Assembly: GCF_947495715.1 (NCBI RefSeq)
Contig: NZ_CANLZU010000004.1
Coordinates: forward strand, 1-64,000
Reading direction: 5' to 3'
DNA from: an uncultured Oceanisphaera sp.
GTDB lineage: Bacteria > Pseudomonadota > Gammaproteobacteria > Enterobacterales > Aeromonadaceae
DNA: 64,000 bases
Shown here piece after piece: positions 1-64,000 of this stretch. The position numbers and the translations under genes were made by a program. The notes under the pieces were generated by a model. The model was not told the DNA's origin. It saw nothing but the letters and a program-made list of their open reading frames with translations, and did no database searches. Within the stretch, counting starts at the first letter, position 1. Each line of letters opens with the position of its first letter.

Positions 1-3000
1 ACCGGCACCCTGAGCCAGCCGGCGGGCACGGCCTTCACCGTGACCCTGAGCAACCAGGCGACCCTGTTCTTTGCGGCGGGGGCGACCGAGGCGGTCTCCA
101 CGCCGTTCGCCATTCAGGGCGATGACGTCTATCTGGACGGTGAAACGATCACCGTGAGCGTCACCGATGCCGGTGCGCACAACTTCGAACAGCTGGACAT
201 CAGCGACAGTGCCACGGTCACCGTCAATGACACCGATACCCCGGTGACGGCGGTACTGAGCGTGAGCAGCGCCAGTGTGACCGAAGGCGATAGCATCAGC
301 TATACCGTGACCCTGACCGGACCGGCAGGCATGGATCTGAGCCAGCATGGCGGCCTGACCTTTACCCTGGAAAACGGCGAGACGGTGACCATTGCGGACG
401 GTGAGAGCCGCGGCAGCAGTGCGCCGGTGACGGTGGCCGACGATCCGTTGGTCGGCGGGCAGCCAGCCATCGCCAACCAGATCACCGGCGTCGAGGTGAC
501 GGCGGGCGGCGAGACCTTCGAGCACTTGGTGCTGGATCCGACCGCCACCCAGGTCACCGTGACCGATGAGCCGAACGGGCAAGGTGACAGTACCCGCCTG
601 AGCCTGGGTGACATCAGCGTCAACGAAGGCAGTGGCACGGCCACAGTGACCGGCACCTTGAGCCAGCCGGCCGGTCAAGCCTTTACCGTGACCCTGAGCA
701 ACCAGGCGACCCTGAGCTTTGCGGCGGGGGCGACCGAGGCGGTCTCTAAGTCGTTCGCCATTCAGGGCGACGACGTGTATCAGGACGGGGAGACCTTCAG
801 CGTGAGCGTCAGTGACGCCGGTGCGCACAACTTCGAACAGCTGGACATCAGCGACAGTGCCACGGTCACCGTCAATGACACCGATACCCCGGTGACGGCG
901 GTACTGAGCGTGAGCAGCGCCAGTGTGACCGAAGGCGATAGCATCAGCTATACCGTGACCCTGACCGGACCGGCAGGCATGGATCTGAGCCAGCATGGCG
1001 GCCTGACCTTTACCCTGGAAAACGGCGAGACGGTGACCATTGCGGACGGTGAGAGCCGCGGCAGCAGTGCGCCGGTGACGGTGGCCGACGATCCGCTGGT
1101 CGGCGGGCAGCCGGCCATCGCCAACCAGATCACCGGCGTCGAGGTGACGGCGGGCGGCGAGACCTTCGAGTACTTGGTGCTGGATCCGACCGCCACCCAG
1201 GTCACCGTGACCGATGAGCCGAACGGGCAAGGTGACAGTACCCGCCTGAGCCTGGGTGACATCAGCGTCAACGAAGGCAGTGGCACCGCCACCGTGACCG
1301 GGACCTTGAGTCACCCGGCGGGCAGCGCCTTTACCGTGACCCTGAGCAACCAGGCGACCCTGTTCTTTGCGGCGGGGGCGACCGAGGCGGTCTCCACGCC
1401 GTTCGCCATTCAGGGCGATGACGTCTATCTGGACGGTGAAACGATCACCGTGAGCGTCACCGATGCCGGTGCGCACAACTTCGAGCAGCTGGACATCAGC
1501 GACAGCGCCACGGTCACCGTCAATGACACCGATACCCCGGTGACGGCGGTACTGAGCGTGAGCAGCGCCAGTGTGACCGAAGGCGATACCATCACCTATA
1601 CCGTGACCCTGACCGGGCCGGAAGGCATGGAGCTGAGCCAGCATGGCGGCCTGACCTTTACCCTGGAAAACGGCGAGACGGTGACCATGGCGAATGGTGA
1701 GGTTACTGGGACTAGCGTTCCGGTCGACACCAGTGGTCAGTTCAATATTGATAACCGTATTGAGAAGGTTGACGGAGGAGAAGGATATGAGTCGCTGATA
1801 ACGGCAGGGAATACGTCGGTCAATGTGAATCATATTCCTGTTGCGACCAGCGCCGATGCTGAAGGTCTGGAAGACAGCGCCGGTATCGAGATCAAACTGT
1901 CGGCCACCGATGCCGATGGCAGCGTGAAGTCGTTCATCATCAATAACCTGCCTGAAAACGGTACTCTGTATCTGGGTGATGAAGTGGTGACCCCAGGCAT
2001 GGAAGTTGCCGCTGGCGAGGGCACGGCAACGCTGACTTTTGTGCCGAGCAAAGACTGGAGCGGTGATACCTCCTTCAATTATCAGGCTGTCGATAATGCC
2101 GGTGTTGCCTCGGCAGAAGCTGCTCTGAGCATTAAGGTACAGCCGGTGACGGATGTGCCACAAGTGACGGTAGAGCTGGGTGAGCCGGTATCACAGACGC
2201 AGAACATCAATATCGGTAACGTGAAAGAGACTGGATTGGGCTTTACGGTGACGGCATCCGGCCTTGATGGTGCAGAGGCGACGATATCTACCGTTGATAA
2301 GAGCAAGGTGGTTGGATTTGGCGTAGAGAGTAATGGCGGTTCGGGTGCTGCCACCGAGATTGGACAAAATAATGGCAAATCCGAAATGCTGGCCATTGAT
2401 TTCGATGTGCCGGTGACCGAGCTGACCGCTCAGTTTGCGTGGTTGCACCACACTGAATATGCCAAATATGTATTGAAAGACAGTCACGGCGAGATTATCG
2501 GCTCGGGCATTGTTCAAGGTAAAAGCGATCAAATAGATGATGCCTTCACCATTACGGCTGATGATGATCAGTTGATCTACAGTATCGAGTTTACCGCCCC
2601 CAATGCTGCTCAGGGCGGCAGCGATAACAGTGATTACCTGATCCATAAAATAAGCTACACCACGGCTAATATCTATTCGCTGGAGATCACGGCCACCCCG
2701 ACTGACAGTGATTTCTCTGAAGAAATAACGTCTATTATCGTAAAAGTCCCCGGCGGGGCTGAATTGTCGCATGGCAATAAGAGTGAAACGGCCGATGCCG
2801 ATGGCCTGTTCAGCTGGACGTTGCCACTGGAAAACAGCGATGGCTATACGGTGGTAATCGATGAAGCCACCGGCAAGGTGACGATAGAAGGTGTCACCGT
2901 TCTCACCGGCTCCAGCGAAGCACTCGAAGTGACCGTTATCGCCACAGCACAGGATGGCGCTGCGGATGAACAATCTGCCAGTGTGACGATTTCCGGCTCA

Positions 3001-4926
3001 GCAGAAAGCGGCGGTGAAGGAGAGACGCCTACCATTGCCGGGCTTGGCATCGAGGGCGGCGATCTGGTGCTGGACGAGAGTCATCTTGTCGGCGGTACCC
3101 AAACCGATACTAAGAGTCTGACCCAGTCCGGCAGTTTCAAGGTGGCAGCATCGCAGGGTATCAATAGCCTGAGCATCGGAGGCGAAGCGGTGATCAGCAA
3201 TGGTGTGTTCAACAAAACCACCATTACCAGCCCCTTGGGTAATACCCTGACCATGACCGGTTATGACGCCGAGACCGGTGACGTGACATATAGCTACACC
3301 CTGGACAAGAGCAATACTCATGCTCCGGATGAAGACGCCTTGTTTGATGAATTTGCCGTACAGCTGGAGCAAAACGGCGGCGGCAGCGCCAACGCCTCTT
3401 TGTCGGTGCGCATTGACGATGATGAGCCGACGGTGACCTTTGCCAATGCCGTGTCGGCATCCAGCGTGATTAACGGTGTCTGGTCGGCCGAGGCGGGTGC
3501 AGATACCTTGCCGGGCCTGGAGATGATCAAGCAGATAGCTCTTGATGGTGTGACGGTGGGTAATGGTGCTGTGGTTGAAGATAGCCTGCAGTTCAGTGAA
3601 TCGAATGTTGCTGGGGTTTACCCAGGCAGCTTCAGCTACAACGCCGACGAGGGCGGAGTGAAAGGTGTGACTTTCACCCTGACACTGAGTGAAGACGGCA
3701 GTTATCAGATTGAGCTGAGTGCTGTGCCGGTTAGCATCAGCATCACTCCGGAAGAATTTGATAAGGCGGTCAAGGCCGAAGGACCTACTGATACTTACGA
3801 TATTTCGTATAAAAATACGAATGAAACCGCCCAAGTTAGGGCGGTGGCATCAGGCCAGACTCTTGCGCTGAAAGGGATAAATGCCAATAGCGGAGAGCAG
3901 CAGACTTTTGAAGCTACGACGAGAGGCGGACAGATCAATGCGTCCGGTCAAGGCATTGGCTTCAAGAGCAATAATCTCATTAGTCATTATAAAGACTTGA
4001 CCACCGAGAGTTTGATCTACGATCCAGCCGAGGCGGCCAGCTCCATTAGCCTGTTCTTTAAGGAAACGGGACAGCCTGCATTCGGGGTTGTCTCGAGGGA
4101 TGTGCTTTACCTCACCGTTACCGGCACCCAGGGTGGAACTCAGACCATCATGCTGGACAGCGGTTATGGCGACTATGTGGTGGGCGCCGATGGGAGCCTC
4201 ACGGAGATCGAAGGCGGCTACACAGACGGTGCGCTTGCAGGGTATACGGTGAACAACCCCTTCGGTGCAGACGAGACGATCGACCACCTTCAAGTGACTG
4301 CCGGTTTTTATTTCGATTCAAATGGGGATCCCTGCGACACAGAGGTGAAGGTCAATTTTGGTTTCAGCACCGAGCAGGAACAGACGCTGCCATTGCCGGT
4401 TGAGATGGACTTTACCGCCACAGTGACCGATGCGGACGGGGATACCACCAACGCGAGCTTTACCGCCGGTATGCAGGCAAGTGGTCCTATCGAGGGCACG
4501 GATGGAGATGATGCCATTACCGGTACCGAAGGGAGCGACGAGCTAAACGGTGGAGCAGGGAGCGACTGGCTGGCTGGCGGCCTGGGGGACGATATTATCG
4601 ACCTGGGCGCGGCTGACGGCGCAGTGGATATCCTTTACTGGAGCGCTGAAGAAGCGCAGTCCGGGCAATCTCAGAGCGACACGGTCAAAGGGTTTGATCT
4701 GAATGAAGACAAGCTGGACTTGTCCGATTTTCTGACCGACAAAGAGCAGGAAGACCTGGGGAACTATCTTTCTGTGGACGGTGATGAAAACGCGACGACG
4801 GTCAGTGTGTCCAGTGATAATGGTGCCTCGCTCAATATCACCCTGGATGGGGTTGCCTACGAGCAGGATATTCTGAGCCAGATACTGGTGGATGAGTTGG
4901 TGGGCAAGCTGCCGGACAACGGCTGA
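1..4926 (+). CDS. Giant RTX/LapA-family surface adhesin, C-terminal part (5' truncated by window)
   Basis: The reading frame is open from base 1, so the start and any N-terminal retention module lie outside the window. What is visible: about 2.5 near-identical 216-residue Calx-beta/Ig-like repeats (bases 40 to about 1690), a cadherin/VCBS-like domain near 1830-2150, several beta-rich domains, and near 4490-4610 a glycine/aspartate-rich RTX calcium-binding segment (GTDGDD, GGAGSDWLAGG) followed by a type I secretion C-terminal region of the VCA0849 kind. The protein is very acidic and nearly Cys-free, as expected of secreted biofilm adhesins (LapA, BpfA). The genes downstream encode its likely secretion and release machinery, in the order of the Shewanella bpfA operon. 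Family assignment is firm; the substrate it binds is unknown. Confidence 0.93.
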   Translation, partial: TGTLSQPAGTAFTVTLSNQATLFFAAGATEAVSTPFAIQGDDVYLDGETITVSVTDAGAHNFEQLDISDSATVTVNDTDTPVTAVLSVSSASVTEGDSISYTVTLTGPAGMDLSQHGGLTFTLENGETVTIADGESRGSSAPVTVADDPLVGGQPAIANQITGVEVTAGGETFEHLVLDPTATQVTVTDEPNGQGDSTRLSLGDISVNEGSGTATVTGTLSQPAGQAFTVTLSNQATLSFAAGATEAVSKSFAIQGDDVYQDGETFSVSVSDAGAHNFEQLDISDSATVTVNDTDTPVTAVLSVSSASVTEGDSISYTVTLTGPAGMDLSQHGGLTFTLENGETVTIADGESRGSSAPVTVADDPLVGGQPAIANQITGVEVTAGGETFEYLVLDPTATQVTVTDEPNGQGDSTRLSLGDISVNEGSGTATVTGTLSHPAGSAFTVTLSNQATLFFAAGATEAVSTPFAIQGDDVYLDGETITVSVTDAGAHNFEQLDISDSATVTVNDTDTPVTAVLSVSSASVTEGDTITYTVTLTGPEGMELSQHGGLTFTLENGETVTMANGEVTGTSVPVDTSGQFNIDNRIEKVDGGEGYESLITAGNTSVNVNHIPVATSADAEGLEDSAGIEIKLSATDADGSVKSFIINNLPENGTLYLGDEVVTPGMEVAAGEGTATLTFVPSKDWSGDTSFNYQAVDNAGVASAEAALSIKVQPVTDVPQVTVELGEPVSQTQNINIGNVKETGLGFTVTASGLDGAEATISTVDKSKVVGFGVESNGGSGAATEIGQNNGKSEMLAIDFDVPVTELTAQFAWLHHTEYAKYVLKDSHGEIIGSGIVQGKSDQIDDAFTITADDDQLIYSIEFTAPNAAQGGSDNSDYLIHKISYTTANIYSLEITATPTDSDFSEEITSIIVKVPGGAELSHGNKSETADADGLFSWTLPLENSDGYTVVIDEATGKVTIEGVTVLTGSSEALEVTVIATAQDGAADEQSASVTISGSAESGGEGETPTIAGLGIEGGDLVLDESHLVGGTQTDTKSLTQSGSFKVAASQGINSLSIGGEAVISNGVFNKTTITSPLGNTLTMTGYDAETGDVTYSYTLDKSNTHAPDEDALFDEFAVQLEQNGGGSANASLSVRIDDDEPTVTFANAVSASSVINGVWSAEAGADTLPGLEMIKQIALDGVTVGNGAVVEDSLQFSESNVAGVYPGSFSYNADEGGVKGVTFTLTLSEDGSYQIELSAVPVSISITPEEFDKAVKAEGPTDTYDISYKNTNETAQVRAVASGQTLALKGINANSGEQQTFEATTRGGQINASGQGIGFKSNNLISHYKDLTTESLIYDPAEAASSISLFFKETGQPAFGVVSRDVLYLTVTGTQGGTQTIMLDSGYGDYVVGADGSLTEIEGGYTDGALAGYTVNNPFGADETIDHLQVTAGFYFDSNGDPCDTEVKVNFGFSTEQEQTLPLPVEMDFTATVTDADGDTTNASFTAGMQASGPIEGTDGDDAITGTEGSDELNGGAGSDWLAGGLGDDIIDLGAADGAVDILYWSAEEAQSGQSQSDTVKGFDLNEDKLDLSDFLTDKEQEDLGNYLSVDGDENATTVSVSSDNGASLNITLDGVAYEQDILSQILVDELVGKLPDNG
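40..1690 (+). repeat. 648-bp in-frame tandem repeats of the adhesin (2 full copies plus a partial third)
   Basis: The same GTG ACC CTG AGC AAC CAG segment recurs at 40, 688 and 1336, an exact 648-bp (216-codon) period. Copies are almost identical at DNA level from about residue 50 of the unit onward. The third copy diverges near 1690. The array probably continues upstream of the window, since bases 1-39 already match the unit's end. Confidence 0.95.
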
Positions 4927-4943
4927 TCATCGTTCAACTTGAT

Positions 4944-4979
4944 GGCGCCCTTGTTATGCAGGGGCGCTGTTTTTTTTGT
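4944..4979 (+). terminator. Rho-independent terminator after the giant adhesin
   Basis: A 6-bp GC stem (GCGCCC at 4945-4950 with GGGCGC at 4962-4967, extended by a G-T pair) and an 11-nt loop are followed by a run of eight T. It lies 18 bp after the adhesin stop and would separate adhesin transcription from the secretion genes. Confidence 0.8.
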
Positions 4980-4983
4980 TTTT

Positions 4984-5014
4984 CTGACATTTAGAGCCAT
5001 AACTTCACTAGAAT
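4984..5014 (+). promoter_or_regulatory. Possible sigma-70 promoter of the secretion operon
   Basis: A good -10 hexamer TAGAAT (5009-5014) sits 37 bp before the ABC transporter start. The nearest -35-like element is CTGACA (4984-4989) with a long 19-bp spacer. Weak evidence, supported mainly by the terminator just upstream. Confidence 0.35.
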
Positions 5015-5050
5015 AAGGCTCAGACGTGACTGAAGAGAGCAGTAGCATTC

Positions 5051-7195
5051 ATGCAGGACTCACAAACGGTTCAGGATCCCTTGCTGCAAAGTCTGGTGTT
5101 TCTGACCAAGGTGTACGGCCACCCTTATCAGGGAGAGGCGTTGATCAACGGCTTGCCGCTGGCGGATGGCAAGTTGACCCCCTTGCTGTTTTCGCGCGCG
5201 GCCGAACGGGCCGAGTTATCGGCCCATCATGCGGCGTATTCGCTGGACGATATTTCCGATTTATTGTTGCCCTGCATTCTGTTGTTTAAAGAAGGCGGTG
5301 CCGGTGTGCTACTTGAAACGGATTCCGAGCAGGCCCGTTGCCGGGTGATGTTGCCGGGCTCGGGAGAAGGGGAGCAATGGCTGCCGTTTGAAAAGCTGGC
5401 TGCCAATTACAGCGGACACGTTATTTTTACCAAGCCGAAGTTTCGGTTTGATGCCCGTTCACCCAAGGTGCTGGATACTCAGGACGGACACTGGTTCTGG
5501 GGAACCCTGCGTCGCTCCTTTTCCATTTACCGGGATGTATTGATCGGCTCCCTGTTGATCAATATTTTTGCCCTGGTGACGCCGCTGTTCACCATGAATG
5601 TGTACGACAAGATAGTGCCCAATCTGTCTTTCGATTCGTTATGGGTACTGGCTATTGGCGCCGGTATCGTGTTTTTATTCGATTTTTTGCTGCGTATGCT
5701 GCGCAGCCACTTTATCGATGTGGCCGGCAAAAAATCGGATGTACTGCTGTCGGCACAGATTTTTTCCAAGGTGATGGGCATGCGCATGGAGGCCCGGCCG
5801 CCCTCTACCGGTGCCTTTGCCAAGCATTTGCAGGAATTCGAGTCGGTGCGGGATTTTTTGACCTCGGCCACGGTGGCCGCACTGGTCGATATTCCGTTCG
5901 CGTTTCTGTTTTTGCTGATCATCTGGATTTTTGCCGGTTATATGGTGTGGGTGCCGGTGATCGCGATTTTGTTGCTGATCGGTTTTAGTCTGCTGATCCA
6001 GCGGCCGTTGAAGCGCAGCATTGAAGAGGGCGCGCGACTGGCATCCCAGAAAAATGCCAACCTGGTGGAAGGCATTGCGGGGCTGGAAACCATCAAGCTG
6101 TTTGGAGCCCAGGGCACCTTTCAGCACCGTTGGGAGCAAGCCGTCAGCCACATCGCCGGCTGGGGCATGAAAACCCGGCGTCTGACCAATTCGGTTTCTA
6201 CCCTGGCCAACGTTACTCAGCAATTTACCACCATCAGCCTGATTGTGCTGGGGGTGTATCTGATTGCCGCCGGTGACTTGTCGATGGGCGGGCTGATTGC
6301 GGCGGTCATGCTCAGTGGCCGCGCCATTGCGCCCATGGTGCAGATGTCGGTGTTGTCTACCCGCTATAACCAGGCCCGATCCGCCATGGGGATTCTGGAG
6401 CAGATCATGGCGGCGCCCGAAGAGCACGAAGCGGGGCGGCGCTTTATTCACCACCCGGTGTTCAGCGGTGACATTCTGTTTGAGCAGGTCAACTTCAGGT
6501 ATCCCGGCTCCGAGCACGATGTGCTGAGCAACCTCAGCCTGCATATCAAGCCCGGAGAAAAGGTGGCCGTTATTGGTCGCATCGGCTCGGGAAAAACCAC
6601 GCTGGAGCGGTTGGTGGCGGGCTTGTACAAGCCTACCGGTGGCGCCATTCGTATTGATGGTATCGATATTGGTCAGCTACAGCCGGCGGTGCTCAGACGC
6701 AATATTGGTTGTGTGCCCCAGGATGTAAACCTGTTCTTTGGCTCCATTCGCGACAATATCGTGATTGCCAATCCGCTGGCGGACGAAAATCAGGTACTGG
6801 CGGCGGCGCAGATGGCAGGGGTGACCCTGTTTACCAATCAGGATCCGGACGGGCTGGACAAACAGGTGGGCGAGGGCGGCCGTCAGTTGTCGGGTGGCCA
6901 GCGCCAGGCGGTGGCTATTGCCCGGGCGATGCTCAACGATCCCGTGATGCTGATGATGGACGAGCCCACGTCCAATATGGATAACCGCTCCGAGCTGTAT
7001 ATTCGCCAGGAGCTGCTCAAGCTCAGGGCTGACCAGACCTTGCTGCTGGTGACCCACCGCACTTCCATGCTGGAGGTGGTGGACAGGGTCATCGTGCTGG
7101 AGCAGGGTCGCATAGTGGCGGATGGGCCCAAGGCGCAGGTATTGCAGCAGTTGCAATCCGGCAAGGTACGTAGCAAGGAGGCCAGTCATGGCTAA
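5051..7195 (+). CDS. lapB: Type I secretion ABC transporter, LapB/RtxB type (permease-ATPase)
   Basis: A 714-residue inner membrane exporter energising adhesin secretion. The N-terminal ~130 residues are a degenerate C39 peptidase-like domain without a clear catalytic Cys, typical of transporters for non-GG-leader substrates. A six-helix membrane domain follows (about 150-430), then the ATPase with Walker A GRIGSGKTT near residue 508, signature LSGGQRQ and Walker B LMMDEPTS near 634. The ATG is preceded by a GAAGAGAG ribosome site. It overlaps the adaptor gene by 8 nt, so the two are probably translationally coupled. The symbol is by function; bpfA-operon nomenclature would call it rtxB. Confidence 0.9.
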   Translation: MQDSQTVQDPLLQSLVFLTKVYGHPYQGEALINGLPLADGKLTPLLFSRAAERAELSAHHAAYSLDDISDLLLPCILLFKEGGAGVLLETDSEQARCRVMLPGSGEGEQWLPFEKLAANYSGHVIFTKPKFRFDARSPKVLDTQDGHWFWGTLRRSFSIYRDVLIGSLLINIFALVTPLFTMNVYDKIVPNLSFDSLWVLAIGAGIVFLFDFLLRMLRSHFIDVAGKKSDVLLSAQIFSKVMGMRMEARPPSTGAFAKHLQEFESVRDFLTSATVAALVDIPFAFLFLLIIWIFAGYMVWVPVIAILLLIGFSLLIQRPLKRSIEEGARLASQKNANLVEGIAGLETIKLFGAQGTFQHRWEQAVSHIAGWGMKTRRLTNSVSTLANVTQQFTTISLIVLGVYLIAAGDLSMGGLIAAVMLSGRAIAPMVQMSVLSTRYNQARSAMGILEQIMAAPEEHEAGRRFIHHPVFSGDILFEQVNFRYPGSEHDVLSNLSLHIKPGEKVAVIGRIGSGKTTLERLVAGLYKPTGGAIRIDGIDIGQLQPAVLRRNIGCVPQDVNLFFGSIRDNIVIANPLADENQVLAAAQMAGVTLFTNQDPDGLDKQVGEGGRQLSGGQRQAVAIARAMLNDPVMLMMDEPTSNMDNRSELYIRQELLKLRADQTLLLVTHRTSMLEVVDRVIVLEQGRIVADGPKAQVLQQLQSGKVRSKEASHG

Positions 7196-8573
7196 GAAGT
7201 CATTGCCCCCGGAGCTGCTCGATTATACCGATGACACCGCCGCCGCCGTGTTGCTGAATACCCCCAGGGCGGGCAAGGCCCTGCTGTGGAGCATGCTGCT
7301 GTTTGTGATGGTCGCCATCATATGGGCGTATTTTGCCGAGCTGGAAGAAGTCACCTCGGGCATGGGCAAGGTGATCCCCTCCAGCCAAATCCAGGTGGTG
7401 TCCAACCTGGAGGGCGGTATCGTCCGCGAATTATATATCCGTGAAGGGCAGCAGGTGGAAAAGGGGCAGGCGTTGCTGCTGATTGATGACACCCGTTTTC
7501 TGTCGGATTTGCGGGAGCGGGAACAGGAGATTGCGGCATTGCAGGGCGATGTGCGGCGGTTAAAGGCAGAGGTAAATTCGATTCATATTCAGGAGGATCC
7601 GGATCTGGCCTGGCGCGATCAGGTCAAGGTCGAAAAAGTCGATCTTGAGTTTCCCGATGAGTTTCGCGAGCAATATCCGGGTCAGCCCGAGTTTCAGCGC
7701 TCCCTGTTCAACGAGCGAGTGGGGTTTGTCAGAAATCAGCTGTCCATTTTCGGCAATCAGATAGAGCAGCGCGAGCAGGAAGTGATTGAAACCAATTCCA
7801 AGATTCGCACGCTGCAGCGTGGGGTCTCGCTGGCCGCACGTGAAGTGAACATGAGCCGCCCGCTGGCCCGAGAGGGCATAGTGCCGCAGGTGGAAATTCT
7901 GCGTCTCGAACGGCAGTTGAACGAGATGCAGGGTGAACTGGAGTCGACCCGCCTGCTGTTGCCCAAGCTCGACGCTTCGCTGCGGGAAAACATCTTCAAA
8001 CGCAAGGAGGTGGCGCTGACTTTTCGTTCCGAGGCGCAGAAAGAGCTGAACGAGCGGCGTAACCGGCTGGTTCAGTTGCAGCAGGGAGAGGTTGGCCTGC
8101 AGGACAGGGTGCGGCGCACCTCGGTGACCTCTCCGGTCAAGGGCACCATTAAAACCCTTAACGTCAATACCGTGGGCGGCATAGTACAGCCGGGGGTGGA
8201 CCTGGTTGAAATCGTGCCGCTGGAAGATACCCTGCTGGTTGAAGCGCGTATCGAGCCGAAGGATATCGGTTTTTTACGTCCGGGACTGGAGGCAATGGTC
8301 AAGTTTACTGCCTATGATTTTACTATCTATGGGGGCCTGGTCGGCGAAGTAGAGAAAATAAGCGCCGACTCGATCCAGGATGAAGAAGGAAATACCTTTT
8401 TTCTGGCGACCATTCGTACCAGTGAAAGTTTTCTGGGACAGGAAACGGCACCGCTCAGGATCATTCCGGGCATGCAGGCCGGGGTCGATATTATAACGGG
8501 TAAAAAAACGGTACTGGACTACCTGCTCAAACCCATATTGAGAGCAAAACAGAGTGCTTTACGTGAGCGTTGA
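7188..8573 (+). CDS. lapC: Type I secretion membrane fusion protein (HlyD family, LapC type)
   Basis: A 461-residue periplasmic adaptor linking the ABC transporter to the TolC-type channel. One N-terminal transmembrane helix lies at about residues 28-48, followed by a lipoyl-like half (LEGGIVRELYIREGQ), a long coiled coil (roughly 100-320, rich in Glu/Arg/Gln), the second lipoyl half and a beta-barrel C-terminus. I place the start at the ATG at 7188 because AAGGAG sits 7 nt upstream; a longer frame from 7122 would lie inside the ABC gene without a ribosome site. Function is clear from sequence and neighbours. Confidence 0.9.
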   Translation: MAKKSLPPELLDYTDDTAAAVLLNTPRAGKALLWSMLLFVMVAIIWAYFAELEEVTSGMGKVIPSSQIQVVSNLEGGIVRELYIREGQQVEKGQALLLIDDTRFLSDLREREQEIAALQGDVRRLKAEVNSIHIQEDPDLAWRDQVKVEKVDLEFPDEFREQYPGQPEFQRSLFNERVGFVRNQLSIFGNQIEQREQEVIETNSKIRTLQRGVSLAAREVNMSRPLAREGIVPQVEILRLERQLNEMQGELESTRLLLPKLDASLRENIFKRKEVALTFRSEAQKELNERRNRLVQLQQGEVGLQDRVRRTSVTSPVKGTIKTLNVNTVGGIVQPGVDLVEIVPLEDTLLVEARIEPKDIGFLRPGLEAMVKFTAYDFTIYGGLVGEVEKISADSIQDEEGNTFFLATIRTSESFLGQETAPLRIIPGMQAGVDIITGKKTVLDYLLKPILRAKQSALRER

Positions 8574-8594
8574 TTCAGGAAGGGAGAACTAAAA

Positions 8595-9908
8595 ATGAAA
8601 AAAACGACGATTGCAGTGCTGGTCGGTGCCGCTTTGGTATTGCCGGTACAAGCCCAGACGCTGGAAGAGGCGGTCACCCAGACGCTGATAACCCACCCCA
8701 AGGTGAAAGAAGCCTTTCACCTCTACCAGTCTCGACAATACGAGCAGGATGAGGCATTTGCCGGCTATTTGCCGACCCTGGATGCCAATGCCGGTATTGG
8801 TTACGAGTATACCGACAGCCCCGGCACCCGCGACGGCGATGACAGAGCCGACAAGACCCTGACCCGCAAAGAGGCCGGACTTTCATTGCGTCAGTTGCTG
8901 TTTGATGGTTTCAAGACCTCCAGTAATGTGCATCGAACCCAGGCCGAAGCGGACGCGCAGCGTTATACCCTGCTCTCGGATGCCGAGAATATTGCCTTGC
9001 GAGTAGCCGAGGTATATCTGGATGTGTTGCGTCAGGATGAAGTTGTCGAATTGTCGCGCCGAAACCTGGAAACGCACGAACAGATAATGTCCGATATTCA
9101 ACGCCGTACCGACTCCGGTGTGGGCTCTACCGCCGACTTTACCCAGATTCAGGGGCGGGTAGCGCGGGCCTATTCCAATATGACGGCCGCCGAAAACAAC
9201 CTGCGCGATGCACAAAGCCAGTTTATCTCGCTGGTGAATGATATGCCGGGCGATTTGCGTCAGCCCAAGGCGGATGCCAATTTCATTCCGCCCACGCTGG
9301 ATGAAGCGCTGGTGATTGCCCAGGAAAAGCACCCGACGCTGGCATCCGCCTCGTTTGATGTGGAAGCGGCACGTTATCAGCATGAAGACGCCAAATCCGG
9401 TTTTTATCCCAAGGTAAATCTGGAACTGGACAGCGGTTGGAACGACGATATCGATGGTGTTCGTGGTCATAACAACGACTTCACCGCCATGGTACGCATG
9501 CGTTACAACCTGTTTAACGGCGGTGCCGACGTGGCTCGCAGTCGCTCGACCTCGGCACTGGAAATGCAGGCCAAGGATATTCACATGAATGCACACCGTC
9601 AGGTAGATGAAGGTATGCGTTTGGCCTGGGCGGCATATGAATCACTTGGTCGGCAAAAAAACTTTTTGCGCAAGCATGTGGAAGCCAGTTTCGATACCGT
9701 CGATGCCTACAAAAAGCAGTTTTCACTGGGTAGCCGAACCCTGCTGGATGTGCTGAACACCGAAAACGAGTTGTTCGAGGCGCGTCGCTCCTACATCAAT
9801 ACCGAGTACGATCAGTTACTGGCGGAATATCGCATCATGAATGCCTCCGGGCAGCTGCTTGATGCGCTGCGATTCACCCAGCCGGAACAGTGGCAGGCCA
9901 AAAACTAA
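8595..9908 (+). CDS. TolC-family outer membrane channel (LapE/AggA type)
   Basis: A 437-residue outer membrane efflux protein with a Sec signal peptide (cleavage near VQA-QTLEEA, residue 20-21) and two TolC repeats rich in long helices. An AGGGAG ribosome site precedes the ATG. It completes the secretion channel with the two genes upstream, 21 bp after the adaptor gene. The family contains efflux TolCs too, but the operon position supports dedicated adhesin export. Confidence 0.9.
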   Translation: MKKTTIAVLVGAALVLPVQAQTLEEAVTQTLITHPKVKEAFHLYQSRQYEQDEAFAGYLPTLDANAGIGYEYTDSPGTRDGDDRADKTLTRKEAGLSLRQLLFDGFKTSSNVHRTQAEADAQRYTLLSDAENIALRVAEVYLDVLRQDEVVELSRRNLETHEQIMSDIQRRTDSGVGSTADFTQIQGRVARAYSNMTAAENNLRDAQSQFISLVNDMPGDLRQPKADANFIPPTLDEALVIAQEKHPTLASASFDVEAARYQHEDAKSGFYPKVNLELDSGWNDDIDGVRGHNNDFTAMVRMRYNLFNGGADVARSRSTSALEMQAKDIHMNAHRQVDEGMRLAWAAYESLGRQKNFLRKHVEASFDTVDAYKKQFSLGSRTLLDVLNTENELFEARRSYINTEYDQLLAEYRIMNASGQLLDALRFTQPEQWQAKN

Positions 9909-9934
9909 CAAGATAAAAAAGAAGGAGAAACCTG

Positions 9935-10534
9935 ATGAAAACATGGATTTTGTTGGCCCTGATGTTTCCGTTGATGGCCTGTACCAGCCTGACGACGGCG
10001 CCGGAGCAGGAAACGGTACCGGCTCATGATCTGACCGATATCGATCGGGATGGTGTGATTGCCGCCCGGGATAATTGTCTGGATTCGGTCACCAATTCGG
10101 AGGTGGATAACGGCGGTTGCGGCGGCAGTGCCTATAAAGCGCTGCAGCAGGATATTATTATTCTGTTTGCCCACGACAGTTCGAAAATCACGCAAAAATA
10201 CCGAAATGAAATTAACCAGATGGCGACGTTCATGGAACAAAATACCGAGCTCAAACTGCTGCTGGAAGGGCATGCGAGCAAGGTAGGCAGCGACGAGTAT
10301 AACCTGGCCCTGTCCAAGCGCCGGGCCGAGGCGGCGCGGCGTGCCCTGATGAAGGCCGGTATTGAGGGGAATCGTCTCGAGATCATCGGTTATGGCGAGA
10401 GCAACCCCTTGCTGATGGGCGACGATGAGCAGTCTGCCGCCGCCAATCGGCGGGTGGTGGGGGCGCTGGCCAGTATGAAGGAGGGGGTCAGAATGCGCTG
10501 GAACGTCTATAGCGTTGAACATTCCGATAAATAA
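9935..10534 (+). CDS. OmpA-family outer membrane lipoprotein of the adhesin operon
   Basis: A 199-residue protein with a type II signal peptide and lipobox LMAC (lipid-modified Cys16). A short aspartate-rich stretch (DIDRDG, residues ~31-36) resembles a thrombospondin type 3 calcium loop. The C-terminal OmpA-like peptidoglycan-binding domain (about 70-185) includes EGHASKVGSDEYN and the expected GYGESNP. The Shewanella bpfA operon has an OmpA-family gene at the same place (before bpfG). It may anchor the secretion channel or retained adhesin to peptidoglycan; that role is inferred. Its TAA overlaps the next ATG by one base. Confidence 0.87.
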   Translation: MKTWILLALMFPLMACTSLTTAPEQETVPAHDLTDIDRDGVIAARDNCLDSVTNSEVDNGGCGGSAYKALQQDIIILFAHDSSKITQKYRNEINQMATFMEQNTELKLLLEGHASKVGSDEYNLALSKRRAEAARRALMKAGIEGNRLEIIGYGESNPLLMGDDEQSAAANRRVVGALASMKEGVRMRWNVYSVEHSDK

Positions 10535-11220
10535 TGGGCCGATTTTTCCACCGGCTTTGTGGGCTGGCGGTGCTGAGCATAGTGCTTGGCGCGCCAGCCC
10601 AGTCGTTATTGGATGAAGATAAAAAAATGGTCGAGGCGGTTTACCGATTTTATGGTGACAAGGCCGCGAGTCGCCTGCGTGGTTGGCGACAACTGGTTCG
10701 CGAAGGACAGGCCACCGACTGGAGTGACAGAGAAACCCTGTCTCGGGTCAATATTTTCTTTAATCGCCTGCGTTTTATCGACGACATCAAGTTATGGAAT
10801 AAAGAAGATTACTGGGCGACGCCACTGGAGTTTCTGGGCGCCGGCGGCGGCGATTGCGAAGACTTCAGCGTGGCCAAGTATTTCTCGTTGCGGGAGCTGG
10901 GTATCGACGATGACAGGTTGCGGTTGGTGTACGTCAAGGCGCTGAAACTGAATCAGTTTCATATGGTGGTTGCCTATTATCCGACGCCATCGGCGGTGCC
11001 TTTGATCCTGGATAATCTTGAAGGCACCATACGGCCGGCGACGGAGCGCAACGATCTGGCGCCTATTTACAGTTTTAATGGTCAACATCTATGGCTGATG
11101 CGGGAACAAGGTCGGGGCGAGCTGGCCGGCCGGGCATCACGCCTGTCTCTTTGGAATGATTTACGTGGCCGGGTCGACGTTAAACGACTACAACGGCCCA
11201 GTATGAATTTGGATGGCTAA
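10534..11220 (+). CDS. lapG: LapG-type periplasmic cysteine protease (transglutaminase-like, BTLCP)
   Basis: A 228-residue periplasmic protease with an N-terminal signal peptide ending near APAQS. The catalytic triad is visible: Cys108 in GGGDCEDF, His143 in QFHMVV and Asp160 in ILDNLEG. In Pseudomonas and Shewanella this protease cuts a di-alanine site in the adhesin retention module when c-di-GMP is low, releasing the adhesin. A matching TAAG motif is present in the small adhesin encoded at 13257. Translationally coupled to the gene before (TAATG) and 2 bp from the receptor gene after it. Confidence 0.92.
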   Translation: MGRFFHRLCGLAVLSIVLGAPAQSLLDEDKKMVEAVYRFYGDKAASRLRGWRQLVREGQATDWSDRETLSRVNIFFNRLRFIDDIKLWNKEDYWATPLEFLGAGGGDCEDFSVAKYFSLRELGIDDDRLRLVYVKALKLNQFHMVVAYYPTPSAVPLILDNLEGTIRPATERNDLAPIYSFNGQHLWLMREQGRGELAGRASRLSLWNDLRGRVDVKRLQRPSMNLDG

Positions 11221-11222
11221 CT

Positions 11223-13133
11223 ATGACATTATACCGGCAACTTCTGGTGACCATGCTGCTGCTCTTTGCCATGCTGTTTATTACGGCGTACTCGGTACAG
11301 TTCAGTTCAACCAGAAGCTACCTGGCACAACAACAACAAACCACGGTGATCAATACCGTCACTTCGTTGGGATTGGCGCTAACCCCTTATCTTGAAACCA
11401 GCGATACCCTGGGCGCCGAGTCGGTGATCAATGCGGTATTCGATGGTGGTTTTTATCGCAAGGTACAACTCAATTTACTGGCTGCGGGTCAGCAGATTAC
11501 CCGCGAGCACCAGGCATCACCTCAGGGGGTGCCGGACTGGTTTGTTAATCTTGGGCTCTTTGAAGGCGCTCGGCATGAAGCCGTGCTGACTTCCGGCTGG
11601 TTACAGTTGGGCCAGTTATACGTTGAAGGGCATCCGGGCCAGGCTTATTACCAACTCTGGCAGGGCATGAGCCAATTGGCGACCTGGTTTGTGATCTGTT
11701 TTGTGCTGGTGTGGGGCCTGCTGATACTGGCATTGCGTTATCTGCTCAAGCCGTTACACGATATTGAAGTTCAGGCCCGTGAAATAGAATTGCATCACTT
11801 CGGCAAGGCCATTCCGCTGCCGAATACCCGAGAGCTCAGAGAAGTGGTCTCGGCCATCAACAACATGGCCGGAAAGCTTGAAGTCCAGTTCAGGGAGCAG
11901 GCAGACGAAGCGGAGCGACTGCGCAATAAAGCCTTTCTGGATGAAGCGTCGGGCCTGGGTAACAGAGCCTATTTTGTGTCTCAGAGCCAGTCCTGGATTA
12001 GTGACGGCACCGGCGGTGCGGCCATACTGATTTCGGTGGATATGCTGGAACAGCTTTATCAGGATGAAGGTTTTTCCGCCCGTGAGCAGATGGTTAAAGC
12101 CATTGCCGGCAATTTACGCCAACTTTGCCGCCGTTTCGATGAATATGCCCTGGCGCGTATTTCCGCTTACGAGTTTGCCATGCTGGTGCCCGAGTCCGAT
12201 GCAGAACGGTTGTCGTTGCTGGGCAGCGAGATCAACCGTTTGATTGCCGAGCTGGTGATCGATCCGGTCAATAGCCTGAACATCTCGGTGGTGGGAATCG
12301 TGGTGGTGCAGTCCGGCGATGATACCAGCCAGCTGCTGACCCGCGCCGATAACGCGCTGAACAAGGCACGTATGAATGCAGCCGGTGCCGTGGTAATAGA
12401 ATTCTACCAGGAAGAGCACAAGATGGGCCGGCAGGCCTGGAAACAGCTGGTAGAAGAGGCGCTGGCAGAAGACTATTTTGAACTCAGCAGTCAGGCGGTA
12501 CTCGGCTTTGATGGTCAGCTGCAGCATGAAGAGCTGTATATTGCCATCCGTAAGGACGATGTCCTGCACGGTGCCGGTAATTTCTTGCCGGCGGTAGAGC
12601 AGTTCAAGCTTGGTGAGCGTCTGGATCTGCATATAGTGGGCCGTGCATTAACCCTGCTGGCACAAAGGCCCGCGCTGCGGCTGGCCGTTAACCTGACGCA
12701 GTATAGTTGTCGTCAGGTGAGCTTCTGGCATGAACTCAAGCTGTTACTCGACCGGCATGCCGGTGTGTGCTCCCGACTGTTTCTGGAGTTGCCGGAGAGC
12801 GCGTTTGCCTCGAGCAAGAGCGCCTTGATGGAGCCGTTATCGTCACTCAAGGTGGCCTGGGGTATCGATCATTTCGGGCGACATTTCGATTTATTGACAC
12901 AACTCGGCGATCTCAGGCCCCACTATGTCAAACTGGATTACGGCTACAGCAGTCAGGTGGCACAACCAGACTACGACGATGCTTTTTTGGCGGCAGTATG
13001 CCGCGCGGCACATAACATGGGAGCGCTGACGATTGCCACGCGAGTGGAGACCGACCAGCAGGTCGAAGTGCTTAAAACCTTGTATGTCGATGCCTATCAG
13101 GGCTTTATCAGTCCGCCTAAACGACTCGATTAA
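11223..13133 (+). CDS. lapD: LapD-type c-di-GMP receptor with degenerate GGDEF and EAL domains
   Basis: A 636-residue inner membrane protein. Transmembrane helix 1 (about 7-25), a periplasmic LapD/MoxY-type domain (26-150), helix 2 (152-175), a HAMP linker, a GGDEF domain (about 240-395) and an EAL domain (about 405-635). The GGDEF signature is replaced by ISAYEF (312-317), and the EAL signature region reads EELYIAI, so both enzymatic motifs are lost, as in LapD proteins that only bind c-di-GMP. By family analogy it controls LapG access to the adhesin. The immediate lapG-lapD linkage supports the call. Confidence 0.92.
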   Translation: MTLYRQLLVTMLLLFAMLFITAYSVQFSSTRSYLAQQQQTTVINTVTSLGLALTPYLETSDTLGAESVINAVFDGGFYRKVQLNLLAAGQQITREHQASPQGVPDWFVNLGLFEGARHEAVLTSGWLQLGQLYVEGHPGQAYYQLWQGMSQLATWFVICFVLVWGLLILALRYLLKPLHDIEVQAREIELHHFGKAIPLPNTRELREVVSAINNMAGKLEVQFREQADEAERLRNKAFLDEASGLGNRAYFVSQSQSWISDGTGGAAILISVDMLEQLYQDEGFSAREQMVKAIAGNLRQLCRRFDEYALARISAYEFAMLVPESDAERLSLLGSEINRLIAELVIDPVNSLNISVVGIVVVQSGDDTSQLLTRADNALNKARMNAAGAVVIEFYQEEHKMGRQAWKQLVEEALAEDYFELSSQAVLGFDGQLQHEELYIAIRKDDVLHGAGNFLPAVEQFKLGERLDLHIVGRALTLLAQRPALRLAVNLTQYSCRQVSFWHELKLLLDRHAGVCSRLFLELPESAFASSKSALMEPLSSLKVAWGIDHFGRHFDLLTQLGDLRPHYVKLDYGYSSQVAQPDYDDAFLAAVCRAAHNMGALTIATRVETDQQVEVLKTLYVDAYQGFISPPKRLD

Positions 13134-13159
13134 TCGTTCTATTTTTTCGATACAAAAGG

Positions 13160-13180
13160 CAGCTGGCCTACGGTCAGCTG
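13160..13180 (+). terminator. Hairpin between lapD and the second adhesin gene
   Basis: CAGCTGGCC and GGTCAGCTG form a 9-bp stem with a 3-nt loop. No T-run follows, so it may be a weak terminator, a pause site or a processing site separating two expression levels. Confidence 0.4.
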
Positions 13181-13256
13181 TCTATATATTGAGCAGGAAC
13201 TAAGTGGTTTCCGGCCCTAGCCTTAAAGTAATACAAGGCGAACAGGGACAAAAAGC

Positions 13257-16082
13257 ATGGAAACCACTCGAATCGACAGTGCGGTTAAAATCGTCAGCCT
13301 GCAAGGGCAGGCTTTTATTGTCGGCCAGGATGGCACCGTAGAGCCGGTGACTGTTGGGCAGGTGCTGTTACCCGGCACCCTGCTGCTGACCGATGCCAAT
13401 ACCAATATTGTTTATGGCGAGGCGCCGACGGCCGAGTCACCTCCCCAGCTCCCTGTCGACGAAACGGCGCTAGCCGATGCCGACGCTATTCAGGCTGCCA
13501 TTCTGGCCGGCCTCGATCCTACCGAATTGTTTAGTGCCACCGCCGCCGGTAATGAAGCTCCGGTTGCTGCAACAGGCGATGGCAGCAGTGGTAACGCCGG
13601 CTTCGTGGTGGTGGACAGAGTGGGCGATGCGGTTATCTCCCAGGCGGGCTTTGATACGCGTTTTGCGCCCGAAGCATTTGCGTCGCAGTTACGGGTGCTG
13701 CCTGAGCGTGATATAGCAGCGGATGAGAATTCCATACCTATTATTACCGTGGTGATCGATCCTCCTCCCACCCCGCCGGGTGATGGAGGGGATGGTGGTG
13801 ATGGCGGCGGCTCGGGTGACGGCGCTACATTGGCCTATGTTGAAGAAAGCGCCTTGCCCAATGGCACCAACCCGGACAGTAACAATGAAAGCGCCTCCGG
13901 TCATTTCGATATTGATACCGGTGGAGACGCGCTGGCCACACTGGAGATCAGGCTGGCCAACGGTGATTGGGTTGATGTCACCGGGGGCGGGCAGATTGTC
14001 GGCCAGTACGGTACTCTGGACGTCACCCTGGTCGATGGCGTCTATCAGTGGACCTATACGCTGAACGGGGCGGCGGATCATCCCGACGACATGAACATCG
14101 GCGCCGAGGATGTGCTCCAGGAAAACTTCGAGGTGCGGGCTACCGACGATGACGGCGATCAGGCAACTGCCGGCCTGACTATAGATGTACACGATGATGG
14201 CCCCATCGCCCAGGATGACGACTACAGCGTTACCGAGAGCGGGCTGCCCTGTTACAACCTGATGTTGGTGATTGATACCTCGGGCAGCATGCAGGGTGAC
14301 AAGCTTGCGCTGGCGAAGGCGGCCTTGATTAACCTGATCAACAGCTATGAAGGCATTGCGTCCGAGCTGAGGGTCAGCGTGATCGATTTTGGCAACGGAG
14401 TTAAAGGTCAGCAGACTGATATGACGCCTGCGGAGGCCATCACCTATATCAACACCCTGACAGCAGGCGGTTTTACCAACTATGCGGCACCCTTGAATGC
14501 AGCCGAGGTTACCCTGACCGATCAGCTGGATGACAAGCAGGGTGAGGTACACAAGGTGTATTTTATTTCCGATGGCGAGCCCAACCGAGGCGATGCGCCC
14601 GAGGGCTGGCAGGGTTTTGTCGATGGCAATGACATCGACGTTATTGCCGTGGGGGTCGGGGTACAGGGGACGAATGCGGTGGCCGAGCTGGATAAAGTCG
14701 GCAACAGCGGCGATGAAACCCTGTTGATCGATGACGCCACCGAGCTGGATGCCACCTTGCAGGATACGGTGCCGACCCCGACGCAAGTCACGGGCAATGT
14801 GCTGACCAATGATGTGGGGGGAACGGATGCTGGTGGAGCCGATGGTCTCGGTCGAGTGGTGTCCGTGACCTACGGCGAAAATACCTATGAGGTACCGGAA
14901 AATGGCTCGGTGGACATTCCCACCGACAACGACGGCATTCTCACCATGCACTCCAACGGTCACTTTACCTACAGCGGGCCGGCAGATGTGGATGAGGATG
15001 GTCTCACCGAATCCTTTACCTACACCATGACAGACGGTGACGGCGATACCAGCAGCGCTACGCTGAACATTACCGTGAATGACAGCGAGCAGACCTCGCC
15101 GCCCGATGGTGGCGGAGATAATGGTGGTGGATCGCATCCGGACTGTCCGCCGATCAGTTACTGGATTGATCACATCAGCCTGCCGCATGTCGCCGCCTCT
15201 TTTGCGGGACTCTGGGGCCACGCCCTGGCGGCCGCAGACTTGTTGATTGACATGAATGATACCGAGTCCGGTATTAACGTAATCCTGAAAAACGGCCCGG
15301 ACGGTGTGGTACTGACAAGAGAAGACCGGTTTGATGGCGATGATTACCTGGGTGAGCGGCTGTCGGCCTTTATCGGTGATGAACCGGGGCATGCCGGTAA
15401 CCCGCTGTTTTTCACTCTGGATATGAATATCGACGGCAGCTACCAGTTCGACCTGCATAATCTCGATCCGGTGCGGCCCGATGCTTTTCTGGCTGAACAG
15501 ACACTGGAGTTTGAATTCATCACTCGGGATTGCCACGGAGAGGAAATTACTCACCCGTTCAGCATCGATATCGACAGCGCAGCTCAACACCTGGTTGGCT
15601 CGGCGCTGGCCGACGCCATTCAGGCCGAGGTAGGCGACAAGCTTCATATTTTGGGGCTGGAGGGAGACGACAAGCTGATGGGGAGCGTGGATATTGATGT
15701 GCTGGAAGGCGGTGATGGTCATGACGAGCTGAATGGCGGCCTGGGTAACAACATTCTGAGCGGCGGTAGCGGAGTCGATACCTTCATCTTCACCGAATTC
15801 GACCCGCACTCGGTCAATGTCATCACCGACTATACCGAGGGAGAAGCGCTGGATTTGAGTGCGCTGCTGTCCGAACTTGATGCTTCCGAGCTGTCCGACT
15901 GTCTGAACTTCAGCCTGGACAACGGCGATACCCTGCTGCAGGTATCCCCCGGTGGTGATGGCGGTGACAGCCAGCATATACGCTTGGAAAATGTTGATTT
16001 GCTGGATATGTACGGAGCCGCCAGCAGTGCGGATCTTGTCAATGCCATGCTGGTTGAGCAGACCCTGGTAATAGACAGCTGA
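13257..16082 (+). CDS. Small LapA-family adhesin: retention module, VWA domain, RTX and type I secretion signal
   Basis: A 941-residue secreted protein. Residues 1-~125 match the LapA retention module (start METTRIDSAVKIVSLQGQ) and contain TAAG at 95-98, the kind of site LapG cleaves. A proline/glycine-rich linker, repeat domains and a von Willebrand A domain follow; the MIDAS motif DTSGS begins near residue 339. After a VCBS-like segment (VTGNVLTND...) comes a further beta-rich domain, then RTX-like repeats (GGDGHDELNGGLGNN) and a type I secretion C-terminus. It lies downstream of a complete Lap secretion/control set, so it is a likely second client. Much smaller than typical LapA. Ligand unknown; VWA domains usually mediate metal-dependent protein binding. 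Confidence 0.88.
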   Translation: METTRIDSAVKIVSLQGQAFIVGQDGTVEPVTVGQVLLPGTLLLTDANTNIVYGEAPTAESPPQLPVDETALADADAIQAAILAGLDPTELFSATAAGNEAPVAATGDGSSGNAGFVVVDRVGDAVISQAGFDTRFAPEAFASQLRVLPERDIAADENSIPIITVVIDPPPTPPGDGGDGGDGGGSGDGATLAYVEESALPNGTNPDSNNESASGHFDIDTGGDALATLEIRLANGDWVDVTGGGQIVGQYGTLDVTLVDGVYQWTYTLNGAADHPDDMNIGAEDVLQENFEVRATDDDGDQATAGLTIDVHDDGPIAQDDDYSVTESGLPCYNLMLVIDTSGSMQGDKLALAKAALINLINSYEGIASELRVSVIDFGNGVKGQQTDMTPAEAITYINTLTAGGFTNYAAPLNAAEVTLTDQLDDKQGEVHKVYFISDGEPNRGDAPEGWQGFVDGNDIDVIAVGVGVQGTNAVAELDKVGNSGDETLLIDDATELDATLQDTVPTPTQVTGNVLTNDVGGTDAGGADGLGRVVSVTYGENTYEVPENGSVDIPTDNDGILTMHSNGHFTYSGPADVDEDGLTESFTYTMTDGDGDTSSATLNITVNDSEQTSPPDGGGDNGGGSHPDCPPISYWIDHISLPHVAASFAGLWGHALAAADLLIDMNDTESGINVILKNGPDGVVLTREDRFDGDDYLGERLSAFIGDEPGHAGNPLFFTLDMNIDGSYQFDLHNLDPVRPDAFLAEQTLEFEFITRDCHGEEITHPFSIDIDSAAQHLVGSALADAIQAEVGDKLHILGLEGDDKLMGSVDIDVLEGGDGHDELNGGLGNNILSGGSGVDTFIFTEFDPHSVNVITDYTEGEALDLSALLSELDASELSDCLNFSLDNGDTLLQVSPGGDGGDSQHIRLENVDLLDMYGAASSADLVNAMLVEQTLVIDS

Positions 16083-16128
16083 TACAGGGCGGAACGGGCG
16101 CCTTTTCTTGACGGACACAGAGGTGAAC

Positions 16129-16623
16129 ATGGCCAAGGTGACCACGGTGCTATTGCAGGGCGTCAGTTATCGCTGGGACGGGCAGGATATTCTGGTGGAT
16201 GACGGTGTGGGTATACCCTGGTCACTCGGTGGCCACGCACTGGAGCAGGTTGAGCTTTTTGATGGCGAAGGGGAGTCGGTGGCGGCATTTACCATCGATT
16301 TCGAAGGGCAGCAGTGGTACTTGTCCGGTGCGGACATACCCGGTGACATCATTCTTCTGGACGAGGCGGGAGCCTCTCTGGCGGTGAATTCATCAGGCAT
16401 GGAAGAGCGCGCATCGGGGCCGTCGAATGCTCCGGTATTACCGGAGCCGATCGAGACGATGGCTACCGACGAGCTGGTGGTGTTGAGTCTGGACGATATT
16501 CTCTACGAAAGCGAGCCGTTGGCGCCGGCTCTGGCTGCGACTGCCGCTGACACAAGCCACCTTGACGGTGAGCTTATCGACGATGTGATCAACTGGCTGG
16601 CGGTGTATAGTCATCATGATTAA
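16129..16623 (+). CDS. Acidic protein of unknown function, adjacent to the small adhesin
   Basis: I do not recognise this family. The 164-residue protein has no signal peptide, membrane helix or Cys. Its N-terminal half looks beta-rich (VLLQGVSYRWDG, WYLSGADIPG), the middle is low-complexity Pro/Ala/Glu, and the C-terminus is acidic and amphipathic (LVVLSLDDILYE, LIDDVINWLAVY). The ATG at 16129 is chosen because GAGGTG lies just upstream; a TTG at 16108 has no such site. It follows the adhesin gene by 46 bp. The acidic amphipathic C-terminus is not unlike type I secretion signals, so it could be a chaperone or a small client; both are guesses. Confidence 0.7.
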   Translation: MAKVTTVLLQGVSYRWDGQDILVDDGVGIPWSLGGHALEQVELFDGEGESVAAFTIDFEGQQWYLSGADIPGDIILLDEAGASLAVNSSGMEERASGPSNAPVLPEPIETMATDELVVLSLDDILYESEPLAPALAATAADTSHLDGELIDDVINWLAVYSHHD

Positions 16624-16676
16624 ACGGGTTGGCTCCATCAGGCAACCTTGTCGCGTGCTTATCATGAGGCTTTATT

Positions 16677-17390
16677 ATGCATATCTCTTCACGGGGCAGT
16701 CTGTTGCTGCTGCCTCTGCTGTTCAGCGCCACCACTTTTGCCATCGCCGTTCCCGAGCATCCCCATCTGGTGACTCAGGGCCAGTCTGAAATACGGGTCG
16801 CCCCCGATATGGCGACCCTGTCGGTAGCGGTGACCGCACTCAAGCCGGAAAGCCGACTGGCGAAAGAAGACGTGGACACCAAGGTGGCGGCGCTGTTCAG
16901 CAGTCTGGCGCGCCTCGGCATTGGTAAAAAGGACATCGATAGCGGTAATGTGATTACCCGTCCCGATTATACCTATTCGAAAAATGGCGGCAGCCCCACG
17001 CTTAATGGTTATCTGGCCGAGCGACAAATCAGTGTACGCCTGTACGATCTGGATCTGCTGAGTCAGACCCTGAACAAAATACTGGAGCAGGGTATCCAGA
17101 ACATTCAGCAGGTCAGCTATGGCCGACGTAATGAAGACGAACTGCGTCGCGAGGCACGCCTGGCGGCGATAACCAACGCCAGATCTCTGGCAGAGGAACT
17201 GGCGCAGGGGTTCGGGCGCAGTTTGGGCGAGGTGTACGCCATCGAATACCAGCCGCAAGGGCCGATTAACCCGTCTCGACATCTTGGTGCCATGGCGACC
17301 ATGGCGTCGAAAGAAGCGCTGGATGCCAGCTATGTACAGAATGAAATACCGTTTACCGATCGGGTACAGGTGGTATTCAATCTGGATTGA
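16677..17390 (+). CDS. SIMPL-domain periplasmic protein, YggE-like
   Basis: A 237-residue protein with a signal peptide (leader MHISSRGSLLLLPLLFSATT, cleavage near residue 24) and a SIMPL/DUF541 domain with the typical early segment (QGQSEIRVAPDMATLSVAV) and late DRVQVVFNL. YggE in E. coli is linked to oxidative-stress tolerance and lies in the serA-rpiA neighbourhood, as this one does just before serA. Molecular activity is not established for the family. The ATG has GAGG about 8 nt upstream. Confidence 0.82.
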   Translation: MHISSRGSLLLLPLLFSATTFAIAVPEHPHLVTQGQSEIRVAPDMATLSVAVTALKPESRLAKEDVDTKVAALFSSLARLGIGKKDIDSGNVITRPDYTYSKNGGSPTLNGYLAERQISVRLYDLDLLSQTLNKILEQGIQNIQQVSYGRRNEDELRREARLAAITNARSLAEELAQGFGRSLGEVYAIEYQPQGPINPSRHLGAMATMASKEALDASYVQNEIPFTDRVQVVFNLD

Positions 17391-17401
17391 ACGGTACCGA
17401 G

Positions 17402-17421
17402 AAGGCGAATGGAGTCGCCTT
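17402..17421 (+). terminator. Terminator-like hairpin after the yggE-like gene
   Basis: AAGGCGA (17402-17408) pairs perfectly with TCGCCTT (17415-17421) over a 6-nt loop, 11 bp after the stop codon. Only a short AT-rich tail follows. Confidence 0.45.
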
Positions 17422-17552
17422 ATTTACAGCGGGAAGATTAAAAAAAAATTTATAACTTAAAAAAACGTGACTTTGGTTACATAAATTCCCTAAAGCCGAT
17501 GTTTTTGGTACTTTATGGTGATACCAACGCAGTTGTCATAAAGGACCAGGTA

Positions 17553-18782
17553 ATGGCTAACCATTCTTTAGATAAAGAAAAAATTAAAATTTTATTACTG
17601 GAAGGGGTACACCCGGGCACAGTTGAATCTTTCAAAAGTGCGGGTTACAGCAACATCGACTACCTGAAAACCTCGCTGGCGGAAGATGAACTGAAAGAGC
17701 GCATCAAAGACGTTCATTTCGTCGGTTTGCGTTCGCGCACCCAGCTGACCGAGGCGGTACTGGATGCGGCCGACAAGCTGGTCGCCATCGGCTGTTTCTG
17801 TATCGGTACCAATCAGGTTAATCTGAGCGCCGCCGAAATTCGCGGTATTCCGGTATTCAACGCCCCCTTCTCCAACACCCGCAGCGTGGCCGAACTGGTA
17901 TTGGGTGAACTGTTGCTGTTGCTGCGTGGTATTCCCGAGCGTAATGCGCTGGCCCATCGGGGCGAATGGCAGAAAACCGCCCATCATTCCTTTGAAGCCC
18001 GCGGTAAGCGTCTGGGCATTATCGGCTATGGCCATATCGGTATTCAGCTTGGCATTATCGCCGAAGGTATCGGTATGCAGGTGTCTTATTATGATATCGA
18101 AAGCAAACTGTCTCTGGGTAACGCCACTCAGGTAGCCAGCCTGCAAGAGCTGCTGAACATCTCCGACGTGGTGTCATTGCATGTGCCCGAAACCCCGCAG
18201 ACCAGGAACATGCTGGGTGCCGAAGAGCTGGCGATGATGAAGCCGGGCGCCATTCTTATCAATGCGTCGCGCGGTACCGTGGTGGATATCGATGCCCTGG
18301 CCGCTGCGCTGGCCAGCAAGCACATTGCCGGAGCCGCCATCGATGTGTTCCCGGTTGAGCCCAAGTCCAACGCCGAAGAGTTCGTGTCACCCTTGCGTGA
18401 GTTCGATAACGTGATTCTGACGCCGCACATCGGTGGTTCTACCCAGGAAGCCCAGGAAAACATCGGATACGAAGTGGCTGGCAAGCTTATCAAGTATTCC
18501 GATAACGGCTCTACCCTGTCTGCGGTCAACTTCCCCGAGGTGTCTCTGCCCGAGCATCCGGATACCAGCCGCCTGTTGCATATTCACCACAACAAGCCGG
18601 GTATCCTGAGCCAGATAGTGCAGGCCTTTGCCGCCGACGATATCAACATCGCCGCCCAGTATCTGCAGACTTCACCCAGGATTGGTTATGTGGTGATTGA
18701 AGTGGAAACGGCACAAAGCGAGCAGGCGCTGGAAAAGCTGAAATCCATTGACGGCACCATTCGCGCGCGAATTCTGCACTGA
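17553..18782 (+). CDS. serA: D-3-phosphoglycerate dehydrogenase
   Basis: First enzyme of serine synthesis: oxidises 3-phosphoglycerate to 3-phosphohydroxypyruvate with NAD. The 409-residue length matches E. coli SerA. The Rossmann motif GIIGYGHIGIQLG lies near 154-166; the Arg of NASRGTVVD, Glu of VFPVEPKS and His of LTPHIGG are the catalytic residues. A C-terminal ACT domain (about 335-409), with HHNKPGILSQIV, gives serine feedback inhibition in the family. The ATG at 17553 is preferred over an upstream in-frame start at 17499 because it matches the family's N-terminus and has AAGGA upstream. The 5' region is strongly AT-rich. Confidence 0.97.
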   Translation: MANHSLDKEKIKILLLEGVHPGTVESFKSAGYSNIDYLKTSLAEDELKERIKDVHFVGLRSRTQLTEAVLDAADKLVAIGCFCIGTNQVNLSAAEIRGIPVFNAPFSNTRSVAELVLGELLLLLRGIPERNALAHRGEWQKTAHHSFEARGKRLGIIGYGHIGIQLGIIAEGIGMQVSYYDIESKLSLGNATQVASLQELLNISDVVSLHVPETPQTRNMLGAEELAMMKPGAILINASRGTVVDIDALAAALASKHIAGAAIDVFPVEPKSNAEEFVSPLREFDNVILTPHIGGSTQEAQENIGYEVAGKLIKYSDNGSTLSAVNFPEVSLPEHPDTSRLLHIHHNKPGILSQIVQAFAADDINIAAQYLQTSPRIGYVVIEVETAQSEQALEKLKSIDGTIRARILH

Positions 18783-18800
18783 TTACAAGCATTAGCCATT

Positions 18801-18827
18801 AAAAAGGGGCCTGAGGCCCCTTTTTTT
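18801..18827. terminator. Bidirectional terminator between serA and the aspartoacylase-like gene
   Basis: GGGGCC (18806-18811), a TGA loop and GGCCCC (18815-18820), with five A before and seven T after, so it can act on both strands. The convergent minus-strand gene ends at 18826. Confidence 0.9.
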
Positions 18828-19845
18828 ATAATGTTTGCGGATGGATATCCAGTTCGTCCACGAAGCGTTCTACGCTGATTTCGGCCTGTTTTACCTCGTC
18901 AAACGTGGCGATATGGTAAACCGCGTCTCCTTCATTGACCAACGGCATGGTCAGGCAGCCAATCACGATACCTCCTTTTGGCGCCACTACTTCACAAATC
19001 TCGTCGCCCAGTGGGGCAGTAATGGTACCCAGGCACTCTCCCTTGCTCACCCGGTCACCCAGTCGAGCCTTGAGATGTAACAAACCGTCTTGCTCGGCGC
19101 GGGTCCAGGCGCTGGACCTGGCGATCATCGGGTTCATTCGGGCTTTGCTGACCGTGGGCTTCAGCATGCCGAGGGTGCGCATCACGTTCAGTACGCCGCG
19201 GGTACCGGCCTTGATGGCCACCGGATCGAAGCGCAGGGCCTCGCCGGCTTCATACAGGATCACCGGGATATCGCGGCTTTCAGCCACCGCCCGTAGCGAG
19301 CCATCGCGAATGCTGGAGTCCAGGATCACCGGTGCACCAAAGCTCTCGGACATCTGGCGGGTAACTTCGCAGTCTAATTGGGCACGGATCTGGGGCAAAT
19401 TGGAGCGATGAATGGCGCCGGTGTGCAGGTCGATGATGTGCGAGCATTTGTTGACGATTTCATCCACGAAAAAATGTGCGACCCGCGAGCCGAGCGAGCC
19501 TTTTTCCGACCCCGGAAAACAGCGGTTCAGATCGCGCCGGTCCGGCAGATAGCGGGACTTGTGGATAAAACCGAATACATTGACCACCGGCACCGCGACC
19601 AGGGTGCCTTTCAGTCGCGCCGGATTCACCCGGCTCAAGACCTGATTGACTATCTCGATGCCGTTGAGCTCGTCGCCATGAATGGCGGCGCAGATCAGCA
19701 ATACCGGCCCCGGCTGCTTGCCGTGTACCACCTCCAGCGGCACCGTCAGCGGCGATTGGGTATAAAGCTGGGCCAGTGCCAGCTGCAATATCTTGCGCTG
19801 GCCCGGGGCAACCTGCTCCCCGGCGATGTGAAAAGGCTCGACCAT
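18826..19845 (-). CDS. Succinylglutamate desuccinylase/aspartoacylase family zinc hydrolase, RimK partner
   Basis: A 339-residue M14-like zinc hydrolase. Predicted zinc ligands are His56 and Glu59 (HGDELNG) and His141 (IDLHTG). The C-terminal ~100 residues form a small beta/lipoyl-like domain (LKARLGDRVSKGECLGTI). It starts inside the rimK stop codon (TGATG), so the two are translationally coupled. RimK adds glutamates to ribosomal protein S6, and hydrolases of this kind are often found next to rimK, so it may act on the same modification; that is inference. Not an AstE of arginine catabolism, since no ast genes are nearby. Confidence 0.82.
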   Translation of the reverse strand: MVEPFHIAGEQVAPGQRKILQLALAQLYTQSPLTVPLEVVHGKQPGPVLLICAAIHGDELNGIEIVNQVLSRVNPARLKGTLVAVPVVNVFGFIHKSRYLPDRRDLNRCFPGSEKGSLGSRVAHFFVDEIVNKCSHIIDLHTGAIHRSNLPQIRAQLDCEVTRQMSESFGAPVILDSSIRDGSLRAVAESRDIPVILYEAGEALRFDPVAIKAGTRGVLNVMRTLGMLKPTVSKARMNPMIARSSAWTRAEQDGLLHLKARLGDRVSKGECLGTITAPLGDEICEVVAPKGGIVIGCLTMPLVNEGDAVYHIATFDEVKQAEISVERFVDELDIHPQTL

Positions 19846-20747
19846 CAGCCGCGTTCTCTGGTCTTTGCCTTTTTATGGGCGTTCTGCTCTATATACTGAA
19901 TCATCAGATCGGCCACGTCCTTACCGGTTGCCACCTCGATACCCTGCAGACCCGGCGATGAGTTGACTTCCATCACCAGGGGGCCGCGTTTGGAACGCAG
20001 CAGATCAACGCCAGCCACGCTCAGGCCCATGGCGCGGGCCGAGGCGATGGCGGTCTTGCGTTCTTCCGGGCTGATACGGATCAGATTTGCGGCGCCGCCC
20101 CGGTGCAGGTTGGAGCGAAACTCGCCTTCTTTGGCCTGACGCTTCATGGCGGCGATGACCTTGTCACCCAGCACGAAGCAGCGAATATCGGCGCCGCCGG
20201 CCTCTTCGATAAACTCCTGCACCATGATGTTGGCCTTGAGTCCCATAAAGGCTTCGAGCACGCTTTCGGCGGCTTTGCGGGTTTCAGCCAGCACCACGCC
20301 GATGCCCTGGGTGCCTTCCAGCAGCTTGATCACCAGTGGTGCACCACCCACCATGCTGATGAGGTCGGGCACATCATCGGGCTTGTTGGCAAAGCCGGTG
20401 ATTGGCATGCCCACGCCCTGACCCGACAGCGATTGCAGCGAACGCAGCTTGTCGCGGGAGCGGCTGATGGCGGCGGAGTGATTCAGCGAATAGCCGTTCA
20501 TCATTTCAAATTGACGCAATACGGCGGTACCGTAAAAGGTTACGCTGGCCCCGATACGCGGAATAATCGCATCGAAGTGCTCGAGCTCCTCGTCGTGATA
20601 GTGAATGGAGGGCTTGTTATCGTTGATGTTCATGTAGCATTTGAGGGCATCGATGATGCGTACCTCATGGCCGCGCGCCTCGGCGGCTTCGCGCAGGCGG
20701 CGGGTGGAGTACAGGGATGCATTACGTGAAAGAATGGCAATTTTCAT
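19845..20747 (-). CDS. rimK: Ribosomal protein S6 modification enzyme, ATP-grasp glutamate ligase
   Basis: The 300-residue length equals that of E. coli RimK. An N-terminal pre-ATP-grasp domain ([18 protein letters not shown]) is followed by the ATP-grasp fold with [11 protein letters not shown] and the metal-binding segment [14 protein letters not shown] near the C-terminus. It adds glutamates to the C-terminus of S6 in the cytoplasm. It overlaps the downstream hydrolase gene by one base and is divergent from acnA across 282 bp. Confidence 0.93.
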
Positions 20748-21029
20748 GGGTGTGAGGCGGCTCTATCCGTTGATATTCGGGGGAGAAAATTCAGGCCTCT
20801 ATCTACGCTATCTTGCGAGCAAGCGCCAACAAGAAAAATCGGGCCTGAACTAAAAATTTTTTACCTGTACTTACAAACTAGCAGCGCTGGGCGGTTTTTA
20901 CGCCAATAAACACTTATTTTGCATGTGTTATGAGCAGATACTTTCTTTGCTGCCGGTACTATGCCTAAATGTTGTACTGTACGCGTCGGTTGTTTTGCTC
21001 CGGCCACTGCCCATCGATGAGGAGGAATC
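20748..21029. promoter_or_regulatory. Divergent control region between rimK and acnA
   Basis: 282 bp without a gene. The middle (about 20850-20980) is AT-rich and must hold promoters for both genes, but I see no hexamer pair good enough to name. A GAGGAGG ribosome site precedes the acnA ATG. Confidence 0.5.
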
Positions 21030-23747
<2,718 letters not shown>

Positions 23748-23767
23748 CAAGCGATAAGCCATATCTG

Positions 23768-23786
23768 GAGGCAACAGGGTTGCCTC
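23768..23786 (+). terminator. Hairpin after acnA, first block of the dispersed repeat
   Basis: GAGGCAAC (23768-23775), loop AGG, GTTGCCTC (23779-23786): a perfect 8-bp stem 20 bp after the acnA stop. It has no T-run but may help end acnA mRNA. The same block starts the copies at 53502 and 58839. Confidence 0.45.
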
Positions 23787-23941
23787 TTCCTGACGCATGA
23801 GTTAGCCGGTGGCATCCCCAAAAGGCGATGCCCCAGCTTCAAGGAGGGCAAAGGGATCTGCTCAGCCGACCTTCTGTTTCAGGGATGAAACAGAGAGCGT
23901 ACATGGATGTATCCACAGCGTGTCGGCGGAGTGGGCCCTTT
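23768..23941. repeat. Dispersed hairpin repeat, copy 1 (between acnA and modE)
   Basis: Between convergent genes. The core at 23850-23941 begins AAAGGGATCTGCTCAGCCGAC and ends GTCGGCGGAG...GGGCCCTTT, so its ends pair. An internal perfect hairpin CTGTTTCA/TGAAACAG lies near 23874-23893. The same core ends occur at 53671-53740 and 59090-59182. No open reading frame of note. Confidence 0.8.
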
Positions 23942-24032
23942 GGCCGATGTGCAAACATCGGACTGAAAACGATCTGATTACCGACACTTTATGTGTAACT
24001 AAGAGACATTCTTAAAGCTGACAGCCGTCCAT

Positions 24033-24821
24033 TCACCCCAAGGTAGCCAGTATCACTTGAGAAGGAGCAAAACAGGCCTGAACCCGGTCACCGGCGGCCA
24101 GCTTCAGCCGGTGGCTGTCTGTTTTTGACAGCAGGGCGCACAGTGGTTCCCCCTGATCCAGCTGAAGTTCGTATTCATCGAATTCTTCCCCCGGCACAAC
24201 GGCAGTGATAATCCCCGGCAGGCGGTTATCACTGTCGGTAATGGCGGTTCTTTCCGGCACCAGCCTCACCCAGGGCGCCTTGACCAGCGCCAGTACTTCC
24301 TTACCGGGAATGAGCCCCAGCCGATGGCTGCTGCGTTCGGTAATATCCGCATAGACTCGAGCGCCGCCGGTCATCTGCAGGCAGATCTTGCGGTTGAGAT
24401 GCGTCGGCTCCAGCGTCAGCACGCGCGTAAAAAACTGGTTGCGGGCGCTGGTCTGCAGCGAAAAACGGGCCACTACCGACAGCAGGCTGTCGAGCGAAGT
24501 GGACTCGTCCTGCAGGGCGTCGACCGCCATGCGCTCGATTCGATTCAACAGACCATATATTTTAAGCAAGCGTTCGCCATAAGGCGTCAGTACGGCGCCG
24601 CCGCCGCCCTTGCCGCCGGTTTCACGTTCCACCACCGGGCTGTCGGCCAGCCGGTTGATGTCGTTTACCGCATCCCAGGCCGATTTGTAGCTGATGCCGG
24701 CGGCCCTGGCGCCCTGACTGATCGAGCCCTGAGCACGGATCTGCTCCAGCAAACGAATACGCTTGGGATTGACGAAAAGCTGCTCCTGGCTGTGCAGGCT
24801 TAGCAGTAGTTCCAAATCCAT
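24033..24821 (-). CDS. modE: Molybdate-responsive transcriptional regulator
   Basis: A 262-residue regulator with an N-terminal winged helix-turn-helix (residues ~15-75, including GSISQGARAAGISYKSAWDAV) and GGKGGGGAVLT, typical of ModE, followed by two molbindin/TOBE domains (about 125-262). With molybdate bound, ModE represses the modABC operon. It is divergent from modABC, and two ModE-like palindromes lie in between. Confidence 0.95.
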   Translation of the reverse strand: MDLELLLSLHSQEQLFVNPKRIRLLEQIRAQGSISQGARAAGISYKSAWDAVNDINRLADSPVVERETGGKGGGGAVLTPYGERLLKIYGLLNRIERMAVDALQDESTSLDSLLSVVARFSLQTSARNQFFTRVLTLEPTHLNRKICLQMTGGARVYADITERSSHRLGLIPGKEVLALVKAPWVRLVPERTAITDSDNRLPGIITAVVPGEEFDEYELQLDQGEPLCALLSKTDSHRLKLAAGDRVQACFAPSQVILATLG

Positions 24822-24887
24822 GATGGCTCCTCAGTATTACCGGCTGTCATTATGGCCACATTCATCCTTCTTCGCGGGCGGGGCAGT

Positions 24888-24915
24888 ATCGTTGTATTTT
24901 TATTTATATAGCGAT
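24888..24915. promoter_or_regulatory. ModE box 1
   Basis: An imperfect palindrome with ATCGTTGTAT at the left and TATATAGCGAT at the right, matching the classic ATCGNTATATA / TATATANCGAT ModE operator. It lies 50 bp before modA in the modE-modABC interval. Confidence 0.75.
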
Positions 24916-24921
24916 AGAGTG

Positions 24922-24949
24922 CCAGCGTTGTATCTATTTTTATATAGCC
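24922..24949. promoter_or_regulatory. ModE-like box 2
   Basis: GCGTTGTAT ... TATATAGC repeats the two half-sites of box 1 about 34 bp downstream, just before the modA ribosome site. The outer bases are less conserved than in box 1. Confidence 0.55.
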
Positions 24950-24965
24950 AGTGGAGAAGAGTGAA

Positions 24966-25724
24966 ATGCAACACCGACTGAGATTCACTCTGTTGTGTGC
25001 CGTTCTGGGGTGCTCGGCGCCGTTGGCCGCCGATGAAATTCGAGTGGCAGTAGCTACCAACTTCATCGAAGTGATGGAGCGGCTGGGCGATGATTTTGCC
25101 GCACAAAGCGGGCACCAGGTACTCATTTCTTCCGGAGCCACTGGCAAGCTGTATGCACAAATCAAGAACGGGGCTCCCTATGATGTGTTTCTGGCGGCAG
25201 ACGAACGGCGTCCGGCCCTGCTGGATCAAGAAGGGGTGGCCATTGCCGGCAGTCGTTTCACCTATGCGCTGGGCAAGCTGGTGCTGTGGAGCCCGATCGA
25301 AGATTACATTTCCCCTGATTTGCGGGTACTGAAGAAGCAGGATTTTCATTTTCTTTCCATCGCCAACCCGAAAACCGCACCTTATGGCCGTGCCGCGCAG
25401 CAGGTGCTGGAAAAGCAGGGTGTCTGGGCCGCGCTTAGGCCCAAAATGGTGCGCGGTGAAAACATCGGCCAGGCCTATCAGTATGTGTTCAGCCAAAATG
25501 CTCAGCTGGGATTTGTCGCCAAGTCCCAGGTATTCAAGAACGGTGTCTTTGCCGAGGGCTCTTACTGGCAGGTGCCGGAGCCGTTATATGATCCCATAGT
25601 GCAGCAGGCGGTATTGCTGAAAGACGGCGCCGCGGCTCGCCAGTTGCTGGACTATGTTCGTTCGCCGGCCGCCGCCGGGGTGATTGAATCCTACGGCTAT
25701 GGCGTGGCCGCCGGCTCCCATTAA
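24966..25724 (+). CDS. modA: Molybdate ABC transporter, periplasmic binding protein
   Basis: A 252-residue periplasmic protein with a signal peptide ending near LAADE (residues ~20-24). Type II binding-protein fold with SSGATGKLYAQI and GAPYDVFLAAD, which form the oxyanion site in ModA. The ATG at 24966 follows GGAGAAGA; a GTG at 24951 is less likely. First gene of modABC, probably repressed by ModE with molybdate. Confidence 0.94.
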   Translation: MQHRLRFTLLCAVLGCSAPLAADEIRVAVATNFIEVMERLGDDFAAQSGHQVLISSGATGKLYAQIKNGAPYDVFLAADERRPALLDQEGVAIAGSRFTYALGKLVLWSPIEDYISPDLRVLKKQDFHFLSIANPKTAPYGRAAQQVLEKQGVWAALRPKMVRGENIGQAYQYVFSQNAQLGFVAKSQVFKNGVFAEGSYWQVPEPLYDPIVQQAVLLKDGAAARQLLDYVRSPAAAGVIESYGYGVAAGSH

Positions 25725-25742
25725 CCGACATCAAGGAAAAGC

Positions 25743-26426
25743 ATGTTGTTGTCTCAGGACGATCTGTCGGCGCTGCTGCTGACGGTGCGATTGGCGGCGG
25801 TCACCGTGCTGGTGCTGCTGGTGATCGGCATGCCGCTGGCATGGTGGCTGAGCCAGAGTCGCTGTCGGCTCAAGACGCTGGTAGAGGCGGTGGTGGCACT
25901 GCCACTGGTGTTGCCGCCGACGGTACTGGGGTTTTACCTGCTGCTGGCGCTGGGGCCGAACGGCATCTTCGGCATCACCTCTCAGGCGCTGGGCGGTGGC
26001 ACCCTGGCGTTCAGTTTTACCGGTCTGGTGATCGGTTCGGCCTTTTATTCGCTGCCGTTCGTGGTGCAGCCGTTGCAAGGCGCCTTCGCCAGTATCGGCC
26101 GGCGTCCGCTGGAGGTAGCGGCTACCTTGCGGGCTTCGCCGCTGGATCGGTTTTTTACCGTGGTGCTGCCACTGGCCCGCAATGGCTTGTTAACGGCGGT
26201 GGTGCTCGGCTTTGCCCATACCCTGGGGGAATTTGGCGTGGTACTGATGATTGGCGGCAACATTCCGGGAGCGACCCAGGTGATCTCCATCGCCATCTAT
26301 GACCATGTCGAAACCCTGCAATACGGCGACGCGCATCTGCTGTCGGCCATTCTGCTGGTGTTGTCATTCAGCATATTGCTGCTGGTGTATGCGCTTAACC
26401 GACGCTTTGCGGTGGTGCACCCATGA
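25743..26426 (+). CDS. modB: Molybdate ABC transporter, permease
   Basis: A 227-residue inner membrane protein with about five transmembrane helices and the permease EAA-like loop (LEVAATLRASPLDRF). It pairs with ModC for molybdate import. It starts 18 bp after modA with an AAGGAA site, and its stop overlaps the modC start by 4 nt. Confidence 0.94.
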   Translation: MLLSQDDLSALLLTVRLAAVTVLVLLVIGMPLAWWLSQSRCRLKTLVEAVVALPLVLPPTVLGFYLLLALGPNGIFGITSQALGGGTLAFSFTGLVIGSAFYSLPFVVQPLQGAFASIGRRPLEVAATLRASPLDRFFTVVLPLARNGLLTAVVLGFAHTLGEFGVVLMIGGNIPGATQVISIAIYDHVETLQYGDAHLLSAILLVLSFSILLLVYALNRRFAVVHP

Positions 26427-27484
26427 GCATCCATGCCGCCTTTACCCTGCAGCGGCCCGACTTTCGACTGGAGGTGGAGTTCGAGCTGCCCGCCACCGGC
26501 GTCACCGCGCTGTTCGGCCCTTCCGGCTGTGGCAAAACCACCCTGCTGCGGGCCATGGCGGGTCTGGAGCGCTGCTCCGGGCATTTTCGGCTGGGCGAGC
26601 AATGCTGGCAAAGCGAGCAGCTGTTTGTGCCGACCCATAAAAGACGGCTCGGCTACGTGTTTCAGGAGGCGAGCCTGTTTGCACACCTGTCGGTACTGGG
26701 CAATCTGGAATATGGCTGGCGGCGGTTGCCGGCGGCGCTGCGGCGAGCCGACAAGGCGCAGTTGATCGACTGGCTGGGGCTGACGCCGCTGTTACACCAA
26801 CGGGCGACCGAGCTGTCCGGTGGTCAGCGCCAGCGAGTCGCCATCGGCCGGGCGCTGCTTACCAGCCCGCAGCTGTTGTTGCTGGACGAGCCGTTGTCGG
26901 CACTCGACACCCGCGCCAAGCGGGACATTCTGCCTCTGCTGGAACGACTCTCGGCCCAGGCCGGGGTGCCGGTGGTGTATGTCACCCATGCGCCGGAAGA
27001 AGTGGAACGGCTGGCCGATCGGGTGCTGTTGATGGAGGGTGGGCGCATCAGCCATAACGACAGCCTGCAGCAGGCACTGGCTCGCCCCTTGAGTCCCTTG
27101 TTTCGGGATGAAGACGCGGCGGGGGTGCTGGAAGGCCGGCTCGGCGAGGTGCTGGCCGATGGTCGGCTGCCGTTCGACTGCGCCGCCGGTCGGCTGTGGC
27201 TGGCCGGGCATGATCCTGCCGGGGCGGGGGCGGCCCGGCTGCGGGTGTTGGCTCGCGACGTCAGCGTGGCGCTGGCGCCGGTGCCCGATATTTCGGTGCT
27301 GAACCAGTTACCGGCGCGGGTAGTGAGTCTGACCCCAACCTCGACCGGGCAGGTGTTGCTGATGCTGGCACTCACCGGTGAGCTGCACATACCGGCGCGG
27401 CTTTCGGCCTATTCGGTCGAACAGCTGAAATTGATGCCGGGCAGCCCCTGCTATGCCCTGATCAAGGCGGCGGCACTGGTTTAA
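26423..27484 (+). CDS. modC: Molybdate ABC transporter, ATPase
   Basis: A 353-residue ATPase: Walker A GPSGCGKTT (about 30-38), signature LSGGQRQRV, Walker B LLLLDEPLSALD, and a C-terminal molybdate-binding TOBE domain (about 285-353) that can regulate transport. It overlaps modB by ATGA. Converges on rpiA. Confidence 0.95.
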   Translation: MSIHAAFTLQRPDFRLEVEFELPATGVTALFGPSGCGKTTLLRAMAGLERCSGHFRLGEQCWQSEQLFVPTHKRRLGYVFQEASLFAHLSVLGNLEYGWRRLPAALRRADKAQLIDWLGLTPLLHQRATELSGGQRQRVAIGRALLTSPQLLLLDEPLSALDTRAKRDILPLLERLSAQAGVPVVYVTHAPEEVERLADRVLLMEGGRISHNDSLQQALARPLSPLFRDEDAAGVLEGRLGEVLADGRLPFDCAAGRLWLAGHDPAGAGAARLRVLARDVSVALAPVPDISVLNQLPARVVSLTPTSTGQVLLMLALTGELHIPARLSAYSVEQLKLMPGSPCYALIKAAALV

Positions 27485-27509
27485 GCGGCGGCATCCGGGC
27501 GGACGCCGC
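27485..27509. terminator. GC-rich hairpin between modC and rpiA
   Basis: GCGGCG (27485-27490) pairs with CGCCGC (27504-27509) right after the modC stop. No T-run on either side, so a terminator role is tentative. Confidence 0.35.
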
Positions 27510-27518
27510 ACAAGAAGA

Positions 27519-28178
27519 TTAAACGCCTTTGCGGACCACACCACTCGGGCTGCCAATCAGCAGCACATCGGCGCCGCGTTCGGCGAACAGGCCGTTGGTC
27601 ACCACGCCGACGATGGCATTGATGCGGTTTTCCAGCTCTCTGGGCGCGGTGATCTGCAGGCCGTGCACATCCAGAATCTGGTTGCCGTTGTCGGTGATCA
27701 CGCCTTCCCGGTAGACCGGTTTGCCGCCGAGCTTGGCCAGTTCTCGGGCCACGTATTCACGGGCCATGGGAATGACTTCTACCGGCAGCGGAAAGCGGCC
27801 CATCACATCCACGGTCTTGGTGCCGTCGACGATACAGATGAAACGGTCGGCCACGGCGGCGACGATTTTTTCCCGGGTCAGGGCTGCGCCGCCGCCCTTG
27901 ATCATCGCCATGCTGTCGTCTATTTCATCGGCGCCATCCACATAAACGGCCAGCTCGCTGACGTCATTCAGATCGAAGATGCGAATGCCGAGCTGTTCCA
28001 GTCGGGCGGTGGAGGCTTCGGAGCTGGATACGGCACCCTTGATCTGATCCTTGACCGAGCCGAGGGCGTCGATAAAGTGATTAACGGTCGAGCCGGTACC
28101 CACACCCACTATGGTGCCCGGCGTTACGTAATCCAGCGCCGCCCAACCGGCGGCTTTTTTCATCTCATCTTGTGTCAT
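27519..28178 (-). CDS. rpiA: Ribose-5-phosphate isomerase A
   Basis: Interconverts ribose-5-phosphate and ribulose-5-phosphate in the pentose phosphate pathway. At 219 residues it equals E. coli RpiA. Motifs [21 protein letters not shown] and [11 protein letters not shown] are the phosphate-binding and catalytic loops. The start is the ATG at 28178 ([11 protein letters not shown]), the family N-terminus, not the longer upstream frame. Next to ygfA, as in many gammaproteobacteria. Confidence 0.97.
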
Positions 28179-28273
28179 GGCTTTTTTCTCTTGCTCAGGG
28201 CTATGGTGCTTACGGCGGTCTGCTGTAAAAGTGGCGGCATTATAGCAAAGCACACTTGCCTTGCATGTGGCTT

Positions 28274-28852
28274 TTACCAGCGCCAGTGCTGGTCGGGAGT
28301 GATCAGCTCCGGCAGGGGGATGTCCCAGCTGTCGGTAGGAATAGCGGGTAGTTGCTGGCAATTATGGGCCAGGCCCACGGGACGTGGCCCAAGTCCCTGA
28401 CGCCAGGCGGCCAGGGTGCGGTCGTAAAAGCCGCCGCCCATGCCGATGCGATTACCCTGGCTATCAAACGCGACCAGCGGGGTATAGATAACGTCCAGCT
28501 CCTGCTTGGGCAGCAACAGACGAATATCCAGTTTGGGCTCGGGAATACCGAAGCGGTTGGCAATCAGCCGGGTGTCGGGGTCATAGCGCAAAAACAGCAG
28601 GTGACCGGGGCTGAAGTGATGCAGCACCGGCAGGTACACCTGAGTACCTTGTGACCAGTACCAGTCAATCAGCGGCTGCGGATCCAGCTCGCCGTCGTTG
28701 GCCAGATACAGCGCCACCTTGCCGGCCTGGGCCAGATGCTCGGCGCCGGCCACATGCCGAATGATCACCTCGGATGCCGCCTGCTGCTCGGTGCCGCTCA
28801 GGGCTCGGCGGGCCTGGCGGATCTGCTGTCGTATTTGATGTCTGTCGGTCAT
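28274..28852 (-). CDS. ygfA: 5-formyltetrahydrofolate cyclo-ligase
   Basis: A 192-residue enzyme converting 5-formyl-THF to 5,10-methenyl-THF with ATP. The C-terminal signature [15 protein letters not shown], with YTPLVAFD just before it, is diagnostic. The ATG at 28852 (MTDRHQ) is chosen with AGGAC upstream; the frame extends further to 28948 but that part does not look like the family. In E. coli ygfA is co-transcribed with 6S RNA; here three genes lie between them. Confidence 0.92.
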
Positions 28853-28987
28853 GAAAGCGTCCTGCTTATTAAATTCCACGGTAAGGCGAGCAGTGTAAGG
28901 GGGAAGGGGGCTACGAAGGTGTGAACAGGCCTCGCCGTTCTTGTTCACCTCACGTCTTTCCTCTCATTCCTCACTCTTCTCGGCGGT

Positions 28988-29218
28988 TCAGTGATGCCAG
29001 GGGCTGTTCTTCAGCCGAACATAGAGTGCTTCCACTTCGGTGCGCGCCCAGGGGGTACGGCGCAGAAAGGTAAGGCTGGACTTGATGCTCGGATCCTTCT
29101 TGAAGCAGTTGATATTGACCCGGCGGGCCAGCTCTTCCCAGCCGTAACGATCCACCAGCTCGGTCAGCAGATCCTTGAGGGTAATACCGTGCAGCGGGTT
29201 GTTGGGTTGTTCTGTCAT
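28988..29218 (-). CDS. VF530/DUF2132 family small protein
   Basis: A 76-residue protein (start [14 protein letters not shown]) matching the VF530/DUF2132 family, which has a double-helix fold and is annotated as DNA-binding. It has no signal or membrane segment. The start at 29218 begins the conserved part; the frame upstream to 29410 is low quality. Function not established. Confidence 0.8.
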
Positions 29219-29397
29219 CGGGGAGTACCAGACGTGATTAACGAAGCAAGCCGCGATTGTAGCAGTATTTGCGCCAATGGCGGGAGAGGCATGATCCAGA
29301 ACAACCCCGTTGTCACAGAACTGTGCTAGTTTGAGTCCCATTGCCAATAGCAATGCCGATAACAATAAAACGCCTCGAGCAGGCACGGGAGAGCAAG

Positions 29398-30834
29398 ATG
29401 ACAAGAGCAAGAACCCCCGCTGTGGTGACCTGCTTTATTGCAGGTATGGCAGTGGCCTGGTTCAGTCAGGGCACTGGCGTGGTGAAGTCGGATCCGGAAC
29501 GCAATATCTGGATTCCGCCCACCCTGACCATGCCGCTGCAGGTACAGGCGGCCTATAACGACGAGCAGATCTTTTTTCGTTACCGCTGGCCGGCCGACAA
29601 GCCCCATGTTTATCACGACATGCTGCGCTATCAGGATGGCAACTGGGTTCGCTATGGTGCGTCGCGTACCGGCCCCGATCCCGAAGGCACCTATGAAGAT
29701 CGGGTCAGCATGCTGGTAGACGATGGCCGGGTACCGGAGTTTGGTCGCTATGGGGGCTACATCACCGTTGGCGCCGACATGCGGTTTTTCACTCATCAGG
29801 CCAGCAAGTCCGAGGTGGCCGCCGATCCTTATATCGGCGGGAAAATGGGCGCCAACGAGGTGCAGAAACATTTGCCCGCCACCCGTACCGACATGGCCGA
29901 CTGGCGAAGTGTAAAGTCAGAGTCCGATCTCGATGCGCAGCGCGCCAGTGGCTATTTTCTGGATCTCTGGCACTGGCGGGCCGGTCGCTCCAATGGGGTG
30001 AACATGTCCGACGACCAGCTGGTGGCCGGGCACCGGATCAGCGATGCCGGCAAGGGCCCCTTCAGCACCAACTGGGATGCAGAGCGCAATCAGCCGTTGT
30101 TCATGTTTGATCGCGACAAGGCCGGCATGGATGCTCTGACCTGGCGGCAGGTGCAGCAAGACAGCGTCGACTTTGATGGGGTCTATTATCTGTCGGAAGA
30201 CATGGCCAGGCCCTTCGACCCGACTCATGAGTGGCAGCAGGATGATGTGATTCCACGTCGTCTGCTGCGCAGCGGCCAGGGCTCCCGGGCCGACATCAGC
30301 GTGTTGGGTCAGGGACGCTGGCAGGATGGCTGGTGGGATATTACCCTGCAGCGCGCGCTGGATACCGGCCATCTGCTGGACGACAAGGCATTTCAGCATC
30401 AGGGGCGTTACGATCTCGCCTTTGCAGTGCACAGAGATGCGACCGGCAGTCGCTGGCACTATGTGTCTCACCCCTACACCCTGGGGCTGGGCCGTGATGC
30501 GGATCTGGTCGCCCGTTATATCGACGGCGATCGCCCGGTCTGGAACGATGACGGATGGACCGACATGACCCTGTTTTACCCAGGCCAGGTCAGCTGGCCA
30601 CAGTTGACCAGTCAGGCGCACGCCGGGGCGCCCAATATCGCCGCCGGTGAGCCGGTCAGGCCACGGCACAGCGAGCAGCAACTGGCACAATACGGGGTCG
30701 AAATGGAATTCAATGCCGAGATCACCCGCCAATGGTGGCTGACACTGGGCGCCGGTCTGGTGCTGATGCTTGGCCTGTGGCTGGGGCTGCGCCGTGACTT
30801 TACTTCCACTACCAAGCGAGGAGACGCACAATGA
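29398..30834 (+). CDS. Ethylbenzene-dehydrogenase-related heme-binding protein, membrane-anchored
   Basis: A 478-residue protein similar to the gamma subunit/heme-b domain of ethylbenzene dehydrogenase-type enzymes (EB_dh). A hydrophobic N-terminus (about 7-25) is a signal or anchor, the body is a beta-rich periplasmic domain with repeated [14 protein letters not shown]-type strands, and one transmembrane helix sits at about 442-462 before a basic tail. No CxxCH motif, so any heme would be b-type. GGGAGAG precedes the ATG. It overlaps the next membrane gene by 4 nt. The pair may move electrons to or from the quinone pool; that is inference. Confidence 0.78.
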
Positions 30835-31382
30835 CGGGCATGCATCATATGCTGGTTCACTTTCCATTGGCATTCTGGGCGCTGGCGCTATTGATGATGC
30901 TGCTGGGCCGCTTTCGGCAGAGCGCACTGGCGCAGGCGTGCCGGTCGGGCTTGCCAGCGGTGCTGGTACTGGCCTGGCTGGGTGCCATTGCCGCGCTGGT
31001 CAGTGGCTGGCTGGTGTGGCCGGCAGCGGCCAACCTGCATAGTCCCATGGTACGCAATCACCTGCTGATGTCACTGTGGGCCACCGGCCTGTGGACGGTG
31101 ATCACCCTGCTGGTCTGGCGGGCACAACACGCGGCGCTGAAAGGCGGGCAGGGGCTGATACTGATAGTGCTGGGGCTGATTGGCTCGGCGTTGTTTGCCA
31201 TCAGCGGTACTCTGGGGGGATACCTTGCCGGGGCTCCCACCCAGCTGTCACAACTGCTGGGGCAACTGGGCTGGTCGGTTTACGGCACCTTCTACCTGCC
31301 GGACTGGAGTTTGATGTTACTGGTGGTACTGGGGGTCGGCTGTGCCGTCTTGGGCATGGGCGGCCGGGCTCGTAACGCGTAA
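30831..31382 (+). CDS. DUF2231-like integral membrane protein
   Basis: A 183-residue protein with four predicted transmembrane helices. Histidines sit at helix boundaries (MHHMLVHFPLAFW at residues 4-16; NLHSPMVRNH near 67-76), as in DUF2231 proteins thought to be cytochrome-like. Translationally coupled (ATGA) to the heme-binding protein before it, so they likely form one complex. Function unknown. Confidence 0.75.
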   Translation: MTGMHHMLVHFPLAFWALALLMMLLGRFRQSALAQACRSGLPAVLVLAWLGAIAALVSGWLVWPAAANLHSPMVRNHLLMSLWATGLWTVITLLVWRAQHAALKGGQGLILIVLGLIGSALFAISGTLGGYLAGAPTQLSQLLGQLGWSVYGTFYLPDWSLMLLVVLGVGCAVLGMGGRARNA

Positions 31383-31404
31383 GCGCTACGCGATTATCGC
31401 GCAT

Positions 31405-31434
31405 AAAAAAAGACCGGCGTTGCCGGTCTTTTTT
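31405..31434. terminator. Bidirectional terminator between the heme/membrane module and 6S RNA
   Basis: GACCGGC, loop GTT, GCCGGTC, flanked by A6 on the left and T6 on the right, so the stem is long and works on both strands. It ends the + operon and faces the minus-strand 6S RNA. Confidence 0.85.
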
Positions 31435-31470
31435 GTGTCTCTCGAACAGATAACCAGAGAGAACCAAGAG

Positions 31471-31653
31471 GGAATCCCCAGGGTGCCGTTGCAGGTGTTA
31501 GTCCTTGAACCCGTTGGTTCAAGGCGGAAACCCGGTATCTACCGCAGGCTTCTCGGTCGGGCCGAGCATGCTCAATAGTAAATAACACGGCTTTCCTGTG
31601 CTGTGATTATCGGCTCAGGGACGCCACCCAACTGACGAACACCCCAGGGAAAG
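31471..31653 (-). ncRNA. ssrS: 6S RNA
   Basis: On the minus strand I see the E. coli-like blocks in order: CCCTGAGCCGATA, then GAGCATGCTCGG, CGAGAAGCC, and the perfect late hairpin CCTTGAACC/GGTTCAAGG, ending in GGGGATTCC. The 5' and 3' ends pair (CCCTGGGGTG with CACCCTGGGG, including G-U pairs) to form the closing stem around the large central bulge that mimics open promoter DNA. Length is about 183 nt (E. coli 184). It binds and inhibits sigma-70 RNA polymerase in stationary phase. It lies downstream of zapA on the same strand, as in E. coli. Ends are estimated to within a few bases. Confidence 0.93.
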
Positions 31654-31687
31654 CTAAACTTTTATCTTAAATCCAAACGCGTGCTAC

Positions 31688-31987
31688 CTAGCCTACCTTG
31701 CTGGCCAGGGCATCTTCAATCGTATGCTGAAGCATTTTGATGCGCTTATCCATGGCGTCAGCATATTGGTAGTTCTTGTCTTTTTCAAGCTCAAGTTCAT
31801 GGCACACATTCAGGGCCAGCATAATGGCGATCTGCTCATTCGAGCCCGCCTTGCCGCCCTGCTTGAACTTGTGTATACGCTCGTTGAGCATATCGGCTGC
31901 CCGTTGCAATGCCGCTTCCTGCCCAACAGGACAGGCCACCTTATAAGGGCGCCCGAGAATAACGATGTCGATTGCCGCTGTGGTCAT
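31688..31987 (-). CDS. zapA: Cell division protein ZapA
   Basis: A 99-residue cytoplasmic FtsZ-ring-associated protein. The N-terminal domain has VDIVILGR-like IDIVILGRPYKVACP and the C-terminal half is a coiled coil (about 55-95). The start at 31987 (MTTAAIDIV) has GAGGATC seven bases upstream. It stands just upstream of 6S RNA and divergent from ygfB. Confidence 0.92.
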   Translation of the reverse strand: MTTAAIDIVILGRPYKVACPVGQEAALQRAADMLNERIHKFKQGGKAGSNEQIAIMLALNVCHELELEKDKNYQYADAMDKRIKMLQHTIEDALASKVG

Positions 31988-32135
31988 GTGATCCTCAGAT
32001 AGCTGATTGCAATAGGCCATAAAATTGTGGCGACTATATAGGGGCGCACCAGAAGTTTCAAGGGGTTGCTGGCCTGAGCGAAGTCACAATGCTAGGATCT
32101 GCCCCATATCCGCCACCTTTTTGCCAATCGAGTAC

Positions 32136-32705
32136 ATGATGAACGACAACGCCCGTCTCAACTACGACGCCTTCACCACCTTGCTTGAACACCACAATAT
32201 GGTGGTGACCGCCGCCGAAGTGCATGGCGTTATCTGCGGTTTGATCTGCGGCGGCATGGCCAAGAACGACCCCCGCTGGCAGGAACACTTCAATGCGCTG
32301 CTGAACGACGACTTCGGTTTGCCTGCCGACGTGAAAAAAGCGGTTAACCTGCTGTTTAGCCGGGTATATGACGAGCTGGTCAGTCAGAGCCGTTTTGAAC
32401 TGCTGATGCCGGAAGACGACGAGCCGCTGGATGAGCGACTGGATGCGATGATGGAGTGGGCCGCCGCCTTTCTGGCCGGCTTTGGTGTGGTGCAGGTGGA
32501 GCTGAACAAGGCTTCGCCCGAACTGCAGGAAATGATCCAGGACATCAGCAGCATTACTCAGGTTGCCAGCGACTTCGATCAGGAAGACGAAGAAAGCGAA
32601 ACCGCCTTTGTGGTGCTGTATGAGCATCTGAAGCTGGGGGCGACGCTGGCTTTTGAAGAATTCGGCAAGGGTCAGCCTGCGCCCAAGCGTCCCACCTTAC
32701 ATTAA
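32136..32705 (+). CDS. ygfB: UPF0149 family protein YgfB
   Basis: An all-helical acidic protein of about 189 residues with the family segment HGVICGLICGG near the N-terminus and the conserved end PTLH shared with E. coli YgfB. The start is MMNDN at 32136 or the next ATG at 32139; no strong ribosome site decides. It stands before ubiH as in E. coli (there with pepP between). Molecular role not settled. Confidence 0.88.
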   Translation: MMNDNARLNYDAFTTLLEHHNMVVTAAEVHGVICGLICGGMAKNDPRWQEHFNALLNDDFGLPADVKKAVNLLFSRVYDELVSQSRFELLMPEDDEPLDERLDAMMEWAAAFLAGFGVVQVELNKASPELQEMIQDISSITQVASDFDQEDEESETAFVVLYEHLKLGATLAFEEFGKGQPAPKRPTLH

Positions 32706-32723
32706 GCAAGACCGTTCAACCAA

Positions 32724-33914
32724 ATGACCCATTATGATGTGGTAATTAACGGCGGCGGCATGGCCGGTGCCGTATTGGCACTGGGCCTTAGCCGCTTGCA
32801 CCGCCCGGATGGCTCGGCCCTGCGCATTGCGGTTATCGAAGCGGTTGCTCCGGAGCGAGACCTGCACCCGGGCTTTGATGCGCGCAGCATTGCCCTGGCC
32901 GGACACAGCCGTGAACTGCTGGAGCAGTTGGGCCTGTGGCCCCGGTTGGCCGGCCTGACCACCCCCATCACCCATATTCAGGTCTCCGATCAGGGCCATT
33001 TGGGTCAGGTCAATATTCGTGCCGACGACTACCCGGTACCGGCACTGGGGTATGTGGTTGAGCTGCATCCGGTGGGGCAGTTGCTGTATCGGCACATGAC
33101 CCAGAGCTCCAACATCGAATTGCTGTGTCCTGCTTGCATCGAGACGCTGGTCCAGGAGTCCGAACGGGTGGTGTTGACCCTCAATGATGGTCAATCACTG
33201 ACCGCCACACTGCTGGTCGCCGCCGATGGCAGCCAGTCGGTGGTACGCCGGCAACTGGGACTGACCAGTCGCCGGCTGGACTACCGGCAAAGTGGCATTA
33301 TTGCCAATGTTCAGACGGCTGCTCCCCATCAGGGGCGGGCCTTCGAGCGTTTTACCCGCGAAGGCCCCATCGCCTTGTTGCCGATGGGGGAAGGCCGCTG
33401 TTCGCTGGTGTGGTGTGCCTCTTGTGATCGGGCCGAACAGCTGATGAGCCTCGACGACGAGGCCTTTTTGCAACAGCTGCAGCAGGAATTCGGCTATCGG
33501 CTTGGCCGGCTGCAACGCACCGGCCGGCGACACTGCTACCCACTGGTGCTGGATGAAATTGAACGGCCCTGGCATCACAGGGTCGCCCTGATCGGCAATG
33601 CCGCACACCTGCTGCACCCCATTGCCGGCCAGGGATTCAATCTGGGGCTGCGGGATGTGGCGGCACTGGTGGACAAGGTGCACCGGGCCTTGATGGACGA
33701 GCGGGACATCGGCAGCTATTCGGTACTGTCCGCTTACGGTCAGGCTCGCCAGCCGGATCAGGCCGAGATTGTCGGCCTGACCACGGCGCTGGCGCTGATT
33801 TTTTCGAATGATCACCCGGCACTGGCTGCCGGGCGTAACCTGGGGTTGATGGCCATGGCGGCCAGCAGCACGGCGAAAGACAAACTGGCCTGGCGGGCCA
33901 TGGGCAAGAGGTAA
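32724..33914 (+). CDS. ubiH: 2-octaprenyl-6-methoxyphenol hydroxylase
   Basis: A FAD-dependent monooxygenase of ubiquinone synthesis, 396 residues. FAD motif GGGMAGAVLALGL (about 8-20), DG motif VAADGSQSVVR, and GNAAHLLHPIAGQGFNLGLRD. The terminal ALIFSN-type segment and the ygfB-ubiH-ubiI order support UbiH over UbiF. 18 bp after ygfB and 3 bp before ubiI. Confidence 0.93.
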   Translation: MTHYDVVINGGGMAGAVLALGLSRLHRPDGSALRIAVIEAVAPERDLHPGFDARSIALAGHSRELLEQLGLWPRLAGLTTPITHIQVSDQGHLGQVNIRADDYPVPALGYVVELHPVGQLLYRHMTQSSNIELLCPACIETLVQESERVVLTLNDGQSLTATLLVAADGSQSVVRRQLGLTSRRLDYRQSGIIANVQTAAPHQGRAFERFTREGPIALLPMGEGRCSLVWCASCDRAEQLMSLDDEAFLQQLQQEFGYRLGRLQRTGRRHCYPLVLDEIERPWHHRVALIGNAAHLLHPIAGQGFNLGLRDVAALVDKVHRALMDERDIGSYSVLSAYGQARQPDQAEIVGLTTALALIFSNDHPALAAGRNLGLMAMAASSTAKDKLAWRAMGKR

Positions 33915-33917
33915 CGC

Positions 33918-35129
33918 ATGCAAGCGACAGATGTGATCGTGATTGGTGGCGGCATGGTGGGGCTGACCCTGGCGCTGGCGCTGGAGCACAGCGGTCTCAA
34001 GGTGGCGGTGATAGAAGGGCAGACGCCGGAGCCCGAGCTGCCGGCCATTCCCGATAATCGGGTCAGTGCCATCAACCTGGCCTCCCGGACCCTGTTCGAA
34101 CGGGTGCAGGCCTGGCCGGAGCAAAGCGAACGCCTGGGTCCTTATACCAGCATGGAAGTGTGGGAGGCGGACAGCGCCGCCCGCATCGAATTTTCTGCCG
34201 CCCTCATGCATCAGTCGCACCTGGGTCATATCGTAGAAAACGCCCTGCTGCAGCAAAGCCTGCTGGCCCGAGCCCGTCAGTGTCCTCATATCAGCCTGCA
34301 TATGCCGGCGCGTGCCACTTCGGTGTCGGTGAGCGAGCAGGGCGCCTTTGTGCTGCTCGATAATGGCACCCCCATTACCGGTCGTTTGCTGGTGGGAGCC
34401 GATGGTGCTCGCTCCTGGCTGCGTGAACAACTGCAGCCGGGCATGATTGAATGGGACTATGACCACAGCGCATTGGTGGCGACGGTGGCGACCACCGAGT
34501 CTCACGAGCAGACCGCCCGACAGATTTTTCGCGGCAACGACATTCTGGCATTCCTGCCGCTGGCCGATTCGCATCAGTGCTCCATTGTCTGGTCGTGCGC
34601 GCCGGAGCGGGCCGAGGCGCTGCTGGCGTTGTCTGATCTCGAATTCAACAAGGCGCTGTCCCATGCCTTCGATCTGCGCCTGGGCCAGAGTGAGGTGCTG
34701 GGGCCGCGCATGGCCATTCCGCTCAAGGCCCGTTACAGTCAGCAGTTCTGTGGTCCGCGCTGGGCGCTGATTGGCGATGCGGCCCATACCATACATCCGC
34801 TGGCGGGGCAGGGCGTGAACCTGGGGCTGCAGGATGCGGCCGCCCTGGCACAAACCCTGACCACGCTGCATGAGCAGGGCAAAGACATCGGTACCCTGGC
34901 CGAGCTGAAATCCTTCGAGCGCTGGCGCAAGGCGGAAGCGGCCACCCTGCTGGCGGCCATGGAGGGGCTGAAACGGTTGTTTACCCATCCACATCCGCTG
35001 GTGCGTGGCTTGCGTGGTCTGGGCTTGAGCCTGACCGATAGATTAACGCCCTTCAAGCGCAAGCTGGCCGCCCATGCCCTGGGTAGCGACGGGCTGCAAT
35101 CTCGGCTATCTACACCTGAGAAAAACTAA
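33918..35129 (+). CDS. ubiI: Ubiquinone C5-hydroxylase (VisC)
   Basis: A 403-residue FAD monooxygenase with GGGMVGLTLALAL near the start, GADGARSWLR, and GDAAHTIHPLAGQGVNLGLQD. Paralogous to ubiH just upstream and probably co-transcribed. UbiI hydroxylates C5 of the ubiquinone ring in E. coli. The final stop lies inside the terminator stem. Confidence 0.93.
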   Translation: MQATDVIVIGGGMVGLTLALALEHSGLKVAVIEGQTPEPELPAIPDNRVSAINLASRTLFERVQAWPEQSERLGPYTSMEVWEADSAARIEFSAALMHQSHLGHIVENALLQQSLLARARQCPHISLHMPARATSVSVSEQGAFVLLDNGTPITGRLLVGADGARSWLREQLQPGMIEWDYDHSALVATVATTESHEQTARQIFRGNDILAFLPLADSHQCSIVWSCAPERAEALLALSDLEFNKALSHAFDLRLGQSEVLGPRMAIPLKARYSQQFCGPRWALIGDAAHTIHPLAGQGVNLGLQDAAALAQTLTTLHEQGKDIGTLAELKSFERWRKAEAATLLAAMEGLKRLFTHPHPLVRGLRGLGLSLTDRLTPFKRKLAAHALGSDGLQSRLSTPEKN

Positions 35130-35156
35130 TCACAGCGTCACTCGGGATTAGTTTTC
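35122..35156 (+). terminator. Terminator overlapping the ubiI stop codon
   Basis: AAAACTAATC (35122-35131) pairs perfectly with GATTAGTTTT (35146-35155) over a 14-nt loop. The rising arm contains the TAA stop of ubiI. The falling arm supplies the T-run. Confidence 0.65.
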
Positions 35157-35449
35157 TTGCGGCTAACTTTTACCTGCCGATGGCGAAATTATTTGCGCTT
35201 ATGCTTTTCAATGAGCATTAAAGTGCATCATATATTAATTTTTTGTTAATTTTACGGTGTTAATGCTGGTTTTGGCACTTCCTTTCGTTGAAACGACTGT
35301 TGCCTGTTTGATCACACTTTTACGGCCACGATGAAACGATAAGTTTTTTTTGGGGTTGGTGCGGTTTTATCCCCCGCCGGCTTGGGTATAATCAGGGTGC
35401 AATATCGGATTATCGCTCACAGGCCAGGCCTGGAATAAAAGGAAGCGCC
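35157..35449 (+). promoter_or_regulatory. gcv operon control region
   Basis: An AT-rich 290-bp leader with no gene. A perfect -10 TATAAT lies at 35387-35392, 58 bp before the gcvT ATG; no good -35 at 17 bp, so an activator (GcvA-like in E. coli) may be needed. I looked for a glycine riboswitch and did not see its conserved core. Confidence 0.55.
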
Positions 35450-36553
35450 ATGACTCAGCAAACAGTTCTGCACCCTCAGCACCTGGAAGCCGGTGCCAAG
35501 ATGGTGGATTTTCACGGTTGGGATATGCCCATTAACTATGGCTCTCAGCTTGAGGAACATCATGTTGTGCGTAACGACGCCGGCATGTTCGACGTGTCTC
35601 ACATGACCATCGTCGACGTTAAAGGCAGCCAGGCGAAACCCTTCCTGCAAAAGCTGCTGGCCAACGACGTTGCCCGTGTCAGCCAGCCCGGCAAGGCCAT
35701 TTACAGCGGCATGCTCAACGAGCAGGGCGGTGTTATCGATGATCTGATCACCTACTTCTTTGCCGATGATGACTATCGCATGATCGTCAACTCCGCCACC
35801 CGCGACAAAGATCTGGCCTGGATGAGCAAACAGGTACAAGGCTTTGACGTCACCCTGACCGAGCGCCCCGAGCTGGCGATGATTGCGGTACAGGGCCCTA
35901 ACGCCAAGGCCAAGGCCGCCCAGGTATTCAACGCCGAGCAAAACGCCGCGGTAGAAGGCATGAAGCCCTTCTTTGGCGTACAGGCCGGCGACCTCTTTGT
36001 TGCCACCACCGGCTATACCGGTGAAGACGGCTATGAAATCGTGGTGCCGGTCGACCAGGCTGCCGCGCTGTGGAATGCCCTGCTGGCGGCTGGCGTCAAG
36101 CCCTGCGGTCTGGGTGCGCGCGATACCCTGCGTCTGGAAGCGGGCATGAACCTGTATGGTCAGGACATGGACGAAACCGTGTCTCCGCTGGCCGCCAATA
36201 TGGCCTGGACCATCGCCTGGGAACCGGCCGAGCGTGACTTTATCGGTCGTGACGTGCTCGAAGCCCAGAAAGCCGAAGGCAGCCAGCACAAGCTGGTGGG
36301 CCTGGTGATGAAGGAAAAAGGCGTGCTGCGTGCCGGCACCCCGGTGCGTTTTTTTGACGACCAGGGCCAGGAGCAGCAAGGCGTTATTACTTCCGGTAGC
36401 TTCTCGCCTACACTGGGACACAGCATTGCCCTGGCGCGGGTGCCGCGCTCGGTGGGAGCCAATGCTGAAGTTGAAATGCGTAAAAAATGGATGCCGGTGT
36501 CGGTGGTCAAACCGACATTCGTACGTTTCGGCAAAGCGGTCGCCGAATTTTAA
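35450..36553 (+). CDS. gcvT: Glycine cleavage system T protein, aminomethyltransferase
   Basis: Transfers the methylene unit from the H-protein lipoyl arm to tetrahydrofolate, releasing ammonia. 367 residues (E. coli 364). Folate-binding segments [18 protein letters not shown] and [14 protein letters not shown] are all present. An AAGGAAG ribosome site precedes the ATG. First gene of gcvTHP. Confidence 0.97.
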
Positions 36554-36585
36554 GAATTCAAGCCAAGAATCAAGAGGAACAACTG

Positions 36586-36975
36586 ATGAGCAATATCCCC
36601 AGTGAATTGAAATATGCCCGCTCCCACGAATGGGTTCGACTGGAAGAAAACGGCGAAGCGGTGGTTGGTATTACCGAGCACGCGCAGGATCTGTTGGGTG
36701 ATATGGTATTTGTTGAGCTGCCCGAAGTGGGCCGCACCGTTGACGCGAGCGAAGACTGTGCCGTGGCCGAATCGGTCAAGGCCGCTTCCGACATTTATGC
36801 GCCGGTCAGCGGTGAAATCATTGCCGTGAACGACGCGTTGGAAGACAGCCCCGAGCTGGTTAACTCCGACCCCTTCGGTGACGGCTGGTTGTTCCGCATC
36901 AAGCTGGCAGACGAGTCTGATCTGGACGAACTGCTGGATGCCGCCGGTTACGAAAACAGCATCGACGAAGACTAA
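36586..36975 (+). CDS. gcvH: Glycine cleavage system H protein
   Basis: A 129-residue lipoyl carrier that shuttles the aminomethyl group between P, T and L proteins. The lipoylated Lys65 lies in ESVKAASD. The ATG at 36586 has AGAGGAAC upstream; a longer frame from 36487 overlaps gcvT and is not used. Confidence 0.97.
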
Positions 36976-36979
36976 TACC

Positions 36980-37000
36980 AAGCCCCCGAACAGGGGGCTT
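36980..37000 (+). terminator. Hairpin between gcvH and gcvP
   Basis: AAGCCCCC and GGGGGCTT form a perfect 8-bp stem with a 5-nt loop, 4 bp after the gcvH stop. No T-run follows (CCTGTTAATT), so it may be an attenuator or mRNA-processing site rather than a full terminator. Confidence 0.5.
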
Positions 37001-37111
37001 CCTGTTAATTCGACCCTGCAATCATATTTCAAGACCTTGCCGGTAAGTACCCCCCAGGGGCCGGTTGTCTGTGTGCCTCCAGGCTGCTGGCCTGTTAAGG
37101 AAGTTAATAAA

Positions 37112-39994
<2,883 letters not shown>

Positions 39995-40016
39995 GCGCTA
40001 GACGGTTCACGATCAT

Positions 40017-40049
40017 TTAAGTTGGAAACCGACAATTAAGTTGGAAACC
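40017..40049. repeat. Two 14-bp direct repeats after gcvP
   Basis: TTAAGTTGGAAACC occurs at 40017-40030 and again at 40036-40049 (19-bp period), between the gcvP stop and its terminator. Possibly a remnant of a transposon end; no transposase is nearby. Confidence 0.7.
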
Positions 40050-40055
40050 CATGTA

Positions 40056-40087
40056 AAAAGCCCTGCTGGTTAGCAGGGCTTTTTTTT
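40056..40087 (+). terminator. Terminator of the gcv operon
   Basis: AGCCCTGCT, loop GGTT, AGCAGGGCT: a perfect 9-bp stem followed by eight T and preceded by A-rich sequence. Confidence 0.92.
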
Positions 40088-40214
40088 GTTGGTGGTATCA
40101 ACATCAGCCAGATCAAAGTCGCACTCAAGGCCGCGATGTGGTTTGTGAAAAATGGACGATACTTAGGAGTCTTAACTACCCTTGGATATTCCTACCATCA
40201 ACATGAGGTGCTAT

Positions 40215-40604
40215 ATGGCAGACTGGATCGTAGTGACTGATGCTTCAAAAGCCGTGGTTTATCTGCAAGACAGGGTTGAAGGCGTGTTTGAAGAGGTGAT
40301 GGATCTTGCTCATCCGGAAGCCCGTTTAAAAGCGAGTGATCTTGTCAGCGACGCGCAGACCATTCCGGAGAAAAGCGACCCGCGGCATACCGAGAATCAA
40401 CGCTTCGCGCGTGACATTATCGGCCGGGTTCGCCATGCCCTCGACACCAACGAAATTCGGGGTTTCTATCTGGCGGCCCCGCCCCAGTTTCTTGGTTTAC
40501 TGCGTGATGCCATGGATGATCATATGCGCAAGGCGCTGTACAAGGATCTGGATAAAAACCTGAGCGGCGCGTCTCATGAAGAGGTGGTTGCCGCTTTCGC
40601 CTGA
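40215..40604 (+). CDS. Host attachment protein family (PF10116-type)
   Basis: A 129-residue cytoplasmic protein. The N-terminus WIVVTDASKAVVYL and the later FYLAAPPQFLGLLRDAM match the host-attachment/required-for-attachment family, related to the eRF1 domain fold. The start at 40215 (MADWIV) follows GAGGTG; an upstream start at 40182 is less likely. In Agrobacterium a relative is tied to attachment to plant cells, but in most bacteria the role is unknown. Confidence 0.78.
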   Translation: MADWIVVTDASKAVVYLQDRVEGVFEEVMDLAHPEARLKASDLVSDAQTIPEKSDPRHTENQRFARDIIGRVRHALDTNEIRGFYLAAPPQFLGLLRDAMDDHMRKALYKDLDKNLSGASHEEVVAAFA

Positions 40605-40723
40605 CTCGCCTGGGATCCTTATTCCGCAGTAACGGCCGGAGCCTGCCTCGGGTGAGTTTCGGCTTGAGTCATCAAGCTCCGTAAGCATTGAGCATGACCG
40701 GGCATACGGTTAAGGAGGCCCCG

Positions 40724-41197
40724 ATGAACAGATCCTTTTGTTACTCACCGATACGCGTCGGCTTTTGCTTATTGCTGCTGGCTTTGCCTGTTGCCGCGCA
40801 GGCCGATACGGCCCGGGTTATCGAGCTGACCCAGACCGGTTGTCAGTTTATTGAAAGCGAGAACGGGGTCGATCATGGCTATGTTACCCGCAGCAAGGCC
40901 GATTGTGATCGCATCAATGCCGAGACCGCCGTTGAGCGGCTGACCCGGGCTCGCACGCTGGAGCTGGAGCCCGGTCGCTATATCTTCAGGGTGCATAACC
41001 TGAATGTGCCCTATGAGCTGGGATTCTGGCTGCGAGGTGCCAGTCTGCTGGACAGGGCCCTGCTGCCCAGTGTGTCCGGTGGCGGCCTTGGCATGGGGAC
41101 TAGCCGCGATTATGAAATCGAGCTTGAACCCGGCGAATATCTTTACTCCTGCCCGCTGAATACCACCCCCGACTATCGCCTGACGGTGGCGGACTAA
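40724..41197 (+). CDS. Secreted periplasmic protein of unknown function, cupredoxin-like features
   Basis: A 157-residue protein with a Sec signal peptide (cleavage near AAQA-DTAR, residue ~27). I do not recognise the family. The C-terminal half is beta-rich, with LEPGRYIFRVHNLNVPYELGF and LEPGEYLYSCPLN, which resembles small cupredoxin-like domains, including a late Cys; a full copper site is not evident. AAGGAGG precedes the ATG. Stands alone between a host-attachment-family gene and the yqjD-like operon. Confidence 0.7.
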   Translation: MNRSFCYSPIRVGFCLLLLALPVAAQADTARVIELTQTGCQFIESENGVDHGYVTRSKADCDRINAETAVERLTRARTLELEPGRYIFRVHNLNVPYELGFWLRGASLLDRALLPSVSGGGLGMGTSRDYEIELEPGEYLYSCPLNTTPDYRLTVAD

Positions 41198-41390
41198 TCG
41201 ATGGCCGCATCGTGGTCGGGCATCTGGCCATTTTTCGAATGGGGATCATCCGCCAGATCCGGTCGTTGAACGTCTCGCCAGTGACCAAAAATATGGTGGT
41301 GGACTGGCTACTTCGCCGGTTAGTGGATATGGTGAGCAGGCATTATGCAGTTTAAGAAGATGTTTATTTCTGATTAGACAAGGAGGCGGC

Positions 41391-41702
41391 ATGAGCCGGA
41401 AGTATGAAGCGGAAAGAGCGGTATTGATGGATGACGTCAAGCAGTTGCTGAAGGATGCCGAAGCACTCTACAAGGCGGCAGCCGATGACGGCACCAAGGA
41501 AGGCAAGGCGCTGAAAGAAAAGCTGAAAGCGCAGCTGGAAAAGGCCCAGGGCCAGTTTTCCGATATGGAAGACTCTGTGGTGGAGCGCACCCGACAGGCG
41601 GCGGCGCAGACCGACGATCTGGTTCACAGCAAACCCTATCATGCCATGGGTATTGCGGCCCTGGTCGGGCTGGTGCTGGGAGCCTTGCTGAGCCGTCGGT
41701 GA
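41391..41702 (+). CDS. yqjD: ElaB/YqjD/DUF883 family ribosome-associated membrane protein
   Basis: A 103-residue protein with a charged helical/coiled-coil N-terminal part and a C-terminal transmembrane helix (ALVGLVLGALL) followed by SRR. E. coli YqjD binds ribosomes at the membrane in stationary phase. AAGGAGG precedes the ATG. The next two genes match yqjE and yqjK, so the E. coli gene order is kept. Confidence 0.82.
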   Translation: MSRKYEAERAVLMDDVKQLLKDAEALYKAAADDGTKEGKALKEKLKAQLEKAQGQFSDMEDSVVERTRQAAAQTDDLVHSKPYHAMGIAALVGLVLGALLSRR

Positions 41703-41839
41703 GTTGTCCTTGTCTGCTTCTGCGATGGCCCGGCCGACAACAGGCTGACAGTTGCCGAGCAGGCACGAGGAGATGAAAGGTCTCGGGCGGCGAAGTTCAG
41801 CGCCGCCCAAGCGGAGGTTTACGCCATAAGGAAGGTTCA

Positions 41840-42235
41840 ATGAGTGGCCAGATCAATTCGTTGAAGGAGTTGTTGCATACCATTACCGAGCTGCTGTTTG
41901 TCCGCTTCAAGATGGCCCGCATCGAGTTTATTGCCCAGAAAGAGCGCATGGTCCGGCTTGGCATGCTGGCGGCTTTGGCGGTTTTTCTGTTCTTCATGTC
42001 TTACATCAGCCTGCTGTTCGGTCTGAACCTGGTATTGTCCCATTCGGCCAAACTGTGGGTGTTCTTCGGGCTGTCGGCGGGATTGCTGCTGCTGATGTGC
42101 TGGGCCTTCTGGGCCATCGTCCGTAACCTTGCCAGCCAGCGCCGGTTTCTGGCCGACACGCTGCATGAGTTGCAGGAAGACGTCGCTTATATTCAGGGCA
42201 AGAAAAATATGTCCGACTGGTCGTTGAAGGACTGA
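41840..42235 (+). CDS. yqjE: Phage-holin-superfamily membrane protein YqjE
   Basis: A 131-residue protein with two central transmembrane helices (about 40-60 and 70-92) between charged ends, typical of YqjE/DUF1469. Three bp before the yqjK-like gene. Function unknown, stress-linked in E. coli. Confidence 0.82.
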   Translation: MSGQINSLKELLHTITELLFVRFKMARIEFIAQKERMVRLGMLAALAVFLFFMSYISLLFGLNLVLSHSAKLWVFFGLSAGLLLLMCWAFWAIVRNLASQRRFLADTLHELQEDVAYIQGKKNMSDWSLKD

Positions 42236-42238
42236 GTT

Positions 42239-42481
42239 ATGCACAAGTCGTTACAACAGGAACAACAGCTGTTGCAGCTGAAAGCCGAAGCGCTGCGGCT
42301 GAAGCTGCTGACCAATCAATTGCGTCGGCAGCAGGAGCAGTCCGGGCCTGACGTACTGGAACTGGCCAGCAAGTTACCCAGGGCCGGGCTGCTATGGCGG
42401 CTGGCCAACATGCCGCGCAAGCTCAGAAACAAGTTATTGCTGGGCGGCGCCCTGCTGGCGGTGATCTACCTGCGCTTCTGA
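42239..42481 (+). CDS. yqjK: YqjK-like small protein
   Basis: An 80-residue protein: a Gln/Leu/Lys-rich helical N-terminus and one C-terminal transmembrane helix (LLGGALLAVIYL). Call rests on position after yqjE, size and layout more than on sequence identity. Confidence 0.6.
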   Translation: MHKSLQQEQQLLQLKAEALRLKLLTNQLRRQQEQSGPDVLELASKLPRAGLLWRLANMPRKLRNKLLLGGALLAVIYLRF

Positions 42482-42498
42482 GCCTCCATCGATGAGGA

Positions 42499-45315
42499 TC
42501 ACGACATTAACTCCAGTATCCGCTGCTTGTTGACCGAATCCAGTTGTTCCGGTGCGAGAAAGCGAGTTCCGTATTGCAGATAGAGTTCCTGCTCGACAAA
42601 GAAGCGAAACAGCCCGGGATCCAGGTGCTGTTTTTTGACCATGGCTGCCATTATGGTCAGCGTTTCGCTCAGGCTCTTGGCTTTTTTATAGGGCCGGTCG
42701 GCGGCGGTGAGGGCTTCAAATACATCGGCCAGCGCCATCATCCGCGCCTGTAACGGCAAGTCGCCGGCCTTCAGGCTGCGCGGGTAGCCCTGGCCGTCCA
42801 TGCGCTCGTGATGACCCGCGGCCAGCATGGGTACCTCGCTGAGGTGTTCGGGGTAGTGCAGTTCGCTCAGCATGATCAGGGTATGCACCATGTGGGCATT
42901 GATGGTGTAGCGCTCTTCCGGGGTCAGGGTGCCCCGGGCGATGGCCAGGTTATAGCGTTCTCCCAGATCCAGCTTGAGCTCGGGTTGCTTCAGGGTAATT
43001 CCCCAGGGATTGTCGTGGTCGATGCGCTCCTTGGCCGGGTAGGGCAGCCGATGCCAGGGCTTGTCGGCCAGCAGCGGCTCCCATGCGGGCAGCGACTCGC
43101 TATCGCCGCGGCGTTGCAGCTCTTCCCACGACAGCCCCAGCGTATTGTCCAGAGTGCGCAACCAGCGCCGTTCGGCAATGTGGTTCAGCCGCTCCAACTG
43201 TGCTTCGCTGACGGTTTCTCCCCCCTGGTTCAGATGGGCAATAAAAGCGAAGTCGTCATCCAGTTGCCGGTGTTGTTGTTCTCGTTGCCGGGCGAGCAGA
43301 TTCTCATTCCCACCATTGGCTATTTCCTGCCAATAGAGGATGTCTGCATCGCGTTTGAGCACCTCGAAGCGCATTCTGATCTCATGCAGCCGGTTATAGA
43401 TGGTCTCCAGCTTGGTAGCCTTGTCTATCACATGCTCAGGGGTCACTACCTTGCCGCAATCGTGCAGCCATGAAGCCAGATAAAGTGCCTCCCATTCCTG
43501 CTCGGACAGCCGAAAATCCGCATAGTCGCCATGCTCGCTGTGGTGAGCGGCACGGGCCAGCATCAGGGTCAGCTCGGGTACGCGCTGGCAGTGACCGCTG
43601 GTGTAGGGGGACTTGGCATCGATGGCGGAGGCGATGACCCGAATCATCGACTCGGTCATCTGCTGCTGCTGTTCGAACAGCGCCATGTCTTCCAGCGCCA
43701 GATTGGCAAATTCGCTGTAATGAGTGATGAAACGACGCTTACCGGCAGAAAGGGAAGCGGTGCCATAGCGCAGGCCAAGCACGATGGCGCCGTTAAGCTT
43801 GCCGAAGCGGTCATACAGCAGCCAGGGCGGCTCAAAGTGCAGGCCACGACCTTTCAACGCCTGCAGGATCAACATAGACAGTTCGTCTGGCTCGACCTTG
43901 TCGGGCAACGGGATGCGATGTTGTTGCGCTTTATCCAGCAATTCCAGGCAGTGCGTCTTGTCTTGCTGTGTGGCCCGGTACACCAGACAGCGTTGTCCGC
44001 CGCTCAGGTGTTGTATGCCCTGACTGAGTCGCTGCAGCATGCTGTTGAAATCATCACTCTGTGACAGGCGGTGCAACTCCTGGATAAAGCCGGCCAGGGT
44101 GCGGTGCATCAGCGTGATGGCGCGGGCCTGGGCATCCAGCTCCCGGTAGAAATAGTGCCGTTCCTTCAGGCCGTCAAAGTCGAACTCCTGAATTCCTTTC
44201 ATGTCTTCTGCCATTTGTCGCAGGGGGCGGGTGATGGCACGAGACGCCATGATGACCACCGGCAGGCTCAACACCACAATCAACAGCGTCAGCCACGCCT
44301 GGGAGCGACCAAAGCCGAGCGCTTGTGCCATCAGCTTGCGATAGGGGATCAGGGTAGACAGGCGCAGATCCAGGCTGCTTTTGCTGCCGGTGTCCAGGGT
44401 CAGCGGGATTTGCTGACCCAGCCAGACATCGCCGTTCAGCTCGACTTTCCAGCTTGCCAGGTCGGGCTGGGTCGACAATATTCCAAATCCCTCCAGTTCA
44501 TCAAAGGCCGGCATAAGGTCGGCGGATGCCGACTCGGGCAGGCTGCTGGCCAGCACCTGAAATGCCGGCGCCTGCAATAGCAAAGTGTGAGCCTGTGGCA
44601 AGGCCTGTTTGAGCTGGGCATCCAGGTCGCTCAGCAGTAAATCGGCTGCCCACACCCGTTGCCGGCTGGCATCTCCCAAAGACAGGGTAATACCCGGAAC
44701 CTGTGAAAAGTGAAAATAGTAGGGCGGGGTGATGTGCAGATCCGGTTGTGTAAGGGTAGGGGCAAACCAGGGGCGGGTGCGGCTATCGAAGGACTCGGCG
44801 TAGAACTCGACTTCGTCGACCAGCCGATAATGGCGGTCGAAATAGAAGCGCCGGGCAGTGCTGTCCGGCGCTATGATCTCCATCATCAAATCGGCACCTG
44901 TTGGCGCCGTGAAAGCGGCACGTGTCTGCGGATCGCGTATCATGCTGAACGCCAGGGTACGACCATCGGGCTCGCCTACATAAAAAGCGGTGACTCCAGG
45001 GTTGGCGTCCAGCAGGGGATGCAGCAGAGGCCACCAGCGAGCAGGGGTCTGCTCGCTGGTGGCGAGGGTGACGTCATTGGCTCGCATCAGGGTCAGGCCG
45101 GTATTGATGTTGTGCAGGCTCTGCTCCAGCTGTTGGCTGAGTCTACTCGCGAGGCTGTCGAGGCGGTGTTCGCTGTTGGCCAGCACAAAGGCGCTGTTAT
45201 GGCGGTGCTGCGCATAGATAAGCACGCCACCCAGCAGAATGATCAGGGTGGCAAACATGCAGGTAATGTATACTCGCAGGCTGAAACGTGAGTAGAAAAG
45301 GGACATGGCCGGCAT
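42499..45315 (-). CDS. Membrane HD-GYP-domain protein, predicted c-di-GMP phosphodiesterase with sensor domain
   Basis: A 938-residue inner membrane protein. Transmembrane helix near 15-35, a large periplasmic Cache-like sensor (about 40-335), helix near 340-360, HAMP, a GAF-like region (about 420-560) and the HD-GYP domain. The HD pair is His618-Asp619 (HDCGK) and the GYP motif is HHERMDGQGYP ending at residue 845. About 130 extra residues lie between the HD and GYP parts. It would lower c-di-GMP, and so could favour adhesin release by the lap system at 5-13 kb; this link is inference. The start may be nine bases later (45306). Confidence 0.88.
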   Translation of the reverse strand: MPAMSLFYSRFSLRVYITCMFATLIILLGGVLIYAQHRHNSAFVLANSEHRLDSLASRLSQQLEQSLHNINTGLTLMRANDVTLATSEQTPARWWPLLHPLLDANPGVTAFYVGEPDGRTLAFSMIRDPQTRAAFTAPTGADLMMEIIAPDSTARRFYFDRHYRLVDEVEFYAESFDSRTRPWFAPTLTQPDLHITPPYYFHFSQVPGITLSLGDASRQRVWAADLLLSDLDAQLKQALPQAHTLLLQAPAFQVLASSLPESASADLMPAFDELEGFGILSTQPDLASWKVELNGDVWLGQQIPLTLDTGSKSSLDLRLSTLIPYRKLMAQALGFGRSQAWLTLLIVVLSLPVVIMASRAITRPLRQMAEDMKGIQEFDFDGLKERHYFYRELDAQARAITLMHRTLAGFIQELHRLSQSDDFNSMLQRLSQGIQHLSGGQRCLVYRATQQDKTHCLELLDKAQQHRIPLPDKVEPDELSMLILQALKGRGLHFEPPWLLYDRFGKLNGAIVLGLRYGTASLSAGKRRFITHYSEFANLALEDMALFEQQQQMTESMIRVIASAIDAKSPYTSGHCQRVPELTLMLARAAHHSEHGDYADFRLSEQEWEALYLASWLHDCGKVVTPEHVIDKATKLETIYNRLHEIRMRFEVLKRDADILYWQEIANGGNENLLARQREQQHRQLDDDFAFIAHLNQGGETVSEAQLERLNHIAERRWLRTLDNTLGLSWEELQRRGDSESLPAWEPLLADKPWHRLPYPAKERIDHDNPWGITLKQPELKLDLGERYNLAIARGTLTPEERYTINAHMVHTLIMLSELHYPEHLSEVPMLAAGHHERMDGQGYPRSLKAGDLPLQARMMALADVFEALTAADRPYKKAKSLSETLTIMAAMVKKQHLDPGLFRFFVEQELYLQYGTRFLAPEQLDSVNKQRILELMS

Positions 45316-45403
45316 CCGTGACCAGAACAGTCCTAAGCGTAGTTGCCGGTCAGCGGGGTGCCATCAGTATCTTTGTGTTGCCGGCGTAAACGGGCAGCCG
45401 GGC

Positions 45404-46249
45404 TTAACTTCGGTAATCACCGATATCGGGCCGACGGCTGGGGCCGAGCAGCGCCATGTCGACCGGATGGAAAGCCTTGATGGCTTCGAAGCAGAAATCA
45501 CCTACCGCCCGGTGCAGAGACTGGGGATCATGGTTGGTGATGATGATGACGCTCTTGGCCAGGTTGCGCCGGCGACGCAGCAGATGGCCAAGAAAGCTGG
45601 ACTGGCTTTCGGCCAGTCGCGTGCGGTTGGCGGCCACTTCATCCAATACCAGCAGGTCCACTTCTTCCAGCGCCCGCCGATACTGGTTGCGGCTTTCCTG
45701 ATCCTCTATCACCCCGAAAAACAGTCGGTCTACCACCGAGGCCCATTGCTGAAAAATGACCGATTTCTGGTGCTGGTAAATCAGATCATGGGCAATGGCC
45801 CCGGCCAGGGTCGATTTGCCTGTGCCGAAGTTGCCGTAGATCAGAATGGCGGCACCGCCTTTCTCTTCCCAGTGATCGAAGGCGTTGATGAAATGATGGG
45901 CGGTGTCGATATGATGGCTCAGCGCCGGATCGTCGCGGTCCATATTCTCGAACACCCATTCCGGATTGAGATCCGCCTGGGCCAGCAAACGTTCGGTCCG
46001 TTTCTGTTGCGCTTCTTTCTGAGCCTGGCGCACTTCGATATTCGCCTGTTGTTCATACTGGCGTTTAAGGTCGAGATAATCGTACTCGGGCAGGTTACCG
46101 TCGGCACGCAGTCGCTGCAGTCGGTTCAGCAGCCCCTTCACATCGCCACCGGTGGCCGTGGGGGTCAGGTCTTTCTGCGGTTTCGGGCGGCGTCGACGAC
46201 GAGCAATGTCGTTCAGGTCGGCGGCAATTTCTTCAGGTGTCTTTTTCAT
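45404..46249 (-). CDS. dnaC: DnaC-like ATPase, helicase-loading protein
   Basis: A 281-residue AAA+ ATPase: Walker A GNFGTGKST at 139-147, Walker B DLLVLDEV near 195, and IIITNHD sensor segment. The basic N-terminus (RRRRRPKPQ) would contact DnaB/ssDNA. It overlaps the dnaT-like gene by 17 nt; the pair restarts replication forks by loading DnaB in enterics. The call as DnaC rests on both sequence class and this pairing. Confidence 0.85.
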   Translation of the reverse strand: MKKTPEEIAADLNDIARRRRRPKPQKDLTPTATGGDVKGLLNRLQRLRADGNLPEYDYLDLKRQYEQQANIEVRQAQKEAQQKRTERLLAQADLNPEWVFENMDRDDPALSHHIDTAHHFINAFDHWEEKGGAAILIYGNFGTGKSTLAGAIAHDLIYQHQKSVIFQQWASVVDRLFFGVIEDQESRNQYRRALEEVDLLVLDEVAANRTRLAESQSSFLGHLLRRRRNLAKSVIIITNHDPQSLHRAVGDFCFEAIKAFHPVDMALLGPSRRPDIGDYRS

Positions 46250-46943
46250 TGCGGTCTTCCTGGTTATCGGGGCTGAGACGCCGGGCTTCGGCCATCATTT
46301 CCTGGGCCCGTTTGCTGGGGCCAGCGTCGCTCTTGGCCGGCAATTGCTGATAGCCACCGCTCTCCTGCGGCGCCGGCGTGCGTTTGACACTACGCTGATT
46401 CTTGAGTTTGCGTACCAGTTTCAGCATCCACTGATGCTGGTTTTCAAATACTTCGGGCCGCCCCAGCCAGTAGGCAATAAACTCGCCCAGCTCGGTTTCA
46501 TCGAACTGGCTGTCGAGCAGGCCGCAGAGTCTGGCCAGCCCCTCGAACTGTTCGTCCGGGCGCCACTGTGGATGCATGGCAAACTGGCGAGAAGGCAGCG
46601 GGGTCAGCCCTTCAAGCCGTTTCAGTGGCAGCGAGAACACGGCCCCGTGATAATGCTGGGGGTGGGGATTTTGCACCACACTCAGCAAGCCGGCGTCCAG
46701 CAGCTCATCAACCAGCTCGGTCAACGCCATCGGCGTGACGCGATAGCGATATTCCCCTTCACCCTGCACGGCCAGCGCCTTGCCCAGCAAGGGATAATCC
46801 AGCGGTTGGGTATGGTCACCGCGCGCCAGGTGCCTGAGATAAAGCTGATACAGGCTGCGGGCCGGGTGAGACAGCCTGGGGGAGGTGAGCGCCTGATATT
46901 CTGCCGGTGTCATAGTGCCACTGTTATCGAATGAGGGGATCAT
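46233..46943 (-). CDS. dnaT: DnaT-like primosomal protein
   Basis: A 236-residue protein whose C-terminal part (about 165-200, FIAYWLGRPEVFENQHQWMLKL shortened here: FIAYWLGRPEV, QHQWMLKLVRKLK) is the DnaT ssDNA-binding domain. The start is either 46943 or 46913; neither has a strong ribosome site and I keep the longer. Operonic with dnaC downstream (17-nt overlap). Confidence 0.8.
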   Translation of the reverse strand: MIPSFDNSGTMTPAEYQALTSPRLSHPARSLYQLYLRHLARGDHTQPLDYPLLGKALAVQGEGEYRYRVTPMALTELVDELLDAGLLSVVQNPHPQHYHGAVFSLPLKRLEGLTPLPSRQFAMHPQWRPDEQFEGLARLCGLLDSQFDETELGEFIAYWLGRPEVFENQHQWMLKLVRKLKNQRSVKRTPAPQESGGYQQLPAKSDAGPSKRAQEMMAEARRLSPDNQEDRNEKDT

Positions 46944-47052
46944 TATCCAACAAAGCCGCAGTAGAATACAGCCGCCATGACGGAGCCGCTGCCATGAGGT
47001 CAAAATTCGGCTAGGCTCAGTATATACCCCCACTACGCTGTTACCTCATTCG

Positions 47053-48021
47053 ATGTTTGAACGTTCTCCGCTTATTCTGCTCATAGAAGACGATCCCGTG
47101 TTCCGTCGGCTGATGGTGACCTACCTTGAACTGTGGGGCGCTCGGGTGATTGAAGTGGACAATGGCGACGAAGGCATAGGGCTGGCGGGGAAGCAGGCAC
47201 CCGATCTGGTCTTGATTAATCTGTTGCTGGCGGCACCGAGTGGTATTGAGGTGATCGCCTGCCTGAAACAATGCTATCCGGCGTTGCCCGTGATTGCGAT
47301 TTCCGCGCGGTTGAAAATGGTCGATGTGGCCCGGGCGCTGCGGGCCGGCGCCGAAGATTACCTGATCAAGCCGATTCGTAACTGGCGGCAGGTATTTGAT
47401 GTCATGGCCGCCTGTCTCGGATCGAGTCCGCGGCGAATATGGGGTGAACTCAACGAACATCTGGCGTTCTTTCGTCGGGATGACGTGGCCGCCAGTCGTC
47501 TGAGTCGGGACTTGCGTCAGCGGCCGGAGCGGGATCTGGGGGGCTGGCACTTGAGCTGGCGGCAAAGCACCCCCTGGCTGCTTGCAGAGTATATTCGGCT
47601 CGATCAGGATCTGTTGTTGTTGCTGGCGGAGTTCGATCCGCTGAGCATGGATACCCCGGTGGTGATGGCGCTGATGCCCTTGCTGTTGCATGAGCCTCGG
47701 CGGCAGCATCAGTCGGGATCTTTGCTCAACCACCCGGGCCGCACCCTGGAATACATCAATCGTCTGATCCTGGATACGGGGCTGAATTGCCGGATGAACC
47801 TGGCGTTATACCGGTTGCAGGCCAACAGCAACAAGGTGGTGCTGGCCAACGGCGGCATGGCCGGCAACGACTGGCTGGCCCGGTGTGATGCCGGCCCGCT
47901 GGGTGCGGGAACCTTCAGTGCCAGCCAGCTGAGCTACCCCTGTTCTTTTCCTTTCGATCTGACCCTGCATGGCGGCTTCGGCGGTGAAATCCAGCTGACG
48001 GCGCGCCATGGGGTTTCGTGA
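47053..48021 (+). CDS. rssB: RssB-like response regulator lacking the phospho-acceptor aspartate
   Basis: A 322-residue protein: receiver domain (1-~125) with the acidic pair EDDPVF and the Lys of LIKPI, then a C-terminal domain of the degenerate PP2C kind seen in RssB. At the phosphorylation site the sequence reads LVLINLLL, so residue 56 is Asn (codon AAT at 47218) instead of Asp. E. coli rssB delivers RpoS to ClpXP and is adjacent to galU, as here (convergent, 6-bp gap). If RssB, it may act without classical phosphorylation. Orthology is inferred from layout and domain content. Confidence 0.72.
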   Translation: MFERSPLILLIEDDPVFRRLMVTYLELWGARVIEVDNGDEGIGLAGKQAPDLVLINLLLAAPSGIEVIACLKQCYPALPVIAISARLKMVDVARALRAGAEDYLIKPIRNWRQVFDVMAACLGSSPRRIWGELNEHLAFFRRDDVAASRLSRDLRQRPERDLGGWHLSWRQSTPWLLAEYIRLDQDLLLLLAEFDPLSMDTPVVMALMPLLLHEPRRQHQSGSLLNHPGRTLEYINRLILDTGLNCRMNLALYRLQANSNKVVLANGGMAGNDWLARCDAGPLGAGTFSASQLSYPCSFPFDLTLHGGFGGEIQLTARHGVS

Positions 48022-48027
48022 AAGCAG

Positions 48028-48966
48028 TTACCGCAAATTGAGCTGCTGCAGATAGTCTGTCAGGGCAGCGCCCAGCTCCGGGTGGCGCAGGCCATATTCC
48101 ACATTGGCCACCATCAGCCCCAGCTTGCTGCCGCAATCGTGACTCTTGCCGGTAATATGATGGGCAGAGACCGGCTGTTGCGCCATCAGCATGGCGATGC
48201 TGTCGGTCAGCTGTATTTCATCACCCTTGCCGAGCGGCGTCTTGAGCAGCAGAGGCCAGATGTCGGCCGGCAGTACATAACGACCCACTACCGCCAGATT
48301 GGACGGGGCTTCCTGCTGTTGCGGTTTTTCTACCATCGCTTCAATCGGCGCCGACTCTCCCTGGCCCAGCGGCTGACCGCCGATATCGACAATGCCGAAC
48401 TGATCGACCAGTTCGTCAGCCACCGGCTCCACCAGAATCTGACTGTGGCCCTTGTCCTCGAAGGCACGAATCATGGCCGCCAGATTATCCTGTTGCAGAT
48501 TGCAGCCCGCATCGTCAATCAATACGTCGGGCAACAGCACGGCAAAGGGGGCGTCGCCCACCAGCGGGCGAGCGCACAGAATGGCGTGGCCCAGGCCCTT
48601 GGCCTCACCCTGGCGCACATGCATGATGGTCACGTCGGGAGGGCAGATTTTCTGCACTTCTTCGAGTAACTGCCGTTTGACCCGCTTTTCCAGGGTGGCT
48701 TCCAGCTCGAAGCTGGTATCGAAGTGGTTTTCGATGGAGTTTTTACTGGCGTGGGTAACCAGCACGATTTCCTTGATCCCGGCCTGTACGGCTTCATTCA
48801 CCACATACTGGATCAGGGGCTTGTCGACCACCGGCAGCATTTCCTTGGGGATGGCCTTGGTGGCGGGCAGCATGCGGGTGCCCAGACCGGCGACCGGGAT
48901 GACCGCTTTACGAATCGAAAAGGGTGAAGGCATGTTTTGAGGCGTCGTTGAAGGCATGAGTGTCAT
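48028..48966 (-). CDS. galU: UTP-glucose-1-phosphate uridylyltransferase
   Basis: Makes UDP-glucose for envelope polysaccharides. About 312 residues. The nucleotide-binding motif [25 protein letters not shown] is present (parts AGLGTRMLP and KAIPKEMLP), as are VEKP and LTDSIAML. I start at ATG 48966; the ORF could read from a TTG one codon earlier, or from ATG 48957. No clear ribosome site resolves this. Confidence 0.95.
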
Positions 48967-48999
48967 CAAAAAAACAATGGGAGCTAATGATAACCAATA

Positions 49000-49031
49000 G
49001 TGGCCCTCCCGACCATTATCGGGAGGGCCAC
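49000..49031 (-). terminator. Strong hairpin between the comEA-like gene and galU
   Basis: GTGGCCCTCCCGA pairs perfectly with TCGGGAGGGCCAC (13 bp, 6-nt loop) 16 bp after the comEA-like stop. No T-run on the minus strand, so termination strength is uncertain. Confidence 0.55.
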
Positions 49032-49047
49032 GGCTCCGGCATCCGTG

Positions 49048-49338
49048 TTAATTACTCAGTAAATGCCGGTTTTTTTCTACGGTAGCCGGACCTATGCCAC
49101 TGACTTCGGCCAGCTCGTCGACCGAGCTAAAGGGCCCGTTGGCTTCCCGATACTCCACGATGGCCGCCGCCTTGGCCGGACCTATGCCGGTCAGCATGGC
49201 CAGCTGATCCTGGGTGGCGTTATTGATATCGATGCTGGTGACCACGGCGTTTTGCTCGGTCGCCGCTTCATTGGCCATACTCGGTGCCGTTACCGTCAGT
49301 AACGCGGCCAGCAAGGTGGATAACAGTGCCTTGTTCAT
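49048..49338 (-). CDS. ComEA-family helix-hairpin-helix DNA-binding protein
   Basis: A 96-residue secreted protein with a signal peptide (cleavage near SMA-NEAA, residue ~22) and a tandem HhH domain ([20 protein letters not shown], then [14 protein letters not shown]). In competent Vibrio such proteins bind incoming DNA in the periplasm. Start at 49338 with AGGAGAGA upstream. Similar to E. coli YbaV/Vibrio ComEA. Confidence 0.88.
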
Positions 49339-49471
49339 TACCGTCTCTCCTTGTTTCCAGATGAGTAGCATTTTGTCCATCGGACCCTATCAAGCCTTGT
49401 CGAAAGATGAATTTTTCGCCAATAAAGAAACAACAAATTATGGAAAGTTTTAAAAGAAGGACGGGAATAAC

Positions 49472-49497
49472 AGCAAAAAACCGGCCGCAGCCGGTTT
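49472..49497 (-). terminator. Terminator of the yciI-like gene
   Basis: On the minus strand AAACCGGC, loop TGCG, GCCGGTTT is followed by further T (TTTTTTG). It starts 3 bp after the stop codon. Confidence 0.85.
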
Positions 49498-49500
49498 GTA

Positions 49501-49800
49501 TCAGGGCAGGACTTTTTTGAAGGGCTTGACCACGACAGAGGCATAAACACCGGCCGCCACGTAAGGATCGGCATCGGCCCAGGCTTGCGCCGATGCCAGC
49601 GAATCAAACTCGGCAATCACGGTGCTGCCGGTAAAGCCGGCTTCGGCGGGATCGTCGGCATCGATGGCGGGGTTGGGGCCGGCGACCAGCAGACGACCTT
49701 CATCGGTCAGCGCCTGCAAGCGTGCCAGGTGAGCCGGACGAGCTTCCTTGCGCAAGGCCAGGCTGTTTGCATTGTCTTCGGCGAAGATGACATACCACAT
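49501..49800 (-). CDS. yciI: YciI-family protein
   Basis: A 99-residue single-domain protein of the YciI (ferredoxin-like alpha+beta) family: [14 protein letters not shown], the His of RPAHLARL, and the acidic [11 protein letters not shown] segment. Activity not established. Adjacent to yciB, as in many gammaproteobacteria. Confidence 0.9.
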
Positions 49801-49880
49801 GGTGTATTCCTTGTTACATGATGGAAATTAAACAGGGAGGCCACTCATGCAGCCGCCCTGTTGGTACTGAAAATGACGGC

Positions 49881-50417
49881 TTATTTTTCCAGCGCCTGTT
49901 GCTGACGGTAGAGGTACAGGGCGGTGGCGAAGGTAAACAGCAGGGTGAGCCCCAGTAATCCGAATACCTTGAAGTTGACCCAGAATTCCTGCGACAGGTT
50001 GAAAGCGACATAGACGTTGAGGGCGCCGCAGAAACTGAAAAAGCCGACCCAGGCCAGGTTTGCCTTGTCCCAGATGCTGTCGGGCACCGTCATTTCCTTG
50101 CCCAGCATCTGTTTGATCAGGTTTTTACGAAAGCCGTAACGGCTCACCAGCAGTCCGATGGCAAAGAGCCCATTGACTGCGGTGACCTTCCATTTGATAA
50201 AGGCATCATCCTGAAAAAACATGGTGAGACCGCCAAAAAACAGCACCAGTACCAGGGTGATCAGGTGCATTTTTTCCAGCTTTTTGTGTTTCAGCCAGAC
50301 CAGCAGCATCTGGATACAGGTGGTGGCCATCAGCGCGCCGGTCGCCGCGTAGATATCGACGGCCTTGTACACCACGAAGAAGATGATCAGGGGAATAAAT
50401 TCGGCAAACTGCTTCAT
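49881..50417 (-). CDS. yciB: Inner membrane septation protein A homologue
   Basis: A 178-residue membrane protein with five to six transmembrane helices, matching YciB/IspA (FIPLIIFFVVYKAVDIYAAT, FINWKVT-like IKWKVTAVNGLF). Linked to cell envelope and division in E. coli and Shigella. The start at 50417 is the family N-terminus (MKQFAEFIPL); the open frame continues upstream without similarity. Confidence 0.93.
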   Translation of the reverse strand: MKQFAEFIPLIIFFVVYKAVDIYAATGALMATTCIQMLLVWLKHKKLEKMHLITLVLVLFFGGLTMFFQDDAFIKWKVTAVNGLFAIGLLVSRYGFRKNLIKQMLGKEMTVPDSIWDKANLAWVGFFSFCGALNVYVAFNLSQEFWVNFKVFGLLGLTLLFTFATALYLYRQQQALEK

Positions 50418-50495
50418 AGAAGGACCCGTACAACAAAGATACCCGCAGTTTACCCATAGCACCGGCGGCTGGCAAAACATTGCTGCCACCCCGGA

Positions 50496-51371
50496 TCATC
50501 CTTCACGGTAAACCAGTCGCTGCCGGCGCCGTTCCAGCCCGCTCTTGGTCAGTATGGCCATTAATACGATGGCGCCACCCAGCAGGCCCTGATTGGAGGG
50601 GCGCTCGCTCAGGAACAGCCAGACCAGCAGGGTGCCGAAGACCGTTTCCAGCAACAACAGCAGGCTGACCTCCGCCGAGGGCAGATACCGAGGCCCCTGC
50701 TGGATCAGGGTAAAGCCCACCGGCATCAGGATCAGGCACAGCAGTACCAGCCAGCCCATGTTGATGGCGTCCGGTAACACAACCTCGCCGCTCCAGAGCC
50801 ATGCCAGAGCGGCCGTAATCAGGCCGCTGAGGGCCAGCATGGGGCTCATGTCTATGTCGGGCCGACTGCGTGCCAGCGTCAGGTTGCCGGCCAGTCCCAG
50901 TGCCGCCATCAGGGCGAAGCTGCTACCCAGCCAGGAGGTGGCACCGGTGTCGTCGAGGACGATAAGACCGATGCCAAACAGGCAAACGCAGATGGCCACC
51001 CAGGTGCGCATGGGCAGACGCTCCTGCAGAAAGAAACGACTGAGCAGGGCGGCTATCAGGGGAGCGGAGGCAAGAATGACCAGCACGTTGCCGGCTTTGG
51101 TAAAGTGGTTGCCCAGAATAAAGCCGATGGTGCTGAAGCTGAACAGCAGGGCACAGCCCAGTCCGGCTCGGCTACAGCCCCGATAAGCCTGCCACCACCG
51201 GTTTTGGTGGCGGGCTACCACAATCAGCCAGAATCCCAGTACATTGAGCAGGCCCCGCCACAGTACTATCTGCTCGGCGGGCAGACTGATCACGCGCAAC
51301 AAGAGCGCATCGGGAGAGATAATGAGCACGCCAAGCGCGGTCAGCAGCAGTCCTTTCCGGTGGTTATCCAT
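50496..51371 (-). CDS. EamA/DMT-family transporter
   Basis: A 291-residue membrane protein with ten predicted transmembrane helices in two EamA halves (first near 5-140, second near 155-280, with PSAEVSLLLLLETVFGTLLVWL split here: PSAEVSLLLLLE). Substrate unknown; the family exports metabolites such as amino acids. Stands alone between yciB and the rbs operon. Confidence 0.85.
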   Translation of the reverse strand: MDNHRKGLLLTALGVLIISPDALLLRVISLPAEQIVLWRGLLNVLGFWLIVVARHQNRWWQAYRGCSRAGLGCALLFSFSTIGFILGNHFTKAGNVLVILASAPLIAALLSRFFLQERLPMRTWVAICVCLFGIGLIVLDDTGATSWLGSSFALMAALGLAGNLTLARSRPDIDMSPMLALSGLITAALAWLWSGEVVLPDAINMGWLVLLCLILMPVGFTLIQQGPRYLPSAEVSLLLLLETVFGTLLVWLFLSERPSNQGLLGGAIVLMAILTKSGLERRRQRLVYREG

Positions 51372-51465
51372 AACGCCTGAATTGATGATGAGTAAACGTC
51401 GATGCTAATCAGAGCAAACCGGGATTACCAGCCCATCGCTGCAAAAGTGAGCGCCGGGCCCTTAT

Positions 51466-52467
51466 TCAGGCGAGCGCCCGGCTGCTGTCTCTGACGATCA
51501 ACTCGGGCGTCAGGGTCAGTACCCGGCGGGGGCAGTCCGGTGTCTTGATGCGCGCCAGCAGGGTGTCGACCGCCAATGCGCCCATGCCGGCCTTGGGCTG
51601 CTCTACGCTGGTGAGCGCCGGCACCAGATAATGGGTCAGTTCTATGTTGTCGTAGCCCACCAGCGACATCTGCTCCGGCACGGAAACACCGGCATCGGCC
51701 AGGGCCCTGAGTGCCCCCATGGCCATCATGTCGTTGCCGACAAACACCGCCGTGGGCCGTTCGGGCAGGGCGAGCAGGGCGGTCATGGCGCTGTTGCCGC
51801 CGGCCAGCTCGAAGTCGCCCTCGATGACCCACTCCGGTCGTACCGTCAGGCCGGCCCTGGTCATGGCGGCTTCAAAGCCCGCCCGGCGTTCGTCTGCCGC
51901 CCGCTTGCCCCGGGGGCCGGTAATACAGCCGATATGGCGATGACCCAGGCCAAGCAGGTGCTCGGTGGCAAGCATGCCACCCAGACGGCCGCCGTCCTGA
52001 ATCAGATCCGCTTCCATGTCCATCGGGCCCCAGTCGGCCAGTACCAGGGGCACGCTGGGGTAGCGGTCGAACACGCCGGCGCCCAGATCGACCTGGGTGC
52101 ACATCAGAATAATGCCGTCTACCCGCTTTTGCAGCAGCATCTCCATGCTGGCGTTAAGCCGCGCCTTGTCGCCGCGGGTATTGCACAGCGCCAGGCTGTA
52201 ACCCAGCTCGAAACAGCGTTGTTCCACCCCTTGTACCACCTCGGCAAAAAAGGGGTTGGCACTACTGGTCACCAGCATACCCAGGGTCCGGGTTTCATTG
52301 CTCTTGAGGCTGCGCGCCAGCGCCGAAGGTGCGTAGTGAAGCTCGTCGATGGCCTGTTCGACCCGCAAGGTGATCTCGGGGCTGACAAAGCGGGTCTTGT
52401 TCAGTACATGGCTGACGGTAGAGGTCGACACCTGTGCCCGCCGTGCCACGTCCTTGATGGTGGCCAT
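51466..52467 (-). CDS. rbsR: Ribose operon repressor, LacI family
   Basis: A 333-residue repressor: LacI helix-turn-helix (TIKDVARRAQVSTSTVSHVL, residues 3-22) and a periplasmic-binding-protein-like sensor domain. Encoded last in rbsDACBKR, its start overlapping the rbsK stop (TGATG). Expected to bind ribose and to repress rbs; a candidate operator is at 57836-57850. Confidence 0.93.
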   Translation of the reverse strand: MATIKDVARRAQVSTSTVSHVLNKTRFVSPEITLRVEQAIDELHYAPSALARSLKSNETRTLGMLVTSSANPFFAEVVQGVEQRCFELGYSLALCNTRGDKARLNASMEMLLQKRVDGIILMCTQVDLGAGVFDRYPSVPLVLADWGPMDMEADLIQDGGRLGGMLATEHLLGLGHRHIGCITGPRGKRAADERRAGFEAAMTRAGLTVRPEWVIEGDFELAGGNSAMTALLALPERPTAVFVGNDMMAMGALRALADAGVSVPEQMSLVGYDNIELTHYLVPALTSVEQPKAGMGALAVDTLLARIKTPDCPRRVLTLTPELIVRDSSRALA

Positions 52468-53375
52468 CAGCGGGACTCCAGCAGGACGTTGATCTCGGCC
52501 AGGTAAGGAACCGAGGTCTGGGCGCCGGGCCGGGTCACGGACAGGGCCGCCGCCGCCTGGGCGAAACGCACCGCCTGCTCCAGCGGCTGTTGCTGCAATG
52601 CCGCCAGCAGGGCACCGTTGAAGGTATCGCCCGCCGCCGTGGTGTCCACCGTCTCGACCTTGAAGCCCGGTATGACTCGGCCCTGACCCTGCTCGCTCAG
52701 CCAGACGCCGCGGGCACCCAGGGTGATGATGACGGTAGCGATGCCTTTGGCATGCAGTGCCCGGGCCGCCGCCGCCGCGCCGGCATCGTCGTGTACCGCG
52801 ATACCGGTCAGCCGTTCGGCCTCGGTTTCGTTGGGGGTGATCAGATCCACCAAAGACAACAATTCATCGGGTAGCGCCTGAGCCGGGGCCGGGTTGAGCA
52901 CCACACGCGCCCCCTGAGCCTTGGCCTGACTGGCGGCGGCGATGTTGGTGTCGAGCGGAATTTCCAGTTGCAGCAGCAGCTGTTCGCAGCTCAGACCGGC
53001 CGAATGCCGGTTCAGCTGTTCGGGCGTCAGTCGGCCATTGGCACCGGCGGCGAGGGAAATGGTGTTCTCGCCTTCGCCATTCACCTGGATCAAGGCCACC
53101 CCGGTGTTGATGCCGGTCATGCGTTCGATGGCGCTTACATCAATGCCGTCGGCGGCAAAGCCATCGATCAGGCTTCGGGCCAGGGCATCGTCACCCACGC
53201 AGGCGATAAAGCGGGTCGCGGCCCCGGCCCGGGCGGCAGCCACCGCCTGGTTGGCGCCTTTGCCGCCGGGCACGATGCGATAGTCGCTACCGGTCAGGGT
53301 TTCACCGGGGCGGGGAAACTGCGGCAACCGGATCACATGATCGATGTTGATGCTGCCTACTACGGTTAATGTCAT
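52467..53375 (-). CDS. rbsK: Ribokinase
   Basis: Phosphorylates ribose to ribose-5-phosphate, which RpiA (27519) can interconvert. A PfkB-family kinase of 302 residues with IVPGGKGANQAVAAAR and the C-terminal anion-hole motif DTTAAGDTFNG. The ATG at 53375 has AAGG upstream; another in-frame ATG is at 53393. Coupled to rbsR. Confidence 0.95.
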   Translation of the reverse strand: MTLTVVGSINIDHVIRLPQFPRPGETLTGSDYRIVPGGKGANQAVAAARAGAATRFIACVGDDALARSLIDGFAADGIDVSAIERMTGINTGVALIQVNGEGENTISLAAGANGRLTPEQLNRHSAGLSCEQLLLQLEIPLDTNIAAASQAKAQGARVVLNPAPAQALPDELLSLVDLITPNETEAERLTGIAVHDDAGAAAAARALHAKGIATVIITLGARGVWLSEQGQGRVIPGFKVETVDTTAAGDTFNGALLAALQQQPLEQAVRFAQAAAALSVTRPGAQTSVPYLAEINVLLESR

Positions 53376-53456
53376 GGTGTTTGCCTTATTCATTAAATCG
53401 GGGACCGACTGCGTTAGCAGTACAGAGCCCCCGCCTGTTATTTTTTACCCTGAGCC

Positions 53457-53795
53457 TTATACCAACCCCAGATGATCTGATCATATTGAGGCCCCGGACC
53501 AGAGGCAACACAGTCGCCTCCCTCGACACGCCATAAACCCATCCTTGGGGGCTCGGAAATGCCGTCCTTGGCATTTCACGGTCGTGGTAGTCGATCTCTG
53601 TTGCCTCTTCTCAAGCACCGAGTTGCCTGTAGACAATGCCAACAGGTAACTCCCTGACATCAGGGAGGATAAAGGGATCTGCTTCGCCGACCCTCCGCGC
53701 CAAGGATGTATTCATGGCGTGTCGGCGGAGCGGGCCCTTTATCCGGCCTTTGCAGAGCAACCAAACAGATCAATTATTTAATCTGTTTGGTATTA
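53457..53795. mobile_element. MITE-like dispersed repeat, copy 2 (between rbsK and rbsB)
   Basis: About 339 bp with imperfect terminal inverted repeats: TTATACCAACCCC at the left and GTTTGGTATTA at the right. Inside, in order: GAGGC...GCCTC hairpin (from 53502), block B (53524-53584, with AAATGCC/GGCATTT), GTTGCCTGT/ACAGGTAAC, CTCCCTG/CAGGGAG, core (53671-53740, AAAGGG...CCCTTT), and the rbsB-proximal stem. No ORF worth naming, no transposase. The right end includes the rbsB stop codon. Calling it mobile is inference from its ends and dispersion. Confidence 0.65.
53761..53790 (-). terminator. Perfect 10-bp stem-loop just after rbsB
   Basis: CCAAACAGAT and ATCTGTTTGG are exact inverted copies with a 10-nt loop, 2 bp beyond the rbsB stop. 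No T-run, so it may protect the rbsB mRNA end rather than stop transcription into rbsK. Confidence 0.55.
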
Positions 53796-54674
53796 CTCGC
53801 TGATCACCTGCAGCGGAACCGGAATATGGTTGGCCACGGTTTCACCCTTCAGGATTCTGTCGGCAGTTTCTACCGCGATGGCACCGATGGCATCCGGCTG
53901 CTGGGCGATGGTAGCCGCCAGACGACCGCCTTGCACCGCCTTGATGCCATCCCGCGTGCCATCAAAGCCGACGATCATTACGTCTTTCTTGTTGGCCGCC
54001 TGCAGCGCGCGCATGGCACCCAGCGCCATTTCGTCATTCTGGGCAAACACCGCCTGTACTTCCGGGTTGCCGGTCAGCAGGTTTTCCATCACGTTCAGGC
54101 CCTTGGTGCGGTCAAAGTCCGCCGGTTGGCTGGCCATCAGCTCGAAGCCGTGTTTGGTGACCGCCTGGGCAAAACCGTTGCCACGCTCGCGGGCGGCGCT
54201 GGTGCCGGCAATGCCTTCCAGCTGAATCACTTTGGCGTCGGCGCCAATCTGCTCGGCAATATAGTCACCGGCCATCAGGCCACCGGCCACGTTGTCGGAG
54301 GCGATATGCGACACCACTTCACCACGGTTGGCGGCCCGGTCCAGGGTCAGTACCGGCAAGTCGGCCCGGTTGGCCAGACGAATGGCGTTGGTGACCGCAT
54401 CGGAGTCGGTGGGGTTGATCAACAGCACCTTGGTGCCGCGCACGCTCAAGTCTTCCACGTTGGCCAGCTCTTTGGCCGGATCGTTCTGGGAGTCCAGCAC
54501 GATCAGCTCATAGCCAAGCTCTTCTGCCTTTTGCTCGGCACCTTCTTTCATGGTCACGAAAAAGGGGTTGTTGAGGGTCGAGATCACCAGGGCCAGGGTA
54601 TCTTTGGCGTAGGCACCCGAGGTCATGGTGGCGCTGATCAGGGCAGCGGAGAGCAGGGTCGTCAGTTTTTTCAT
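53793..54674 (-). CDS. rbsB: Ribose ABC transporter, periplasmic binding protein
   Basis: A 293-residue periplasmic ribose-binding protein with a signal peptide (cleavage near AYA-KDTLA, residue ~23) and type I fold ([19 protein letters not shown] shortened: [14 protein letters not shown]; later DRAANRGEV). Flanked on both sides by hairpin repeats, unlike the other rbs genes. Confidence 0.96.
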
Positions 54675-54732
54675 GATTCAGCTTCCTTTCGGGTTAAAGA
54701 CAGCGTTAGTTTGTATATTAACAAGGTCGAAC

Positions 54733-54826
54733 AAAGGGGCCACTACACCGACACGCCGTAAACCCCTCCCTGGGGGCTCGGACATGCCATCCATGGCATG
54801 TCACGGTCGGTTTAGTGCTCCCCTTT
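54733..54826. repeat. Dispersed hairpin repeat, copy 3 (between rbsB and rbsC)
   Basis: 94 bp whose ends pair: AAAGGGG with CCCCTTT, then CACTA with TAGTG and ACCGAC with GTCGGT. The interior holds CCCC/GGGG and the perfect ACATGCCAT/ATGGCATGT stem, so RNA could fold into a cross. The interior (54749-54809) matches block B at 53524 and 58861. Confidence 0.8.
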
Positions 54827-54889
54827 ATTCGCCCCCATGCGTAGAGGTCGTTAGCCTCTTATTGCCAAATTTTGTGTCGTTACCAATAG

Positions 54890-55855
54890 TTACTTGTGTT
54901 TGTTGTCGACCAGCACTGCCAGCAGGATCACCGAGGCCTTGGCGATCATCTGATAGTAGGAAGACACATCCAGCAGGTTGAGCGCGTTGTTCAGAAAACC
55001 GATGATCAGCGCCCCGATCAGGGTGCCCATAATGGCGCCCTTGCCGCCGGCCAGGCTGGTGCCACCCAGTACCACGGCGGCGATGGCGTCCAGCTCGTAG
55101 GTGGTGCCGGCGGTTGGCTGGGCCGATGACAGGCGGCTGGTGACGATAATGGCGGCCAGGGCCGACAGCATGCCGCAGATGGCATACACGCCCATCTTGA
55201 CCCGGGCGACATTGATGCCCGACAGCCTTGCCGCCGCTTCGTTACCGCCCACCGCATAGATATAGCGGCCAAAGCGGGTGTGGTTGAGCAGATACCAGGC
55301 GCCGAGGAAGGTCATGGCCATCAGCCATACCGGTACCGGAATGCCGAACACATAGCCGGTGCCGAACCAGGAGAAGATGTCGCCCGCATCGGTAAAACCG
55401 GTGGAGATGGGGCGACCATCGGTATAGACCATGGTCACGCCGCGCAGCAGGGTCATGGTGACCAGGGTGGCAATAAAGGCCTGTACCCGGCCCTTGGCGA
55501 CGATGAGGCCGCTGACGCCACCGAGGGCAAAGCCGGCCAGCAACACCGCCGGCAGGGTGATGAAAATGGACAGCTCCATCGACACCATGCTGGCGGCAAA
55601 GGCGCCGCACAGCGCCAGTACCGAGCCCACGCTGAGATCGATGCCGGCGGTGAGGATCACCAGGGTCATGCCCACGGCAATAATGGCGTTGACCGAGGTC
55701 TGACGCAGTATGTTGAGCAGGTTGTCAACGGTGAAAAAGTTGGGGCTCAGTGCAGAAACCACCGCGATCAGCACCAGCAGGGCAATCAGCGATTTCTGGG
55801 CAATCAACCATTCCTTGCTGAACCAGCGGCGGCTATTAATGGCGGGGGAGTTCAT
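54890..55855 (-). CDS. rbsC: Ribose ABC transporter, permease
   Basis: A 321-residue inner membrane protein with eight to ten transmembrane helices; typical BPD_transp_2 segments [15 protein letters not shown] and [18 protein letters not shown]. Its start overlaps the rbsA stop by 4 nt. Confidence 0.95.
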
Positions 55856-57354
55856 GCATCTTCCTCTTGTTGAGTCTGACCTACGGCGGCGGCCAGCAGT
55901 TGTTCCTGGGTCGCGGCGGTGGCGTTGAATTCACCGGCAATACACCCTTCGTGCATCACCATGATACGGTCACTGATCCCCAGCACTTCCGGCATATCGG
56001 ACGACACCAGAATAATGGCCATGCCTTCCTGCTTGAAACGGTTGATCAGCTGATAGATTTCTTTTTTTGCACCCACATCGACGCCGCGGGTCGGCTCGTC
56101 GAGGATCAATACTCTGGGGCGCGTCATCAGTCCCTTGGCGATGGCCACTTTCTGCTGGTTGCCTCCCGACAGGTTTCCAATCAGCTGCTCGCGACCCGGG
56201 GTACGGATCTTGAACAGCGAAATAAACTCGTCCACGGCACCACGTTCGGCCTGGTGATCGAGCTGGGGGCCCCGGCTCAGCTGGGCCAGCGCCGACAGGC
56301 TCATGTTGATTTTGACCGACAAATCCAGCACCAGACCATCGCCCTTGCGGTCTTCTGAAATATAGGCGATACCGGCGGACAATCCCTGTTGCGGGCTGTT
56401 GGCGACATAGGGTTTTCCTGCCAGCCAGACCTGGCCTTTGGTGCGGGGCAGGGCACCGTACAGGGTCTTGACCAGTTCGGTACGACCGGCGCCCATCAAG
56501 CCGGAAAAGCCCAGGATTTCGCCCTCATGCAGGCTGAAGCTGACCCCGTTTACTCCTGTGCCGCTCAGATCTTTTACCTTCAACACTTCCGGCCCCTGAG
56601 GAACACTGATGCGCGGGTATTGCTCGTCCAGCTTGCGGCCAACCATCATTTCGATCAGGCGGTCTTCGTCGATATCGCTTACCGCATCTTCGCCGATCCA
56701 TTTGCCATCGCGGAGTATGGTGACCCGGTCGCAGATCTCGAAGATTTCCTTCAGGCGATGAGATATGTAGACGATGCCGCAACCATCGGCTCGCAGTTCT
56801 TCAATCACCCGGAACAGGGCGCGGGTTTCGGTATCGGTCAGGGCATCGGTAGGCTCGTCCATGATGATGACGTCGGCCTTGAACGACAGCGCCTTGGCGA
56901 TTTCCACCATCTGCTGGGCGCCGATGCTGAGATCACCGACGCGGGTCTTGGGAGACTGGCGGATCTGCAATCGATCCAGCAATACCTGGGCGTCGGCGTA
57001 GAGCCGGGTCCAGTCGATTTTGCCGAAGGCATTGACCGGCTCGCGCCCGAGAAAAATGTTCTCGGCAATGGTCAGCTCGTTCAGCAGGTTCAACTCCTGA
57101 TGAATGATGCCTATACCCGCCTGTTGCGAGTCGCGCGGACCCTTGAAGTGACAGGGCCGGCCACGATAACGGATCTCGCCGGCATCCGCCTGATAGATAC
57201 CGGTCAGCACCTTCATCATGGTGGATTTTCCGGCGCCATTCTCGCCCATCAGCGCCATTACCTGGCCCGGATACACGTTGAGTCCGGCCTGATCCAGCGC
57301 CTTGACGCCGGGAAAGGCCTTGTCGATGCCGGATAGAGACAATATGGGTTCCAT
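55852..57354 (-). CDS. rbsA: Ribose ABC transporter, ATPase
   Basis: A 500-residue double ATPase (E. coli 501). The first Walker A is canonical (GENGAGKST); the second half has the degenerate GLMGAGRTE typical of RbsA. The signature [15 protein letters not shown] lies in the second half. Start at 57354 with GAGGTGAG upstream; 7 bp after rbsD. Confidence 0.96.
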
Positions 57355-57361
57355 GCTCACC

Positions 57362-57781
57362 TCAGAAAGGAACGCCGCAGCGCAGTATGATGTTGGCGTA
57401 AGGGGTGCATTCGCCGGTGCGCACCACGGCGCGAGCGCAGGCATTTTGCCGCTTGAACGCCACGTGGCTGATGTAGCTTACCGCTATGTCCCGGCCCTGA
57501 GTCTGGCCGGCCTCGGCCAGCTGGCTCAGCAATTGTTGGTGAAGTTCGGGACTGACGGTTTTAATTTCTTCCGCCAGCACCACCGACTCCAGCTGCAATT
57601 CACTCAGCAGCGCCGCCAGTACCGGCTGCAGGCCGGGTAACCCCGGGCTGACCGCCAGATCGATACGCTCGGGACCGGCGGGAATGGGCAGGCCCGCATC
57701 GGCCAGCACTATTTCGTCAGTATGGCCGACGCCGGCGACCAGCGCGGATAAATGACTGTTAAGCAAGGTGGTTTTCTTCAC
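57362..57781 (-). CDS. rbsD: D-ribose pyranase
   Basis: 139 residues, as in E. coli RbsD. Catalytic His20 in AGVGHTDEI and the C-terminal [10 protein letters not shown]. Converts beta-pyranose to beta-furanose ribose for RbsK. First gene of the operon. Confidence 0.96.
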
Positions 57782-57835
57782 GGTATCGCCTTGTTCTGGA
57801 GCTGAAACGCTCCGAAAATTAACCAGAAATGGTGA

Positions 57836-57850
57836 GCGAAACGGTTACGC
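57836..57850. promoter_or_regulatory. Candidate RbsR operator
   Basis: GCGAAACGGTTACGC is a near-perfect palindrome of LacI type (one mismatched pair), close to the E. coli RbsR site core GCGAAACGTTTCGC. It sits just downstream of the predicted transcript start of rbsD. Confidence 0.6.
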
Positions 57851-57867
57851 AATCGATTCGATGGTCA

Positions 57868-57873
57868 ATTGTA
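57868..57873 (-). promoter_or_regulatory. Predicted -10 of the rbs promoter
   Basis: Minus-strand TACAAT, with transcription expected to start near 57860. No clear -35, as expected for a CRP-dependent promoter; the CRP site is about 61 bp upstream. Confidence 0.45.
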
Positions 57874-57913
57874 GACAATAAATCCGTATTTTGTGTAAGT
57901 GTAGTAAGGGAAA

Positions 57914-57929
57914 CGTGAGACAGATCACA
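57914..57929. promoter_or_regulatory. CRP (cAMP receptor protein) site
   Basis: CGTGA-N6-TCACA matches the TGTGA-N6-TCACA consensus at nine of ten positions. Its centre is about 61 bp from the predicted rbs start, the class I position. It could also affect miaE on the other strand. Confidence 0.65.
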
Positions 57930-58057
57930 GAAGCCGATTCGCCAGACCGCCCCACCGTCGGCGCCATTATTCGGACTGTTGTTGGCCGTACGAATTGATA
58001 AAATAGCGGCATCAACCCCATTGAACCTCGCCGTCAGGCCGGGGACAGGTACTTATT

Positions 58058-58879
58058 TTGCACCCACATTCACTGAATTCAGAGCTTGGCCAGTTGCTGG
58101 CGCCCATTCATGCCTTTCTGCAGTGTGACACTCCCGATGAATGGATAGCCGAGGCACGAAAGCCGGAACAGCTGGCCGCGCTGCTGGTGGATCATGCCAA
58201 CTGCGAAATGAAGGCGGCGATGAGTGCCCACAGCCTGGTACGCCGTTATTGTCTGCCGAAAGAAAAACGCAAATTGTTGCCCAATCTGGACTTTTACAAG
58301 ACGCTCGACGCCCTGCCGGAAAAAGGCGAGGTGCTGGGCAAGCAGACCCTGCTGGATGAAAACCGGCGGGTGTTCGACGAGCTGGCCAAGAACGATCTGC
58401 TGGTGAAAATGGTGCGCCTGATCCAGGAAGAACTGCATCATTTCGAGCAGGTGCTGGAGATCATGGCGGCCAGAAACATCGAATACAGCAGCCTGTCGGC
58501 GTCCGGCTATGCCCGTGGTCTGCTACAGCATGTACGGACCCACGAGCCGGCGGCCATCGTCGATCGGCTGATCATCGGTGCCTATATCGAGGCGCGTTCC
58601 TGTGAACGCTTTGCCCGGCTGGCGCCGTATCTGGACGAGGAACTGAACCGGTTTTATATCTCACTGTTACGCTCGGAGGCGCGCCATTATCAGGACTATC
58701 TGACCCTGGCCGCCGATTACAGCGGCCGGAATATCGATGAACGGGTGGCATTTTTCGGCGCCCGGGAAGCGGAGCTGATACAGGCGCCCGACGCGACACT
58801 GCGTTTTCACAGCGGCGTACCTGCAGGCCATGGTTTCAGAGGCAACAAAGCTGCCTCCCACGACACGCCACTGGGCTAG
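58058..58879 (+). CDS. miaE: tRNA-(ms2io6A)-hydroxylase MiaE
   Basis: A di-iron enzyme that hydroxylates the ms2i6A37 base of tRNA. 273 residues if translated from TTG at 58058 (no in-frame ATG nearby; AGG upstream). Iron ligands are likely in DHANCEMKAA, EELHHFEQV, EARSCERF and SEARHYQDYL. The last ~14 residues (after HSGVPAGHGF) are encoded by the start of dispersed repeat copy 4, so the C-terminus is probably extended compared with relatives. Confidence 0.92.
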   Translation: MHPHSLNSELGQLLAPIHAFLQCDTPDEWIAEARKPEQLAALLVDHANCEMKAAMSAHSLVRRYCLPKEKRKLLPNLDFYKTLDALPEKGEVLGKQTLLDENRRVFDELAKNDLLVKMVRLIQEELHHFEQVLEIMAARNIEYSSLSASGYARGLLQHVRTHEPAAIVDRLIIGAYIEARSCERFARLAPYLDEELNRFYISLLRSEARHYQDYLTLAADYSGRNIDERVAFFGAREAELIQAPDATLRFHSGVPAGHGFRGNKAASHDTPLG

Positions 58880-59237
58880 CCATCTTTGCTGGGTAACGCT
58901 GCGAATATTCACTGGATATTCGGTCCATTACCCAACAAAGATACACGGCAGCAAGCTGCCCCATGAGGGCTCGGGAAATGCCGTTCATGGCATTTCACGG
59001 TCGTGGGCGTCTATCTCTGTTGCTTCTTCTCGAGCATCGAGTTGTCTGTAGACGGCGCTAACAGGCAACGCCGGTGCATCAAGGAGGACAAAGGGATCTG
59101 CTCAGCCGACCATCCGCGCCACGGATGGCGCGGCTGAGCCTCCAGGGAGGGATTCACGGCGAGTCGGGGGAGCGGGCCCTTTGTTCGACGTTTATACAAA
59201 AATGCAATAGATCATTTGTTTAGTGGGATTGGTATAA
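58839..59237. repeat. Dispersed hairpin repeat, copy 4 (between miaE and sapF)
   Basis: Starts within the 3' end of miaE. Contains the GAGGCA/TGCCTC hairpin, block B (58861-59003, interrupted by a separate palindrome at 58882-58942), the GTTGTCTGT/ACAGGCAAC segment and the core (59090-59182, AAAGGG...CCCTTT), which also holds CTCAGCC/GGCTGAG and CATCCG/CGGATG stems. It ends GGGATTGGTATAAG (59225-59238), matching the right end of copy 2. The left end appears lost. Confidence 0.75.
58882..58942. repeat. Nested 61-bp palindrome inside repeat copy 4
   Basis: ATCTTTGCTGGGTAA (58882-58896) and TTACCCAACAAAGAT (58928-58942) pair with one mismatch. The interior has CGAATAT/ATATTCG. This segment is absent from block B of copies 2 and 3, so it looks like an insertion. 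Confidence 0.75.
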
Positions 59238-59246
59238 GTAGCTGAA

Positions 59247-60053
59247 TCAGCGCTTTATATCCCGGTGGTGCCAGCGGTATTCGTTGTTGTAATTCTGCAG
59301 CAGGCGCAAGCCCTGCTCGCTCTGGGGGTTGGTCAGCACCTTGTGGGTGGGGCCGGCTTCCACCACATGGCCCTCGTGCATCAGTATCACCTGATCGCTG
59401 ATATGGCGTACCACCCCCAGATCGTTGGCTACCAGCACGTAGGATAATCCCAGCCGGCTTTGCAGGCTGAGCAGCAGGTTGATGATCTGCGAGCGCACCG
59501 AAATATCCAGGTTGGAGATGGCTTCGTCGGCCACGATGATCTTGGGGGAGAGGATCAAGGCCCGGGCCAGCGCGATACGTTGTTTCTGGCCGGTGGAAAT
59601 CATCTGCGGATAAAAGTGGTAGTGATCCGGTAGCAATCCCACCATGCGCAGGGTATCCAGCACCAGGGTTTCGCGTTGTTCGGCATCCAGGTCCGTATTC
59701 AGGATGAGCGGGGTTTCCAGGATCTGGCCGATGCGGCTGCGGGGATTGAGCGAGGTATTGGGATCCTGAAAAATCATCCGCAGCAGCTGGCAGCGTTTCT
59801 TGTCGTCGCCCGGCTCTATCTTGTCCCCGTCGATGTAAATACTGCCCTTGGTCGGGGGCATTACCCCGGCCAGTACCTTGGCCAGCGAGCTTTTGCCGGA
59901 GCCGGCATCGCCCATCACCGCCAGGGTCTGGCCGCGCTCAAGGGTGAATGACAGCGGATTAAAGGCGGTTTTGGTGACCTTGCGAAACAGGCCGCTGTGG
60001 TTCACGAACACCTTGCTGAGATTGTCGACCTTGAGCAGTGGTACCTGGCTCAT
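59247..60053 (-). CDS. sapF: SapF: peptide ABC transporter ATPase
   Basis: A 268-residue ATPase of the oligopeptide class: Walker [10 protein letters not shown] (GDAGSGKS at about 48-55), Walker [10 protein letters not shown], where the usual LLLDEP is modified as in SapF. Last gene of sapABCDF; its start overlaps sapD by 4 nt. The Sap system imports antimicrobial peptides/peptides and has been tied to potassium uptake and putrescine export in E. coli. Confidence 0.92.
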
Positions 60054-61051
60054 TTGGACTTACCTTCTGGCATGTTGAGCGGAAAATGGCAGTAATAGGC
60101 ATGGCCCTTGTACTTGGCCAGCGGCGGGGTCACGACGCACTGCTTCTGCGCCTTGGGGCAGCGCGGGCCGAGCCGGCAGCCGATGGGCAGGCTTTGCAGC
60201 GGGGGAATGGCTCCCGGCAGTATGTTCAGCCGGGACTTGTGCGGCAGGCTGCCATCCAGATCCGGCATCATCTGCAGCAGGGCGGCGGTATAGGGGTGAC
60301 GCGGCCGGGTCAGGATTTTATCCCGGGTGCCGGACTCCACCGCCTGGCCACAATACATCACGGTCAGGTTGTCGGTCAGCTGGGCAAAGGTGGTCAGGTC
60401 GTTGCTGATCAGCAGTATGGTGGTACCCGACAGTTTGTTGACCCGTTCCAGCAGCCGCAGTATCTGGGCCTGATTGGAGGCTTCCATGGCGTTGGTCGGC
60501 TCGTCCGCCACCAGCAGCTTGGGCTGATTGGCAATGGCCATGGCGATCATCACCTTCTGGCAGAGCCCTTCCGACAGCTCGAAGGGGTAGGCATTCATCA
60601 CCACTTTTGGCTCGCGAATGCCCACCCGGTGCAGCAGTGCGGTCGCCTGCTTGCGGCGCCAGTACCAGCGTTGCCACCATTTACCCTGAAAACTGCGTGC
60701 AGGAATGGCCTCGACCAGCTGGGCGCCGATTTTCTCGGACGGATCCAGACAGCTGGACGGCTCCTGAAATACCATGGCGATATCCCGCCCCATGATCCGT
60801 CGTCGCTCCTTGTGGGACAGGCTGAGCAGGTCGATATTGTCGAGATACATGCGGTCGGCGGTCACCCGCCAGGTGTCTTTGGCGATGCCGACGATGGTCT
60901 CGGCCACCAGGCTCTTGCCCGAGCCGGACTCGCCGACCAGGCCGCGGATTTCGCCATCGGCCAGGGTCAGGCTGAATTTATCCACCGCCTTGACCAGTCC
61001 CTGGGGCGTTTCAATTTCGATGGTGAGATTGCGAATATCGAGCAGCGGCAT
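60050..61051 (-). CDS. sapD: SapD: peptide ABC transporter ATPase
   Basis: A 333-residue ATPase: Walker [10 protein letters not shown] (about 40-48), signature region [15 protein letters not shown], Walker [12 protein letters not shown], and a C-terminal oligopeptide-transporter Cys motif ([15 protein letters not shown]). In E. coli SapD also supports Trk potassium uptake. Overlaps sapC by one base (TGATG). Confidence 0.94.
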
Positions 61052-61944
61052 CAGTCCATTACCTCGTTAATGGCCTGGCGCAGGCCTTCACCCACCATGT
61101 TGACCACCAGTACCGACAGCAGTATGGCCAGCCCCGGCAGGGTGACGGTCCAGGGCGCCAGATAGACCAGCTCCATGGCGTCCGACAGCATGGCACCCCA
61201 TTCGGGGCGGGGCGGTTGGGCGCCCAGGCCAAGAAAGCCCACGGCGGTAATGTCCAGAATGGCGGAAGAGAGCCCGCGGGTGGTCTGGCTGACGACGGTG
61301 TCGCTCAGGTTGGGCAGGACACCAAATCTGAGTATACGCCAGCGGGTGCCGCCATCCAGGCGCAGGGCGGTAATGTATTCCTTCTGCATTTCGTCGGACA
61401 CGGCGTTATAGATGGCGCGGGTAAACTGCGGGGTCAGCGCCAGGGTAATGGCGATCAGGGTATTGAACAGCCCGGGTCCCAGAATGGCGACAAAAATGAT
61501 GGCCAGCAGCAGCGAGGGGATCGACAGCAGGGTGTCGAGAAAATGGTTGAGAATGCTGGCCTTGAAGCCCTTGCTCATGCCGCCGACAATGCCGATACAA
61601 CCGCCGACCAGCAGCGCCACCAGTACCGCCAGTATCGCGTTGCCAAAGGTGAGGCGGGCACCAAACACCAGCCGGGACAGCATGTCGCGGCCCAGATCGT
61701 CGGTACCGAGAAAAAAGTCGATATTGCCGTCGTCGGACCAGGACGGCGGCATCAGCAGCGCCTGGCTGAACTGCTCGTAAGGGGCGTAAGGCGCGAGCCA
61801 GGGTGCGAGCAGGGTCATCAGCGACAGCAACACCAGGCCCCAGAGTCCAATCATGGCCAGGGTATTCTTGCGAAACAGCTCCCAGGCCTGCTCGCGCGGC
61901 GAGCGGACATGCAATTCCGGATAGATATTAGCTCTGCCGGGCAT
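61051..61944 (-). CDS. sapC: SapC: peptide ABC transporter permease
   Basis: A 297-residue inner membrane permease with about six transmembrane helices and the EAA loop ([17 protein letters not shown]). The N-terminal cytoplasmic stretch ([19 protein letters not shown]) is typical of SapC. Overlaps sapB by 17 nt. Confidence 0.94.
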
Positions 61945-62893
61945 AAATCGCTCTCCTTCTGGCGGGATAAATCAGGGTGGAGAGCACCTCCACGGCGGAG
62001 CTGGCCACTATGGTGAAGGTGGCGATGGCCAGGGTGCCGCCCTTGATGGCGGCATAGTCCTGCAGCGAGATACTGGTAACCAGCCAACGGCCCAGACCGG
62101 GCCAGTCGAACACGATTTCGGTCATGATGGCCGAGGTCAGCACGGTCCCGAATTGCAACCCCAGGGTGGGAATGGCCATGGGAAAGGCGTTGCGCAGGCC
62201 GTGGCGCAGTATGACCTGGGTTTCGCTCAGTCCCTTGGTGAGGGCGGCGCGAATATAGTTTTGCTTGAGTACTTCCAGCAGGGCACTGCGGATCTGGCGA
62301 ATCACTTCGGTGGTGGGCACGATGGCCAGCACCAGCGCCGGCAGTATCAGATGGCGAAGGGCATCGAGAAAGGCGGGCCAGCGATACTGACTGTCGGTGA
62401 GCAGGGTATCTATGGTCATGATACCGGTTATCTGTTTCACCTCGTACAGCAGGCTGAGCTGACCCGATACCGGCAACCAGCCCAGGTTGAGCGAGAAGAA
62501 CATCACCAGTAACAGACCCAACCAGAACACAGGTACCGAGTAGCCGATGAGGGTGCCGGTGAGGATCAGGGTGTCTTGCCAGCGGCCCTGACGCAGGGCG
62601 GCCAGAGTGCCAATGGGGACCCCTACCAGCATTGACAAGGTAAAGGCGGCCAGGCACAGCTCCAGGGTGGCGGGAAAATACTGGCCAAGCGCTCCCAGCA
62701 CCGGCAGACCGGTGGCGCTGGAAATACCGAAGTCGCCGGCCAGCAGCAGTTGCATAAAGGCCAGGTAACCGGGCCAGAAGTCGTTCGGCTCTTCGATCAT
62801 GACCTGAAACTCCAGCACATAGGCCACCAGAGTCAGCATCAAGAGGGTGGTCAGCAGCAGGCCGAGGCGCCGTAACAGATAACGCAGCATCAT
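61928..62893 (-). CDS. sapB: SapB: peptide ABC transporter permease
   Basis: A 321-residue permease of the DppB type: N-terminal helix (MMLRYLLRRLGLLLTTLLML shortened: LRYLLRRLGLLLTTLLM), GVPIGTLAALRQGRW, EAA loop near YIRAALTKGLSE. Coupled to sapA by one-base overlap. Confidence 0.94.
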   Translation of the reverse strand: MMLRYLLRRLGLLLTTLLMLTLVAYVLEFQVMIEEPNDFWPGYLAFMQLLLAGDFGISSATGLPVLGALGQYFPATLELCLAAFTLSMLVGVPIGTLAALRQGRWQDTLILTGTLIGYSVPVFWLGLLLVMFFSLNLGWLPVSGQLSLLYEVKQITGIMTIDTLLTDSQYRWPAFLDALRHLILPALVLAIVPTTEVIRQIRSALLEVLKQNYIRAALTKGLSETQVILRHGLRNAFPMAIPTLGLQFGTVLTSAIMTEIVFDWPGLGRWLVTSISLQDYAAIKGGTLAIATFTIVASSAVEVLSTLIYPARRRAIYARQS

Positions 62894-64000
62894 TACTCCT
62901 TGTAGGCCCGATGAAAGGCAACGCTGCTATAGGGGAGCAGGCGCAGTCCCTTGACTTCTTTACGGAAGGCCTGCAGCCGCTGGCTGTGCACCAGCGGTAT
63001 CACCGCCATGTCCTGATAGGCCAGCTGTTGCGCCTGCTGATAATAGCCGATACGGCGGGTCAGCTGCGGTTCGGTCAGTGCCAGCTCCAGTTGTTGTTCA
63101 AACAGCGGGTGACACCAGCGGCTGGCGTTGGTGCCGGCGGCAATGGCCTGGCAGCTGAGCAGGTTACGCAGCATGTTATCCGGATCCGGGGTGTCGGCGG
63201 ACCAACCGGTCAGCACCGCATCCTGATTTCCTGCCAGCAGCTCGCGGCGCAGTATCTGTTGTTCCAGGCTGAGCAGCTTGACCCGAATTCCCAGCTCGGC
63301 CAGTCGGCGCTGGATCAGCTGGCCGGTTTTCAGGCTGTCCGGGTTGTAGGTGCGCGCCCCGGAAGGCACCAGCAGGGTCATGTCGAAGCCGTTGCTCAGA
63401 CCGGCCTGCGTGAGCAGCCAGCGGGCCCGGCTCTGATCCGGCTGCGGCATCAGCAGCTTGGCATCATGGCCCCAGGACACCGGCGGCAGCAACGACTCGG
63501 CCAGCGCACCGATATCGAAGTATACCGCCTGCAGAATATCCGTTCTGCTCAGCGCCAGGCTCAGGGCCTTGCGCACCCGGATATCATCGAAGGGCGCTTT
63601 CTGGGTATTGAGCGCCAGTACCGCCACGTTCATGCCGGTGGCGTAGCTCAGCGCCAGCTCGGGGTGCTGTTTAATCACCGACAGCTGACTGGTGGCCGGA
63701 TGGGCCATGACATCGCATTCACCGGTCAGCAGTTTGGCCAGCCGCTTGGACGAGGTCGGTGTAATGTCGAACACCAGTTGCGCCAGCCGGGCGCTGCCGC
63801 GCCAGTAGTCGGGATGGCGATGGTAGCGGATAAACTCGTCGGGTCGGTACAGCTTCAGCATAAAGGGCCCGGTACCGACCGGTTGTTGATCGATTCGTTC
63901 GGGATGGCCGGCGGCCAGCAATTGTGCCCCGTATTCAGCCGACAGTATCACCGCATAGTCGGTGGCCAGGTTGGTCAGAAAGGAGGCGTTGGGGCGACTG
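62893..64000 (-). CDS. sapA: SapA: periplasmic peptide-binding protein (N-terminus beyond window)
   Basis: Frame is open to base 64000; I read QSPNASFLTNLATDYAVIL at the cut end, so the start and signal peptide are outside the window. About 369 codons of an ABC solute-binding protein family 5 (expected ~540). QPVGTGPFMLKLYRPDEFIR shortened here: GTGPFMLKLYRP; later KALSLALSRTDI. It binds peptides for SapBCDF. Confidence 0.92.
   Translation of the reverse strand, partial: SRPNASFLTNLATDYAVILSAEYGAQLLAAGHPERIDQQPVGTGPFMLKLYRPDEFIRYHRHPDYWRGSARLAQLVFDITPTSSKRLAKLLTGECDVMAHPATSQLSVIKQHPELALSYATGMNVAVLALNTQKAPFDDIRVRKALSLALSRTDILQAVYFDIGALAESLLPPVSWGHDAKLLMPQPDQSRARWLLTQAGLSNGFDMTLLVPSGARTYNPDSLKTGQLIQRRLAELGIRVKLLSLEQQILRRELLAGNQDAVLTGWSADTPDPDNMLRNLLSCQAIAAGTNASRWCHPLFEQQLELALTEPQLTRRIGYYQQAQQLAYQDMAVIPLVHSQRLQAFRKEVKGLRLLPYSSVAFHRAYKE

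What the first reader, a model, noticed from the sequence alone, without database searches (positions are those of the whole stretch)
23768..59237. Dispersed, hairpin-rich intergenic repeat family with four copies in this window
Copies lie at 23768-23941, 53457-53795, 54733-54826 and 58839-59237. They share mosaic blocks: a GAGGC...GCCTC hairpin, a ~60-bp block with CGACACGCC ... GGCTCGG ... GGCATTTCACGGTCG, and a 70-93 bp core starting AAAGGGATCTGCT and ending GGGCCCTTT whose ends pair. Blocks vary in number between copies, and internal hairpins are kept by different sequences (for example CTGTTTCA/TGAAACAG in copy 1, CATCCG/CGGATG in copy 4), which suggests selection on structure. All four are intergenic; two lie between convergent genes. 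I do not know a named family that matches.
Basis: seen in the sequence. Interest (0 to 1): 0.75.

Follow-up and report, generated by a model that had tools for sequence, protein, structure and literature searches.

The report
Mobile repeats carrying twin CsrA-type hairpins
Hundreds of copies of a jumping DNA repeat in this bacterium, with relatives across many Gammaproteobacteria, carry a folded shape whose two hairpin loops match the known RNA docking site of the global regulator CsrA, which suggests a scattered, mobile set of CsrA-binding sites; binding itself has not been tested.

Summary
The unit is an ~80-nt Y: an outer stem with two hairpins. On one strand both hairpins carry the hexaloop ANGGAX on a C-G pair, N and X free, which is the published high-affinity CsrA/RsmE site, about 23 nt apart. 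Stems change by compensatory pairs; loops stay. On that strand, isolated non-Watson-Crick pairs of the outer stem are G-U rather than A-C (97 to 21 in loci L135-L303), so it acts single-stranded, probably as RNA. In this genus units form divergent pairs inside a MITE with TACCAA/TTGGTA ends and a 3-bp TNA duplication; copy 2 has an exact empty site in a sister species. The unit occurs in 71 of 369 sampled genomes of the class, own included; no Rfam family reached its gathering score on it. Best reading: a dispersed, partly mobile RNA docking platform for CsrA dimers. Shown: repeat, structure, loops, strand asymmetry, mobility. Inferred: transcription, binding, effect. Against: no sense-orientation preference, no expression data.

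The parts
23768..23786 (.). copy 1: GAGGC..GCCTC hairpin of a truncated element (no terminal repeat seen)
23850..23941 (+). copy 1: Y-unit with outer stem AAAGGG/CCCTTT; two CANGGANG hairpins on the + strand
53457..53459 (.). copy 2: left target-site duplication TTA
   Evidence: empty site in G016
53460..53792 (.). copy 2: complete element, TACCAA..TTGGTA ends
53524..53584 (-). copy 2: left Y-unit core, two CANGGANG loops on the - strand
53622..53652 (.). copy 2: spacer hairpin GTTGCCTGT..ACAGGTAAC between the two units
53671..53740 (+). copy 2: right Y-unit, 70-nt short form with one CANGGANG
53793..53795 (-). copy 2: right duplication TTA, which is the TAA stop codon of the rbsB-like gene (53793-54674, -)
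54733..54826 (-). copy 3: solitary Y-unit in the spacer between rbsC-like and rbsB-like genes; ANGGA strand = strand of these genes
   Evidence: absent from G016
58861..59003 (-). copy 4: left Y-unit, degenerate, with ~80-nt insert
59090..59182 (+). copy 4: right Y-unit, two CANGGANG loops on the + strand
59229..59237 (.). copy 4: right end TTGGTA plus TAA (no left end seen)

Best explanation
The repeat unit is a structured RNA element, an ~80-nt Y with an outer stem and two hairpins, that presents two high-affinity Csr/Rsm sites (ANGGAX hexaloops closed by C-G) about 18 nt apart, so that one CsrA dimer could clamp both. It lies mostly at 3' ends and between convergent genes, where read-through transcripts would include it. 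Many copies together would take up CsrA (a dispersed sponge) and single copies would tether CsrA to the mRNA that carries them. In this genus two units in divergent orientation, so that a transcript of either strand holds one unit in the ANGGA sense, are packed in a MITE that inserts at TNA, sometimes in a stop codon which the duplication restores. Shown: structure, loop conservation, strand asymmetry, spacing, location, mobility of one copy. Inferred: transcription, CsrA binding and the regulatory effect.
For: Units picked by their outer sequences only: 82 of 89 of one type and 40 of 41 of the other carry two CANGGANG, the rest carry one. Alignment of 77 of 131 units (chosen with at least one A.GGA, so biased): loop A 77, G 77, G 77, A 76 of 77 in hairpin 1 and A 76, G 76, G 73, A 77 of 77 in hairpin 2, while N and X use all four bases. 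Other genera: in the 88 units from loci found by a pattern that held only hairpin 2, hairpin 1 is a hexaloop in 75, of which 73 read ANGGA; with 34 model-found units 106 of 109 hexaloops out of 122 units, on 85 different stems. Published high-affinity site: ANGGAX hexaloop directly on a stem, N and X variable (PMC4005645, passages); SELEX RUACARGGAUGU and bridging of sites 10-63 nt apart, optimum >18 (PMC7652899, passages). A.GGA to A.GGA start distance 23 nt in 130 of 145, 24 in 14, 22 in 1; own genome 22-25 in the 72 of 77 with two. Covariation. On the ANGGA strand, isolated non-WC pairs of the outer stem are G-U 97, A-C 21 in loci L135-L303 and 81 to 18 in the own genome; by unit 60 to 12 with 73 ties, by locus 55 to 12; units lying sense to both neighbours 20 to 0, antisense 15 to 7. 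One CsrA gene and three CsrB matches (two over the cut-off) are in the genome. Empty site with 3-bp duplication; 39 of 41 bounded rows have TNA.
Against: Between co-directional genes the ANGGA strand is not preferred as the mRNA strand: 27 sense, 37 antisense. No transcript or binding data exist here. Hairpin 1 stems (6-10 bp) look longer than those of most SELEX ligands, four or fewer contiguous pairs (PMC7652899, passages). A single-stranded DNA function would also give constant loops and G-T over A-C. The distribution is patchy: no match in 37 genomes of one genus of the same family (62 candidates scored per genome). The long outer stems of copies in other genera could be kept perfect by templated quasipalindrome repair rather than selection. 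The antisense group alone is not significant in the wobble test (15 to 7, p 0.067), nor are the divergent (5 to 3) and in-gene (8 to 3) groups. In 13 of 122 units of other genera hairpin 1 has no hexaloop.
Confidence: 0.6

Rival explanations
1. The Y is a folded single-stranded DNA signal for a transposase or recombinase (as REP hairpins are for RAYT/TnpA-REP); the ANGGA loops are protein contacts for that enzyme and the likeness to CsrA sites is coincidence.
For: Constant loops on free stems and single-strand asymmetry fit ssDNA as well; doublets of fixed order resemble REP doublets; no preference for sense orientation. REP/RAYT background: PMC2817692 passages.
Against: In this genus movement is explained by TACCAA ends and a TNA duplication outside the units. 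Neither Y1 transposase locus of the genome has a unit within the ~1.5 kb fetched on each side. The free positions N and X are those free in Csr/Rsm sites. Sense-placed units show the stronger wobble asymmetry (20 to 0 against 15 to 7), which transcription predicts; small numbers.
Confidence: 0.2
2. Ordinary 3'-end RNA structure (mRNA stabiliser or attenuator, REP-like); the stems matter, the loop sequence is incidental.
For: Location between convergent and co-directional genes with few in divergent spacers is the REP pattern (PMC3733652, passages); covariation of stems.
Against: Loops are far more conserved than stems: ANGGA in 106 of 109 hexaloops against 85 different stems. A pure stem function would let loops drift.
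Confidence: 0.12
3. No function: a selfish MITE whose perfect stems are kept by templated (quasipalindrome) repair and whose loops look constant only because copies are young.
For: TIR, duplication and empty site show a mobile element; copies in other genera have long, nearly perfect outer stems of differing sequence.
Against: Loops are constant over many genera with 112 different outer 8-mers among 122 units, so copies are not young; N and X have changed freely beside them; templated repair predicts equal G-T and A-C.
Confidence: 0.06

Closest known systems
CsrB/CsrC and RsmX/Y/Z sRNAs (Csr/Rsm sponges)
   Same: Several GGA hairpins that bind CsrA dimers
   Different: Those are a few dedicated genes; here two sites per unit in hundreds of dispersed units. 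Rfam CsrB (RF00018) gave three loci in the own genome; no Rfam family reached its gathering score on the repeats searched
MITEs of TNA-duplicating transposons (IS5/IS1031-like duplication; name recalled)
   Same: Short, inverted ends TACCAA/TTGGTA, 3-bp TNA duplication, empty site
   Different: The internal unit is conserved far beyond the genus, where I saw no such ends in the printed flanks (Oceanisphaera L196 excepted); partner transposase not found
REP/BIME/REPIN repeats (GTAG- and CGTC-tagged)
   Same: High copy number, extragenic, few in divergent spacers, solitary units and doublets of fixed order
   Different: REPs are 20-40 bp single palindromes with an unpaired GTAG or CGTC tag (PMC3733652, abstract and passages); this unit is an ~80-nt three-way Y with two ANGGAX loops
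ERIC/IRU, Correia and similar TIR-bounded intergenic repeats (recalled)
   Same: TIR-bounded, hairpin-rich, intergenic
   Different: No twin Csr sites known to me; sequences not compared here

Membership tests
Csr/Rsm high-affinity RNA site | ANGGAX hexaloop directly on a stem, N and X free | tested here: met
   definition PMC4005645 passages
Csr/Rsm high-affinity RNA site | Two sites 10-63 nt apart, bridged by one dimer | tested here: inconclusive
   Spacing met: 23 nt start to start in 130 of 145, range from PMC7652899 passages; bridging itself not tested
Csr/Rsm high-affinity RNA site | Binds CsrA | not testable with these tools
   needs gel shift or CLIP
CsrB/CsrC/Rsm sRNA | Match to Rfam families | tested here: not met
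   none at gathering score on a unit; below it, Ysr224 (RF02770) at E 0.64 and 0.73 (21 bits, cut-off 70) overlaps elements in L002 and L013
CsrB/CsrC/Rsm sRNA | Own promoter and terminator | not tested
   no expression data; promoter scan not run
MITE (own genus) | Terminal inverted repeats and target-site duplication | tested here: met
   39 of 41 rows TNA; the script kept only ends with equal triplets; one element (L017) appears in two rows
MITE (own genus) | Empty site in a relative | tested here: met
   copy 2 in G016, one site
MITE (own genus) | Partner transposase with the same ends | tested here: inconclusive
   no facing pair of ends 0.7-3 kb apart among 94 hits to one 23-base end pattern (my reading of the list); draft genome of 82 contigs
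REP/BIME | 20-40 bp palindrome with unpaired GTAG or CGTC tag | tested here: not met
   by eye: unit is ~80 nt, three-way; no such tag at a constant end
REP/BIME | RAYT gene flanked by the repeat | tested here: not met
   two Y1_Tnp loci in the own genome, no unit in either 3.2-3.4 kb locus; other genomes not examined

The most novel reading that the evidence does not exclude
A decentralised CsrA/RsmA control layer: hundreds of dispersed RNA docking platforms, spread across the Gammaproteobacteria and in one genus carried by a transposable element that can insert in stop codons, tie the level of free CsrA to bulk read-through transcription, so that a mobile repeat tunes a global regulator.
Probability: 0.35. 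Interest if true: 0.92.

Novelty: new variant of a known kind. Interest (0 to 1): 0.78.

Why it matters
If the units bind CsrA, models of Csr/Rsm control that count only CsrB-type sRNAs and leader sites miss what may be a very large pool of sites in many Gammaproteobacteria, and a transposable element would be a source of new members of a global regulon. It also gives a directly testable function to an abundant intergenic repeat that matched no Rfam family here.

Tried and rejected
Rfam: window at gathering score (one hit, 6S, not a unit), five element loci at E<=1 (an S15 leader, an IRES chance match, and Ysr224 at E 0.64 and 0.73 over two elements, far below its cut-off), 18 of the 29 loci L135-L163 at gathering score (none). 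Plasmid and phage records with one 71-nt core from G324: no match. RAYT/Y1 transposase as mover: two loci, neither with a unit beside it; one contains a degenerate element remnant near an IS200/IS605 pair. Autonomous transposon with the same ends: none seen. Sense-strand preference as support for 3'UTR function: not found (27 to 37, p 0.26; singles 21 to 29, p 0.32). The first wobble count, on alignments two of which were fitted by the covariance model, is biased towards G-U and was replaced by a count on outer stems located without them. The first loop count required one A.GGA and is biased; the unbiased count is. In one search hairpin 2 of pattern-found loci is biased because the pattern holds its loop. 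In some searches four of 145 units are one unit found twice; the recount gives 95 to 22 over 144 units, and its groups are sense 20:0, antisense 15:7, convergent 21:6, divergent 5:3, in a gene:3, contig edge 15:2, no context 11:1. Papers: passages of PMC9788540, PMC8144298 and PMC12889724 gave nothing on CsrA-binding repeats. The organism was not identified by name.
Full report
What is in the window. The four copies are real. Reading them with 29 further copies shows one repeat unit used in two orientations. On one strand it reads: outer stem, CCGACC, hairpin 1, GAGC, hairpin 2, GCG(T/A)GTCGG, outer stem. A complete element has a left unit (-), a hairpin spacer, a right unit (+), and short terminal inverted repeats.

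How many. AAAGGGATCTGCT with up to 1 mismatch: 69 forward and 67 reverse, 0 in the reversed control. General pattern of hairpin 2 and the junction: 133 + 141 = 274, 0 in control. A 344-base query gave 58 pieces with only 40 of 217 candidates scored. That is about one unit per 13 kb.

Structure. From 131 distinct units (selected with at least one A.GGA) 77 were aligned. For the Y structure 93.8% of cells pair; 297 cells changed on both sides against 92 in shuffles, 0 of 500 shuffles as high; sliding the partners by 1-3 columns drops pairing to 31-51%. RNAalifold on its own predicts the same two hairpins and the outer stem. In 88 distinct units of named loci, mostly other families: 94.7% paired, 661 doubly changed cells against 181 (this alignment is fitted to the model, and two of its loci are Oceanisphaera and Zobellella, probably the same family).

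Loops. The stems of hairpin 1 come in many exchangeable sequences, but the apical eight bases stay CANGGANG. Units chosen only by their outer sequences: 82 of 89 have two, 7 have one; of the opposite type 40 of 41 have two, 1 has one. In the alignment A, G, G, A are 76-77 of 77 in hairpin 1 and 73-77 of 77 in hairpin 2, whereas the N and X columns use all four bases. In other genera, hairpin 1 of the 88 units from the pattern scan (the pattern held only hairpin 2; 67 of 120 fetched stretches were given to the model) is a hexaloop in 75, and 73 of these read ANGGA; of the 34 model-found units 33 of 34 do. Together 109 of 122 have the hexaloop; 13 have another length, four of them CAGGAYG. The structural literature defines the high-affinity Csr/RsmE site as an ANGGAX hexaloop directly on a stem with N and X variable (PMC4005645, passages read), and the SELEX consensus is RUACARGGAUGU with mostly six-base loops (PMC7652899, passages read). 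The match includes the positions that are free. The two motifs start 23 nt apart in 130 of 145 units, which leaves 18 nt between them; in the own genome 22-25 nt in the 72 of 77 aligned units with two CANGGA. Bridging is reported for 10-63 nt with an optimum above 18.

Which strand works. If the ANGGA strand folds as RNA, G-U pairs are tolerated and A-C pairs (G-U of the other strand) are not. Outer stems were located without using them, both classes treated alike, and only single mismatches between Watson-Crick pairs counted: loci L135-L303 97 G-U, 21 A-C over 145 units; own genome 81 to 18 (copies related, so not independent); same family 16 to 6. A recount without double entries gives 95 to 22. 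One vote per unit 60 to 12 with 73 ties, per locus 55 to 12. Units lying sense to both neighbours (23) 20 to 0; antisense (30) 15 to 7, p 0.067 alone; convergent (35) 21 to 6; divergent (5) 5 to 3; sense and antisense differ with p 0.009, two-sided. A transcription-linked mutation bias alone should reverse in the antisense group, which it does not. Single-stranded DNA remains possible.

Spread. Model R1 finds the unit in 37 of 75 genomes of the family: all 23 of the genus (own included), 0 of 37 of genus g14, 1 of 1 g15, 2 of 3 g16, 11 of 11 g17 (at most 62 candidates scored per genome). In the class sample 71 of 369 genomes, own included, and 64 of 272 genera at E<=1e-4 (only 12 candidates scored per genome, so a lower bound). 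In a phylum sample 28 of 398 at E<=1e-6, all own, same order or same class (how many of the 398 lie outside the class is not shown). Labels of metagenome bins may be wrong. In the four distant genomes examined the inner ~58 nt are nearly constant between copies but sit on long outer stems that differ between copies of one genome; over loci L135-L303 the stem has a median of 24 pairs, counted up to 40.

Order and place. In the own genome 97 element groups among the fetched loci: 42 '-+', 31 '-', 23 '+', 1 '++', 0 '+-'; 95 of 97 intergenic; of 93 with both neighbours 44 convergent, 47 co-directional, 2 divergent, against 7, 38, 6 among the window's gene pairs (chi-square p 7e-5). In loci L135-L303 (those under 1500 bases left out) 133 of 145 units are intergenic; of 112 with both neighbours 42 convergent, 27 sense, 37 antisense, 6 divergent. 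Genes were called by a simple codon-usage script, not by a standard caller. Outside the own genome neighbouring units less than 400 nt apart are 20 '-+', 5 '++', 2 '--', 0 '+-' (model hits); same-strand arrays exist, for example L189. The '-+' order means that a transcript from either side meets one unit in the ANGGA sense.

Mobility. The sister species G016 has ..CCTGAGCC TTA CTCGCTG.. where the own genome has the 333-bp element between two TTA. Of 41 rows with equal flanking triplets 39 are TNA (15 TTA, 12 TAA, 7 TCA, 5 TGA), background 4.8%. In 15 of 85 TNA-TACC sites near units the TNA is the stop codon of the neighbouring called gene, as for rbsB in the window. Copy 3 is also absent from G016 (spacer 20 instead of 202 bases between aligned parts). 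The partner transposase was not found.

Mechanism. The best-supported reading is an RNA docking platform for a CsrA dimer, dispersed at transcript ends and, in this genus, carried by a MITE. The host has one CsrA gene and three CsrB matches, two over the cut-off. Copy 3 lies 58 bases upstream of the rbsB-like start on the strand of those genes, so a local effect on that mRNA is possible. Transcription and binding are inferred. The main weakness is that orientation relative to neighbouring genes is not biased, which a purely cis-acting 3'UTR function would predict; a sponge fed by read-through on either strand, or a DNA-level role, would not need it.

Novelty. Among the listings of the nine searches named in Tried and rejected I saw no paper that describes it, and no Rfam family reached its gathering score on it. 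The parts (MITE, Csr site) are known kinds; their union and the class-wide extent are, as far as searched, new.

Noticed in passing
window 31471-31653 (-): 6S RNA gene (Rfam RF00013, 118.8 bits).
   Followed up: no
window 58839-58879: Copy 4 enters the 3' end of the miaE reading frame, so the last residues of the predicted protein come from the element.
   Followed up: partly
L066:966-1327 and L101:643-1074: Two of the three CsrB matches have an element on their 3' side: one ends about 25 bases from the CsrB match, the unit of the other lies about 430 bases away. May be chance.
   Followed up: partly
L164-L183: In distant genera the outer stems are long and nearly perfect yet differ in sequence between copies of one genome, with loosely related arms: concerted change of two arms by selection or templated repair.
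   Followed up: partly
G627:C1:94430-95646; L189:3120-3737: Tandem arrays of units in one orientation: six about 227 bases apart and four about 180 bases apart.
   Followed up: no
L013, L021, L023, L026: Left units with an extra arm inserted in hairpin 1; the insert holds a hairpin with CCANGGANGG on the strand opposite to the unit's own ANGGA strand (my reading).
   Followed up: no
G000, e.g. C1:148733, C7:64130: A second end type ATACCAATCTAARTAAAAATATG occurs many times and lies next to units too.
   Followed up: no
L306 (G000:C15:50446-50658): 108-aa Y1 transposase fragment that looks like a RAYT (my reading), no unit beside it.
   Followed up: no
L305: IS200/IS605-type pair (my reading) near a degenerate element remnant beginning TAATACCAATCCC.
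   Followed up: no
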